Made by a program: the position numbers and the translations under genes | Part shown: positions 1-64,000 of the stretch, one piece after another | Layout of the letters: the number at the start of each line of letters is the position of its first letter | How positions within the stretch are numbered: the first letter of the stretch is position 1 | Assembly (NCBI GenBank): GCA_004335835.1 | Contig: RWJK01001758.1 | Location: 1 to 64,000, forward strand | Length of the DNA stretch: 64,000 nt | Origin: Scenedesmus sp. ARA3 | Lineage: Eukaryota > Chlorophyta > Chlorophyceae > Sphaeropleales > Scenedesmaceae | Direction of reading: 5' to 3' | Notes under the pieces: model-generated | What the model was told of the DNA's origin: nothing | Database searches by the model: none | The model's input: only the letters and a program-made list of their open reading frames with translations

Positions 1-57
<57 letters not shown>
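1..57 (+). repeat. CTG microsatellite before a 3' splice site
   Basis: A pure CTG tract of about 19 units runs into TAG at 58-60, which serves as the acceptor of the first visible exon. It occupies the place of a polypyrimidine tract. The same arrangement recurs before many other exons here. Confidence 0.9.
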
Positions 58-58
<1 letters not shown>

Positions 59-60
59 AG

Positions 61-1783
61 ACTTTGACATCTTGGGAGTGAGGGCGATGATTGACGTGGA
101 GGTCATTTCAGCAGGCAACTACAGCGACCCGCGGCAGCCAGCAGCACTGATGCTGCCAAACAACACACAGGTGAGAGCAGACTGCTGCCGGCCAAAGTGC
201 CGCAACTACAGCTAGCCGAAACCTCGCAGAGCATTGTCCTGGCAGTGACTGCAACACAACAACAACCACATAAGATGATGTGCACATGGCTGTGCCTTGC
301 TTTGGGGAGTCTTATAGCGTTGTGTAGCTGCTTTCTTTGACTAGCTGCCTGCCTGCCTGCCCGCACTTGCTGCCGTGCAGCTTGTGCTCCAAAGCGGCAA
401 CATCATCCAGACATATACCTCTGGTGCTGTGCCTGGCTCCTTTCCTGTCACTGTGCCTCTGGGAGTGGAACGTCCGCTGCTGTTCTATCCGTTTGATGCG
501 TACTCAGCAAACCTGGTGAGATCTGGTGCTGTTGCATGGTTGGTGGTTTGTGCATGATGGATTGCTTGTCTTGCAAACCTCATGCTTTGTCATGCGGTGG
601 TTGGTGCATGATGTATTGCTTGTCCTGCAAACCTCATGCTGATATACAAACGTGAATACCATCTTGGTGAGAAGTGAGCATGGCAGGCATGTTACTGCTG
701 TGCGCAGGCAGCAGCTGCTTCCTTCAGCTGTGGCTGTGCGGACAGCTGCAGCCACCATCTCTCAAGGACATTTGCTCCCTCTCCTTTTCTGGTCTCAGAC
801 CATGTGTTCAACCTGTTGTGGCTCATACCAACTGAGATGGTCCCACGACCCACATGTAACTATCCTCCCTCATTTGGTTTTTGCGGTGTGCGCAGGTCAT
901 CTCGCTCTCCTTGGAGCAAGTCGTGCAGTGCCCAGAGAATGCCACAGGCCCCACAAACCTGCAAAGTGTGCAAACCGGATCGGGCGCTGTCATGAAGGCC
1001 GTCTGCAACAACCCACAAGGCTCATCCACCAGTGCCCCGCCGCTACCTCTCATTGTGGGCGTCACCAACCAAGTGGACACAATGCATGTGCCGCTAAACA
1101 TTGCAAGCTTCCGCGAGCTTATGTCCGGCCCAGATGCAGCAGCGAAACCGGAGTCTGGGCCGATTACAATCTACCTGCATGCGCACGGGCACCACACGCC
1201 GTTTGTGCAGGCGTATGTGGTGGTGCTGACGCTGATGTGTGTGGGCATTGGGCTATATCTGCTGGTGGCAGCGCTAGATCAAGCCTTTATAAGGCCCAGG
1301 CCACTGAACCCCACCTTCATCAACTGCTTTGCAGGTAAGTTTTCCAGGTTTAGGTTTGCCAGCAAGATGGGAGGCGCGCATTGCTCACACGCGTGCAGAC
1401 TGCTGCCATGGCGGCCAACAACAGCGACACAGCGCCATCTAGCATGCATGCCGTGCTTTTCTGCTGTATACAGCTTTGCGGGTTGCAGGAAAGTTTTTCA
1501 GGTTTTGCCGCAGGATGGGAGGCGTGCATTACGCATGCGTGCAGGCTCCATTGGGGCGCGGGGCCGATGGCGTTGATGCTATGGCTTGATGGGTAACATG
1601 ATGATGATGCGTGCAGGCTGCTGCCATGTCGGCCAACAGCAGCGACACAGCGCCATCTACCGCGCGAGCCGTGCTGTTCTGCTGGGCACAGCTTTGCTGG
1701 TTGAAAGGCGGTGCTGTTGCACCTTGTCGCATGCACAGGACCTCTGCTGTTAGCCTTGATACAAGTAATGCTCTTCTGCACGC

Positions 1784-1815
<32 letters not shown>

Positions 1816-2032
1816 TGCTGCACTTTTTTCCTGCGCAGCTGCCCTCTTCTCCATCCCGCGCATCCGCTTGATGCTGCCCGGCAACGTGCCAGCTGGCATA
1901 TTGGTGGATATCTATGGCTTTGGCTGGGCCACTCTTATGACTGGCTGTGCGCTGCTCATCATGATCTCGCTGTATGTGGGGCAGTACAACCACAAGGGCA
2001 AGCTGTTCCACTTTGAAAAGAAGACCAACTGA
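61..2032 (+). CDS. DUF4436-like membrane protein, copy 1 (5' truncated)
   Basis: Four exons are visible: 61-170, 381-515, 896-1334 and 1839-2032 (stop TGA). The 5' exons lie outside the window. Phases join without error, and exon lengths (110, 135, 439, 194) match the downstream paralogue at 3224-6052 (110, 135, 421, 194). The protein has a luminal or extracellular beta-rich part with the motif LLFYPFDAYS, then a hydrophobic segment near VVLTLMCVGIGLYLL and two more in the last exon, ending in a basic FEKKTN tail. The YPFD motif and C-terminal membrane helices fit the DUF4436 family of integral membrane proteins, whose function is unknown. The family call is from recall, not a search. Confidence 0.65.
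1337..1662 (+). repeat. Degenerate tandem repeats in intron of DUF4436 copy 1
   Basis: The segment with CAGCGACACAGCGCCATCTA occurs twice (about 1421-1441 and 1639-1658). The segment around GATGGGAGGCG...GCGTGCAG also recurs (about 1365-1400 and 1514-1552). The copies are diverged and do not extend the reading frame, so they look like intronic tandem duplications. Confidence 0.7.
1548..1606. repeat. Dispersed ~55-bp repeat, copy A
   Basis: GGGGCGCGGGGCCGATGGCG followed by a TGCTATGGCTTGA..GGTAACATGATGA segment recurs at 54035-54089 in the same orientation, with a few substitutions. It is the only clear long-range repeat I noticed between the two ends of the window. Confidence 0.7.
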
Positions 2033-2080
2033 TGGCTTGTGGGCTGCAAGGGTTTCCAGCAATTGATGAATGGTGTGCGG

Positions 2081-2157
2081 GTTGCTGATGATGGTCTTGC
2101 TGTATGTGGGGCAGTATAGCCACAAGGCCAAGCTGTTCTACTTCCACAAGCAGACGA
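2081..2157 (+). pseudogene. Relic copy of the last DUF4436 exon
   Basis: Just after the stop of copy 1 lies a partial second copy of the final exon. It encodes LLYVGQYSHKAKLF and then diverges before the KKTN end. Its bases are closer to the last exon of the downstream paralogue (GCAGTATAGCCAC) than to copy 1 (GCAGTACAACCAC). It may therefore be a relic of a third gene copy or of conversion between paralogues. Confidence 0.7.
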
Positions 2158-3223
2158 GTCGATGTGCCGCGAACAAGCGGCCCTTCTAGCTAGCTGGCAC
2201 ATCATAAATGATGGTGTCGAGGATTGGCGCCACTTCAGACACCTTTCCTCATGATTTTCCCCTACCCCCGTCTCGCCCCAATTCCCCACCCCTACCCTGC
2301 CTACCACCCCCAACATGAATAAGCCTCACATGGTTCCCAGCGATGGTCTTGTGTGCTTCCATATGTTTTCTTCGGTACAGTATGATTTGCTGCCAGGCAC
2401 TGACATCACGCTCAATGCGCAGATGCAGCATGTTGACCGGGACGGTAGCTGTTTTGTGTGTGTCTAGGAGAGACTCGTTACAAGAGCCTTTTCTCTCGAT
2501 GCTGTTAGAGTCTGTTTGGGTGCTGCTGCATGTGTGGGACTCAGTGCAGTGCACAGATGGCCTAGCTGCTAGTAGCTTGACGCCACAGGGTAGGAAGTGT
2601 CAACCTAGCTGAATTGGTGCAGAATTGGTGCGCAATTGTATAATGTAAGGACTACGGGTACCTGTGTGCTTTTTCCAGGAGACGGTCATTGACAAACCCT
2701 GTCAGATCGGTCGGCTGCTGTCATGTGCTATGTACCGTGTCGACCATCACAATCGGATCGAACCATGCAGTAACAAATGAATTCTTCCCGATTAAGTGTT
2801 TGACACAGAGAGAACTGTGTGACAAGGATTGGCGCGCGCGGGATTGCCAGCACGCTTCCGCGACACAGGGTGCTGCATCAAGCACTTGTTGCCAACCAAA
2901 CATGTCGAAAACTGTAGAAGCATGGCCGGGATGTGCCAGAGACCTTGAGAGCGATCGCGATAAGGGCCATGAAGCAGCTGCCCATCTCAAGCTCATGCTG
3001 GCAGCAGCTGCAGCAAGCTTCACCAGATGGCAGAGGAGCTACGAAAACCTGTCGAGTAAGCATTGAGAATTACCTAGTTCCCCGTTTTAAATCAACAGAA
3101 GTCAGAACAGCAGACCAGGCCTGATCACTGTTGTGCACTGTCATCAAGCCTGTCATGTCTGCCATGTCTGCTGCCTTCGCTGCAAACTTCCTAGACACCT
3201 CAGGCCAGAACTAGCCTGCTTTG
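2158..3223. other. Intergenic region between the DUF4436 paralogues
   Basis: I see no conserved coding segment here. A TGTAA sequence, the usual chlorophyte poly(A) signal, lies at 2644-2648 and could end the upstream transcript. The stretch just before 3224 should hold the second paralogue's promoter, but I see no clear element. Confidence 0.5.
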
Positions 3224-6052
3224 ATGTCAAAGCACCACTTGCTGCACCTGACAACTGAACAGTGTGCTACAATCCATGCATGCTGCAGTCGCATTCCACA
3301 TCAGCTTAGGGTGCTGGTCTTCGCTGCAGTCCTTGCAGCACTAGCAGGCCTGCTGATTGGCCTGCCCTTGTATGGGGCTCTAGCAGCAGCACAGTTTGGG
3401 GAGACCAGCGCAACCACAGCAGTCAACATACCACAGGTGTGTAGCCATCACTGCCTTTCTTCCTTGTGCTGTTGCATTGCCAGCTCACTGGCAGCTGGGC
3501 TGTGTGCGTATTTACATCACAGCAGCTTCAGGGCAGCACAGCAACCGCTCATCTCTGGTTCAGTAGCAAGCAGTCGCGCGGCAGCAATACATCTCTGCAT
3601 CTACACAGTGGCAGCAACAACTCAGCCAGCTGATCGTGCTTATCAACAAAGAGATGCAACTGGCCCCTGCCCTGCATCAACCGCTGCCTGCAGGAGCAAA
3701 TTGCACATTTGGTGGAGCTGGCGGCAGGCAAGGCGCGTGGCGAACTGACGCTGCTGCATCACCCGACCCTCGCATCCTTTCTCTGGCTCAAAGTGACGGT
3801 CCAAGGTCAGCATTGCTTTAGCGTGTGTCTCTGTGTGACGGTGTGACTCCATGCATTGAAGATGGGCTGCATTTGGAGTTGGCTGTGGACGGCCGACCAT
3901 TCAAACAAATGCAGCCTTGCTGTTATGTTGCGTTCACATGCTGTCACAGTGTAAGCAACAGGGCGCTACACAACTGCAGTGATTAAAAAAGACACAGCCT
4001 TCCCCATTATCGTTGTCTGTTTGGTTGGGTGCCTGAAGGCATGCGTCACACTGATTGCTTTTGCTGCTGCTAGAACTGGAGACTGAAATGCTGTTGCTGC
4101 TGCTGCTGCTGCTGCTGCTGTTGCTGCTGCAGACGTTGATATTCTAGACCTGCAGGCCAGGATTGACATGGAGATCATAGCAGCAGGCAATTACAGCGAC
4201 CCACAACAGCCAGCCGCACTGCAGCTTCCAGCCAACACACAGGTACATGCCGTGGTGACCACGCTTGTGAAAAGATGGACAGTCCAGCATGAAAAAAGCA
4301 AAGCTGCGCACCTTCGTGATCTGCTTGTGGTCTGCTGACAATTGCCATGCTGACACATGTTGCGGCCCCAGTGGCTAGCACAGGATCGAGCCTGAACACC
4401 AGCAACTGTCTGTGGGTCCACAATGTGTGTTTGCTATCATTGGATACGAGAGCCAGTATCAATTGTGTGAAGTTCATGTGCAGGCTCTGGAGGTGCTGCG
4501 CAACAAGGTGCATGACACTAGGCCCTTTTAATGTAACAGTTTGTGATTGAAGCACTTAGTAACTTGCACCAAGTGATCCAACTGCCTGCCTGCCCGCACC
4601 GAATTTGCTGCTGTGCAGCTGGTGCTCCAGACTGCAAACCGTGTGCACACCTACGCCTCTGGTGACGTGCCTGGGGCCTTTGCTGTCACTGTGCCGCTGG
4701 CAGTAGAGCGGCCACTGCTGTTCTACCCCTTTGACGCCTACTCGATCGAGCTGGTGAGATGCAGGTGTCTCTGACAGTGTATGCTTATGCTGCTTGGTAG
4801 TCAACTTTGGCAATGCTGATGCGCAAGGTATAGGGCTGTGTTATGCATGTGCTAAGGATGTGCTACAATGAGCTGCTGGAAGTGCTGTCAGTTTGCAGGT
4901 TAGCAAACCCTTTCCTCCACAGCACAGCATGAGCAAGAATCACAATCACCCAAAATGCTACACCCTGTCAGCGCAGTATATGCATCATGATGTCGCCTTG
5001 ACAGTTTGTCACATGAAGCACGGGCTTCCGTGGTGCTTTCAGGTCATCTCGCTCTCATTAGAGGAACTCATGCAGTGCGCGGACAACTCCACAGTGCAGA
5101 CAGCCCCAGGAGCAGCAGTTGCGCAGGCCGGCTGCAACCTTGCGCTGCGCAACAGCAGCAGGGCCCTACCCCTCCCGCTCATTGTTCGTGCCAAAAACAG
5201 AGTGGACACAATGCGGGTGCCGCTACGCCTAAACAGCTTCCGCGAGCTGATGTCCGGCCCCGGTGCAGCAGCAGAGCCGCAGCCCGGCCCTGTTTCTATC
5301 TACCTGCAGGCGCACGGCCGACACACGCCGTTTGTGTGTGCGTATGCGGTGGTGCTGACGCTGATGTGTGTGGCGATTGGGCTGTACCTCACAGTGATGT
5401 CGCTGGACCAAGCGTTTGTGAGGCCTCGGGCGCTGGCGCCAGCCACCATCAATACCTTTGCAGGTGGGTGGTGCAGCATGCAGTTGCGGGGACAGCATGA
5501 ATACAGCTGTATAGGCAGCGCTGTAGGCAGTTTCGTAAGCAGCTCTGTAGGCAGCAATGTTCCCCATGACAGTGTCTTTATTCAGGGCCGAGAGCCAACA
5601 GCCGTGCTGATGCAGCCAGCCAGAGATGCAATGCACGCAACTGCTGCCAACTGCCAGCAGTAACTGCTGCAAGCGGCTTGCAGCAGCTGCTAGAAGAAGT
5701 AGCGCTACTTCTTCATGAAAACTTGGCTGATCACCTCTGCCATGCCTACAGTACCTAGCCATTCTCTGCTACATCCTGCATCAACCCCAGCCATTCTGAC
5801 ACTGCTGTGTCGTGCTGTGCCGTTCGATGACTGTCATGCCGCTTGTCTGCCACCGCAGCGTGCCTGTTTTCCATCCCCCGTATCAGATCAAGCCTGCCCG
5901 GCAACATCCCAGCTGGCATGCTGATTGATATCTTCGGATTCGGCTGGGCAACTATCCTGACCGGCTGCGGTTTGCTGCTGATGATCTCGCTGTATGTGGG
6001 GCAGTATAGCCACCAGGCCAAGCTGTTCCAGTCTGAGAAAAAGACAAACTGA
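3224..6052 (+). CDS. DUF4436-like membrane protein, copy 2 (complete)
   Basis: Six exons: 3224-3436, 3694-3805, 4133-4242, 4619-4753, 5043-5463, 5859-6052. Total 1185 nt, 394 residues, all phases consistent. The ATG at 3224 begins a short cytosolic head, followed by one membrane segment (about residues 29-56). A soluble domain carries VTVQDVDILDL and the LLFYPFDAYS motif near residue 180. About three C-terminal hydrophobic segments follow, and the tail ends SEKKTN. The topology (one N-terminal helix, external beta domain, C-terminal helices) fits DUF4436. The substrate and role are unknown. It is a tandem duplicate of the gene ending at 2032, with conserved intron positions. A CTG tract precedes the acceptor at 4132. 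A possible poly(A) signal TGTAA lies at 6432. Confidence 0.68.
5693..5714. repeat. Perfect 22-bp palindrome in last intron of DUF4436 copy 2
   Basis: GAAGAAGTAGC is followed directly by its reverse complement, with no spacer. A second short inverted repeat (GCTGCAAG/CTTGCAGC) sits just upstream, around 5667-5685. The intron RNA could fold into two adjacent hairpins before the acceptor at 5858. Confidence 0.8.
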
Positions 6053-6583
6053 AGGTCTGACAGTGACTTGCAATCGTGCTTGGTACTGAAGGCGATGTCA
6101 TGATTGTGAATTGGACAAGCTGTCAGAGTGTGTGTGGCATTAGGGGTTAGGGGTTGCATGCCAGCCTCACAGGCCTAGGCCAGCTTGCAGGCAGTCAGGA
6201 GAGAGACAGCAGTTGTGTATGCAGGGTCATGCGCTCAGTCTCTGTTGAGGATGCTTACAAACTCGTCTCAAGTCCGGCTGCAAAGCCGTGGTCATATATT
6301 TAGTCAAGCATGCATGTGCAACTATGCATTCGGCGAGTTGAAGCCAGGTTGGTGCATCCCTTTCAAACTGCGGTGGTTCATGGAGCGGGTTCGAGGCGCT
6401 GAGCGAGCGCTGCTGTGAATAACGAGCTTGCTGTAACAATGGTCTCCGGATTGCAGCTTCTATCCGGTATTGCTGCAACAGCTGCGCCCCTGCCCATCAG
6501 GGCTTGCAGGTGATTACGACTGGAACGCTGTTGCATGGCACATTCGCCTCTGAGCATACGTAAAAATAAAATCGGTCACAAAC
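6053..6583. other. Intergenic: DUF4436 copy 2 to JmjC-like gene
   Basis: No coding signal was recognised. GGGGTTAGGGGTTGC near 6140 resembles telomere-type repeats but is only two units. The last 100 bases should contain the promoter and leader of the next gene. Confidence 0.4.
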
Positions 6584-9081
6584 ATGTTGTCACACCATGT
6601 ACACACGCAGCAGGCGAGGTCATGTGCGGGCGTGCAGAGGCACCAGAAGCAGCAGCAGCAGTCTACAATAAGAGCTAGCAGAATTGCAGCCAAAGCCACG
6701 CTATTAGCGAAGCGAGATGCAGTAGCAAGCATTAGAGCAGCAGTGGAGCCGCTGGGTGGCTTCTTCCCTCCGCCATTGACGGATGACCCAGCAGCACTGC
6801 TGCAGCAGAATGTGCCTTTTCTTACAAAGGCAGCTGGTGCCCTGCCGGTGCAGCCACGCAACTTGAGCCACGCACTGTACAACTACGGCAGGTGAGGGGT
6901 CCAGCAGCAGCAGCAGCAGCATTGCAGGACATGAGCTGCGTGGTTGCCATGCTCTTGCCCTGCTTCTGTGCTAGCCTGCACTCACACAAGGAACAGCATG
7001 ACTCAGCCACCATGGCATCGCAGTTGTAGCAGCCAGGCTTGTACAGCAGTGTGCTGCTTTGAACAGGGTGTTTGCTGTGTATAGCTGGAGCCTGGCTGAC
7101 ATCAGTTTGCGCAGCATGCAACTGCCGATTTGGCGGCGGCATCGTCATTGTGATAGCAACAGAAGTAAGCCGGAACCCCAGAGCACAGCATGCACTGTAG
7201 CACAGGCGCTCAAGGGTTCAACTTAAGACCGTAAAAAGGCGGAACTGCTTTAGCTTGTGTGGCAGGCCACACTGTAAGGTCAGCTCACCCAACACTTGCT
7301 GGGGCAGCATCTCTTCTGGCTGTGCTGATAAGTACCATGCCACACCCAACTCGCGCCGTTTGATGGCGAGGCAGCGCACCCTGCATCATCAACAAGAACT
7401 ACATCTTCCCACCATGCCGCTCATGTCGCCTGCTGCATCCAACCTGCCCTGTGGCTCTGCAGCTGCACCTCCAGTTACGTCTCTGTGCGTGTGGATGACG
7501 TGCACGCTGTGCTGATACACAGCATGCCACCCCCACCCCCTGCCATTCGATGGCGAGGCAGCGCACCCTGCATTTGTCAACAAGCAACCGCATCCTCTCA
7601 TCATGCTGCTTTCGTTCCCTGCTGCATACCACTGCACCTGCCTGTGGCTCCGCAGCTGTACCTCCAAGTATGTGTCTGTGCGCGTGGACGACGTGCACCA
7701 TGCAATCGGCCGCACTAATTGCTAATGTGCCCATGCTGCTTCCGCTTGTGCTGCAGCTACACCTCCAAATACGTATCTGTGCGCGTGGACAACGTGCACC
7801 ATGCAATTGGCCGCTCACTAATTGCACTAATTGCTAATGTGCTCATACTGCTTCCGCCTTCTGCTGCAGCTACACCTCCAAATACGTATCTGTGCGTGTG
7901 GACAATGTGCACATCAAGCTGGGCAGCTGGGAGCATGCAGTAGAGTCACTGGCTGATGCAGAGGAGCGGCGCAAGCCCTACTGGTGCAGCCTGATTGAGG
8001 CGGTGCAGCACCCGCACTGGTGGCCGGAGCAGGGCCACGTGCCGACATATGACCAGGTGCGGGGATAGCAGCAGCTGGGAATTGCAAAGCGTGCACAGTT
8101 GCTGAGACACCCGGCAAGTGAATAGCAGCAGCAGTTGCATTGGTGCAACCGCCAGTTGCGATGGCTGGTGTAGGCAGGGCTGCAGCAATAAGCATAGTGA
8201 CAGCAGCGATGACACTGCTGATGCATGTTAAAGTGCATTTTCTCCTAGGTGGTATGGTGGTACTAGCAGGCGCATCTAGCTGTGCTCCCCTCTGCTCCCC
8301 TCTGTCGTTTGGTGCAAAGCATCAGTTTCACGCGGCTGTTGCTGTTGCTGCTGCTGCTGTGCATGATATGCACTCCGAGCAGGTCATCTTTGGCCGCGGC
8401 AATGCCTCTATCGGCCTGCACATCAAAACATTTCGTGCTTGCTGCTGCTGCTGCTGCTGCTATTGATGCCGCTGCTTCTGCTGCTGCCGTCTTCCGCAGG
8501 TGATCTTCGGGCGCGGCAATGCCTCCATCGGCTTGCACTTTGACAAGGACAACGCCTGCGCAGGCGGCAGCCGCCGCCCCGTCAACACCTACCTTTCCAT
8601 CTGCTCCGGCGCCAAGCTCACGCTGCTGCTGCCGCCGGACCAGACGCTGCTGCCAGCTGGTGGTGACTCAGCGCTGCTGCTGCAGCCTAGTCAGCAGCTA
8701 TTGGATGTTGTGAAGGCTGCTGGGGGTTACTTCTTTTTGATGGAGGATGACGGCCAGCTGGTGGAAGGCAGTACGAATGGCTTCAGCGGCACGGGCCTGT
8801 ACATGCCCACAGGTAAGATGCAAAGCAGCATAGCAGTGTAGATGCACTGCGGTATCTTCTGGCGCATTATGGCACAGCATGTGTGAGCAGCGTGCATGCC
8901 AGCAGCCGCTGCTGTATACCTTTGATAATGCTGGGGGCTGAGGCGCAATTGTTTGTGGTGCAGTGCTTGTTCTGCCTGAGTCAGCCGTGCTTGCACATTC
9001 GGCCCTCTCTGCTGAATGCTTCGTGACAGAAAGAAAACCGCGGAGTGGGAACAACTCTGCATGCTGGCATGCTGGTGCTGC

Positions 9082-9114
<33 letters not shown>

Positions 9115-9208
9115 AGGCTGGTACCACTGGCTGGTGGGTCTGACAGACTGGCACGTGGTGTATGGAGGCAGCTTCTACCCTGAGCAGCAGCCCTGGCTGC
9201 AGCAGTGA
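6584..9208 (+). CDS. JmjC/cupin-like putative Fe(II)/2-oxoglutarate oxygenase, organelle-targeted
   Basis: Four exons: 6584-6891, 7870-8056, 8500-8812, 9117-9208. Total 900 nt, 299 residues, phases consistent. The first ~45 residues are rich in Arg, Ser, Ala and Gln with few acids and look like a plastid or mitochondrial transit peptide. The core has GLHFDKDNA, an H-x-D iron-ligand pair, then TYLSICSGAKLTLLLPP. Near the end is PTGWYHWLVGL, which fits the distal His strand of JmjC/cupin_8 folds. These motifs support a JmjC-like hydroxylase or demethylase fold, but the substrate cannot be told and the two ligand strands are the only diagnostic parts. Several abortive copies of exon 2 and one of exon 3 lie in the introns. 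Confidence 0.65.
7357..7835 (+). repeat. Three upstream copies of JmjC-like exon 2 start with acceptor
   Basis: Acceptor plus exon start is repeated at 7463, 7656 and 7757 before the functional exon at 7870. All read like YTSKYVSVRVDNVH. After VDDVH or VDNVH they diverge into unrelated sequence with stops. The first two units are about 190 bp apart and share upstream sequence (GATGGCGAGGCAGCGCACCC at 7363 and 7547); the later spacing is 101-113 bp. Confidence 0.85.
8383..8421 (+). repeat. Abortive copy of JmjC-like exon 3 start
   Basis: After an AG at 8381-8382 the sequence encodes VIFGRGNASIGLH, identical to the first 13 residues of the real exon at 8500. It then runs into unrelated sequence and a CTG tract. 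Inclusion would break the frame. Confidence 0.85.
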
Positions 9209-10178
9209 GACAGCAGCTGACACGGGATGCAGCCATAGCACAGCCACAGTCAACGCTGCAGGCCGGATGCGATCAGCTATGCGGCAGTTTGTCCCTGGAG
9301 TAGCAGCGTTTGTGGCAGCAGTGCAGTGGTGAGTCAGTGAGGCACACGCAGCCTGGGCTGGTGCAGCGGCTCAATGGCAGGGTAGAATGCTGAGCAGTCT
9401 CTCAGGGGTGCAGCAGCCAGAGTGGAAGCAATTGTGCCATAGCGCCACAGCAGGATTGCGGCAGCAGTGAGTGAGTGGCTGACTCGGCCTGGTCTGGTGC
9501 AGGAGCAGGCGCAGCTTATAACTAGAAGGGCTGGGTGTCGGCTGAGCAGTCAGGCTGCAGCTGCAGGGGTGTGAGAGGGTGCCATAGCACTAGAGTGGGG
9601 TTGCAGCGGCAGTGAAGCTGCAGCTGTCGAGTGAACAATATGTTATGCAGCAGCAGTTGAAGCTTGGGTGCATGCATATGATGTGTTCTGCCAAGCTTTT
9701 GGTTCTGCACACAAACATTGAGTTCAATAGATCGCGAAGCTGAAAGCATCTGCAGATGGTGATCTTGCCAGAGCTCAAGACAAGCGTGAAGTGTTACTGT
9801 GAAGAGCATTCTGTGATGGCTGCATGTTCTGTACATGTGCACATCTTTCATTCTGTGCGCTGCGCTTTTGCAGCTATATTGGCTTGTGCTTTATGCGCTG
9901 TGCCACATCACATTCTATTGTGAGAGCGATCCGGTGTTGTCGTGTTGTTAACTTAATCAGTGCACCAAATGGAGCGTGCACTGGGCGGTGATTTGGTGCT
10001 GCTTTTACGTTACGTCATTGCCTGACACCTGAACCAGACTCAGGCTACATATGGCTGACTTCAGCACTCCAGCTATGTGTTATCAGCAGTCGTCGAGGCA
10101 CGCATATTTCATATTGTGGTAACGTGATTCTTAAAGCTGAAGCCGGTCTCTTGAGCACATTACTGACGAGCACAGGCA
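9209..10178. other. Intergenic / 3' flank with degenerate repeats
   Basis: Between about 9297 and 9620 three diverged units share phrases such as GCAGCAGTG..GTGAGTGAGTGGCTGA and GTGCCATAGC. This resembles an old ~120-bp tandem repeat in a 3' untranslated region. I see no gene. The stretch 9650-10170 is less repetitive and probably holds the next promoter. Confidence 0.4.
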
Positions 10179-12982
10179 ATGAGGCAATTACAGCCACAGC
10201 AGCAGGCCCTGAGGGCCTGCCCCTGCAGCAAGCGAGTTGCGTTTAGGCCTGCAGCAGCACAGCCTGTAAGAGCGGGGCGTAGAGCAGTGCACGTGCGGTC
10301 GAACGACGACTTCGTCGATCCCATCACCGGTAGGCATTCCTGCGAGTGTCTGACAGGGTTAGGGTGTTCGAATGCTATGACACCTCATTCGCAGCCAGCC
10401 TGTGCTATTTCCATCACCCGTAGTATTTGTAGCGTAAATTGAGCGGCAGTAGGCTTGCGGCTGTCATCTGTGGCTGCTGCTGCTGCCACTGCTGCCAGGG
10501 GGTTGCTCCTGACCTGCAACTTGAGTGCACATGCATCCCTGGACATGCATTGCCAGCAACAAGGCTTCCACCAGAAAAAATGCAAAAAGTGGTCAAACTT
10601 ATTATCTGCATTCAGCCTGCCTGTGCAGCACACTGCTTGCACAAGACTCGCTAACATTCTGATGGTGGATGCTGACTGTCCTGCAGGCGAGGTGATCACC
10701 AGGACATCCGTCTACAATGCAGCAGCTGGGTGAGGACACAATCAGTTAGCAGCAACAAGCAACAGTTGCAGCAGGAACATTGCAGCCTAGCAGCTGCAAC
10801 ACATTGCTTTGATAACGTGCTGGTAGGGCTTTGACAAGCATGTTGGGTGCAGCAGCTGGTCAATACACACACTCTTGGATGTTCAAGATCCGAGACTGCA
10901 AAAACAATGTTCCTGTCCTCATTGTTGCACCTTGCGTATTTCAGGTTCACAGTGGACGCCGGAGGTGTGACCTGGGCCTACAGAAAGAGTGAGCCAGCAA
11001 AAGACAAGGCAGATCCAGCAAAGCCTCAAGTGCTGCTGCTGCATGGCCTAGGCTCGTCTTCATACAGCTACAGGTGGGGATAACATCAGGCTGTTGCAGT
11101 AGCAAAAGCAGGTATACTGTAATCAGCTACGTGTACTGCGTTGCAGTCTGAACACCAGGAACAGGCGCCACTGGACCAGCAGCAAACGATCTTTTCACCA
11201 GCCACAGCATCCGGCAGCTGTTAGTGACAAAGGTCAACAGTCTCCCTGCCGGTACCTCTGCCCGATGGCAAACCAGCCATGCTGGCGGCAGCAACTGTGG
11301 CACGTTGACATAAGGCGGGCCACACCTCGATTACTTGAGCAAGTGACAACACCCCAAGCATCTGTTAACCCCGGTGCTTTCCCTATGCAGGCACACACTG
11401 GCCATGCTGGGTGACGCCGGCTATGAGGCATAACACTAGCTCACCCTGAACTACTTCAACCTGGAACTTTACGGCAGCAGTGAATGCTCTCAGGGCTGCT
11501 TGCACATGGTTTGTACCTGTGCAGGCGCACGCTGGCCATGCTGGGTGACGCCAGCAATTTGGTGTACGCGCCTGACTGGCCACACCTGCACCTTTGAGTC
11601 AACAGCTGCCTAAGTCTGCTTCTGCATGTTTGTACCTATGCAGGCGCACACTGGCCATGCTGGGTGATGCCGGCTATGAGGCATATGCGCCTGACTGGCC
11701 AGGCCACGGCGGCAGCAGCAAGCCCAGCAGCAGCAGCTTCAGCTACAGCCAGCAGGCCTACCTGGACTCCCTGGCAGCCTTTGTGGACACCTGCGGCATC
11801 AAGAAGCCATTTGCGCTGGTAGTGCAGGTGCGGCTGGTTCATGCTGTTGCAGCTGAATATGTTGAGCAGTGCTTGGTGTTCAGGAAGTGCAGCAACTCTT
11901 GTGGTCAGCCGGTTGGTTGCGTAGGCCAGCAGGTGCGGTGGGTTTGAGTGAGGCAGGACATGCTGGCGATTGCAGGCGGTTCAGGCAGCCAAACAAACAA
12001 AACAAATGTGCCAAGCATGATGTGCTGGTGTGTTGGACGAAGAAGAGTTTGAGCCTGACACGAATATGCAGCTCCAACCAGCCGTTCACTCCATGTACTG
12101 TGGCATTCTTCTTCAAGAATAAGTTATTCACATCAGGCCTGCGCTTCCACCTGCTGCACTGCAGGGCTATGTGCTTGGGCAGTATGGTCTGCTGTATGCG
12201 CTGGCGCATGAAGACCAGATCTCACGCTTGTTCGTGCTCAATACGCCGCTGGCACTCAGCAGCAAGCTGCGACCAGAGCTGGCAGCATACAAGAGCCCCA
12301 TCCCCTTCATGCGGCCCGGCAATGTGAGTTTGAGCAGCAACAGCAGCAGCAGCAGTAGCAGCAGCAGCAGGAGCAGGAGCAGCATGTGGGTCAGCCTCAG
12401 AAGTAGATGTTGCATTGGTAGCTGGGCGGCAGGTGTGGTAGTTTGTGGGGTGCATGATAATGCTCGTGTTTTCAGCGTGTCGTAGCGCAGTACAATCCCG
12501 ACGCAGCCAGCAGGATTAAGCCATCCCTTACTAAAGTGTTACTTGCATGGCTCTGAGGCAGCGGCTGTGCAGCTGGTGCATGCTTCCAAAAAGCTCGACT
12601 CTGCTTCTGCTGTTTGTGCCCTGCTGCTGACGTCCTGTCGCTTCGCAACATACTCTGCATTTGTGCACCCACAGAAGCAGTTTGACGGCACCATGTACAA
12701 CATGATGGGCTCGCCATATGCCATGATGGAGGCTGATGCAATGACCTTTGGCAAGCCATACAGGGTGAGGCCTGCAGCAAGAGCCACTGCTGGCCTGTCT
12801 GGTGCATTTACTGCTGAATCCGCCAGTTTCAGTGCATGAAACTGTAGTAGAGAGAGGCTAGCATAGATGTTGCTGCAAATGCTTCGCTTGCAGTAGCATC
12901 GATGGTGGTTGGGCTTGGCTATGTTCAGCAGGCATGGAGCCACCAACAACGCCTCCTACTCCTCTGCTGAACCTTGTACCAA

Positions 12983-13024
<42 letters not shown>

Positions 13025-13985
13025 ACTTCTTGCAGGATGATCCTGCAGCCAGTGCTGCTGTGTCGGCCAGCATGGAGCAGCTGGACTTTTCCGCGCTGCT
13101 GAAGCAGGTGGATGATGGCTACAGGAGCTGGCGCAAGCCCAGGTGAATGGAAGGACAGCAGTCCTTGGCTTACATGTACACGGTATACCAATGTAACCTC
13201 TATATCTACAGCGGTGGAATGTGGCTCCATTTTGCCTTGACTGTGTCGCATTCTGCAGACATGAATAGGCCACATTCCTGCGGCACGGTGTGTTTGCTTG
13301 TAGCCAGCTTCATTTGCTTACCGTTTCTTTTATCTGTGTGGCCTGTGACTGGTCAAACTCTTGACTGACGGCAGCTTGCCATGTGACTCTGCTGCATCTT
13401 TTCTGCATCTCTGCTGCCGCAGCCTGTTGCTGTTTGGCGCCAACGATCCTTTTGTCGATGTGAAGAACCCGCAAGCCTGGCTGGACAGCAAGCGCACCAC
13501 CATGCGCCTCGTCACAGCGACAGCAAAGGTGGGGTAGCGGACGGCAGCTTGCAGCATGTTTGCAGCATGTTGGGCTGTAGCTGCCGAGGCAGCAGTACTG
13601 GTTTGCTTGCGTTAGCGCGTGGTCGCTGTGCTGCGGCTTGCAGCTGGGGGCGTGCGGCCTTAGAAATGGCGCCAGCTAGAGGCACGCAACATTCTTCTCT
13701 TGTTTGAACTAGTCAACCAACTGCTACCTGCTGCCTTTTTGCTGGTGTCTGCTTCCTGCTGTGTTGCTTATGTTGCATGATGCTTGTTTGTAATGTCTGA
13801 CCTGCACGCACGCTGTAACTCTATATGTTTTGTTGCTGCGTTGCTGGCTGCAGCTGGGCCACATGCCCCAGGAGGACTACCCGGAAGCAATCCAGGACGC
13901 GCTGGAGAGCTTCTTGACTGGCGAGACTGACAGCTGGCCCCCTGGCCAGGTGGTGGCAAAGATGACAAAGAAGGGCGTGATTTAG
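10179..13985 (+). CDS. Plastid alpha/beta hydrolase-fold protein without canonical nucleophile Ser
   Basis: Nine exons: 10179-10329, 10687-10729, 10945-11073, 11644-11827, 12165-12323, 12675-12764, 13036-13142, 13423-13528, 13854-13985. Total 1101 nt, 366 residues. The Gln/Arg/Ala-rich start resembles a plastid transit peptide. The fold is clear: oxyanion-loop motif LLLHGLGSSSYSYR, then APDWPGHGGSSKP, LLLFGANDPFVD (likely acid strand) and LGHMPQEDYPE (His loop). The nucleophile elbow reads GYVLGQYGLLYAL, so the expected GxSxG has Val in the Ser position. The same GQYGL elbow is, as I recall, typical of a plant plastid subfamily such as the At1g52510 type. It may therefore be a non-hydrolytic or unusual member. 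Its substrate is unknown. Confidence 0.88.
11391..11585 (+). repeat. Two abortive copies of hydrolase exon 4 start
   Basis: Acceptor plus TLAMLGDAG is repeated at 11391 and 11525 before the real exon at 11644. Copy 1 hits an in-frame TAA after GYEA. Copy 2 has lost part of the repeat but keeps APDWPH-like sequence. The spacing is about 134 and 119 bp. Confidence 0.85.
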
Positions 13986-14717
13986 CGATGGAAAGTAACA
14001 CTTCTCAAACTTGCTGGCTGGTCTGTTGCGCAGACGGGCGTGAGTATGCTTGCACGTGTGTTGTGGGACAGCATAATCACAGCTCGTGCCTGGCATGTGG
14101 CCACGAGAGCAATCATAGTAGATGATGCTTATGAGATCATATGTAACTTTGTGTGCAGCAGAGTGCGACAGCAAGCCCCTTTGCGCCGGGCATGTGGCAT
14201 GTGCACTCACTGCCGGCGCCATGGCACAGCCGTGGCACTCAGTGAGTGCTGCATTTGCCGTACGCATGGGGAGTCAGTGCGTGCACACTGCTCAAATGCA
14301 AGCTGAAATACCTACTATTTGTCGAATTTGACGCAGTATGGCCGGTTTGTGTGCCTCAAGCTTGATGCAGCAAGGCAGGTGCTTGGCACTGGCAGTCCCA
14401 TTGGGCCGAGACCAGCCACCACACTGCAGCTGCCAGCCAGCAGCAGGCTTGGCATACATAGACTGCTTCATTGAAGATCACCGGAATGTTGATCTTGGTG
14501 ATTACGATACTTTAGGGTGCTCACTTTGCCGCTTATGCCATCGGAGGGCAATAGGGCTCGCTGAAGACCCTGGTGTAACGCTCCCATTGCAAAGCCACAT
14601 ACACATCTCACTGCCACGCTGCTGCATCTAAAGGATTGTTTGTGGTATATGAGATACGTTTGTGCTTAGACCGACATCAAACGTTCTTCGTGAGGCGAGC
14701 CAGACAAGCAACAAAGC
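13986..14717. other. Intergenic: hydrolase to PLIP-type lipase
   Basis: No recognised gene. TGTAA occurs at 14142-14146, about 160 bp after the stop codon, and is a plausible poly(A) signal. Nothing else stands out. Confidence 0.45.
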
Positions 14718-17700
14718 ATGCAGACTCCACTAAGAACGCGCTGCCATAGTTCTTCATTCACAAAGAAGCAAAGTGGCAGATGTAGGCGAGCTATTTGCCG
14801 GCCCCAGGCCATCTTGCAGGCGCCAGTTCAAACCAAAGGCAGCAACAAGCAGACGCCATCCTCAGCTGATGCAGTAGGGCAGCAGAGTGAAGACGCTTCT
14901 TTATGGAAGTCTGCTGGTCAGCTTGTCAATGGCTTGCTGCAACAGCAGGTGAGCTGCTGAGCAGGCCTTTTGCTGCTGCTGAGTCAGACCATTTGCAGTG
15001 GCTGCGTCCTGTTTCTCTCTTAACCCAACCTTAATGGATTTAACAGCTGGTTTATAGTGTTTTTACGTGGCAGTCAAAGCCTGCGGGCGCTTCCGTGCGT
15101 TAGCGACCAGCTGCGAAGATGTGTGGCGCTGCCCAGCTTCGACGTTCCCTGCCGTTAGAATGTATAATGCAGCAGCATTTGGGTGTTTCATCAGAACCCC
15201 TCTAGCGGGATCGTGCATGCGGCCGTGCTGGCGTTCAACGCAGCTGTTGGAGGTGGGCACTGCATGGCTGATCATCAGGAATGCAAGCACCGTCCAGCCT
15301 TCCTTTGCCATGTCTCACAAGATTTTGTGCTATTTACTGTTTGTTTGTGCACCCTGCAGCCACCACGTGCAGTGCAGGCAGCTGCTGAGTCAGCAGCTGC
15401 ACAGCAGCAGCAGCGACTGCAGCAGCAGCCGCAACAGCAGGTGTACCTGGACTGCAATGCATTCTTGGGCACCTGCAGTAATCAGGAGCTTCAGCACATG
15501 CGCAAGCTTGCGCACTTGTGTGCACAGACCTACTACATGGGGAGGTTGACAGTGAGTAGCCACCTGATGGCCACAGAGCAGGTGCCAACATTGTGCCTTG
15601 TAATCCTTGCAGGTGCAGTACCGCAGCCGCAGGAAGTCCAGGGTGTGTGTTTGTAGTAACAGTTCGAGCACAGCTGTGCTTTGGCAGTGTTGCTTGTAGG
15701 CAGTGTCAGTCCCAATTACTGCAGCGGTCGATTCAATTGCATCTGTGCTCTGACACCTTGCGCTGCCCTGTGCTTGCTTTGCCACGTGCCTGCATCATTG
15801 CAGCCACGCAAAGTGCAGCTGTGGCACAAGATGGAGCTGATCAGCACCTCCCTGTGCTGCGAGCGGCTGGTGTATGAGCCCAGCAGGACGGACCAGGATG
15901 TACTGATGGAAGCAGACGGCATGGCAGGGCCCAGCTTCCCAGATGCACTGCAGCTATACAGCGATGGAAGCGCTGCTGAGGAGCTGCAGGACAGCAGCAG
16001 CATGGCTGAGGCAAGCAGCAGCAGCAGCAGCAGTGCCGTACCACCTTTGCCGCTGCTGTCAGTGCCTGCAGCTGGGTTAGTTGCCAGCAACGTGGTGCCT
16101 TTCCCTGGCCTCGGCAGCCGGCCTGTTTCACCCACCGCCGGCAGCAGCAGCAGCAGCAGCATCAGTGATGGCGCTGGCATCAAAGCTGCAGCTCTCGCAT
16201 ACTCAGCAGCGCAGGCAGCCAGCGCAGCGCAGCAGCAAGCTGCAGCTAGCAGCAGTCCTGCTCCGTCTGCTACCTCTGCAGTCGCTACTACCAGCAGCAA
16301 GAAGAGCTGGAACCCAGCTGACCTGGTGGCAGCAAAGCTCAGCGAGGCAGCAGCAGCAGCCTCAGCAGCAGCACTGCAGCCGCTGGCCTCGGCCGCCGGC
16401 AGCCTGTATGCCGGCTCTCTCAGCCTTGTCTCCTCCGTCACCAGCAGCGTCACATCGAGCGTCATTTCCTCGTCAGTAACAACATCCCTGGGCCTTGGCT
16501 CGGCCGCCGACCGCGCTGTGCGGGACACAATTGCGGGCATCACATCTGCAGAGATTGCGGGCAGCCACCCCAACAGCAAGGACGTGAAAGCCGCATCAAG
16601 CTCAACCGGCACCAAGTGCCCCAGCGAGTGGTTTGTGTGCGATGATGAGGCCGCCGCCACGCGTTACTTTGTCATCCAGGGCTCCGACTCGCTGGACCAC
16701 TGGAAGACAAACTTGATGTTTGAGCCGGTGGTGTTTGAGGATGCTGACCTGGGCATCAAGGTGCACCGGGGCGCGTATGAGGCTGCGCAGGCGCTGTACG
16801 AGAGGTTCCTGCCGCTGGTGCAGGAGCAGGTGGACAGCGACCCCTGCGCGCGCGTGGCCTTCACGGTGCGTGCGTGTGTGAGAGAGTTGTGGTTGTGATG
16901 TAGTTCAGGCTCTATGCAGCTGGGCGGTTGGTGTAGCGCGGGCTTGCGAGCATCTGCTGGAGAGTGCTGCAACAGGATCTGTTGCACACATCACATGCTT
17001 CTGGTGTACGACTGCATGTTTGCTTGCTGCTGGTGTCAGGGTTCCCCTGAGTTTTTTAACTCGTAATTGGTCTCAGCTACTGTCGCATTACTAAAGTGGT
17101 GTTGCTGCATCTGCTGCTGTCTTTTGCCGCAGGGCCACTCCATCGGCGGCGCCATGGCCGTGATGCTCATGATCATGTTCAGGCGGCGCGGCGTGCTGGG
17201 CCCGCAGCAGATCGCGCCCGTGTACACCTTTGGCGCGCCCGCCATCTTCTGCGACGGCGCGCTGGGCACCTGCAGCGCCTGCGTCACGCAGCCGGACGGC
17301 AGTGAGGCCTGCTCACTGGTGAGTGGCGGAAAGTTGCTGTATGGTGTGGTTGTGTGGCTGCAGTAGTGCTTTGTGCAGGGTGCAGGTGCGGCGGGGCTGA
17401 CAGCTGTGCATGTTGCGATCTGCAGCCGGACGGCAGTGAGACCTGCTCACTGGTGAGCGGTGTGGTTGGGCGCAGTATGTTTGTGGTGATTACTTCAACA
17501 GTGCACACGTGTACAACATTTTCAGGGGCGTCATGCAGGTTTGCAGGGTGCGCAGGGCCTGTGAGCGCACTGCAGTGTCTAAACACCGCCAATGTATTGT
17601 GGGTATCGCACAGATGGCTGAAGTGTGGCCTGCTGCTGTACATATCTCCTGCCTCATCCCCTGCAGGGCGGCACGCTGCTGGCGCGGCTGGGCCTGAGCG

Positions 17701-18577
17701 AGGACATCATCCGCTGCTGCATCGCCACGCGCGACATCGTGCCGCGCGCCTTCTCCTGCGACTACAGCCCGGTGGCCGAGCTGCTGCGCAGCTGGGGGCC
17801 CTCCTGGCGGGAGCACTCCTGCCTGGCAGGCGGCGCCACAGGTGGGCGCTTGGGGCTGCTGGTGTTGAGCTGAGCTAGATGCGGTGTCAGGGCATGCATC
17901 GTTGAGGGGATGACGGCAAGGCTGATTGTGCTTTGTGTTCTGGCGCTGCTGGCGTCGCGTGCATAACGATGCCTCAACCAGTCTTGCTGCAGCTGTTCGA
18001 CCCTGCTGCTGCTCAACTCATCCCCTTTCACACATGCCCCTGGCGCCCCGCTTGCAATCCACTACCGACTGTAACTGCAGGTGCTGGTCGCCGCCAGCTG
18101 TACGTGCACATCGGGCGCATGCTGGTGCTGCAGCCCAGCCCCGAGCTGCGCTTCATCACGGAGCCAAACCCCCACCTGCCGGTGCTGCCACAGCAGCCCG
18201 GCGTGTACGAGCTGCTGCACAAGCCGCGCCTGACCCACGCGATGGCTGCAGCAAAGCTGCGTACGCAGGCGCTGCGCAATGGTGCGGCGCTGGGGCCGCC
18301 AGCAACAAGCCAGCAGGAGGTGCTAGCAGCTATCATGGATGGCCCACATCCGCTAGAGACGCTGGCTGATCCAGGGGCGTATGGCAGCGCTGGCAGCATC
18401 AGCAGGTATCATAATCCTGACAACTATACAAAGGCGCTGGGGCGTGTGCTGGCAGACAGGCGGGAGGGTGCGGCCAAAGAGCTAAGGCAGGCGCCGTTTG
18501 TGGTACCTGGCTGTGCGGCGAAGCACCGGCCGTTCTTCCCTGCTGCTGCTGACGCGGCTGCTCTGGATATGGCCTGA
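14718..18577 (+). CDS. Class-3 lipase of the plastid PLIP (phospholipase A1) type
   Basis: Six exons: 14718-14948, 15360-15551, 15804-16865, 17133-17318, 17667-17841, 18081-18577. Total 2343 nt, 780 residues. The N-terminus (Arg/Ser/Lys-rich, almost no acids) looks like a plastid transit peptide. Exon 2 carries the helical [14 protein letters not shown] segment. A long Ser/Ala-rich low-complexity region fills much of exon 3. The catalytic core follows: VAFTGHSIGG with nucleophile Ser near residue 498, [17 protein letters not shown] with the likely acid, and [11 protein letters not shown] with the likely His. The order and the HPLETLAD...YHNPDNY end match PLIP-type plastid lipases, which release acyl groups from plastid glycerolipids. 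Its preferred lipid cannot be inferred. Confidence 0.87.
17426..17452 (+). repeat. In-frame 27-nt copy of lipase exon 4 end with both splice sites
   Basis: CAG precedes and GTGAGC follows a 27-nt copy of the end of exon 4, encoding PDGSETCSL where the real exon has PDGSEACSL. It has its own acceptor and donor and a length divisible by three. Unlike most copies it could be included as a micro-exon without a frameshift. Confidence 0.8.
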
Positions 18578-21500
18578 GCGTGGTGGGGATTTGAGTGTGG
18601 TTGATGTCGCAGCGGCGGGTTTGCTTTGGGTAGCTTAGCATTGACGGGGTATTGGGGCGAGTTTGGGTTGTGTTTGTCGTGCTCCCAGCATGGCTTGTGC
18701 TGCATGCCTTCAGTGTGCGTTCACAGGCAGCTGCTGCCGCCCAGGTGGTGTATGTGCCCCTCATGTGTGTCGATTCACGCACACACATTCACGCACACAC
18801 AACTGGTGCTATGCCGTTGTGTGCTGTTTATGTTCCAGGTGTAAGCAGTGGTGGACAATGCATTGTGTGGCATCTTTGTGGCAGCAGGATGCTGGTGGGA
18901 TTTGGGATAGGCACTTAGTATTGATTGTAGCAGGTAGCGCTGCTGCCAACATTTGTCTTTACATTGGCCCGACCAGAGTACTGCCATGCTTTCTTTCTTC
19001 TCCTTGATGTCTGTGTGCTGTTTTAGGAGCTTGTGGTGGGTGCTAGTTGTGCCTGGAACTGCGTGTGCGTTATGAACTCCGCCGCTTTAGACACTTGCAG
19101 ATGCTGGTTGGCCGGCACGTGTGTGATCTCTTCTGCTCCGCTGGAATCAACAGCGAACACGGTCCCTGTGTCTGTGTGCGTATGGGTGTGGGTATGCTCC
19201 ATGTTGCGCTTGTGCCTGGCGAAGCTCTGTCATGCTGTCTGTGCTTTGTTGCATGGTGTGGATGGTGCATTGAGGGAGGACGCTTGAAGCTTGCAGCAGC
19301 GGGCGGTTAGGTGCCTGCCCGCGCTTGAGACAGTGGTGCATGACGTGTCAAGCTCTGCTCATTGGACATGATACAGTCCAAACGGGTTCCAGCACAGTGG
19401 TTCCATGGTGATTGGTGGCGACTGGTGTTGGCCTGAGTGGCTGCATATGCTTGGGTATGGCTGCTGATGCGATGGTTGTGGAGTTGCAGAGGTGGTGCAA
19501 TGTGAGTTTGCAAGGCAGCAACGGCAGAGCTGAGTGTGGCGAAGCATTTGACTGTGCTGCAACTGCATTTGCTGCTGCAGCAGCTTGTACATTATTGCAT
19601 GCAGCAGGCAAGCTGGCGCTCCTGCCGGCCTGTCCGCTGTGTGCTTGGCTTGTACATTAGATGGTTGCTTCTGCTTGATTGAGTGTAGGCCCTTGCAGGC
19701 AGAATGACAATGCATCCGTAGAGAGCATTGTGCTGCATATTGCGGGTGGCACACGATGGCTTGGTGAGAGAATGTCATCTGCATCAGGTGGTTCTGCTGG
19801 CACGCCTTTCGGGCGTGCGAAAGCATATAGATACGTGCCACTGTGTAGACTGTTGAGGCTGACAAAGCTAACTTGATTGACAGCGGAATGATGACATGGA
19901 AAATACACCAGGAGGTCTGACATGGGTGCCGCGTCGTTGCACGCAGCTACTGCACACATGTGCTGTGCTGCAGCTGCACTGCATGCACCCTTTGACAGAA
20001 TAACAACAGCACCCCTGCCATTGTGGCGCCAAGTGCAGATTGACCAGCTGCCTCTTGTTGGCTTGGCAGCCAGCACGTGGTGCTGCTGTCACGGCTTGAT
20101 TGCTTTACCCTTTGCTAGCATTGCTGTAGGCAGCGTGTGCGTGCTGTCATGTACCTTGTTATGCTTCCATTCTGTGGTGCGCTGCGCCACAGGGCAACAG
20201 CAGCGTGTGCATTCTGTCATGCACCTTGTTATGTGATTGGCGCCCCTGCAGCAGCTGCAGGTGCAGGCTCTGGTGCAGCGGCAGCAGCTCTGTGCATGTG
20301 TGTATATGCCTGTGGAGTTTGCAATGCACATGCTGCGCTATGGGTGTTGATTGTGCTTGGTCCATGCTGTTGCAGCTGCCAGTTTGCCCAAACCCTGGTC
20401 AACGAGATCTGGGCATTCCCTGCTTTGCTTTTCTGCGCTATCTGCTGTCTTGCCTTGCGGCATGTGTCGGATGGGAAGTGTGACTTGCGGGTGCGATGCA
20501 GCTTGTATAGCTGTCCATGGGTTGTTGCCCAGGGCTACAATGGCAGGAGTGAAGCAGTCAAGGGTGTTGCTTGTGTTGCTCGCATGCTTGGACAGGTGCT
20601 GGATGCAGAGCAGTATCCAGGGCAGCTACATGTGTGGTGCAGCTGTGCTTTTTGCAGCTGCCAGCTGTGGTTACTGGCAGCCTTGCTGGCCCGTGTGGGC
20701 CCTTTTTGACAAGAGGAGGTTGTCTTGCCAATGCTGAGGGCACGGTCAGGCGTGGGCTGTGCTTGCCACAGCATGGATGACTTGTCCTCCGTTGCTTTTT
20801 GGGCTGGACTAGGGGCAGTGCTGCGGCTTCATCCAACTCGTTTTGGTTTCATTGGCTGGGCGAGGGCTCAAGGAGAGCTTGTTACGCATGGCAAGTGCTT
20901 GCGCGCGTGCAGTTGCTAGCGGTGCTGTGCTGTGACGGCGACGGACTTGGTTGCCGGCTGCGTGCGTTTTTGGACCAGTGGTGTTCCCTGTGCAGCTTTG
21001 GTAGCATTGCCTGCAGGGTCTGTATGCGCACTGCGCACCGCGTGCTTGATTTGGGCATGATTCTTTTGGGCGGACGATCGTGGATGGCAGGCATGTGGAT
21101 AGTCAGTGTGGGCGTTGCCTGCCGAATCGCCACCTGCAGGACTTGTCACTGACAGCAGGGCTGTTTTAGTTGTGGCTGGCATTGGTCGATGGTGGCTGGT
21201 GCAGGGGCGTGCATAGCAGTCGCTCAATTGCAGTGCGTGATGGCGGTGACAGCACTTGTCTTGCTTGTGGCTGTGGTGGTCAGCACTGCTGCATCTTGTT
21301 GGGCTGGCTTGTATGCATGCTGTGCGCTTGAGACTGCAGAGAGTTGAGTGAAGACCTGACGTCTGTGCTTGTGGTAAGTATCGTGCTGGTGGTGTGAGCT
21401 GCAAAGGCGCACACTGGTGAAGTTTGTGTCGGTCAGATGCGCTGCAAAAGCTGTGCAGGCATCAGAGAGAGGGTGATGGCATGGAGCATGCTCAGGTGGC

Positions 21501-22385
21501 ACAGATCTGCTGCTGAAACAGCTGTGCCTTGCCATGTGAGCCTACATGTTTGCCAGTCGTGATGCTGAGCTCGCACTACGGCTCTTTTTACATTGAGCAG
21601 AGAATGCCTTGTACCACTACTACGCTTGCGGCTGCCGGCAATTGCTGGCATGTCCTGAGCTGAGTTGGTTGACATGTTGGTGTGGAAACAGGTGCTTGGT
21701 ATGCTGTGCACATGACATCCGATGCTTTTAGGGGAAGTTCCTGGGTTTCCGCCATACCATGTATTCAGTGCTTTCATACTCCGCGGCTTAGCGCATCACA
21801 TTGCTCCGGAGGCCGCTGCGTTGATGTGCCAAAATCGTTTACCGCTTGTTGTCAACCCATCAGAAATTCAGCACGTCAGAGTATAAGCTGTGTGTGGATC
21901 ATGGCTGTTGAAGTCCTGCTGGTGTACACAAAGTTGATTGCTTGTAACACTACCTTGCTCAGCGCCATGTGTGTTCTGCTCTGCCTGCTCCAAGCAGGCT
22001 GAGTCCGCTTTGCAGCCAGCACCACTCTGTAGATGGTTGTGTGCAGAGAGTTTGAGCACTACCATGGCTCTAGGTTGCAGCAGACCTCAGAAGATTGCGT
22101 AGCCAAGAAGCATAAGTGTTGAAACCGACACAGCATGCAGGAGGCCACTGCAACTTCAAGTTGGCAAGCAGCAGCTAGGGTTCTTTGAGTGGTCTTCAGC
22201 GTCGATTCAGCAGCTGGTTCGCCGGTATCATGGCGCGCAGTCCTGTTTAATACGAAATAACTTTGATCAAAAAACCAGTGGAGACGTGTTTGCGCATTGT
22301 GCAGCTCTGAATGTGGCACTCGTCCATGTGGAGTTCATCGTGGTGCTCCTGTTGGCCAGACCACCGTTGAGAAGTCGATTTGGCC
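18578..22385. other. Long gene-free stretch, G/T-rich on the plus strand
   Basis: About 3.8 kb lie between the lipase stop and the Rieske enzyme start. I find no motif-bearing reading frame on either strand; the open frames are Cys/His/Gln-rich noise. TGTAA at 18840 could end the lipase transcript. A short tandem repeat (GCGTGTGC[GA]..CTGTCATG[TC]ACCTTGTTATG) occurs at about 20131-20164 and 20200-20234. CTG tracts, common elsewhere, are nearly absent. It may be intergenic or a long non-coding transcript. Confidence 0.45.
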
Positions 22386-24306
22386 ATGATATCCACGTCT
22401 TCACGAGTCCTGCCACTGCTAGCATTGCTACGAGCACGAGCAGTGGCAGCAGCGGCAATACCGTCAGCTTCAGCAGGAGCAGCAGGTGCTGCTGCCCAAC
22501 ACCTTGCTTTCTTTATCAGGAGTGCAAGTGGCTCCGGCTTTGCCAGCCAGATTGAAAATCTAGAAGAGTGGGCAGGATACAGTGTAGGCATTGAACGGGT
22601 GAGCAGATGCTGATGTGCAGCGCCCTCACTGCAGCTCTCCTGGTCTGCACTTGCTGTGCTGCCGTGGATGAAATGGCTGTAAATGACGCTAGCTAGGCGC
22701 CGTGTGTGGAATACCATTGGTGAAAGCTCCCTGTCATTCACAAGATGTTTTGATATGATCTGCAACAGGCTGTGACACTCCCAGCATCCTGGTACACACG
22801 CCCACTAGCTCTGCAGCTGGAGAAGCAGCATGTGCTGTACAACAGCTGGCAGGTGCGAGAGCATGCTGCTGCTGAGCTGGGATGCATGCCGTGTGTCAAC
22901 AGCATGCATTTTATATGCTGGCACTTGCGTTAAGCATAGCAGTGGTGCCAATGTGTGCCAAACGGGTAAAAGTCCATTGCACACATGCACACCTGTCATG
23001 CATCGCTGCTAGGAAAAGGACGATCACCCCCCCCCTGCAGCACGGCAATTGCTGTTGCCTCTGAAGTGGCGCTGTATCGTACGCGCAGTGAAAGAAATGT
23101 GCTGCTGATGCGCTGCAGATGGTGTGTGATGTGGGCCGGCTGCAGCAGCCGGGAGACTTTGTGTGTGGCAGCCTGGCGGATGTAAGGTGAGGCACAACGT
23201 GACTCTTTGAGTTTGGCGAGAAGATGCTTTTGGCACTGCTGAGATTTATTGCACTGTAGTGCATCAGGACAGGCTTGCAGGAGGCAGCGGCTGCAGTCCT
23301 CAAGTGGCTCAAGCAACGGTGCGATGTGCTGTGGCAGCATAACGATAAGACACTTTGCTGGCGTGCAGGTACCTCATTGTGCGGGGCGAGGATGGCCAGC
23401 TGAGGGCCTTCCACAACGTGAGCCTGCAGCGTGTCGCAAGTATCTAAGACGCTGCAAGCAGCACCGTGTTTTTGCAGCCACAGAGCAGAGCTGCAGTTGC
23501 GCCTCATATACGTGTGATAGGATGGCTGCCTGCTGGCCTGCCTGCCTGCCTGTCTGTCAGAGCATGTGCTTCTGCAGCAGCCATGCTGCGCCTCATTTGT
23601 AGGGGTTTGAGCCAGAGCATGTGCTTCTGCAGCAGCCATGCTGCGCCTCATTTGTAGGGGTTTGAGATGTGAGTGTATACATCAGCGTCATTTGACGGAT
23701 CTCTATCAGTGGGGTGTCCTGATACCAGCACACAAGTGCACAGCACTTGCTGCACGTCTTGGTCAAAGTCAGCTGCTGTGTTTGTCTGATGTTGGGGCCC
23801 TGTGCAGGTGTGCAGGCACCATGCTGCTGCAGTGGCGCAAGGCTGCGGCAACCAGCTGCAGTTCCAGTGCCCCTACCATGGCTGGACCTATGGTGGGTGA
23901 AGGGGCGCTGACAGCAGCAGCAGCAGCGACAGCCTTTGCAAATTGGCATGAACTATGTGCTGGTGCGCACGGCCGCCTGCTTCCGCTCACAGGAAGTGCA
24001 GACAACTCTGCAACCCAGCCCTTGATAACCATGGACATGGTGGACCTGCAAAGCCCACTTATGTAGTACCTGTTTTGCCGTCTGCAAAACATCCTTGCAC
24101 TCTCATTCCATGTGTACTGCGCTGATCTAATCATCCTCACGGCTGCTTTGTATTGTAATTGGTGTGCTGCAGATGACAAGGGCAGGCTAGTGAAGGCCAC
24201 TCGCCTGAAAGGCATCAAGGACTTCAAAGCCACCCAGTTTGGGCTGCACCCAATTGATCTAGATGTGTGGGGCCACTTTGTGTTCCTGCACCTGCAGGGC
24301 GGCAAG

Positions 24307-24341
<35 letters not shown>

Positions 24342-25745
24342 CGGTGGCCAGCAGGGGCAGCTACAGACACCAAGCGTCGCAGAGTGGCTAGGTAAGTTGA
24401 CGCAATTGCCGCGTAACAATGGTGCATGTTTGTCAGCAGCACAGCATGTGCTGAACGGCACATGCCGGGCACTGACTACAGCGTGTTAGGCAGTCGATGC
24501 GGAAACAGGGATGCGGATGCAGATGCAGATGGAGCTGCTGTACCTTGTGTCAAGGCTGATTGCTGTCTTGTTTGCGTGCTGCGCCTGTTGGTGGCTGGGC
24601 AGGAGCTGGCGGCGTACGGCTGCAGGAGTGTTGCTGCACCTTGCGCTGAAGTTGTTGCTTTGTTGCATCTGTATGTCTGCAGGAGCTGGTGGGCGGCGGC
24701 TGCAGGAGTGTGGCATGGCTGACGCCCAGCTGCTGCACCTCACTGCTGGTGTCATTGCTGTTTTATTTCGATCTGCAGGAGCTGGCGGGGTGCGGCTGCA
24801 GGAGTGTGGCATGGCTGATGTCCAGCTGCTGCACATCGCGCGGCGCGAGTATGTGCTGGGCTGCAACTGGAAGGTCTTCTGCGACAACTACCTGGTGAGG
24901 CACAGCAGCATGCGCTGAGACGCTCATGTTTCTGCCATGCAATTGTTGGTGTTCTTGTATAACTGCCTGGCGCGGTGCTGCATGGTGTGCTTGACTGCAG
25001 CCACATTGTGTGAGGGTCCTGCTTGCCATGCAGCCCTTCAAGGTGTGCATTGCTGGCACATGAGGTTTGCAAACTGTAGCCGGCACCGGCTGCCCTGCGC
25101 CAGAGCCCATTGTGTACTACACTAGTACACACTGCTGGTAGCCCAATGACCATCAATCATTATTGGCACACTAATGTTGCTGGCGCTGTTGTGATGTTGT
25201 GTGTGCGCAGGATGGCGGCTACCACGTGCCATACACGCATGCTGACCTGGCCTCACTGCCAGAGCTTGTTAATCTCTGGTTGCGATGGCATGCTGGCCGC
25301 CCTTCCTTTGTGCAGGATGGTGGATATCATGTGCCGNNNNNNNNNNNNNNNNNNNNNNNNNNNNNNNNNNNNNNNNNNNNNNNNNNNNNNNNNNNNNNNN
25401 NNNNNNNNNNNNNNNNNNNNNNNNNNNNNNNNNNNNNNNNNNNNNNNNNNNNNNNNNNNNNNNNNNNNNNNNNNNNNNNNNNNNNNNNNNNNNNNNNNNN
25501 NNNNNNNNNNNNNNNNNNNNNNGCACACGCTGACCTGGCCTCATTACCAGAGTGTCTAAACCTCTGGTTGCGATGGCATGCTGGCTGCCCTTGCTGTGTG
25601 CAGGATGGCGGCTACCATGTGCCGTACGCACACGCTGACCTGGCGTCAGGCCTGGACCTGTCAGGCTATACCAATGAGCTGCATGAGGTGCTGTCAATAC
25701 AGAGCTGCAGCGTGAAGCAGGGCAGCAGCAGCAGCAGCAGTGGAG

Positions 25746-25776
<31 letters not shown>

Positions 25777-26103
25777 TGGTGGGGCACAGTTGGACCGCCT
25801 GGCTGGTGGCAGGGATGCTGCGTACGCGTTCGTTTACCCCAACCTGATGATAAACCGATACGGGTGAGCGACTGCGGCGGGCTTGCGTCACCGTTGACTG
25901 GTTGCTGATGCTGCTGAAAGCTGCACTGCAGATGGTTCCTTAGCTGATGGCAACCAATGCATTGTCGATTGCTGCTTCAGGGCACTGCTTGACAGCTGGC
26001 ATATGCATCATTATGCAACAGCAAGTTGCAAGGGTGGCCAGCACCCAGCCTTGTTGCTACAGTGTCTGCTGTGGTGCGCTACATACGCATTGCCTCGTCT
26101 ACA

Positions 26104-26138
<35 letters not shown>

Positions 26139-26261
26139 AGGCCTTGGATGGACACTAACGTGGTACTGCCCTACAGCGGCAGCAGCACTGACCGCTGCCG
26201 TGTGGTGTTTGACTACTGGCTAGATGCAGCAGCAGTACAACAAGCAGCAGCCACTGTAGAG

Positions 26262-26295
<34 letters not shown>

Positions 26296-27034
26296 CTGAA
26301 AGGGACAGCAGCTGCAGCACTGGGGGTGGCAGCGCTGCTGGCAGCAGCAGCAGCGGCAGCCTTGCAGGTTCTTCTGTGATTGAGGCTGCGCGGAAGTCTG
26401 CCTTTGTGCGGGACAGCCTGGCCAGCAGCCACAAGGTGCAGGTGAGGCAGCAAGGCTTTCAGTTGGCGTGCATGCAAGGCCAGCAGCTTCCACTGGTGTG
26501 GTTCTATGCATCCTTCAGTGTGTTGCTTTGTGTGCGCTGATGTTGCCTAGAGGCGGCTGCGTGCTGCTTCCATGCGAAGCTTCCGCCGTTCTTCTGTTGT
26601 GGTTCACCGCTGGCAGGAGGAGAAGGACAGTGCGCTGGGTCAGGCGGTGCAGCTGGGCCTGCAGCCGCATGCGCACCCGCGTACTTACAGCAGTGTAGCG
26701 AGTCTGACATAACACGCTTGGCCCTGTTCGCTATGAACTGTTTGCAGGAGGAGAACCACTTTGCTCTGTGTGAGGCGGTGCAGCTGGCCCTGCAGCCGCA
26801 CGCACACCCGGGTACTCATAGCAATGTAGCCAGTCTGACATAACATGCTTGCTGGTGTTTGCTATGTACTGCTTGCAGGAGGAGGACATTGCGCTGTGTC
26901 AGGCAGTGCAGTTGGGCCTGCAAGAACCTGCTTACGGCGTGGGCCGCTACGCTCCAGGCCCCGAGGCCCCCATGTACCACTTCCACAGCCTGCTGTATGG
27001 CACGGTAATGCGAGGAACGCAGGAGCAGCAGTAG
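22386..27034 (+). CDS. Rieske non-heme iron oxygenase, choline monooxygenase-like
   Basis: Ten exons: 22386-22598, 22769-22852, 23119-23186, 23369-23417, 23808-23892, 24173-24391, 24779-24894, 25604-25863, 26141-26441, 26879-27034. Total 1551 nt, 516 residues. The Arg/Ser/Ala-rich start looks organelle-targeting. The Rieske 2Fe-2S site is C-x-H...C-x2-H (Cys140, His142, Cys159, His162). The catalytic iron motif is DNYLDGGYHVPYAH, with His near 283 and 288. NWKVFCDNYL, the HVPYAHADLASGLDL stretch and NRYGPWMDTN closely resemble plant choline monooxygenase, which makes betaine aldehyde for glycine betaine synthesis. Substrate specificity is not proven by these motifs. Poly-Ala and poly-Ser stretches are inserted in surface regions. 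Exon 5 must end at 23892 to keep phase. Confidence 0.85.
23558..23666 (+). repeat. Perfect 54-bp direct repeat in intron 4 of the Rieske gene
   Basis: A 54-bp segment beginning CAGAGCATGTGCTTCTGCAG occurs at 23558-23611 and again, identical, at 23613-23666. It is wholly intronic and undiverged, so the duplication is recent or the second copy is an assembly duplicate. Confidence 0.95.
24603..24740 (+). repeat. Two upstream copies of Rieske exon 7 start
   Basis: GAGCTGG(C/T)GGGC..GGCTGCAGGAGTG recurs at 24603 and 24683 before the functional exon at 24779. The second copy includes GMADAQLLHL, then leaves the exon sequence. Each copy follows an AG acceptor. Confidence 0.85.
25211..25603 (+). repeat. 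Two upstream copies of Rieske exon 8 start, one broken by the gap
   Basis: DGGYHVPYTHADLAS is encoded at 25211 and DGGYHVP again at 25316, before the real exon at 25604. The following intron-like 60 bp (GTTGCGATGGCATGCTGGC) is also repeated. The assembly gap 25337-25522 lies inside the second copy, so the true copy number is unknown. Confidence 0.85.
25337..25522. other. Assembly gap (186 N)
   Basis: A run of N interrupts the tandem copies of Rieske exon 8. The flanks are two halves of the same repeat unit, so the gap is probably a repeat the assembler could not resolve. Confidence 1.
26617..26878 (+). repeat. Two upstream copies of Rieske last-exon start (131-bp units)
   Basis: Units start after AG at 26617 and 26748, and the real exon starts at 26879, so the period is 131 bp. 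They encode EEKDSALGQAVQLGLQP and EENHFALCEAVQLALQP against the real EEDIALCQAVQLGLQEP. They continue into a shared tail (AGTCTGACATAACA) that serves as the next unit's intron. Confidence 0.9.
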
Positions 27035-28241
27035 CGCTGCTTGGTAGTTGTCAGTCCATATTTACCCCACGAGATATGGGCCGCCGCACAGTGGTGCCTG
27101 CCTGTGTGCTGCTCTGCCGCTGACTTGACTCGGTGGCTGGTGATGGCAGGAATTTGAGTGGCCATAGCTCTTTACACTGTACCACGTCTATACTGACTGC
27201 TGTATTGTCGGTTCAGTACACAGTATGTACTGTGCGTGTTGTATGCGTCAGCTGAGCGCGCTCAGCAGTGCTGCAATGTACACTGTCGCTTACATGTACG
27301 ACGCTGAAGCCCATGTGACGCTGTCGCTTTGACAGCTCTTATGCTTGTGCCAAGCTATGCTCCAAACAGCCCGTGGAGGGGTGGCTTGGCTTACCTGCGT
27401 TAATGCGGACGGTTACTGTCATTGCCAGCAATCTGTGGCGCGAGTGCTTGGAGCTTGACCTTAACGGTGACAGCATGGCTGCGTGTGCACTGTTGGGTCA
27501 TCTCCAATCACCCATCGGTGCTGCATGGTTGACAGGTGGCTGACAGTGGAATCAAACTTGCCAGGTGGGCCCTCTTGTTTTGGCATGATCACCATACTGC
27601 ATTGATGATACTCTGCCTAGCAATATAATGCCCAACATATATCACCGCCGACCATGTTGCAGTGGTCACCTGATTGTGCACATGTACCCCTTCAGCCAAG
27701 AATTCCAAATTCCTCACTTTGTTACATTCCAGCCGCCTGCAGCGTTGCTGGCATACTTCCTACTTTCACATTCGTAGCTGCAACCAACCTGTCACCTTTT
27801 CATGCAGTTCTCATCCGCATGGCATAGTTCTTCAACAAATTCAAACAAGATGTGTTCAAACAACGGTTTGCAGATCACCAATGTCTCCCAGTCCCGCGCA
27901 AGAAGTGACAGCAGCTGCGTAAAATTGCTGCTTGACCAACAGCACCCATTCCGGGATGCATCATGCATGCGTACATCTGTCAACAACATGTAGCTTATGA
28001 ATCAACTCCACACATCACCTAGCAACAAGCTTGCAGCAGCACCATTGCTGCACTGGTGTGCAACTCTGTTTGATACCACCACAGCTCACATCTACAGCGC
28101 TGTATACAAAGCAGCCAACAGCCAGCTGCTAAGCTTCACCTCGAGCAACAAACGGCCTTGCCTACAAACACAAGCTATACAGTCTCTCCAACACAAGCTC
28201 CACTGCCTCAGGTGGAAGTCATACACCTTCGCAGCGTTGCT
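27035..28241. other. Convergent intergenic region
   Basis: The region lies between the Rieske stop (plus) and the minus-strand plastid protein stop. It holds the two 3' flanks. I see no coding segment with recognisable motifs and no CTG tract; base composition is more AT-rich than the genes. Confidence 0.5.
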
Positions 28242-29965
28242 TCACTTGCCCTCCTTCTTCTTCTTGTTCTTGCCTGTGATGTTGTCCACAAGCTCCTTCA
28301 GAGTGTCACCATGGCCAGAGGTGCCCTGCAGCGGCAGCAGCAGTGCAAGAATACCAGCAGCAGCAGTACAGCAGCAGACATCATTCTGTCAATGCATCTG
28401 TGTTGCCTGCCAGGCGGAAGTATGGCACTCACTTCTTTTCTGTGCAGTACCATATCAAGATCGACGTAAAGCCTGATGCTGCTAGGCGTTGATGAATTCC
28501 TGGAATGCTGTTGTCCAGCTTTCGAGGAGTTCACAGCGCCTTGAAGCAATATGCAACACAGGCAGCTTCACGAGCCGCTTCAACCCACTCATATACTTAT
28601 CCTTTCATTCCCAAACACATGACACTGACGACGGCAAAAAACGCCAGATGCCCTGCGACAGGCAAGCGCAGCGGCCTAGACATACAGGACTTGCTGGGCA
28701 TTTAAGGTCAGCAGCCTGCATCATACTTGTGCAGGACTCTCGACAGGGAACCAAAGCAGCCCCCGGCTTATTCTGCACCAACCTGCTTTGGGTCAAGCAC
28801 AGTTCACACTACACGCAGCAGCCGCAGCAGGCGGGAACCAAAACGCATGTGTATGCGGCAGCAAAGGCCTGGATCACGGAGAGCATCGCTTGCAGCATCT
28901 GGTGTGTGCTGTTGTCAAAGCAGTGCCCTCACCTCCACCTCTGGGCCACGCCTCTCAGAGGAGGAAGCCCCATCCTCCGCCATGTTGTTCACGGCAGGCT
29001 CCTGCAGGCGGCAGCAGGGCAGCCAGGCAGCAGCAGCAGGATTTGAGTTGGCTGTGACAGGTTCTGCTGCCGACAATGCATTCCAGTGTGCTGCAAGGCA
29101 TAAGATGACAAGCAACTTGTTGTAGAGGCAAGGGCGGCCTGAGAGCATGCTTGGCTCGCAGCAGACTGTTCAGATGGAATTGGCGTTGTCCTAAAAATGG
29201 CCACTCCCGCATGCCCGCGCACTAAAAAGTACCCCACACTTGCGGTTGATTAAAGAAGTGTGATGTGCACCAAGCTGTACAGCGGTGGCAGTGGTATGCT
29301 ACTCACATCCCTGTCCTCGATGCCCTCTCCCTGGTTCTTGCGGCGCCACTCCAGCCTGCAAGACAGCAGCAGGGGCAGCACACAAGCAGTTATAGCTACA
29401 CTGATCCATGATGAGTGCATGCAATGGCATATAAAGTGCAAATAGGCGTTTGCAGTGCCTGTAGCAGCAGCGGGTTTTGCTGCAGTGGATGTGCACTGCG
29501 ACCAAGCCTGGGAACGCCGACAGTCACCAGACACAGAATTGCATGCCATTCCAGGACTTCCAGCAGTGTCTGTAACAGAGGCACACAATGCACATGGCTA
29601 GAAGTGAGCAGCTGCGTCCAGCAGCACAGCAGCGGCGCGCCTCACCTCTCCTGCTGGTACTCAAACTGCTGGTCCTTCTCACTCTTGCGGATGGCAGCAT
29701 CCTTGGTGCCTGCTGGGTTGCTTCGCCTGCTCTTGGTGGTCTCCCTGTCGTGGTAGATGTTGTCCTTGCCAGAAGAGCACACCACATGCAGGCGGGGCGC
29801 AGCGGCCCTGCACAGAGCAGCAGCAGGCACACGTCAGCAGTGAGGCGAATCTGCATGTGGTGCATTGGGCGGTAGGCAGCGAATACGATGTTGGTGTTGA
29901 GCTTACTTGTTCACTGATGCCCTGGTCGGGGCGAAAGTGCCTACGCGTGTCACGGACAGAGCCAT
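28242..29965 (-). CDS. Unknown small charged protein with plastid-type transit peptide
   Basis: Five exons on the minus strand: 29965-29907, 29807-29646, 29355-29307, 29001-28933, 28325-28242. Total 423 nt, 140 residues, phases consistent. The start MALSVTRVGTFAPTRASVNK looks like a plastid transit peptide, followed by RLHVVCSSG, a plausible cleavage region. The mature part is hydrophilic and highly charged (DNIYHDRETTKSRR, EKDQQFEYQQERLEWRRKN), probably with a short helix, and ends in a basic KNKKKKEGK tail. I do not recognise the family. Splice sites are good (GTAAGC, GTGAGG, GTGAGT, GTGAGG donors). The mature protein would be small, about 100 residues. Confidence 0.62.
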
Positions 29966-30809
29966 TGCTGAAAAGGCGGGCAGGGTCGAAGTTGACTGTC
30001 AGGAGCTTGATCGAGGGTTGGAAGGTCGTTGACAACAGAGAAAAAGTTTCCTTGCTGCAAGTGAGTAGTGTGGCACTTATAAAGCCAGTATCTTCGAACC
30101 TATTGCGACACATCTTGGTACGCGTCATCACGTTCATGCACGTCATACCATGGGAAGTGCAACATACTCTCGTACTTTGAAGGCAGTTTTACGTTCAAAC
30201 GCAGTTCAAGATATCAAAAAGAGGGCTCGCTTACGATCAGCACTAGTGGGAAGCTGTTCGTTGATCATCAGATTTCGAGCTCCAAGGATTGCGGCAGAAC
30301 GGCAGGACGCACAGACTGCGCAGCGTTGATGTTTAAAAAATCTGCTTGCTGTGATCAGGGTATGCAGCGAGAGCGGGCTATGAGTGGACCAGAACGTACC
30401 CTCGAACACTGGACAACCCTGGACAGCCGAGCAGGTGTCTGCACCGGTATGTTTGCTACGGGCACGTAGATAGCGTGCATTGTCCCGCCAAACGACACGC
30501 TGCACCTTTGTAGCGCAATGCACCAACTTACATAAGTGAGCCATGCCACGAGCCCTGCGTGCTGGAAGAGCAGATGTGCTTTTCACAGCTGACACCAGCC
30601 AGCATCTTTAATTCAACAGTGATGCTGGACGAAAGGTTCTGTAGAGCCACGGGCAGAAGGTCTGACTGGAGAGACCTTGCAAATTGAGAATGTCTGAGTT
30701 AACGGACAGTTGTCCACAGCCCAGCCACGCACAATCCAGGGCTCACTTGCAACCTGCCACCGCCAAATCAGGCCGATTTTGTTGCTTGATCGCTGAGTCA
30801 ATGATGCAG

Positions 30810-30935
30810 TCACCGCCAGCCAGCTGCCAGCAGCACGCGCTCGGACCATTTATGGCGGAAACCACGGCCCATCTGCATCATGTCCTTGTACAACTGCAGA
30901 GCTGCCTCAAACTTCCCCCTCAAACCCCGATCCGC
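30810..30935 (-). other. Orphan exon-like segment
   Basis: After a GGCAG acceptor on the minus strand there is an uninterrupted 41-codon stretch with protein-like composition (KFEAALQLYKDMMQMGRGF, then HKWSERVLLAAGWR) followed by TGA. A GTGACT donor overlaps the stop. No neighbouring exon joins to it in phase. It may be the last exon of an unrecognised gene or an alternative 3' exon. No family is recognised. Confidence 0.35.
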
Positions 30936-30958
30936 CTGCCACCACTTGCATAGCTGAC

Positions 30959-31150
30959 ACCAAGCACCTCACAGCAGCGCTGCCCTCACGAGGGAGCTTG
31001 GCCAAGCTGAAACCTACCCAAATACCCGACCCCAGCCAACCGTTGTGCACCAAGGACGTCAGGGCAGCGCTCCCCTCATGAGGGAGCTTGGCCAAGCTAA
31101 AACCTAGCCAAATACATACCCAACCCCAGCCAACTGTAGCACACCAAGCA
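30959..31150 (-). repeat. Two downstream copies of the lipoyl-KGD4 stop region
   Basis: The minus-strand end of the coding exon (AGCGCTGCCCTGA) plus about 80 bp of 3' flank (GCTTGGCCAAGCTCCCTC, TTGGCTGGGGT) is repeated at about 31047-31140 and 30959-31046. The duplication covers the stop codon and so is not restricted to splice sites. Confidence 0.85.
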
Positions 31151-31153
31151 CCC

Positions 31154-32502
31154 TCAGGGCAGCGCTCCCCCCAGCTCGATCAGCTCCATTTCCTTCTCTG
31201 TGAGCTCACGCCGCTGCGGCATGCGCTCCAGCTGCATCACACTGCTCGAAAACTTGCCGGGAGCAGCCGACGGCACAGCTGCTGCTGCTGCTGCTGGCTT
31301 GGCCATGGACGCCCCGGTAGCTGCTGCAGGTGTGCTGCTCTGTGCCGCAGCTGGAGCCGCAGCTGCTGCTGCTGCTGCAGGCGCTGCTGTACCAGACTGC
31401 ATGCCTTGCAGGATTGCTGATGCTTCTGCTGCTGGTAGGGCACTGATGCGGCGCCCGTCTGCTGTCATGCGTGGAGGGAAGCGGATGCCAGCGATGCGGT
31501 GGCTGGCAGGTGCTGCTGCTGCTGCTGGTGCTGGTGCTGGGGCTGCTGCTGCTGGTGCGGGCTGGCTGGCTGCTGGTGTGCCACCGATGAGGCTGGCCTG
31601 CAATGTGATGATGCAGCCCAGCAGCGGCAGAAGACATGCACACACAATGTACGGCGTGAGTGAGGTGCTCGCATGTAACAATGGGCTGTACAACCAATGA
31701 CAGCAGTCACAACACTCAATGTGTGCCTGGATGCATGCTGACGGCAGCAGCAGCAGCTGCTCATATCCTGCTGCTGTCTCTCCTTGTCAGCTGCGCATTG
31801 TCTCCTTCGCTGCTTCCCGTCGCCGCACAGTAGCTTCCAGCACAGAAACAACAACTGTTGCTGATTTCTGCAGTTCAGCACAGCGCTGGCTAGGTTACTT
31901 ATTCGCTGCCCCTAGCGCACCTTGGCTGCTGCATCATCCAGAGTTGCCACCAACTGCCCTGGCACCACAGTTTCCTGCTCTTGCACCACCACGCCCAAGA
32001 TAGTGCCATCTGATGGTGCCTTGATGTCTATCGTGACCTTGTCTGTTTCTATCTGGGCGATGGTTTCATTCTCTTTGACACTGTCGCCAGCGCCCTTCAG
32101 TAGGGTTGCAATCGTGCCATCTGTGATGCTTTCACCTAGGCTTGGCACAACGATCTGTAGCAGCAAGCAAGTCAGTATGGATATGTGAGATGGCAAGTCA
32201 GTGAACACAGCAGAGCACGCTTCAGGAGACAGAGTAGCACATAGCAGCTGCATATGCTGTACGCTTGCAAGCAGTAGATGCCAGGAAATGGCGCCACGGC
32301 AACTGAGGGCTCACCTGCACGCTGTAACATGCCTTTGAAAGTTGTAGTAAGCTGATAGCATGCTTAGCCTTCACCGCCAAAGCCTGCATGCTGAGATCGC
32401 GTCTGAACGAAACGTTTCGTAAGGAGGGCAGCAGCACCGTGCCAGGCAACAATAGACGCAAACCTGAAGGTCGTAACCGTGGATGAAACACCGCCTCCAC
32501 AC
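31154..32502 (-). CDS. Lipoyl-domain protein fused to a KGD4/MRPS36-like tail (5' exon unresolved)
   Basis: Minus-strand exons 32502-32315, 32154-31921 and 31597-31154 give about 287 residues. The first has no in-frame ATG, so a short upstream exon is needed; ATG at 32854 with a donor in phase 1 is one candidate. Exon A is Arg-rich with RNVSFRRDLSM and looks mitochondrial. Exon B is a complete lipoyl domain, VVPSLGESITDGT to QETVVPGQL, with lipoyl-Lys in ETDKVTID, as in the E2 of 2-oxoglutarate dehydrogenase. Exon C is an Ala/Pro linker, then IRFPPR and finally RRELTEKEMELIELGGALP and a stop. Those two short blocks resemble the start and C-terminus of KGD4/MRPS36, the subunit that tethers E3 to that complex. 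No E2 catalytic core follows. Confidence 0.75.
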
Positions 32503-32872
32503 CTGCAAGCGTGGACTTTAGTCATGTGTTACAACTGTTGCCAAGCCCTTGTGTGTCTGGCAAATTGGCTAGAAACCCTTTTCACACGCAGTTATCTGCT
32601 TTGGCTGCTTGTGATTGTACTGAAGTGTATTGTTTCGTGACCCGTGGCTGACAGAAGCACCTGCCCATCAATTGATCTGTTGCTGCTGCCGTCCACGTAC
32701 AACCAGCAGTGTCAAAACGATCCACATTGCTCTGATTTGCCCTTTGCTTGCCTGCTGGCGGGGCCTCAGCATGGCCAGCTGCTGAGCAGCAGCACAGCAG
32801 GAGGCCAGCAGTAGCTGCTGTTGCTTCTGCACCCGCTGAACCCCTCAGCATCATCAGCCTTACATAAACATA
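32503..32872. promoter_or_regulatory. Shared divergent promoter region, lipoyl-KGD4 / CTR9
   Basis: This 370-bp interval separates a minus-strand and a plus-strand gene that point away from each other, so both promoters should lie here. I see no TATA box. The candidate 5' exon of the minus gene (ATG 32854) would lie only 18 bp from the CTR9 ATG. Confidence 0.4.
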
Positions 32873-35462
32873 ATGGCTGAGAACGGCGAGGGCCTCATTT
32901 ATGTGGCCCTGCACGAGCATAACGAAGCTGTGGCGATCCGCCAGCATGATTTGCCTCGGGACCCAGAGGATGTCCTTAACCTGCTGTCATCAGAAGCAGC
33001 GCCGCTGCTATGCTGGTTTGACACAGCAAAGGCATACCTCTCGCAGGAACAGGCAGCAGCATTCGTTGCCATAGTGCAGGACGCATACAGCGAGGAAGTG
33101 CTGCAGGTGAAAGCAACTCAACAGCGGCTGGGATAGCTTGCAGGAAACTGCCTGCCTTGAAACATGCTGACATGTCAGCAATGGGCACACGCTACATGCA
33201 CAGGCATCACTGCCTACTTGCTTACTGTGCAGCCGACTTGCAGCAGCAGTCCATAGTGCATGTGTGGAAGCACAATATGTGCGGTAACATGCCTTGCAAC
33301 ATCCCATAGCCGCTGCCAGATGCATCAATCGCACGGCGGAAGTCAACAGGCACTGCCGCACCATCGTCCGCCGCACCTGCACCGCTACTGCTGCTTCCAT
33401 CTCACCCACCCCCCCACTCTCACATTCCGCCGCCGCTGCTGCTGCTGCTGCCGCCGCCCTTCAACAGGGCATCCGCAACTACTTTCACCGTGAGCCACTC
33501 TTCGAGCGCGTGCAGCTGCTGTGCGCTCTAGCAGCATACTACACGGAGGCTTCGCGTGCTGAGCGGGATGCGCAGGAGCGAGCCAGGTTGGCGCAGCAGG
33601 CAGACGCGTTTGTGCGGCAGGCGGAGGGCCTGCGCAGCAGCGAGATGCTGCCCAGCATGACGCGTGGCTTCATGGCCATGGCGCGGGTGAGCGGGGAGTT
33701 AAGCTGTTAGGGGTGTTAAGGGGTTCAGTGTCTGCCAAGTACCTGCTTAGCAGCAGTGAGATGCTACCAAGCGCCAGGAGGAAGTTGTTGCCCAGCATGA
33801 CGCGTGGCCACATGGCCATGGCGCGGGTGAGCCGGGGGTTGAAAGGTTGGCAGGGTTGTCAGGGGTTGAGTGAGTGTCAAGTAATGCTTGGCAGCAGCAA
33901 TATGCTGCCAAGCATGAAGCGACGTTGTGTGGCCATGGTGCGGGTGAGCAGGGGTTCTGGGTGTCAGGGGGATCTGCAATGGGGGAGCTACACACCCAGC
34001 CTCCCGTCTTTTGGCTGAGCGACTTGGCAGCAGCAGCAGTGTGATGGGTGGGTGGTGTGCGGCAGCAGTGAGGCGCTGCCAAGCCAAACACTTGGCCTGG
34101 CTGCCACTGCATGGACAAAGAGGTTGCAACTGTCTTCTGATGATATTGATGAATGCATTGCTAGCAATGGGCTGCTTACGCAGCAGAGGCTGCGGCAGCA
34201 GCAGCGGCAGCTGGCTGCGTCTCCTGCCTGGCCGTGCGCAACTGTTTGGGACATGCAACCATGAGTTGCGTCGTCTGCCGTTGTCTGGTCCTTGCTAGCG
34301 ACGCCCTGCGCTGCTGTGTGCATCTCTGCAATGCGCCGCACCTGCTGCAGAATGAGCCGCATGCTGCCATGATGGAGTACAAGCGCGCTGAGAAGATGCG
34401 GCACAACGGCAACATCAACCACGCGCCGCTGCTGGCGCAGGCAGCGCTGCACTACACAAACGGCGACTTGTCGCAGAGCATACAGCTGTGAGTTGTGTGT
34501 GGCTTTCAAGGTGCAGTACAGCAGCAACGGCACAGTCTTGCGCAGCAGCAGCAGCAGCAGTGAGGCGTGTGTGGCGGCCAGCATGCAGGAAAGAAGGGTT
34601 TGCGATGTTGCAGCTACGGTTGTACAAAGCAGCTGGCACCTTGGAAACAGCAGCCGCGCGTCTGCCTGCTGCAGAGAGCAGCAAAGTTGGCAGCTGTGCA
34701 GCCGTGTGTTGTTGGCACTCGCAGCACCTCGCCTGCTGCTCCTGTGCAGCGGTCACTCGAATCACCATCAAACAGCACTTTTGACCAGCCCTTCTTTGTG
34801 GTTGTACCCTACCTTTCTTTGTTGTCCAACCGCCTCTGCAGGTATGGCCAGGTGCTGCGAGCCAACCCGGCCTGCCCCGCAGAGGTGCGGCTAGGCATTG
34901 CTGCCTGCTACTACCGTGCAGGCAAGCTGGAGGCGGCCACTGCTGCTTACAACAGGGTGCTGGCGCTGGATCCAAGCAGTGCTGATGCGCTGCTGGGGCT
35001 TGCAGTGATCAAGTTTGGCTCCAGCAACGTGCAGGAGGTGCGTAATGTGTGTTGCAGAGGGTAGGGCTTGCCCGTCGCTGAGTGCATCAAATGGAGCCTA
35101 TTCGCATTGGCGCTTGCAGAAAGTGACTGCTGAATTAGATGTAGTAAGCCGCACTGGCTGACATGTTGGTGAAGCGTATGCGGCTCATAGTTGCATGCTG
35201 GCGCTGGACCCTAGCAGTGCGGATGCGCTGCTTGGACTAGCGGTAAAAATGTTTGGCTCCAGCAGTGTACAGGAGGTGCGGGGTGTGCTGTGTACAGGAT
35301 GCATATGTATCTGCGATCTCCGATGTAAGCAGCTTGCCGGGGGGCTGGTGTGTCAGGCTTGATCGCTGTCCATGGCAGCTTGCGCGAGCGCTGAAGGCCG
35401 GGCCGTTTGTTAGCACTCGCACCGGCTGCCATCAGTGTAAGGCCTCCTGGTGCTGACTGTGC

Positions 35463-35502
<40 letters not shown>

Positions 35503-36551
35503 TGCTGCTGCCTGCAGGGGTTGAACTCGGGCCTGCAGCTGCTGCAGCGCGCGTACAGCGCGGACCCCACGCACGCGGGCGTGCTGTGTGCGCTGAGCCA
35601 CTTCTCGCTGCTAAAAGGGCAGAGCCAGCAGGTGCGCCTGCTCATGGTTTTTGGGGTGTGAACCGACCGCCTATCGCTGCTCGCAACACAGTTCTGCATC
35701 ATGTCAACTGTCATGTGGATACTTGCAAAGTTAGAGCCAGCAGGGGCCCTGCTGCTGATGGCAGTGGACTTGTAACAAGGTTGCAGCCATATCCAGATGG
35801 CTTTGAAGCTTGCCCTGCTGCTGGATGACACTTGCTGCCACCATCATATATAGCCTGTGCAGGTTTAAAGCCACTGCATCGATGATATACTATCATAGAG
35901 CTCCTGGGGTTGCCATCACGCTGATGCCATACAGCCTGTCGACCTGGCTGCTGCTCATGTCGCAAGCACTTCCTATATGTGTTGTCGCTGCTGCTGCCGC
36001 TGCTGCTGCTGTTAATGCTGCTGCTGCTGCCGCAGGCGCTGCAGCTGGCGCAGGCGGCGCTGGAGGGCGCCGACACAGATCGGCTGCGCAGCGCGGCGCT
36101 GGGGCTGTGCGGGCGCTGCCACCACGCACTTGGGGACCTGGCGGCAGCGCAGCACCACTACGCGCAGGTGTGTGTGGTGATGCGGTGAAGCATGTGCTGC
36201 TGTTGCTGGGCAGGGAGGGTTTTGTGCTGGCTCGTTGGTTTGAGGGCAGGAAAGGGCACTGCCACAATGCGCTGGGTGACCTGGCGGCTGCGCAGCATCA
36301 CTAATTGCTGTGTGTTGTCTGAGAGATCGCATTGCGGGTGTGGTAGCAGGCTAGCAATACTTCTTGCAAGTCCTGCCAGGCAAGTCCTACTAGGACCTGG
36401 TAGTACCAGGCGAGTGGTATGACGGTTTTGTGAATGTATGTTTGCAGGCCATCTGCTTGGACTCCAACTTGCCGCTGCCGCCATCGGTGTACAGCCTGCG
36501 GCCCATATCTATCACATCACCTGCATGCTGCGGCCCAACTTTTCTGCGCTG

Positions 36552-36599
<48 letters not shown>

Positions 36600-36709
36600 G
36601 AAGTGTGCAGGCCTTCCGCTTAGACCCCAAGGCACCGCTGCCGCACCTGGGCAGTGCCCAGGTGTACTGTCAGCGTACCGTATCACATAACCAGTGTATT
36701 GCGGCTCAC

Positions 36710-36750
<41 letters not shown>

Positions 36751-36871
36751 GGCTGCTCATCAATGTGTGCAGGCCATTCGCTTAGACCCCAAGGCGCCGC
36801 TGCTGCACCTCGGCACTGCCCAAGTGTACTGTCAGCGTACCGTATCACAGCACTAGTGTACTGCGGGTCAC

Positions 36872-36918
<47 letters not shown>

Positions 36919-37470
36919 TTGATGTTTGCAGGCCATCCGCTTAGACCCCAAGGCACCGCTGCCGCACCTTGGCACTGCCCAGGTGTACCTGGCCTCTGGT
37001 GGTGACCCCACCAACTCAGTCTCAGAGCTGGAGATAGTGCTGAATGCACTTCCAGGTGGGCGCTAGTTTGAGTTCAACTGCTTTGATTAGTATTAGCCAC
37101 CCAGATCTGCAATTTACGGTCATCTGGAAAGGCAGTTTTTGGGCTGGAGATAGTGCTGAACGCCCTGCCAGGTGGGTGCTGCTGCACAAAACAGCGGCTT
37201 GAATTAGTCTTGCAGCCACCCAAATACGCTCCGTCTGTAACATGTTTGTTTGAAGCCCAGTTCCCGAACTGGAGAAAATGCTGACTGCGCTGCCAGGTGG
37301 GTGCTGCACATGGCCTTCTCATGCCTACAACTGGATGTGTACCCAGTTTGATGATTGTGGCAGCTGCATTGCCCGGCTCAGAGGTGATGTTCCATGCAGT
37401 GGTCTTCAACGCATGACATGTTCTCCTCCTCGCGCACTGCCAAACCTCCTGCTGCTGCTGCTGCTACTGG

Positions 37471-37522
<52 letters not shown>

Positions 37523-40500
37523 CAACCCTGACGCGCTGGAGCTGCTGAGTGGGCTGCTGCCGGTGCAACCGGCCCGCGTGGCCAAGACGCTGCAGGCGCA
37601 CCGGGAGGCGGCACAGCGGCAGGTGGGCATGCATTTGGGCAGCACAATGGCAGCTCTTTGCACTTCCTGACAGCTGATGGTCTGCGAGTGTAACCAGTGC
37701 CGGCTGCCGTTTGTGCGGCCGTGTACGGCTTGCGGTGGCTGTTGGGTGCTTCAAGGCTGTGTGCTTTGTGTAGGATGTGCAGGTCAGCACAACTCCAGGG
37801 CTTCCTGTGCTGCATACGCAAGCTCATGACATGCAGCAGCGTGCATATAGGGTGCACCTGGCGTCCTTGACAGCAGAAGGCGTTTGTCCTGCCAGTGATG
37901 AAGTAGTGGTTGTTGCAGGCATTGCTAAGCGCTAAGCATCGCTGCTGCTGCTGCTGCTGCTGCTGCTACTACTGCTGCTGCCAGGCTGACAACGCTGGGC
38001 TGCAGCAGATGCTGGGCGAGCTGCTGGCAGCAACAGAGCCCGCAGGTACGTACGTGCACTGTGACAAATGCAGCTGCGCGCAGCCGCATCTGCGTCAGCC
38101 GCAGCTCAGCTGTGCATGCGCTGCGCAACAAGCAAGCAAAAAAGCACGCACACAGTGGTGTTTGCTTCTTCTGGTTGAGCTTGACTGCCTGCTCGAAGTT
38201 GACATTGGCTGTTGCAGTGCCTCCAGGCATCTGCCGCTTTTTCGTGCTCTGTATGCCGACACGTATTACGGTAACATTAACCCGTTCTGCGACATGCAAC
38301 GTGGCTCCCATGTCCCATGCTGACATATGTGTGTCTTTCTTGTGCCGTCTTCGCCGTGCCGCAGCCGCCCTGGAGGCGTTCGGCCAGGCGCTGGCGCTGC
38401 ACCGCAAGAAGCAGGCCGAAACACAGAAGCGCAACGAGGAGCGCCAGAAGAAGCGCGCTGCGCTGGATGAGGCTGGGGACGATGCGCTGGCTGCGCAGCT
38501 GGCTGGGGACATCGAGGCCGATGAGGCGGTGCCGGTCGTACCTGCAAAGCTGCTGAACAACACCGCTGTGCTCAAGTACAGGTGCGCAGATGTCTGGCGG
38601 TGGCGGTTGCTGCACATGCAAACAACTACTAAAATTAGTGCGCAACAGAGCGTTGCAGAGCGCCATTGTGTTCTTTATGTTTCATGGCTTCAGTGGTTAC
38701 GATGAAACGCTGGTTGCGGCTGGATGAGGCCGGGGACGATGCGCTGGCTGCGCAGCTGGCTGGGGACATTGAGGCAGATGAGGCGGTGCCGGTGGTACCT
38801 GCAAAGCTGCTTAACAACACCGCCGTGCTCAAGTACAGGTGCGTTGTTCCAGAATGCCAAACAGTAGTGGGTGGGTAGGACTTGCAGGGTTAGGATATGA
38901 AGTGCAGCGGCAGCGGCGGCACATACTGGTGGCTGCGTTCACGCCCTTTGCTGAGCTGCTGAGCATCACAGCAGCAAGCTGAGGCCGGGGACGATGCACT
39001 GGCTGCGCAGCTGGCTGGGGACATTGAGGCGGATGAGGCGGTGCCGGTGGTACCTGCAAAGCTGCTTAACAACACGGCCGTCCTGAAGTACAGGTGGGAG
39101 GGGGGCGGGATGCAATGGGCGGATTCCTGGCGACAGTGGCGGTGGCCTTCGCATGCAAACAGTGATTAATGGCGCATCATGCAAAGCTAGCAAGCAAAGA
39201 GTACTGCAGAGCGCCAGTTCGTGTTCACATCCGGCAGGTCTTGCATCGTTATTGTGTTGCCCTGCTGCCGTTCATCACCACTGCACGGCTGGCTCTGTGG
39301 GTGAGGCCATGGCGCTGATGAACGAGGCTGAAGCGTCAAGTACACGCCTGTTTCTGCACCGTGGCTGTTGAGTCAAATCTTACAGTTTCGGTGCTCTATT
39401 GCGTTGCATCACTGCAGGGCTGGCTCTGTGGGTGAGGCCATGGCGTTGATGAATGAAACAGCGACGCTACGCCTTTCAGCACTTCTGCAATCGTCATTGT
39501 TGCCGTGCTGCGCTGTTGCCGTATTGCCACTTGTTCGCAGGGCTGGCGCTGTATGTGAGGCCATGGCGCTGATGAATGAGGCGGAGGCCTCCATCAAGGC
39601 AGACCCGGGCAGCGCCAGCGCGCTGCAGACCATCAGCATGGGCTACAACATGGCACGCCTGCAGGAGGCCACGGGTGCGCGTGACATGGTTACTGCTGCT
39701 TATGGTATGCCGATTGTGTGGTTTGTTGACTGTCAGCATGGGCTACAACATGGCACGGCTGCAGGAGGTCTGGGTGCGCATTTTGCAGAATGTGCATGAT
39801 GCAGTAGCGTAAGTGTCTGATGATTTTGCGGATTGTGGGCAATCAGCATGGCGCGCCTGCAGCATGGGCTACAACATGGCGCGCCTGCAGGAGGCCACGG
39901 GTGCGCGCTGCGCGTGATGTGCTTAATGCTGCGCGTGATATGCTGATTGCTGCGCCTGAAATGCTGATTGTTTGGTGTGTTGACGATCAGCATGGGCTAC
40001 AACATGGTGCGCCTGCAGGAGTCCATGGGTGCGCATGTTGCAGTATGTTCATGATGCAGTAGCATAAGTGTCGATTATTGTGTGGTTGTTGACAATTAGC
40101 ATGGCGCGCCTGCAGCATGGGCTACAATATGGCGCGGCTGCAGGAGGCCACGGATGAGGCTGCATGCACGATTTATGCATCACACACCGAGATACAATGG
40201 GCGCATGACATTGAGTGCACTGCCATGAAACCGTTTGTGGTCTGTCGTTGTGAAGCGCACGCACCGACTCACTCTTCTGCTCACTACTCTGCAACACGAG
40301 GCTGTTGAGCACCTGCCAGTGCATCAAACCCTGTGTCAATCTTCAACTTGCAGGAGACCTCAAGGCTGCTGAGGCAATGTACCGCAACCTTGTGGGGCAG
40401 TTTCCCGGCTACATCGACTGCTACCTGCGCCTCAGCGCCATGGCGAAAGCAGCGGGCGACATGCAGCAGGCGGCGCACTGGGCGGCGCAGGCCACCGCGC

Positions 40501-43500
40501 AGGCTGGCGGGCACGTTGATGCGCAGGCGCTGCTGGCCACACTGCACATGGAGCGCGGGTGAGGGCGCCATTACCTGCCGCTGTGCATGGCCGCATCTGT
40601 CTGCTCGCGCTCCTGTGCGTCATGATGTCAACATCAGCGCATTGCTGCTCTGCTCCTTAATGTACCACCTGTCGTCAACTGCTAAACAACAAAACTGCAG
40701 GGACCTGCATGCTGCTCGTGAGTGTGTGGGCAAGGTGGGCGCGGAGGGCGCGCAGGACCCCTACATGCAAATTCACTTGCTGATACAACTGTGTCATGTC
40801 ACTATCACATTCAACCAATGCAGGGACCTCAATGCTGCGCGTGAGTGCGTGGGCAAGGTGGGCGCGGAGGGCTCGCAGGACCCCTACATGCAGCTCTGCT
40901 GCCTGCTGTTAATACAAAACAAATGACTTTACGAACACTGCAGGGACCTCAATGCTGCGCGTGAGTGCGTGGGCAAGGTGGGCGCGGAGGGCTCGCAGGA
41001 CCCCTACATGCAGCTCTGCTGCCCGCTGCTAATACAAAACAAATGACTTTACGAACACTGCAGGGACCTCAATGCTGCGCGCGAGTGCGTGGGCAAGGTG
41101 GGCGCAGAGGGCGCGCAGGACCCCTACATGCAGATCACACACGCCAACGTGGTCATGGCGGCGCTGCCGGCGGACCGCTCCGCGCGCAACCCGGGCGCCG
41201 ACAAGACGCGGCGAGACTACATCTACAAGGTAGGGACCTCTGTTGTTGTTGCAGCAAATGCCGTGTCAGACACCGCACACATGGTGCCTTTGTTCTTGAA
41301 GTGGGATAACCTTCGCATGTTCTGCACACGGTTGCAGGTGCTGAAGTTATGGTCAGCTGAGCGTGCCAGTTGCAGTCATGTTTTGTGGGGGCAGCGCCCC
41401 TGAGTACAGCTGCTGATAGGTCTCAAGACCGCAAATCTGCATGCAACCAGCTGTCACGTCTGACACCAGTTTGTGTGCCCTGAACAACCTCTCACGCATG
41501 CTGCTGCTGCTGCTGCTCGCTGCTGCTGCTGCTGCTGCGCCAGGCGCTGAACATCTACCGCGAGGTGCTGCGGCAGCAGCCCGACAACATCTACGCCGTC
41601 AACGGCCTGGGCACCTGCCTGGCTGAGCTAGGCCAAATGGCGGCAGCAAAGCAGGCCTTTGATGAGGTGCGCGCTGTCTGTATGTCTGGCTGGCTGCTGC
41701 TGCTGCTCTTGCCTTGGCTTGAATCGGCCTGGGCACCTGCCTGGCTGAGCTGGGGCATATGGCAGCAGCAAAGCAGGCCTTTGATGAGGTGGGCGCTGTC
41801 TGTTTGTCTGGCTGGCTGGCTGCTGCTGCTGCTGCTGCTGCTCTTGTCTTAGCTTGAAATGGCCTGGGCACCTGCCTGGCTGGGCCACATGCCAGCAGCA
41901 AAGCAGGCCTTTGATGAGGTGCGCATCGCTGGCTGCTGCTGCCGGGTCACAACACTATATAGACTGACTTCCAGCCTAACTACGTTGGCAACAGCAAAGC
42001 ATGTACCAACCATGCTCAACTTGTGTTCTGCTGCGGCCTCACCCCGCAAGCATTCTGCACATTCGCCAAGACCAAGGGCTTGGCGCTGCCGCCAGACTTG
42101 TACGTCACCCTGGGCACTACTTGCAATGAGTCATGCTTTTTATCCTTGTTTGCCGCTGCCAAAACCCACCTCCACCCGGGCCCGACTTGCAATGCGTCAT
42201 GTTTTTGTGCATGTATTGCCGCAGGTCATCCGCGCGTCTGCCAAGACCAGGGGCTTTATGCGGCTGCCTGAGACCTACGTCAACCTGGGCAACCTGTGGC
42301 TGGCGCGGCAGCAGTACAGCGACGCGCTGACCATGTACGAGCACGCCTCCAAGCTGCACAACCACAAGAACGCGCAGGTGCGTGGGGCGCATGAGCATAC
42401 AAAAGTTATGTTGTGTGTGCAGTGTGTGCTGCCGTGAGGGCTTTCTGCGGCATGTACAGCTTTGTGCTGCATGTACGAGCATTGCCTCAAAGCTGCACAA
42501 TCACACGAAGACACAGGTGTGTGGGGCGCATAAGCATACAAAAGTTATGTTGGCATGCTTCTGCTGAATCACTCTGTGCTGTGTAGACCTACGCTACGCT
42601 CGTGTTGGACAGCTGTGCGATGCGCCACAACTGCGCAGGTGCTGCTGTATATGCCTGGCTGTGCCGAATCGATGTGTGCTGTGACGGACGCTCTGCTGTG
42701 CGCTGTTATGGTATCCTACAGGTGCTGCTGTACATGGCGCTTGTCTCTCATGTGCTTCGACACTGACACTGACACTGCACCACTGTGGCTTTCTTGCAAC
42801 TGCAGGTGCTGCTGTACATGGCGCGCGCGCACCACGACGCGGGCGACCACCTGCCCGCCAAGCGTGTGCTGCTCAAGGCGCTGCACCTGGCCCCGGCAGA
42901 CATCAAAGTGCGCTTCAACCTGGCCTTCGTGCTGCAGGTGGGTTGCTGGCCAGCTGATGGTATTCATGCGCATGGCACTCCTCGTGACAATGCGGCATGT
43001 TCAGCAAGCAGCTGTTTGAGGCATCCTGCTGCTGCTGCTGCAGCAAGTGTTGGGCTGTTCTACACTTTTGGAAGAGTCCTTGATGGCGGGTCCTTGTCTC
43101 ACGCAACACATGGCTCTGCTGTTGCGCTGTTGCTGCGGCAGGCAATAAAACGTCCGCCACGTGTGCATCTGGAAATGCCATATGCCGTCTCTCGACAGGC
43201 TCAGCATTTGCTGACTAGCTGCTGCTGGTTTGGGCTTGTGGCGCTGCTGTTCCTGTGCAGGAGTGGGCGGTGAAGGTGTTCAAGCGCAAGTACATCAGCG
43301 GCGACCCTGCCAAGCTCAAGGACTACTCGGACGCGGAGGTGGCGCTCATGGAGGTGCGTGAAGTGCATGTGTGGGTGCTTTGTGTGTGTGGTCGTGTTCT
43401 AGGTGTCTTTGCTCCTGTTTTGGGGCAGGCAGTGTAATTTGATGCAAATTGCACTGGGGAGGCAGTTGCCGTGGTGTTGGTCCATGCCCCAGATAACTCC

Positions 43501-44498
43501 CATCCATCCGCTTGTGACGGCTCACTGGCCCACTCATCTTGTGTATGGACGTATCAATAATGAGCAACTATGCGCCGCTGCTGCTGCTGCTGCTTGCAGG
43601 CTGAGAAGATCTTCAACCAGCTGCACGCGCTGGGCAAGGAGGCCACACGCATCGAGCCCAAGAAGCTGGCCCTGCACGCGCAGTTCTGCCACCAGCAGCT
43701 GCCCAGCGTGAGCGGCACTCTGCAGCATGCGTACAGCAGATGGCTGTTGCCTCATGCCTCTTGTGCTGCACGCACAGTTTTGCCATCAGCAGCTGCCCAG
43801 CATAAGTGGCGCTGCACATTACGTGTACAGCAGATGCCTGCCTGTTGCCTCATGCATGTTGTGCTTGCGTGTGTTGCCTGCTGTGGGGCGCCGGTAGTCC
43901 TGCCACCAGCAGCTGCCCAGCATTACATTACATCACATTACATGCTCCACTCAACGAGGAGTGGGAACCCCAGTCAGGAGCCAACGAGAGGCTCATAGGG
44001 GGAGGAAACATCGAAGAACAACTCGTCATCGTCCAAAGCGCCAGAAGAAACCGCAGAGAAGAACTCATCAGCATCATCAATAGCTTGAGCAATAGCCTGA
44101 GAGGACAGAAGGACCTCAGGATCAGTGTCCGTGTGACACCGCATCAGATAGCAGCAGTGCACAAAAGCAGCCACCAAAGCAGGTGCCTGCTTCATAAAAG
44201 TGATCATGTCATCACTTTTATGAAGCAGTGGTGCAACATACCAGGTAACAGAGGTCATGCACAGCATGAGTGCTGTGCATGACCTCTGTTGCCTGGTATG
44301 TTGCACCACTGCTCGCCATGAAACAGGCACCGTTGGGAAGACAACAGAGTTCTTCATGCAAGCATGCCCGGCAGCTATTGTTATGGCATCGCCCACACCT
44401 TTGTGGGCCACAAGCTGCAGCTGCAGTTGAGTGTGGACAGCACCTGCCCTCTGCAAGGCTATGCTGATTGAGTCCTGTCCTGCTGCTGTTGCTGTGTG

Positions 44499-44533
<35 letters not shown>

Positions 44534-44989
44534 CTGCTGCAGGCCGCCAACCTGGTGCGCCAGGCGCATGCGGAGGAGGCCATGGTGCAGAGCCAGNNNN
44601 NNNNNNNNNNNNNNNNNNNNNNNNNNNNNNNNNNNNNNNNNNNNNNCTGCAGGCCGCCAACCTGGTGCGCCAGGCGCATGCGGAGGAGGCCATGGTGCAG
44701 AGCCAGCAGAAAGTGCGGCAGGCGGAGCTGGCGGCGGTGAGTCTGCTGCTGCTGCCTGGGCAGCGCTCGCAACTGGCAGCTTCTGGATGCTTCTTCAGCA
44801 GCTGTGTTGTTTGCAATCTGGTTATGGCCTATTGCTTTAGTGTCGAAGGTTCTACCATTAGGCTTGTGCTGGCTGCTGCAGCTCAGGCAGCTCTGCTTCG
44901 CAGCCTGTGCTGTGCTGCAACCATCCGCGTCTACATCTACTCAATTTGACTTTGATCCCTGCTGCTGCTGCTGTCGTTGATGTTGTGGA

Positions 44990-45022
<33 letters not shown>

Positions 45023-46992
45023 AGGCTGAGGCGCAGCGCAAGCTCAAAGAGAACACCGCTTCAGCAGAGCGCAAAGCGGTTGATTCGCGCAAGATGCAAG
45101 AAGCGCAGCGGTGAGTGCAGTGGCAGCAGATGACGCTGTTGGCTGGGCATGGCTGCATGGCTGCTGTGGTGCTTTTGGGTCAGCAGCAGCCTGCAGTACG
45201 ATGCAGCTGCTGGTAACTATGCTACAGGCGCTGTGACTGCTGGTGGTGGGTTTGCAGCTTGATGCCCAGCGTGTCTGCTGTACAAGCGAGTGTGCTGCGA
45301 ATTCACCAAGCACAGAGCTAGCTTGGAGGACAGCCAGGTTGCCTGCTTCACTGGCACCGGCTGGCTCATCCATGATGGCATGCTGCTGGTGAGGGTCTGT
45401 AGGATATGATCGGTTAGGAAACAATTGTTATATGTTTCATGTCTGCTGCTGCTGCTGCTGCTGCTGCCGCTGCTGCTGCTGCAGGGCGCTGGAGGACTCC
45501 AAGGCCAAGCTGGAGCAGCTGCGGGCCAGCCGCCACATGGCATCAACTGCTGTATCTGCTTCAGTCTGCTGCTCCTGCTGCTGCTGCTGATGATGATGCT
45601 GCAGGGTGCTGGAGGACTCTAAGGCCAAGCTGGAGCAGCTGCGGGCCAGCCGCCAGATGGCAGCATTGGCAGACAACAGCAACGAGGGCGATGCTGGCGG
45701 CGGCAGCGGCAAGGGCGGCAGCAAGCGCAAGCGCGGCGGCAAGAAGGGCGCTGCTGGGGAAGACATGGGCGACTTTTATGTGGACGATGCGCAGCCGATT
45801 GAGCGGCTGCCTAAGGCGCGCAAGGACAATGATGATGTGCAGGTGCGCGCAGGACTGGATGATCGGCAGAAGCGGGGCTGCTACGCATCATCCGTGCCAC
45901 TGCTGCTGCTGCTGCTGAAGCATGACGTCAACTGGAGTGAGAATGTGCCTGGTGGCTCACGGTACTTTTCTCTGCAGATGTACAGCCGGTGACCACAGCA
46001 GCCCAGCACATAGTGCTGGTGCCGTCTTCACTGCCCACATTCCACTGTCACCTCCAACGGCGGTGCTGTACTGCACTTGCAGGAGAACTTGCGGCGCACC
46101 GGCTTGGATAGTGACGATGAGGACATCGATGAGGCTCGTTTATTACATTGGTCCCATTTGTTTACTCAAACATCCCTGTGCAAATGCTGCATGCTGCCAT
46201 ACCCTGCTGGAGAACTTGCGGCGCACCGGCCTGGAAAGTGATGACGAGGACATCGATGAGGCTCAGCCCCAATTGCTTAGTCAAATCACTCACTGCATGC
46301 TGTCTTTTGCCTTTGCAGGAGAACTTGCGGCGCACGGGCCTGGATAGTGACGATGAGGACATCGATGAGGCGCAGCTCTTTGGCAGCGATGGCGGCGATG
46401 ACGATGCAGCAGCAGCAAACGGCGATGTTGATGACGACGCAGGCGCGGCAGCAGCAGCTGGCAGTGGCAGGGGCCGGCTAAAGCGGCGAGCAGCAGCAGC
46501 AGAGGATGATGATGGTGATGCTGGCGATGCTGCTGCTGCTGCTGGTGATGGGGATGAGGTGATGGATGAGGCGCCTGGCGAGGGAGGCTTTGAGGTGGAT
46601 GCGCTCTTTGCTGACGATGACGATGATGCTGGCGAGGTGAGAAAGGAAGCTGGCACCAGCAACTGAGCAATTTGTACTGTGATGAACATGCGCCAGGAGC
46701 TTGCATTCTCCAATGCAGCACTCGGCATGTTCACGCAGTAGGGTAATGTGTTATGCTGCTACAGCACACCAAACTCAACCATGACTGATTGCTCTGCTCT
46801 TGTGCGTCATGCTGTCACCCACTGCAGGAGGGAGGTGAGGCAGCAGCTGCACAGCCGCGCAAGCGGCAGCGGCCGGCGCTTGAGTCTGATGACGAGGAAG
46901 AAGGCGGCTATGCTGCTGCAGCGGCACCGGCAGAGAACGGCGGCGGGGCTGCTGCAGCTGAGGAGGATGACATTGATGGGCTGTTTGAGTGA
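32873..46992 (+). CDS. CTR9: CTR9 homologue, TPR subunit of the Paf1 transcription elongation complex
   Basis: Twenty-three exons: 32873-33106, 33468-33686, 34351-34487, 34842-35037, 35518-35631, 36036-36167, 36932-37055, 37522-37622, 37985-38045, 38365-38581, 39541-39674, 40354-40558, 41064-41229, 41544-41666, 42225-42377, 42806-42937, 43261-43353, 43600-43707, 44653-44736, 45025-45110, 45605-45842, 46319-46636, 46828-46992. Total 3540 nt, 1179 residues, close to human CTR9. TPR repeats fill the first ~850 residues: ANPACPAEVRLG, YNMARLQEATGD, YIDCYLRLSAMA, IYAVNGLGTCLAELG, YVNLGNLWLARQQY and LLYMARAHHDAG follow the CTR9 order. A charged coiled coil (QAELAAAEAQRKLKENTASAE) follows, then a basic and an acidic tail ending EEDDIDGLFE. 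It acts in the nucleus on RNA polymerase II elongation. Introns carry many exon-edge copies, and a gap adjoins exon 19. Confidence 0.93.
33751..33943 (+). repeat. Two copies of CTR9 exon 2 end with donor
   Basis: SSEMLPS...MTRG.MAMAR followed by GTGAGC recurs at 33751-33826 and, more decayed, at 33891-33943. The first copy has an internal insertion. Both keep a good donor. Confidence 0.85.
35197..35275 (+). repeat. Copy of CTR9 exon 4 end with donor
   Basis: LALDPSSADALLGLAVKMFGSSSVQE followed by GTGCGGGG duplicates the end of exon 4 (35037). Identity is high, with a few substitutions. It lacks a nearby acceptor, so it could act as a competing downstream donor region. Confidence 0.85.
36256..36304 (+). 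repeat. Copy of CTR9 exon 6 end
   Basis: CHNALGDLAAAQHH is followed by TAA, copying the end of exon 6. The donor has been lost in this copy. Confidence 0.8.
36448..36931 (+). repeat. Three upstream copies of CTR9 exon 7 start, each with its own CTG tract
   Basis: Exon starts follow acceptors at 36448 (AICLDSNLPLPP), 36611 (AFRLDPKAPLPHLG) and 36773 (AIRLDPKAPLLHLG) before the real exon at 36932 (AIRLDPKAPLPHLG). The period is about 160 bp. Units after the first carry a preceding CTG tract of 12-16 units, so the tract was copied along with the splice site. Confidence 0.9.
37142..37295 (+). repeat. Two copies of CTR9 exon 7 end with donor
   Basis: LEIVLNALP plus GGTGGG (37142-37171) and LEKMLTALP plus GGTGGG (37268-37295) repeat the end of exon 7 at 37055. 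The same exon is thus duplicated at both its start and its end. Confidence 0.85.
38720..39093 (+). repeat. Two copies of CTR9 exon 10 end with donor
   Basis: A ~119-bp and a ~103-bp copy encode DEAGDDALAAQLAGDIEADE..LLNNTAVLKY with the same phase-2 AG and GT donor as the real end at 38581. They are nearly identical in protein. Differences are mostly silent, which suggests recent origin or conversion. Confidence 0.9.
39286..39463 (+). repeat. Two upstream copies of CTR9 exon 11 start
   Basis: AGSVGEAMALMNEAEASS (39286) and, after a clear CTGCAG acceptor, AGSVGEAMALMNET (39418) precede the real exon at 39541, which reads AGAVCEAMALMNEAEAS. Both copies leave the exon sequence soon after. Confidence 0.85.
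39734..40153 (+). repeat. Four copies of CTR9 exon 11 end
   Basis: ISMGYNMARLQEATG or close variants are encoded at 39734, 39861, 39988 and 40112, each followed by intron-like GTGCGC or a decayed version. The period is about 126 bp. One copy (39861) matches the real exon end almost exactly. Confidence 0.9.
40701..41063 (+). repeat. Three upstream copies of CTR9 exon 13 start (120-123 bp units)
   Basis: Copies begin at 40701, 40824 and 40944 after CTGCAG or ATGCAG acceptors; the real exon is at 41064. All encode DL.AARECVGKVGAEG.QDPYMQ. Units 40824 and 40944 are almost identical over their whole 120 bp, including the intron part with ACAAAACAAATGACTTTACG. This is the clearest recent amplification in the window. 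Confidence 0.95.
41725..41918 (+). repeat. Two copies of CTR9 exon 14 end with donor
   Basis: GLGTCLAELGHMAAAKQAFDE plus GTGGGC (41725-41788) and a shortened copy plus GTGCGC (41861-41918) follow the real exon end at 41666. Confidence 0.9.
42051..42112 (+). repeat. Upstream copy of CTR9 exon 15 start
   Basis: After CCGCAAG the sequence encodes FAKTKGLALPPDLYVTLG, a diverged copy of the real exon start at 42225 (SAKTRGFMRLPETYVNLG). The downstream sequence CACTTGCAATG[AC]GTCATG also recurs. Confidence 0.75.
42471..42540 (+). repeat. Copy of CTR9 exon 15 end with donor and intron start
   Basis: The end MYEHASKLHNH..AQ of exon 15 is copied with decay (TACGAGCATTGCCTCAAAGC) together with the first ~30 bases of the intron, GTGTGTGGGGCGCATAAGC. 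The duplicated unit clearly spans the exon-intron junction. Confidence 0.85.
42639..42742 (+). repeat. Two short upstream copies of CTR9 exon 16 start
   Basis: VLLYMP (after GCGCAG, 42639) and VLLYMA (after CCTACAG, 42722) precede the real VLLYMARAHHDAG at 42806. Each keeps an acceptor. Confidence 0.75.
43767..43921 (+). repeat. Two copies of CTR9 exon 18 end
   Basis: LHAQFCHQQLPS is copied at 43767-43801 and partly at 43897-43921. In both copies the donor GT has changed to AT, so neither can be used as a donor. Confidence 0.85.
44188..44227. repeat. Perfect inverted repeat, 17-bp arms
   Basis: TGCTTCATAAAAGTGAT at 44188-44204 is followed after 6 bases by its exact reverse complement at 44211-44227. 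It abuts and slightly overlaps the larger palindrome. Confidence 0.95.
44226..44311. repeat. Near-perfect hairpin, 41-bp arms and 4-base loop
   Basis: The arm 44226-44266 (starting CAGTGGTGCAACATACCAGG) pairs with 44271-44311 with a single mismatch, which would be a G-U pair in one RNA strand. The loop is TGAG. It lies in CTR9 intron 18. It may be a small-RNA precursor, a foldback element or an assembly artefact. Confidence 0.95.
44543..44706 (+). repeat. CTR9 exon 19 start duplicated on both sides of a gap
   Basis: CTGCAG plus AANLVRQAHAEEAMVQSQ occurs identically at 44543-44596 and 44653-44706, separated by 50 N. An exact copy ending at the first N suggests the two contig ends overlap and the duplication is artificial. 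Confidence 0.9.
44597..44646. other. Assembly gap (50 N)
   Basis: A run of exactly 50 N sits between two identical flanks. A round number like this is typical of a scaffold join of unknown size. Confidence 1.
45485..45542 (+). repeat. Upstream copy of CTR9 exon 21 start
   Basis: ALEDSKAKLEQLRASRHMA after CTGCAG precedes the real VLEDSKAKLEQLRASRQMA at 45605. The copy then runs into intron sequence with stops. Confidence 0.9.
46083..46266 (+). repeat. Two upstream copies of CTR9 exon 22 start
   Basis: ENLRRTGLDSDDEDIDEA (46083, after TGCAG) and ENLRRTGLESDDEDIDEAQ (46209, acceptor changed to CTGCTG) precede the real exon at 46319. The first retains a usable acceptor; the second does not. Confidence 0.9.
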
Positions 46993-48045
46993 GGCTGCTG
47001 AGAGGGTTGTGAATACCTGCACATGCACAAACATGTGTGTGGTTTGCATGCTGGGCTGATGGCTGCCAACAAGGAAAGCGTTCCTTGACAGCCTGGCTCA
47101 GCATTTGACTGAGAATCTATGCATTGCACATTGGTCTGGCGCGTGGGCGTGGTTTGCCTGCCCACGGCGCTGGGCACACCATGCTCGGAGAGAGACAGGC
47201 TGCTTGTGGGTCATCATCATGTTACTCATCAAGCCAAGCTGCTTGTGTGTGTGGCCCGGCTAAAGATGTAGCTGCTGCTGCAACCCAGGCTGTCCATGCC
47301 AGGCCACCGGCACCGCCTGCCGCAAGAGCGTCATTCGGCGGCAGCATCGCAGCTATAGCACCGCTGGGCATTGCGGCATCTGTGGTTTGCAAACCACCAA
47401 TTGGTGGTTGGCGCGCTGCTCAGCCAGTGCTGCCTGCTGTGCTTTCCCTGTCCTGTCGGTGCCTATGCTCATGGTAACAGCAGGACTTCTGAAGGTGTGA
47501 GTTTCTTCTCAGAATTTTGGCGAGAGGCCTTCTGTCTGCTGTGGTTGCTGGACAGCATGGTGGAAATGCAGCACCAGCGCTGGCGCCTTGTAGAAGCGGT
47601 GCAAATCTGCACGTAGGCCTGCAGCTGCATGACTGCTACAAGTACACGATTGCAATTCTGGAGACAATATTCAAGCACCACCGTCGGCAGCTCACCAGCC
47701 CTCATGACTTCACCCAACAAGCAATGACTGGTCACCGTGTGAACATGGCCGGCCCGTGGTATCCGGCGCGGAAATGCAAATGTGAACTGCATCGATCGGA
47801 ATATCACATATCTAAACTATTTTCAGAATATGATAAATGTTTTATAAACCAGGTCAAAAGGCTGATGTAACCAACTGCACCTCCGTACTGTAACAGCCGT
47901 TGACCCGAGCTGTTGAAGTAACACTCCATCGCCTGTGGATGATACAAGAGCAGTCCGCCACCAAAAGTATCGTCAACTGCTGCCATTTCTCTCAAGGGAT
48001 TGTCTTTTTGTTCGCACAGCTCCCTCAGAGCAAGTCGGTTGAACT
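46993..48045. other. Intergenic: CTR9 to PEBP, with overlapping palindromes
   Basis: No gene is seen. Two perfect palindromes overlap: GTGGTTTGCAAACCAC (47382-47397) and AACCACCAATTGGTGGTT (47392-47409). They cannot form hairpins at the same time. The last 250 bp before 48046 are AT-richer and probably contain the PEBP promoter. Confidence 0.6.
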
Positions 48046-49673
48046 ATGGCTCGCGTTCTCGCCACCTGCAGCCTGGTGCTGCTGCTAGCATGCGCCGCAT
48101 TCGCACAAACAGAGCAGCAGGCAGCCCCTGCGCCTACCACCAAGGGTAGCAAGGGCGTGGCTGATGACCTGAGGTTCATGATTCCTGCGGACATCAAGAC
48201 TATTCCCCTGGCGGTTACATACGAGAAGGAGCCAACCGGAGAGGTTATAATCAAGATCAACGCGAAGAACAGCGGCGTGACGGTGCCCCTTGCAGATGTG
48301 AGCGCTCCCGGAGCAGCAGGCAGTTTCAGCAACAGCAGCCCGGAAGAAGCCTGCAGACACGCCAAGTACTCGGAATCCCTTCTTATAAAGCTATAAACCA
48401 TACCAGAAATAACTTCTTGCACGCACACCTGCAGAGCAAGCTACTGCTCATGCCTCAGCAGTACACCATGTTGCATGCCAGCATCCCCACTGACAATTGG
48501 CACTTTTTTCCTGCAGGCTGCTGACTCACCTGCAGTGAAGCTGACCGGCCACCCCGAGTCCTTCTACACCCTGGCCATGGTGGACATCGATGCACCCGGC
48601 GGCCAGGGCGCAGCTGACAACACCAACTACCTGCACTGGCTGGTGGTCAACATCCCAGGTGCGCGCTGCAGCAGCATGCCTGCATGCTTTGTGGCCCCGG
48701 CACCACCCAGCTTTGCAGAGCACCGCCGTACCAGGTTGCTGAGCAGCACTGCCTGTTTACAAAGCAGTTTTAACAACTGCAACAAAACGGATGTGATGAT
48801 ACGGCGCTCGTACCACTTGTGGATTGTGTGTGTAGCTGCGTTGGACAGAGGAGCTGGAGTTGATTGCTGTCTGACTTGACGCTGGCATCAGCTGCTGATA
48901 CCATCTCACATGACATGTCCTTCAATACTTTCACAAGGACCTGCTCCTGTGCAGCCTGTAGCCTTGAGACACAGCACAACACTATCCAACAGGGCAGCAG
49001 TTGCAGTCAACCGACGCAGCTCACCCCTCGCTGGCTTGCACCCTCTCTAGCTTGCATACCCATCTAACGTATGTGCTGTTGTCTGTCCATTCCTGCGTGC
49101 TGCTGCCACCAATTGCAGGCCACCTGAAGGAGGGTGATGTGGTGGACACTGTGGCGGAGTACCAGGCCCCTGCTCCCCCTGCAGGCAACCACCGCTACAT
49201 CTTCACTGTGTACGAGCAGGTGAGAGCGGCGCAGCGCATGGGTGTTGTCTTGACATGGCTGGACACTGTGGACATGCTGCTGCTGATGAAGAAGATGATG
49301 AAAGGCGTTGCTTTGTAGCAAACCAGAGCTTGACCCAGCATCCACAGCAACTGCTCTGCTCGATACCACAATTGCGGCACGACTTCTGTTGCCAGGCCAG
49401 CCGTAGGGGCACCACCGCAGCTCCCAAACTCATGTCATGCTGCTGTCAAATATGGGATTTTTACTGCTCTACATATCATACACTCTGATAGGCCAAACAC
49501 TCTCCAACTTCTTGTTTGTGCTCCCTCTGCTGCTGCAGGCTGGCTTTGTGACCGACCCAGCACCCGTTGCTGACCGTGTCAACTTTGACTACGCCGCATA
49601 TCCCGACTCTCAGAACACCATCGGCCCAGTGTCTGCCATCTACTACATTGCCAGCGCCCCTGCTGCCCAGTAG
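48046..49673 (+). CDS. Secreted phosphatidylethanolamine-binding (PEBP) family protein
   Basis: Four exons: 48046-48297, 48517-48658, 49119-49219, 49539-49673. Total 630 nt, 209 residues, phases consistent. The first 20 residues (MARVLATCSLVLLLACAAFA) are a clear signal peptide with an A-F-A cleavage site. The PEBP signature follows: YTLAMVDIDAPG (the D-x-D-A-P ligand-site motif, residues 101-112), YLHWLVVNIPG with His124, and PPAGNHRYIFTVYEQ. The length fits one PEBP domain. Plant members such as FT and TFL1 are cytosolic, so the signal peptide is notable; other secreted PEBPs are known. Ligand and role are not inferable. There are no close exon-edge copies in this gene, which is unusual for the window. 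Confidence 0.9.
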
Positions 49674-51094
49674 ACTTCAGCTCGGAGCTTTTAGGCAGCT
49701 CTCTGTCAGCACTGCAGTGCAACTATTGGCACTAACTATTGGTGATCCAATGGTGGTGGCATAAGTATGGCTGGGGGTGGCTGCAGTTGTTCCTTTGCAG
49801 TGGCAGCGCTGCGCACTGCCAGGCTGGCATATTTCATTGAAGGAAGGAGAAGGGAAGTCGTGTGGAGGTGGTGACTCCAAGCGGTGTGGTGTCCTTATTG
49901 ATTGACAGCTGTAGTGGTACATGGGTGTGATCCGGTGTATGCAGATCTGGTAGATAGGTTTAGAGTGTGCTGAGTTGCAGTAAGTGGTTTGCTTGGTGTT
50001 GCAGCAGCAGCATGCTTGGCTGCGTGGTTGCATGTGTTGTCGCATCGGGGTTTGAGAAATATCACACGTCGGGACTGCTGAAGCAGCAGCCACTGTCAGG
50101 AGCATACCGCAGAGCATCTTGGTAACAATCTGTAAGTTTGCTGCTTCTTTGCTGAAGGCCCTGCACTGACTGACTCACGGACTTCAAGCCCAACGGGCTG
50201 CGGCATTTGGCAGTGCTTGAAAAATGTTAGAGGCCAGTGACACCAACGCAGCAAATGTGCTGTCTCACATGCTAGCCCGGCCCAGTTCTGGAGCAGCCTG
50301 ACAGACAGCCTTCGACACCTTGAACATGGCATGGCACAGATACGTGTGGCGCCAGCAGCGCTGCTGCACCATGTAGGCACCACCCACTGATGTGCATGCA
50401 GCACATTCACTTGTGAACTTTTGGAGAAGGCATCGCTCGACATGTATCTTTACAGGCCTGGGTAGGGACTTTGAAAACCATGCAGGGTCGAACTATGCGT
50501 TTTGCATGTAAGGGTAAGGCTGACAGTCTGCAAGCCGCGCTGTGGCAGTACAAACTCCTGTACATGTACTGCTGGATCAGCACTGCTGATCCAGAGGACA
50601 GCCGCAGTCGGCGATGAGATCGACGCAAATGTCCACTTATTGTTGTCTCAAAGTATATTGTGTTTATTGCATGGTGGTCGGTCGCCGTGGTTGCGTCGAT
50701 TTGGTTGCGCTGTGTCGTGCGCGTCCGTTTTCGCTGGGAACGGAAGCCTGTAACAGCCCCGGCTGCATGATCCATACTATGCGAGGCATATGAGGCTACA
50801 TACGTTCTAAGTCTACGAAACTCAGTCAATCAAGCAGCTAAGCATTTCACCTTGTTGCTGAGGCACTCCCGCCAAGCTTTCAGGTGAGAGCGACTGTTGT
50901 GCTCTTTTTTCGGACCCAGGCGCCGTGTCACCGTTGAATTGTCTGCTGAAATTCAACTGACCTATTTGCATATATCAACTAGTTGGATGAACATTGTACA
51001 TCTCGGGTCAGGCCTGCAGCATAGTGGTGTCGGTTTCAGAGCTTCGCAAGCGCTGCTTACTGTGCCTGCCCATGCTGCCGCAGGGTTGATCGCA
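49674..51094. other. Intergenic: PEBP to secreted repeat protein
   Basis: TGTAA at 50131 could be a poly(A) signal. An 11-bp-arm palindrome (CTGGATCAGCA, one base, TGCTGATCCAG) lies at 50572-50594. The region 50430-50900 is free of CTG tracts. No coding segment is recognised. Confidence 0.5.
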
Positions 51095-52667
51095 ATGAAC
51101 AGCAAGCTCATCGTAGCGTTTGCCCTCCTGGGCTGCCTGGCGCTTGCCAGTGCAGACAAGAATGCCACTGCACCACAGAAGCCAGCTGCAGGCGACAAGC
51201 CAGCTGCAGGCAATAAGCCAGTGGCAGGCGACAAGCCAGCAGCAGGCAACAAGCCGGCTGCAGGCAACAAGCCAGCTAGGTCAATGCCAGTGGAAAAGCA
51301 TGCTCCCCTGACTGGTGCGTTGGTTGCTCGAGCAGCTGCTGTTAGAAGCAGTAACCTTGCATCAGCCGTGGGCACTCTTTGAACACCATGCTTGCACATT
51401 GGTTGCACAGACTATATGCGTCAGCCAGACAAGGGTCGGCAGCTGCTCATGATTCTTACAAAGTTAACATGTACGGTCAGCACCAGCAAGTTGCTGCTGT
51501 ATCACAGTTGCTGCTGTATCAAGGGGTGATCCCTTGCACCCTGCTTTGTTGTCTTGAATGCTGCTTGCAGGTCTGTGGGAAGCAGTTGCCGCAGACGGGG
51601 CTGTGCGGGGCTACTGTGAGTCTATTTCAGCTCTCAGCAGCATTGATGTGGTCTCGGGCTTAGACAGATGCTGTGCCTGCGAATACTGAGCTTGCATGCA
51701 GCGCCACAGCTTGTTTGAGTCCAGACGCAGATCTGGTCGGGGTGCAGCAAATGGTCCCGCTTGCATAGCTAGACAAAGCCGCACACATGCGCTGTCAAGC
51801 AATTGCTGCTCCAGCGTTACTCCTGCTTGCTGCACGGTTGTTGCAACCAGCCTGCTTCTGCCACTCACTGCACTGCCACCCAGTGGCAGCTTCACTGAAG
51901 CCGGTCATCGTTTTCAATGTAACAATGTAACAAACGGCATACCCGTGCACACCATGCAGGGGCCATGGCTCATGTGAAGGGAGGCAAGGACTACATTGGC
52001 GCAGGTGCATCTCTGACTGCTGCTGCTGGCGGTGGCGTGGGCAACAGCACTGCCCTGCAGGCAACCCTTGTCAGCAGCCGGCCTAACAGCAAGGGCAGGT
52101 AAGCCAATCTTGGTAGCTACTAGAACTGAGTTCCAAGTATACGTAGCCAATCACGCATTCAGTTTTTGTGTATCAAAGCCACCCTGGTCAGCAGCCGGCC
52201 AAACAGCAAGGGCAGGTGAGCCAATCTTAGTCATAGCCTTTTGAGCTGACTTTTGAGTAGCCGTAGCCAGCCGCAACTTGAATGGTTTTGTAATGAGGCC
52301 ACCCTGGACAGGGTGCCAGTGCTGGTGCTGTGGCTGCGGCTGCTGTCGCTCACGCACACAGGTTCCCCACCTGGACCGCCGCCATCACAGCCCCAAACAA
52401 CCCCGCCTTCCCCACCAACCTGTCCTCCTACTGTACACTAACCACTGCTGCTGCTGCTGCTGCCGCTGCCACAGGTTCCCCACCTGGACCGCCACCATCA
52501 CCGCCCCAAACAACCCAGCCTTCCCTGGCATGACCCTGAGCATCGCCCAGCTCAATGCCACGCTGCTGTTCACATACAACACCACCACACCCATCACCAC
52601 ACCACCAAGTGCAGCCGGATCCATCGGCATGCTGCGCAGGGTGGGGCCCGTGCTGGCCAAGAACTGA
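51095..52667 (+). CDS. Secreted protein with Lys-Pro-Ala-Gly repeats, unknown function
   Basis: Four exons: 51095-51314, 51571-51615, 51960-52098, 52475-52667. Total 597 nt, 198 residues, phases consistent. MNSKLIVAFALLGCLALASA is a signal peptide. Residues ~29-60 are hexapeptide repeats KP[AV]AG[DN], encoded by an 18-bp tandem repeat. Then come GLWEAVAADGAVRGYWAMAH, a Gly/Ala-rich part, PTWTATITAPNNPAFPG and a Thr-rich stretch, ending GPVLAKN. No family is recognised. A cell-wall or extracellular role is possible given the export signal and the low-complexity linker, but this is inference. Its neighbour upstream is also secreted. The 3' end is repeated several times downstream. Confidence 0.65.
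51179..51283 (+). repeat. 18-bp coding tandem repeat (KPxAGx)
   Basis: About five to six units of AAGCCAGCTGCAGGCRAY encode the hexapeptide repeats. Units differ at one to three bases. Length variation between strains is likely. Confidence 0.9.
52178..52420 (+). repeat. Exon-edge copies in the last intron of the secreted repeat protein
   Basis: At 52178-52215 the end of exon 3 (ATLVSSRPNSKGR) is copied with donor GTGAGC. At 52362-52420, after a CACACAG acceptor, the start of exon 4 (FPTWTAAITAPNNPAFP) is copied. Both edges of one intron are therefore duplicated. Confidence 0.9.
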
Positions 52668-52736
52668 TGCTGCTGCCTTTGTTTACATCGGATGCTGATG
52701 ACACAAACTGCAGCACCAGCAGTAGCGGGGTCAGTT

Positions 52737-53009
52737 AGCATGCTGCGCAGGGTGGGGCCCGTGCTGGCCAAGAACTGAGGCATGCTGTTGTCACTTGACA
52801 TCGGGTGCTGGTGACTGCCAATGCAGCAGCCGTAGCAGTGAATGACTGCATCAGCAGCCTAGGCAGGGTGGGGGCCAGCGCTGGCCAAGAACTGAGGCAT
52901 GCTGATGTCACTTACAATCGGGTGCTGGTGACTGCAGTTGCAGTAAAGGCAGCGACAGCAGCAGTAACAGGGTCCTTCAACAGAATGGGGCCTGTGCTAG
53001 CCAGGGCGT
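52737..53009 (+). repeat. Three downstream copies of the gene end including stop codon
   Basis: MLRRVGPVLAKN-stop is repeated at 52737-52778, as a shortened version at 52861-52893, and as a decayed one at 52985-53009. The following ~70 bp (GAGGCATGCTG..TCACTT..CGGGTGCTGGTGACTGC) are repeated too. The period is about 120 bp. Confidence 0.9.
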
Positions 53010-54121
53010 GCTATGTTTTGTGGCCGTGTTGTGTTTGAGTCACTCGAGACTGTGCTGGTGACACCAACGCAGCAGCAACGGCAGCAGCCATGACTTCAAT
53101 GGCGCAGCACAGCGACACGGACTGCCCTAGCAGACCTGTTAAGTCTCCAGGCAGCAAGGCTCGGGCTGCAGATGCATTGACAGCGGGGCTGCAACAGGCT
53201 TAGTTGAGTATATAGCGCCGCATGATGTGTTTATGTGTGTGATCCTGATTGATGACTGCAGGACTTTCACACTGTAATGTGATTGTAGTACTGCTGTACA
53301 TGCGTGCCAACTAAGGCACAAGTGTATTGATGGATGGTATCATCATACATACCGATATTTTGGCAATAGCATGTTTGACCAAGGTAACGCACAGTACAGG
53401 TGCTGGCATGTTGATCATCAGCAAGCTGCAGTGGAACGCCCGGCACAGCAGCAAGCGCGCCCTGTCATGCTTACTAGGCTTAGCTTGACCGCGCCAGCTG
53501 ACCATGAATGGACTCCAAACTTAATTCTCGGAGGCTTCTTCAGCTCAACCGTTTGGCAGCTGGCAAGACAGTCACGTTTTAGTTGGCGCAAAGCCCAACA
53601 ACAGCGACGCGTGCATGTACCATTCAACCCGTGAATCAACGACCTGTGAGCCTGGATAGCCGCTGGCAGTCAGCATGATAATCGTCCCTCTGTCAAAGCA
53701 GTGCAAGCGTCAGCGTCACGCATGAACCGATGGGCTGTGAGTCAGTGAATGCTGCTGTTACATTGGCGCCACCCACAGAGCAGGAGCAAGTCATAGTTTC
53801 GCTCACCACCGCACGGTGACCGCCGGCAGCACAGCCATCAACACCAACTGGGTTGAACGGCACCGGCTGCAGAACCTACACAGCTGCTGCTGTCACTACA
53901 GCCACGGCAACCCAAGACAGTCAGCAGCACGCTAGGAAGCTGCGGCTTATAAAAGCTGAACACTCAGGCAGCAAACAGCCATAGCATACGCGCCGCATGC
54001 AACACACTTCCGGACTGTTCTTTCAGCCGCTCCTGTGGGGCGCGGGGCCGATGGCGACGTTGCTATGGCTTGAATGGTAACATGATGACACTTCTGGACT
54101 GGCTGTCCAAACACCTGCTGC
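53010..54121. other. Convergent intergenic region
   Basis: It lies between two convergent genes. I see no coding signal. TGTAA at 53273 is a possible poly(A) signal. The dispersed repeat copy B lies at its end. Confidence 0.45.
54035..54089. repeat. Dispersed ~55-bp repeat, copy B
   Basis: This matches 1548-1606 over GGGGCGCGGGGCCGATGGCG and TGCTATGGCTTGA.TGGTAACATGATGA. It lies just downstream of the PHT4-like gene's stop, and the other copy lies in an intron. Confidence 0.7.
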
Positions 54122-56261
54122 TCAGAAAACGCGCTCGCCCGTGCACAGCAGGTTCCAGCACACCACCGCCACCACATACATCGCCGCCGTTATCTGGAAC
54201 ACCGGCGCAAACGAACCCGTAAGCTCCACAATAAAACCCACCGACAGCACCCCCAAGATCCCCGACAAACACCCAAACGTATTGCACAGCCCGAACATCT
54301 GCCCCGCCTGCTTTGGGGCGATATCCGACATGTTTGCGACAAAGCCGGCTTGTCCGAGGCTCGTAACGCCCAGCGCCAGCGTCATCGCTGTCACTGCCGC
54401 GGCCGGCGAGATGGTAGGGTTTGAGAGGAAGAGCAGCGCGATCGCCGGCACGAGCATCGAGACGCTTTGTACGGCCTTGCGTACGAATGTGACGCTGTTG
54501 CCTGCTGCGATGAGGTTGTCTGCGAGGAAGCCCGCTGCGCTGCTGCCGACTGCCATGACGAGCCAGGGCACCAGGGACAGGAAGCTTGAGGAGCGCAGGT
54601 CAAACCCTAGTGCCTGCACAGGGTTCAAAATCAGCCACAGGGTTCAGGCACAGGGTTTACGAGCAGGGATCAGACAGAGGGTTCAACCACAGGGTTCAGC
54701 CACACAGGGTTCAGCCACAGGGTTCCGCCATAGGGTTCAGCCGCAGGGTTCAGCCACAGGGTTTCGCCATAGGGTTCAGCCGCAGGGTTCAGCCGCAGGG
54801 TTCAGCCACGGGGTTCAGCTGCAGGGTTCAGTCGCAGGGTTCAGCGACAGGGTTCAGCCGCGGGGTTCAGCCGCAGGGTTCAGTCGCAGTGTTCAGCCAC
54901 ACCGGCGGAGGCGGAGATGCGGGGTCACATGATTGGCAGCATGCAAAGGTGATGGACAGCAATGCAGGCTGCAAAGTGAGTTTGACACAAGCAGCTGCCC
55001 ACTTCAGCAGGAGCATGTATTCCTGAAGGCACGGCAACTGCCGGCCGGCTGTAACCACCGCACTACTCCGCACGAACTACAAAGCATCTGCGCGCCAACT
55101 GTGCGGCGCCTCAAGTTCAACGTGCACTGCTTTTCTCAAATTTTCACAAGTGCCCTGCAGCCGCCCACCCCGCTGAAGTAGGATGGCATCCAGTGCTGCA
55201 ACAACTGCACTACTCCGCACGGCATCTGAAGGTGCCTTTCGCTCAGCAATGAAGCAATTTTATGTGTTGCAGGGGCCCACCTTGCTGAAGTAGGATGGCA
55301 TCCAGTTGAGGTAGATGAAGTAGCCCCAGTGGTTGACAATGTTCACGATGATGATGGCCCATGTGGCGCGGTGGCTCAGCAGCTGCCACACACTCACAGC
55401 CTCACCCTTGCCGCTGCTGCTGCTGCTGCTGCTGCTGTTAGATGCATCTGCACCTTGCTGCTGCTGCTGCTGCAGTGCTTCTGCAGTGCTGTCACCACCT
55501 GCTGCTGCTGCTGCTTTGTTGGGCTTGGGTGCTATGGCCAGCCACACAGCCATCAGCGGCAGGCCCAGCAGGCCAAAGGTGTAGAAGAGGGCCTTCCAGC
55601 CAAATGTGACAAGGATGAGGGGCGACAGCACCAGCCCCACCAGGTTGCCTGCAAGGCAAGCAGGCATGCAGGCAAACAGGCGGGCATGTAAGCAGGCGGG
55701 CAGGCATGTGAGCAGTCCGTTACTTGCTAAACCAGCATGAGGGGCGACAGCACCAGGCCCACCAGATTGCCTGCAGCACACAAGGAAGGTAGGCAGGCAT
55801 GTGAGCAAGTGGGCTCCCAGCCAAGTGTGACAGGAATGGGGGGCGACAGCACCAGGCCCACCAGGTTGCCTGCGAGCAGTCAGTCAGTTAGGCGGTCAGT
55901 CAGTTAGGCGGTCAGTCAGTCAGTCAGTCAGTCAGTTACTCATTCAGTCACTGGTAAAAGCATTTGGTCTGGCAGTCAATCAGTCAGTCATGCAGGCTAA
56001 GAATCATCCAAAAGGCGAGCCGACAGGCCGGCTGTTGGCGCTGAGTGTGGATGCTATGCCTCAAGCCCAGATGGCAACTGGCATTGACCAACACCACAGC
56101 AGAGCGTTGTCCCGCTGCTGCTGCTGCTGCTGCCGCCCAGGCTTTACCTGAGTGGAAGCCTGTGAAAGACATGCCCAGTGCCCGCGCCTTGGCTGATGCG
56201 GGCACGTGAGCAGCCACCATGTTGCTCATGGAGGGCAGCGCCACACCCTCACCCAGGCCCT

Positions 56262-56300
<39 letters not shown>

Positions 56301-58055
56301 ACTGTGCAACTGCGTAACGAGAGCGCACCAAAGAGCTGGCTCTATTCATGGTCATCAACGGCAACTCTGATCCACACATATGCCCTTTGATGGCTTGATG
56401 ACATCGCCTTTGCATACAGGCAGCACAACGCATGCAGCAGGCCATGCGTTCCGCTGACATCAGCATCCCCTCACTCACCACACACATGCGTGCCAGCAGC
56501 ACCGCCGGCACAAACAAAGGCATGCGCCGCGTAACAACAACGCAGCAGCTGCAGCCGCTGCGCCACCACTCACCACACACATGCGTGCCAGCAGCACCGC
56601 CGGCAGCGTCATGCCAGCCGCCGCCACTGCAGGCGACAGCGCGGCCGGCAGCAGCAGCGACGCGATGCTGAACCATGCCACCCCGAAGCCGATGACTGCG
56701 CGGCCGCCAAACTTGTCTGCCAGGTGGCCCCCCAGCAGCTGCGTGGCTGTGTAGCCCCACAGGAACGCTGACTGGATCAGGCCCTGCAGCAGTATTGACA
56801 GAATGACACATTGTTTGAAAAAAGTGACATGGTGCGCCGTCCTCTTGTGGGGTTGGCTGTGTAGCCCCAAAGGAACGCTGACTGGATCAGGCCCTGCAGC
56901 AGAAACACGATTATGACATTCTTTGCTCAGTGGTGTGACAACCAGCGAGAGCTTTTTGAGCTGCAAGTAAACCGTGGCCACAACTGAAAGGGGAACCACT
57001 TGCTGTTTGCTCTGCTAGGTACTTGCTGGCAATCAAAACCGGAGCTGCTGACATACCAGAGACCCTTGCTGCGCTGCTGCTGCTACTGCTGGTGGTGGTG
57101 CCGGTGCGCTGCTGCTGCTGCTGCTGCTGTTGCTGCCTCTGCTTGTGGTATAATTTGCTATAGCTGCACATACCTGCACTGTTAACTCCTGCGCCATGCG
57201 CAGTATGGCCATGCTGCTGCTATCCCCCGCTGCTGCCGCTAGTTTTCTGCGTCTCTTTCGCCACATCCGCACCTGCACTGTTGCCGGCCAGCCAAACTCC
57301 TGCGCCATGGGCAGTATGGCCACACTCAAGCAGATGCGGTCCATGTTGCACACCAGCAGCACCAGCGCCAGCGGCAGCACCACACGGCTGAACCAGGCAC
57401 CACCCACTGCATGAATGTTGCAGCATTGCGGTGCAGGGTTGCTTGTTTTCACACAGTTATACGGTACAGGATGTGTGGATGCGAGTGGATAAACTGCATG
57501 CAGTGCCGGTAGGTGTGGGTCATCTGCAGATGTGCATGCGGCGAGAGCTCAAGAGCAGCATCGGGATGTAAACAGCTAGCAGGCATGCTCCTAGTAGAGG
57601 TGAGGGTATCACTGTCTCGTCGATGGCACCACCTCTTACATCAACACGCAACTGCTGGTGGCTATCTGATAAGCAAGCACATTGCGCAGTTCTGCAAGCA
57701 GACTTGGGCAGCAGTGCAAGGAAAGTCTGATGGGCGGTGCACCCGCACCTTCTGCATCCCCAGACCCTGGAGCAGCAGCTGCTGATGCAGACGCCACCAC
57801 AGTGTGACGAGGCTTGGCACTGCTCTGCTGCTGGCTGCTTATCTGCAGACTGCTATGGTGCAAACTGCTGCTGAAGTAGTGCTGCTGCTGTTGCTGCCAG
57901 GGCAGCACACCAGGTGCATGCCTGCTAGCGACGCGTTGCCGCACATGGAGAGCAGATGCTGCTGAGATTACATGGCTACGTTGCTTGGCGTTGCATTTGC
58001 TGCTGCTAAAGGCAGAGCAGTGCCGTCCACCGAGAGCAGCAGCAGCTGCTGACAT
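54122..58055 (-). CDS. Plastid phosphate/anion transporter, PHT4 (SLC17-like MFS) family
   Basis: Six minus-strand exons: 58055-57749, 57406-57273, 56783-56574, 56259-56148, 55648-55281, 54613-54122. Total 1623 nt, 540 residues; an alternative exon-1 end at 57743 also keeps phase. The first ~85 residues (Ser/Ala/Arg/His-rich, then HTVVASASAAAA) form a plastid transit peptide. The MFS core has CNMDRICLSVAILPMAQEFGW, QSAFLWGYTATQLLGGHLADKFGGR, GLGEGVALPSMSNM, and in the C-half WGYFIYLNWMPSYFSKALGFDLRSS and GQMFGLCNTFGCLSGILG. These match the PHT4/ANTR group, which moves inorganic phosphate (some members ascorbate) at plastid membranes. A Gln/Ser-rich loop sits between the two six-helix halves. 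The transport substrate is inferred from the family. Confidence 0.88.
54618..54902 (+). repeat. 13-bp minisatellite in PHT4 intron, telomere-like core
   Basis: About 20 units of CAGGGTTCAGCCR, with variants GGGTTCCGCCAT and GGGTTTCGCC, fill much of the last intron. The core GGGTTCA differs by one base from the plant-type telomere unit GGGTTTA. It begins immediately upstream, in transcript sense, of the last acceptor. Confidence 0.9.
55170..55195 (-). repeat. Copy of PHT4 exon 5 end
   Basis: CGCTGAAGTAGGATGGCATCCAG copies 55283-55305, the end of exon 5 (WMPSYFS). A CTGCAACAACTGCACTACTCCGCACG sequence nearby is also repeated (55060 and 55196). Confidence 0.75.
55736..55950 (-). repeat. Two copies of PHT4 exon 5 start plus GTCA microsatellite
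   Basis: On the minus strand, acceptor plus NLVGLVLSP is copied at about 55775-55736 and 55875-55837, upstream of the real exon starting at 55648. A CAGT/GTCA tetranucleotide tract follows at 55876-55950. Confidence 0.85.
56462..56515 (-). repeat. Copy of PHT4 exon 3 end with donor
   Basis: Reverse complement encodes PAVLLARMCV followed by GTGAG, as at the real exon end 56574. It lies downstream in transcript sense. Confidence 0.85.
56850..56905 (-). repeat. Upstream copy of PHT4 exon 3 start
   Basis: Minus-strand CTGCAG plus GLIQSAFLWGYTA is copied about 115 bp upstream, in transcript sense, of the real start at 56783. It diverges after the TA of the GYTA codons. Confidence 0.85.
57172..57220 (-). 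repeat. Copy of PHT4 exon 2 end with donor
   Basis: The minus strand reads SMAILRMAQELTVQ plus GTGCAG, a decayed copy of SVAILPMAQEFGWPATVQ at the real exon end 57273. Confidence 0.8.
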
Positions 58056-58909
58056 GCTGCTGCTGCTGCTGCTACCTGTACTGCAGGTGACAGACGCGCA
58101 GGCACACCTACACGCTTATATTGCTATGTAAACGAAAAAAACGAGACCGCAATTTCGAAGTCAGCCACCACACAGAATGATCGCAACGACAGCTACGAGT
58201 GGTTGACAGGAAACGTGGTATGGAGAGTATATAAGCAACAACGTGCCGTAGCAAAAGCTTACAGAACCCTGTAAGTACAGAAACACAAAGCAGAAGTTCC
58301 GTACATGCCAAATCGTTCTGTATGTCCTTTGTCATGCACTTCTAAGGTCTGGTGGTGGCGCATCGAGCTGCAGATCTGAAGATGTGTCAATAAACGTGCT
58401 TCTTATACAGTTTCTGATTGGGAAGCTAGTACTGCTGACAGCAGTACGAGTGGAAAGCGTTGGGACCACGCCTTCGTCCAATGGTGACTCACAATTGCTG
58501 GATCCTTGTTCGAGGGGCTGTTTTTTCGACAAACAACATGATGTACTCCAGCTATTGAAGTCACATTGTGAGGCAGCGTGCTACGTCGGAGCTGAAAAAG
58601 CAGCAACAACGAGTATCTCACCAAGGAAGAAGAAGCAGAGGTATGCAGCTCACGCACACGCAATCAGCACAATGGACCTTCAAACCAGAGCAATGTATCG
58701 TTACACGCTGATTACAGAAGCATGACTTAGTTAACATGCAGCTCTGGCACAGTTGTCCAGGGTTAGCTCTGTCTGCTGCCAGCAGCGCTGCCACCCTCCA
58801 TCGCTACTGCTGCTCACTACCTGTGTTCCTTGCTCCCAGGTTGCTCAGCACAGCTTGAATACCTCCTACTACTGTGTTACAACACTGATACATCTGCCTG
58901 GTCGACGTC
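58056..58909. promoter_or_regulatory. Divergent promoter region, PHT4-like / TspO
   Basis: 854 bp separate two start codons pointing away from each other. The first ~60 bases still contain triplet tract. The middle (58110-58740) is free of CTG/CAG tracts and AT-richer. GAGTATATAAGC at about 58225 could be a TATA-like element reading toward TspO. I cannot define operators. Confidence 0.4.
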
Positions 58910-59351
58910 ATGGGAGCTGCACAGTCAGCGCTGGATGCTCTCCCTGGCATCATCAGGAATGGCCCCTTGGTAAGCCTATCTCCTTTCAGCGCTAGCTCTT
59001 GCTGTTGTGTTGTGAAGCGCTTGCAGATCTCTAGCCCAGAGTATGCACAGCCTGCATAGCACGCAGCACACAGTGCCACGCAGCACAAAGTGCCCTGCGC
59101 ATGCATGCAAGCTGGAGTCGCAGTGTACCCCGAAGGCTGGGCTAAGAATCTGCAAGCAAGCAATACTTACACCTGTCTCACCTCTGCTACTAGCGCACAG
59201 CAGCTCATTACGACGTCCTTAGCAGCAGCAGGGGACCGTGGCTACCCTGCTGCTTTGCGGCAGCTGTAGTGCCCCCAATGTCTCCCTGTCAGCTACAGGC
59301 TTCTTGTCTGCCACTACAATGAAGGTTTGCAGGCCTCCTGCTCAGCCATTG

Positions 59352-59407
<56 letters not shown>

Positions 59408-62003
59408 TTGTTCTGTTTGCACTGCAGATGCTGTCCCTCGGTGTGCCTCTGGCACTGGGGCAAGTTGTGGGCCTGGCATCACTGCCTGCAGTGTTTGGCT
59501 GGTGAGCAATTGTGACAGCTGCCAGCGCAACAGCCAACTTGGCAGGTGAACTGCACCTAGAGCAGTTGAATTGCTCCTAGAGCAATGACAGCTGCTGCTT
59601 GGATGTGCAGCGGCCATGCTCCTACTTGTATTTGCAGCTCACTTGACCTCAGGCATGGCAGTGCACGACAGCATTGCTTGCGTGCGGCTGATGCATGGGC
59701 GATGAAAAACATGACAGCATAACAGCAAGCTGCATCTGCAGACATGTGCTGGCTTGCGCGTGCCTGCTCAAGCACCTTGCGCCGTGCCTTGCAGCGGCCG
59801 CAACTGCCTGCTGCGGCTGAAACGTCTGCACATGTTTTATACAGCATCCACACATGGGCCTGCATATCTTGCCATTTGGCAAACACCAATAAAACACAGC
59901 ATTAATGCTCACCACCGCATGTGCCCCCTGCAGGTACATCCCCAAGCTGCGCAAGCCCCGCTGGGCGCCACCCGCGCCAGTCTTCGGCCAGGTGGGTGGT
60001 GGTATCCACTCTGCAAGGAAAACTGGCAGCGCTTTGCTTGCTCGTGTTGCTTAAACTGCAGAGCACCCTGCTGTCACGTACTGTGCTGTGACTTAGATAT
60101 ACTGGTACAGACAGTTCTGTTGCGCAATACGTTCATGCAGTTGCCTCCTTTCCAGAATCGGCTGATAAATCGTACAACGCAGTGCCATCAACTTGCTTTA
60201 TTTCCCTCCTTGCAGACCTGAGCGGTGCTGTATGGTGTCATGGGTTACCCCTCCTACCTGGTGGGCAAGCCACCAGCCATCCTTTATAACCTATTGTTGC
60301 TGTCCCTCTGCTGCACCGCTGCTGCACCCACACCATGTATGGCGTCATGTGCTACGCCTCATACGTAGTGGGCAAGCCACCCAGCCATCTTCATGACATG
60401 TTGTTGCTGTCCTTCTGCTGTCTGCCACCCTGCTTGCAGACCTGGGCGGTGCTGTATGGTGTGGTGGGCTATGCCTCCTACCTGGGAGGAAAGGCTGCGG
60501 GCTGTGCACAGCTACCCCTCACTTAAACGGTCTCCAGCCTGCAACATGTTTTAATTGTGTTCATCTGCTATCTATATCCTGCATCTTGCTTTGCTTGCAG
60601 ACCTGGGCGGTGCTGTATGGTGTGATGGGCTACGCCTCCTACCTGGTGGGCAAGGCTGCGGGCTGGCGCAGCTACCCCATGGGTGTGTATGCGGCACAGC
60701 TGGCGCTCAACCTTGCCTGGCAGCCCATCTTCTTCCTGCTCAAGCGCCCTGGGGTGGCGCAGGTTGAGATTGTAGGTGAGACATCAGGTTTCTAAGACAT
60801 GATTACCATGAACTTTGAGTTTGTTGTACACAATGTGTATGCGGCGCAGCTGGCGCTCAACCTGGTGTGGCAGCCCATCTTCTTCCTGCTCAAGCGCCCT
60901 GGGGTGGCGCAGGTGGAGATTGTGGGTGAGGCGCTGCTGCTTCTGTTAGTAAAAGCCAATGCTATAGTGCCACTATAGTATATATAGTAAGCGGCTTACT
61001 GAACTGGCGACCCTCGTACCTGTAGTAAGTTTGGAGCAGCCTGCAGCTAGCTGCGAGCTGAGTCCAAGTTGAGGTGCTGTGTGCAGCTGACCAACATGCT
61101 CTGCACTGCATGCAACCGTTGCAGCTGGGACACAACTGCTCAAACCGCAACATGTGACCTGATAGTGCTGCTGTGTCGCCTTACATCTGCATCTGACCCC
61201 ACTTCTGACGTTACTTCTGCATCAAGCCGTGGCACATCTGACTTTGCTTCTGTTTCACATCTGTCGCTGCCTGCAGCGCTGCTGGGTGCCGTGGCCTACA
61301 CCACTGCCGAGTCCTGTCAGGCGTGCCTCATGCAGACACATCTGTAACAAAACATTGCACTTCTGCGCCTTGTTCTGCCCTCTGCCCCTTCTGCAGCGCT
61401 GGTGGGTGCTGTGGCCTACACCACTGCTGAGTTCTTCAAGGTGGACGCCACTGCTGGCCAGCTCATGCTGCCCTACCTGGCCTTCACCACCTACGCCACT
61501 GCACTCAACTACCGCTTCTGGAAGGACAACCCAGAGGTGCGTTACATGATGCGTCATCACTAGGTTTCAAGTATAGTTTTCAAGTATGAAAAGTTTGATT
61601 TGCTGCAGCACCGCCTCACCTGTGACATCTAGCAACAGGCCTTGGCCACCAAATGTTCGAGTGCTGGTGACTAGTGGCGCTTAAGTAACCCTTGTAGAGG
61701 GACAACACTGAGGTTTAAAAAGACAGACCAGTCCATCTGAAATGTCATAGCCAGTGACAGCCAGTCAGCTGTGCATGTGGCGAACAACATAAAGGCGTGT
61801 TTAGCATAATGGGAGGCAGCTTGTACGATGATGCAGCACCGCCTCACCTATAAGATCAGCACCAAGCAGTGGTCACTTGATGAGCAAATGCTGCTCAGTA
61901 GCAGCACTGCGGAGGACAGTGCAGCATAGGAGGCGACTTGTGCTGGCAGACATGTGGTGTACTGGCAGCAGCACCTCAGCTGTCAGGCGGGCCAGAGTAA
62001 GGC

Positions 62004-62036
<33 letters not shown>

Positions 62037-62693
62037 CTGCTGAGCAGCCTGTTTGTGCTGCTAGAGCGTTCAGTCTTGTGGCTGCATGGCAAGTGCCTGT
62101 TAGGGTGTTATATAACATGTTATGTCATACTGAAGCATGTTATATGCTATATAGCATGTTATAACTATAGCATGCAGATGGGGTGCTGCCGCTGGCACTC
62201 CTAGCAAAGCTGGCAGCATCTTGGCATGCTTCATTTGTTAATCGTAGCAGCAGCAAGATTATGAACGGCAGCAGCAGCAAGATGCCATCTCAGTGAGCCG
62301 GCAGCGTGGCACAGTGAGCAGCAGTGGCACCAACCAGCGTTCTGAATACGGTTATTTTTTTTCACAAAACCCCATTGCCCAAAGACGTGTGCATGGGATC
62401 CACAGAGACCAGGTAGACTCCCGCTGCTGCTGTTTGACTCAGGCTGCTGTGTCATGAAGGGTGCCATATTGATATGAATATGGCGCTACATGACACACCA
62501 GCCTGCATCAAACTCTCGGCTAGCTGCTGCAGGTCAGATTAGATTCTGTTAACACCCTCAGGGCAGTGCCAGCACGCGTCAATAAGCGTCGCAGTGAGCT
62601 GAATTGCTTGTTGCATGCGTCCAAACTGCACCTGTTGTGCTGTGTGCCGTGCAGGAGTCGTCTCCTCATGACATCAAGCCCAAGGCAGCATGA
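58910..62693 (+). CDS. TSPO: TspO/MBR family translocator protein
   Basis: Six exons: 58910-58969, 59428-59501, 59934-59991, 60601-60775, 61397-61536, 62655-62693. Total 546 nt, 181 residues, phases consistent. The last exon is only 13 codons (EESSPHDIKPKAA joined to NP) but fits in frame after a GTGCAG acceptor. Five hydrophobic segments are visible. Family motifs are KPRWAPPAPVFGQTWAVLYGVMGYASYLVG, ALNLAWQPIFFLL and LPYLAFTTYATALNYRFWKDN. TspO/MBR proteins bind tetrapyrroles, cholesterol or related ligands in outer mitochondrial, ER/Golgi or bacterial membranes and respond to stress in plants. The location here is not determined. Exon 4 has three extra copies upstream and one copy of its end downstream. 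Confidence 0.9.
60216..60520 (+). repeat. Three upstream copies of TspO exon 4 start
   Basis: Copies start at 60216 (TERCCMVSWVT in one frame, but the bases match the exon), about 60333 (partial, YGVMCYASYVVGKP) and 60440 (TWAVLYGVVGYASYLGGKAAG). The real exon is at 60601. Two of the three keep the TTGCAG acceptor. Confidence 0.88.
60835..60925 (+). repeat. Copy of TspO exon 4 end with donor
   Basis: VYAAQLALNLVWQPIFFLLKRPGVAQVEIV plus GGTGAG copies the real end at 60775 at high identity (A to V is the main change). It is 90 bp long, in the same phase. Confidence 0.92.
61277..61315 (+). repeat. Upstream copy of TspO exon 5 start
   Basis: CTGCAG plus ALLGAVAYTTAES precedes the real ALVGAVAYTTAEF at 61397 by 120 bp. 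Sequence upstream of both acceptors is also related. Confidence 0.88.
62110..62178. repeat. AT-rich palindrome cluster in last TspO intron
   Basis: The blocks GCATGTTATA and its relatives alternate in both orientations (GTTATATAAC, GCATGTTATATGCTATATAG, CATGTTATAACTATAGCATG). Several overlapping hairpins are possible. Confidence 0.75.
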
Positions 62694-63696
62694 GGGGCAG
62701 TGTGGACCCAGAGGCTGCACGGAGGCTGCATGAAGGCGGCATGGTGTGCAGCATGAAGGCACTACTGGAAACCCTACTCATGTTTGCGTTGCCGTTGCTG
62801 TTGGAGGTTGGATACCCTGGTAGCGTTGCTGTTGCTGCTTGACGTTGACGGCGCATGCGCAGTCGACTGCGCAGTCGTTGTGGCTGGGAGTTGCTGTGAC
62901 ATGGAACATAGGGTTTCCTTTCGATGCAATTCCGCCACCGCGAATGGCAAGCATTGCACGCACGTTGCAATTGCATTGCAATTGCAATCAGGATGCGATC
63001 GTGGATATCTCACAATTTACTGGGCGCCTGGCCGCGAAACTGAAGGAACAAAGGTAGTAGAACATGTAGAACCCAAATCCGGGCTTTTTTCCGGCTCGCA
63101 GAGGGTTTTTACCCCTGTATTCCTCAAGATTCTGTTTACCGTTGCATCGTGGTTGCATATTCATTGCATGCTCATTGCGTCCATGCTGTGGCGGACTTGC
63201 ATCGAAAGGAAACCCTATGAATGTACTGGGCCTGCCAGCGTGTACTTGCTTTGGACTGCAGCACTGGCGGCGTGTTGTAACATAGCCAGGGGAGCCCCTG
63301 GCTCATTTGGCAGGATACGTGTTACATAACATAGTAGGCCTGGGGTTAGAGCAGCAGTGGCACTGGTGGCCAGCGCTGATGGCAGTCTTGAGTGTTGCCC
63401 AACATCTGCAAGAGAACATGCCCGTAAACATGCATAATTCAGTGACTGCTACATCATACTTTTTTTCCTGTAACTCTTAATGGATTTAATTTTGAGCATT
63501 GGCAGGTTTACAACAACCATTGGCGTAATGTGCTTGATGTCAGCATGCTGTAAACCCTGGAACCTTGTTTCAGGCTGGGCCGCAAAGCATTGCGAAGTGC
63601 GCAACAGTGGAAATTGAAAGGTTGAATGTAAGTTGCTGTTTGCCAGTGAGTTCAGCCAGCGGCTGAACATGCCGTAAGCACAGCAGTGGCACCAAC
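62694..63696. other. Intergenic: TspO to the last gene, with an inverted-repeat element
   Basis: The region contains the element at 62907-63219 and a perfect 16-bp palindrome GCGCAGTCGACTGCGC at 62857-62872. Otherwise there is no coding signal. The 63470-63690 stretch should contain the promoter of the next gene. Confidence 0.5.
62907..63219. mobile_element. Putative MITE-like element with 32-bp terminal inverted repeats
   Basis: CATAGGGTTTCCTTTCGATG... at 62907-62938 is the reverse complement of 63188-63219 with one mismatch in 32 bases. Similarity weakens but continues inward (GCAATTGCATTGCAATTGCA on the left; GCAT and CATTGC blocks on the right). Length 313 bp, no transposase. I could not identify a clear target-site duplication, so the class is uncertain. 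Confidence 0.6.
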
Positions 63697-64000
63697 ATGT
63701 GGGGTGGCCTGGCACAGCTAGGGAACCACTTGGGAGAAGCTATTCAGCGTGCGAAGACCGAACTTGAGAAAATCGACAGTCCCGATTTTGGTTACGATGA
63801 TACTGAGCAGAAAAAGCCCGCAAGCGAGGCAGGATACGTTGAGGAGGACGAGGAGTTTACAGTTGATGCAGGCGGGCTGTTCATAGCAACAGGTGATAAT
63901 GAACATGATGCAATATAGTAAGAATGATAACAGTCGTCGACTTGCTGACCCTGTGTTTGTGCTGTAGGCCATGCAGCGAAGAAGCCCCCTGCAACCAACC
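63697..64000 (+). CDS. Start of an unknown acidic, possibly coiled-coil protein (3' truncated)
   Basis: Exon 1 runs 63697-63892 (donor GTGATA) and exon 2 starts at 63968 after GCTGTAG; both continue in phase (G|GC). The protein begins MWGGLAQLGNHLGEAIQRAKTE, an amphipathic helix, then an acidic part (EEDEEFTVD). The short helix plus an acidic linker resembles golgin-type N-termini, but this is weak. Retaining the intron would end the protein 8 codons later at TAG (63916-63918). Confidence 0.45.

What the first reader, a model, noticed from the sequence alone, without database searches (positions are those of the whole stretch)
61..62693. Pervasive duplication of exon edges into neighbouring introns
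In nearly every gene, exon starts (with acceptor) or exon ends (with donor) are repeated one to four times in the adjacent intron, with period mostly 100-160 bp. I counted over thirty clusters, about seventeen in CTR9. Copies decay by substitution, stops and lost GT/AG, so they differ in age. Stop-codon regions are duplicated too. I infer a high rate of short tandem duplication genome-wide, with survival only where splicing or the 3' UTR hides the extra copy. Such units would be raw material for intron gain, micro-exons or poison exons. I know the model of intron gain by tandem duplication of AGGT-containing exon sequence, but not a genome with this density.
Basis: partly seen in the sequence, partly recalled or inferred. 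Interest (0 to 1): 0.92.

Follow-up and report, generated by a model that had tools for sequence, protein, structure and literature searches.

The report
Coding-like exon-edge copies inside introns
In what looks like a green-alga genome, more than a fifth of the introns examined carry extra copies of the ends of neighbouring exons, and these seemingly useless copies have kept their protein-coding meaning, which random genetic debris should not do.

Summary
The window has 35 clusters of local repeats, shuffled sequence none. In 264 kb, 58 of 258 predicted introns hold a copy of an adjacent exon edge, the nearest typically about 120 bp away.

'Rapid duplication, then decay at many ages' is not supported. 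Only 1 of 20 high-identity events spans a full period, and exponential ages are rejected, though moderate age spreads are not. Above all, the copies look like coding sequence: pN/pS is 0.20 between exon and copy (64 arrays, bootstrap 0.15-0.26) and 0.21 between copies. Neutral copies should give 0.5 or more; a CTR9 pseudogene gives 0.41, non-edge matches 0.66.

The arrays are not only an assembly artefact: an independent record carries the CTR9 exon-5 array, and a relative a decayed version. One pair beside an N gap probably is an artefact.

Why intronic copies stay coding-like is unresolved. My preferred account is recently retired exon edges moved by exchange; use in minor transcripts is the main rival. 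My simple exchange simulations do not reach 0.20.

The parts
32873..46627 (+). CTR9 (PAF1-complex TPR protein) gene, the richest locus. Exons 38009-46627 are set by spliced alignment to transcript-derived orthologue P0001; the N-terminal part is from my gene finder
33775..33943 (+). two donor-edge copies (33775-33826, 33891-33943) of exon 33516-33686; among the most relaxed copies (S1 N6, S4 N7)
35196..35275 (+). donor-edge copy of exon 34842-35037, 238 bp away; 11 silent and 3 replacement differences in 80 nt; no other match found in the genome
36254..36829 (+). donor-edge copy 36254-36303 of exon 36036-36167, and acceptor-edge copies 36448-36481, 36611-36667, 36773-36829 of exon 36932-37055 ((CTG)n-bearing, about 160-bp unit)
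37143..37296 (+). donor-edge copies 37143-37171 and 37258-37296 of exon 36932-37055
38719..39093 (+). two donor-edge copies (38719-38838, 38980-39093) of exon 38365-38581; 6 and 10 differences from the exon (some shared by both), all synonymous
39287..39456 (+). two acceptor-edge copies (39287-39337 with AG lost, 39418-39456) of exon 39541-39674
39733..40153 (+). four donor-edge copies (39733-39768, 39860-39900, 39982-40028, 40113-40153) of exon 39541-39674
40701..41016 (+). about 120-bp acceptor-edge array, three copies (40701-40772, 40824-40896, 40944-41016) of exon 41064-41229; also seen in independent record P0023 and, decayed, in relative P0019
41725..41918 (+). two donor-edge copies (41725-41788, 41858-41918) of exon 41544-41666; both have His where the exon has Gln and P0001 has His
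42454..42509 (+). donor-edge copy of exon 42225-42377; contig C916 carries an exon 7 end that joins exon-like and copy-like sequence
43766..43921 (+). two donor-edge copies (43766-43801, 43896-43921) of exon 43600-43707, both with the donor lost
44537..44706 (+). 60 bp 100% identical on both sides of a 50-N gap: probably unmerged contig overlap, not a biological copy
45485..45545 (+). acceptor-edge copy of exon 45605-45842
46083..46267 (+). two acceptor-edge copies (46083-46135, 46210-46267 with AG lost) of exon 46319-46627
7463..8421 (+). acceptor-edge copies 7463-7505, 7660-7698, 7757-7799 of the edge at 7870-7912, and 8383-8421 of 8500-8538
17422..17452 (+). donor-edge copy of the edge at 17288-17318
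24603..26663 (+). acceptor-edge copies 24603-24634 and 24683-24741 (of 24779-24837), 25211-25255 (of 25604-25648, across a 186-N gap), 26620-26663 (of 26879-26922)
52178..52412 (+). donor-edge copy 52178-52215 of 52061-52098; acceptor-edge copy 52362-52412 of 52475-52525
55172..56893 (-). minus-strand gene: copies 55172-55194, 55731-55770, 55807-55869, 56479-56510, 56854-56893 of the edges at 55284-55306, 55585-55648, 56574-56605, 56744-56783
60216..61315 (+). acceptor-edge copies 60216-60269 and 60440-60518 of 60601-60678; 61277-61315 of 61397-61435

Best explanation
SHOWN: old tandem units centred on splice junctions (about 40 nt of exon end, the splice site, and intron sequence to about 120 bp) lie in many introns. 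Their silent sites, and their intron parts where these can still be aligned, have diverged alike, while their exon part kept its amino-acid meaning and reading frame about as well as the working exon did. INFERRED: the copies are spare exon edges that worked as exon ends until fairly recently. Members of an array are swapped with the working edge by unequal exchange or conversion, which can use the exon because only the exon stays similar enough to pair. Most divergence between members therefore built up while each was the working edge of some chromosome lineage (silent changes only), followed by a variable, shorter spell as a spliced-out spare (replacement changes, indels, splice-site loss). 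NOT SHOWN: where the diverged working lineages come from (very high diversity or past hybridisation), and the exchange rate.
For: pN/pS 0.20 exon-copy (64 arrays 0.198, bootstrap 0.152-0.259) and 0.21 copy-copy; 0.17-0.21 whether homology into the intron is short or long. Equal standing of exon and copy: in CTR9, 320 of 379 exon codons and 315 of 379 copy codons match orthologue P0001, and in 9 of 23 amino-acid differences (5 distinct positions, copies of one exon counted apart) the copy has the P0001 residue. Replacement counts are uneven (chi2/df 1.69; silent 1.06 by the same measure) and unrelated to silent counts (Spearman 0.05), as expected if divergence is similar for all and time as a spare varies. 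Copies with the splice site lost are nearly as coding-like (0.25 against 0.19). Traces of exchange: C916 exon 7 end joins exon-like and copy-like sequence, and in the C953 array at 60017-60706 the exon is closer to distal units (95-98% at 60365-60606) than to its two neighbours (82-85%).
Against: My single-lineage turnover simulation gives 0.62-0.68, and a population model of conversion plus selection gives 0.57-0.67 up to theta 0.6. In the quarter of copies with the lowest silent divergence (25 of 107) the ratio is 0.98, so the low ratio comes from the more diverged copies. The one other isolate seen differs by 4 or 5 residues in about 83 intron-translated codons (my comparison), which does not suggest extreme diversity. 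Copy-copy divergence equals exon-copy divergence, so two parental lineages would not be enough. Silent divergence is somewhat uneven among single-copy arrays (chi2/df 1.57, p 0.013). The exon-5 array is shared with a relative (P0019), so some array structure is old. There is no transcript evidence.
Confidence: 0.33

Rival explanations
1. The copies are in use: they act as alternative exon edges in minor or conditional transcripts, so selection preserves their coding content directly.
For: Coding-type constraint whether intron homology is short or long and between copies; few in-frame stops (2 in 107 copies); fewer indels in the exon part (17 in 4831 bp) than in the alignable intron flank (58 in 2439 bp). 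Donor-edge copies have more strong in-frame upstream acceptors than shuffled flanks at two of three cut-offs (9 against 4.4; 4 against 0.9). In the C1435 array each unit could be a 57-nt in-frame mini-exon (read).
Against: No general surplus of in-frame complementary sites: donor side 10 against 10.5 at the lowest cut-off; acceptor side 7, 4, 4 against 5.5, 3.4, 3.1; cassette form 2 and 6 of 38 against 0.6 and 4.7. Protein-preserving AG|GT routes 8 of 78, no more than AGGT in random exon windows (0.115). Copies with the splice site lost are nearly as constrained. Transcript-derived P0001 of a relative reads as single copies.
Confidence: 0.27
2. Neutral debris: frequent tandem duplication of about 120 bp, tolerated where splicing hides it, then decaying freely.
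For: Geometry: with units of this size and introns of about 280 bp many duplications must span a junction. 11 of 107 copies carry a frame-shifting net gap, 10 of 87 lost the splice dinucleotide. The least diverged 25 copies have a ratio of 0.98.
Against: pN/pS 0.20 with bootstrap upper limit 0.26, where at least 0.5 is expected and a CTR9 pseudogene gives 0.41. Silent changes 250 of 405, against 127.5 if all were neutral and 194 if only the copy were neutral. Few young full-unit duplications. Exponential ages rejected.
Confidence: 0.07
3. Assembly artefact: alleles or diverged haplotypes strung in tandem by the assembler.
For: Silent-rich differences of similar divergence are what alleles would give. 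60 bp of exact identity flank the 50-N gap at 44597-44646, similar identity flanks a gap in C953, and 55 bp are exactly doubled at 23558-23666.
Against: No second allelic locus was found for the queries tried, apart from the C916 pseudogene fragment (these searches score only the best candidates). Regular arrays of 7-8 differing units exist. 13 of 107 copies carry a frameshift or stop, unlike working alleles.
Confidence: 0.08
4. Relics of hybridisation or genome doubling: fragments of a second, about 20% silent-diverged genome inserted at exon edges, the second genome otherwise lost.
For: Silent divergence varies little more than chance (chi2/df 1.38); replacement changes unrelated to it; alignable intron parts diverged to a similar degree.
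Against: 24 of 64 arrays have two or more copies, and these are diverged from each other (copy-copy pS 0.233). Some array structure is shared with a relative. No remaining homeologous locus was found for the queries tried.
Confidence: 0.12

Closest known systems
[quoted passage not shown] potato RdRp case, PMC4974935, abstract and passages read)
   Same: A short tandem duplication within a gene supplies splice signals. The potato case duplicated an existing intron-exon structure with branch site and 3' splice site, as the acceptor-edge units do here.
   Different: Here copies sit inside existing introns and no new intron is evident; AG|GT inside the copied exon part is not enriched; many arrays per gene with 1-7 copies; exon part keeps coding constraint.
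Tandem exon duplication / mutually exclusive exons (general knowledge)
   Same: Tandem copies of exon sequence in introns with few replacement changes.
   Different: Only about 40 nt of one exon end is copied, with a sharp inner breakpoint (identity beyond it 0.398, random 0.415) and usually no second splice site.
Introners (PMC9860276, abstract start and one passage seen)
   Same: Bulk remodelling of introns, reported there in diverse eukaryotes.
   Different: Introners are dispersed families; the two exon-edge sequences tested as DNA were found only beside their own exon.
Minisatellites / unequal-exchange repeat arrays (general knowledge)
   Same: Head-to-tail units of about 100-130 bp in the larger arrays; copy number may differ in another isolate (P0023, my reading).
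   Different: Units are anchored on splice junctions and the exon half is coding-constrained.

Membership tests
Intron gain by tandem duplication (AGGT model) | AG|GT inside the duplicated exonic segment so that a new intron forms between copies | tested here: not met
   8 of 78 copies have such a route; 11.5% of random exon windows contain AGGT
Intron gain by tandem duplication (AGGT model) | Intron absent before the duplication | not testable with these tools
   no DNA of relatives was available; the CTR9 fragment on C916 has its matched exons separated as well
Mutually exclusive or cassette exons | Both splice sites, open frame, frame-compatible length | tested here: not met
   2 of 38 and 6 of 38 (0.6 and 4.7 expected); acceptor side 4 against 3.4; donor side 9 against 4.4 and 4 against 0.9 at the higher cut-offs, so a minority may qualify
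Mutually exclusive or cassette exons | Presence in mRNA | not testable with these tools
   no transcripts of this species available
Introners | Same element at many unrelated loci | tested here: not met
   matches only within the same intron (two exon edges tested as DNA); CTR9 protein matches only C1352 and C916
Neutrally decaying pseudo-exons | Replacement and silent sites change alike in the copy (pN/pS of at least 0.5 against the exon, 0.5-1 between copies) | tested here: not met
   0.20 and 0.21; the C916 pseudogene gives 0.41
Assembly false duplication | Absent from independent assemblies | tested here: not met
   P0020/P0023 carry the exon-5 array; tested for this array only. The pair at 44537/44647 does look like an artefact
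Minisatellite array | Head-to-tail repeats of a common unit | tested here: inconclusive
   met in larger arrays; 52 of 107 copies show under 10 nt of homology past the junction

The most novel reading that the evidence does not exclude
Introns of this alga hold a standing reserve of spare exon ends that remain coding-competent, either because they are swapped in and out of the working position or because they are read at low level. Part of the protein-coding information under selection would then lie outside the annotated exons.
Probability: 0.35. Interest if true: 0.9.

Novelty: new variant of a known kind. Interest (0 to 1): 0.72.

Why it matters
Tandem duplication across a splice junction is known from single cases (e.g. 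potato, PMC4974935). Here it affects 58 of 258 sampled introns, and the intronic copies look selected. If that holds with transcript-defined exons, introns can store usable exon ends, gene finders and selection scans will misread such genomes (my own gene finder called three copies as CTR9 exons), and exchange between spare and working exon edges becomes directly testable. It may also bear on why introns are long in this group: a published table gives a mean of 462 bp in Tetradesmus obliquus against 230-302 bp in three other Sphaeropleales (PMC5966456, passages read); here introns with one or two edge copies have medians of 443 and 479 bp against 277.5 bp without.

Tried and rejected
Single-lineage array turnover with a functional filter: pN/pS 0.62-0.68 (exon-copy) and 0.79-0.93 (copy-copy). 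Population model of conversion-coupled selection, theta 0.02-0.6: 0.57-0.67 exon-copy. Cassette mini-exon, mutually exclusive exon and AG|GT routes: no general surplus. Sequence motif at the inner breakpoint: none visible. Joint origin of donor- and acceptor-edge copies: 6 introns counted as having both, 4.0 expected, but two of the six are one stretch matched from both sides. Frame relation between exon and copy: period divisible by 3 in 34%. Rfam on the window: no match at the gathering cut-offs. First gene-finder settings over-fragmented exons and that script ended with an error while printing; the tuned version got 12 of 14 homology-defined CTR9 exons exactly right plus three copies called as exons, with CTR9 also serving as its starting set. 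BLAST alone showed no periods under 60 bp; the shift scan shows 13 events under 70 bp. Dropped rows: of 159 exon-to-intron hits (low-complexity hits already left out) I kept 107 within 8 nt of the junction and at least 20 nt long; 44 dropped non-edge hits of at least 20 nt served as control. Hits containing N and low-complexity hits were left out of the placement test; one search also left out low-complexity segments. A few arrays compare copy with copy because the gene finder took a copy for an exon (e.g. 46083-46133). The 'splice site lost' set of 21 includes some misaligned junctions and one low-complexity exon with two hits.
Full report
WHAT WAS LOOKED AT. The window is bases 1-64000 of a 98-kb contig (C1352) in an unnamed 87-Mb, 1567-contig genome; its G+C is about 56%. 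It looks like a green alga of the Sphaeropleales: a Tetradesmus obliquus genome has 57% G+C (PMC5966456, passages read), and CTR9's best hit is a transcript-derived protein of unstated species, the next a Dunaliella protein. This is inference; no record names the organism. I also used two 100-kb blocks of the same genome, C1435 and C953, 264 kb in all.

THE REPEATS ARE THERE. Self-BLAST gave 35 clusters of at least 55 bits in the window, 9 in C1435 and 36 in C953, and none in three shuffles of each. A direct shift scan, which does not share BLAST's blind spot for small shifts, gave 46, 24 and 49 independent events and none in one shuffle per block. Of 119 events, 98 have a period of 70-300 bp; the histogram peaks at 110-140 bp. 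Density varies several-fold between regions.

GENE STRUCTURE. CTR9 exons came from a spliced alignment I wrote, with orthologue P0001 as guide. For the rest I trained a small gene finder on the 264 kb, starting from CTR9: it recovered 12 of 14 CTR9 exons exactly and called three intronic copies exons. It gives 305 exons and 258 introns. 73 introns (26 of 61 in the window, 13 of 99 in C1435, 34 of 98 in C953) contain any match to an adjacent exon; 58 contain an edge copy (within 8 nt of the junction, at least 20 nt): 31 with one, 19 with two, 8 with more. Median intron length is 277.5 bp without edge copies, 443 and 479 bp with one and two. The working set is 107 copies in 64 arrays.

ANATOMY. 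The nearest copy shares a median of 40.5 nt of exon, at a median distance of 125.5 bp. Distances cluster at 81-185 bp (53 of 64) and 223-259 bp (10 of 64). Beyond the inner breakpoint similarity is at the random level (0.398 against 0.415). Past the junction, homology is two-peaked: 52 of 107 copies have under 10 nt, 37 have 40 nt or more. Where one intron has both kinds of copy, donor-edge copies precede acceptor-edge copies (4 introns; two further cases are one stretch counted from both sides).

THE COPIES ARE CODING-LIKE. Over 107 exon-copy pairs there are 250 silent and 155 replacement differences: pS 0.21, pN 0.042, ratio 0.20; differences by codon position are 79, 64 and 262. Matching each change by trinucleotide context, 127.5 silent changes (sd 7.9) are expected if all changes were neutral, and 194 if the exon took only silent changes and the copy all kinds; 250 were seen. 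Averaging within arrays and resampling arrays gives 0.198 (0.152-0.259); nine CTR9 arrays give 0.057-0.178. Two copies in one intron compare with each other at 0.21, where neutral copies should give 0.5-1. Silent divergence equals intron divergence where 40 nt or more of intron can be aligned (0.162 and 0.161, 37 copies). In CTR9 exon 2 (38365-38581) the 6 and 10 differences of two copies, some shared, are all silent; at 35196-35275 there are 11 silent and 3 replacement differences in 80 nt. Against orthologue P0001 the copies do about as well as the exon (315 and 320 of 379 codons); in 9 of 23 amino-acid differences, at 5 distinct positions, the copy has the orthologue's residue. Not every measure points one way: changes private to one copy of a multi-copy array number 62 replacement and 54 silent, which lies between the neutral expectation (31% silent) and the whole set (62% silent).

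CONTROLS. The method does not force this result: 44 non-edge exon-intron matches give 0.66, and a fragment of CTR9 exons 7-11 on contig C916, with 2 stops and 5 gaps, gives 0.41. Copies carrying a frameshift or stop (13) give 0.36, those with the splice site lost (21) 0.25, the 86 with it kept 0.19. The annotation is mine and no transcripts were available; wrong frames should weaken the signal rather than create it.

AGES. Replacement divergence is flat, 0.037-0.052, over silent-divergence bins averaging 0.04 to 0.47, so the ratio runs from 0.98 in the lowest bin (25 copies) to 0.24, 0.16 and 0.11. Spearman is 0.05, where about 0.39 is expected if replacement change scaled with age. Silent counts vary little more than chance: chi2/df 1.38 taking one copy per array (a constant gives 0.70-1.38, uniform ages 0-0.42 give 1.34-2.49, gamma ages 1.13-2.30, exponential ages 1.76-3.15), and 1.57 (p 0.013) for the 40 single-copy arrays. 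So exponential ages are rejected, while a moderate spread is not. Copies with short intron homology are more diverged (pS 0.238) than those with long (0.162). Only one of 20 high-identity events spans a whole period. The copies are mostly old.

NOT JUST ASSEMBLY. P0019, from a relative, has an exon-5 acceptor-edge copy at 120 nt with what I read as the same inner breakpoint (CAGCTC|), but frameshifted. P0013 and P0003 show exon-2-end copies in other metagenome contigs by my reading. These are protein records; the DNA readings behind them are mine by back-translation. No second allelic locus turned up for CTR9, two single exons or the first 2 kb; these searches score only the best candidates. 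The pair at 44537/44647 round a 50-N gap is a probable artefact.

PLACEMENT. For periods 70-300 bp, 73 of 98 events touch an exon (33.7 expected at random), 12 are intron-only (25.9), 9 intergenic (32.1) and 4 exon-only (6.3). Much of the excess can come from the exon part staying recognisable, so it does not prove that the duplication process targets exon edges.

EXCHANGE. C916 exon 7 resembles the window's exon 7 in its earlier part but shares with the window's intronic copy (42454-42509) the end ACACAG|GTGTG and 87% identity over 42454-42740. P0001 has the exon's alanine there (read), so the shared threonine codon is probably derived, and recombination between exon and copy is the simplest reading. 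In the C953 array at 60017-60706 the exon is closer to units three to five positions away (95-98%) than to its two neighbours (82-85%).

WHAT IT MEANS. The cleanest description is spare exon edges that have not been free to decay. Direct use is not supported by splice architecture in general, and the constraint hardly depends on the splice site. Exchange with the working edge has physical traces, but simple models do not yield a ratio near 0.2. An unknown element remains: very high diversity, past hybridisation, or a use I could not see. On checking this report I lowered the preferred account from 0.35 to 0.33 and the hybrid-relic rival from 0.13 to 0.12, because the age test excludes less than I had first written.

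LITERATURE. Eight searches listed no report of such arrays; I judged from titles and abstract starts. Passages were read of PMC4974935, PMC9860276, PMC5966456 and PMC7955037.

Noticed in passing
window 773-874: Dispersed element of about 100 bp with about 40 listed matches, mostly at 88-93% identity, on many contigs (only 40 of 1010 candidates were scored); consensus contains CTCTCCTTTTCTGGTCTCAGACC; no Rfam match. A short interspersed repeat or introner-like family; not characterised.
   Followed up: partly
window 44537-44706, 23558-23666; C953 block around 50134: Exact or nearly exact identity of about 55-66 bp next to N gaps or in direct tandem, the size of an assembly k-mer: likely scaffold-join artefacts.
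   Followed up: partly
G000:C916:2500-9500 (L037): Decayed partial CTR9 copy (exons 7-11) with 2 stops and 5 gaps.
   Followed up: yes
C1435 block 9279-10081 (position in the joined block; locus L009): Eight units of about 108 bp, each holding VDEASLARLQEAA or a close form after an acceptor and, in most, a GTATCT donor-like site; could be true 57-nt in-frame mini-exons of a coiled-coil protein.
   Followed up: partly
window 1-2000 and about 4184-6020: Two tandem paralogous gene stretches (pieces 75-84% identical).
   Followed up: no
window, throughout: Many (CTG)n/(GCT)n tracts, some inside duplicated units just upstream of acceptors (36544-36916).
   Followed up: no
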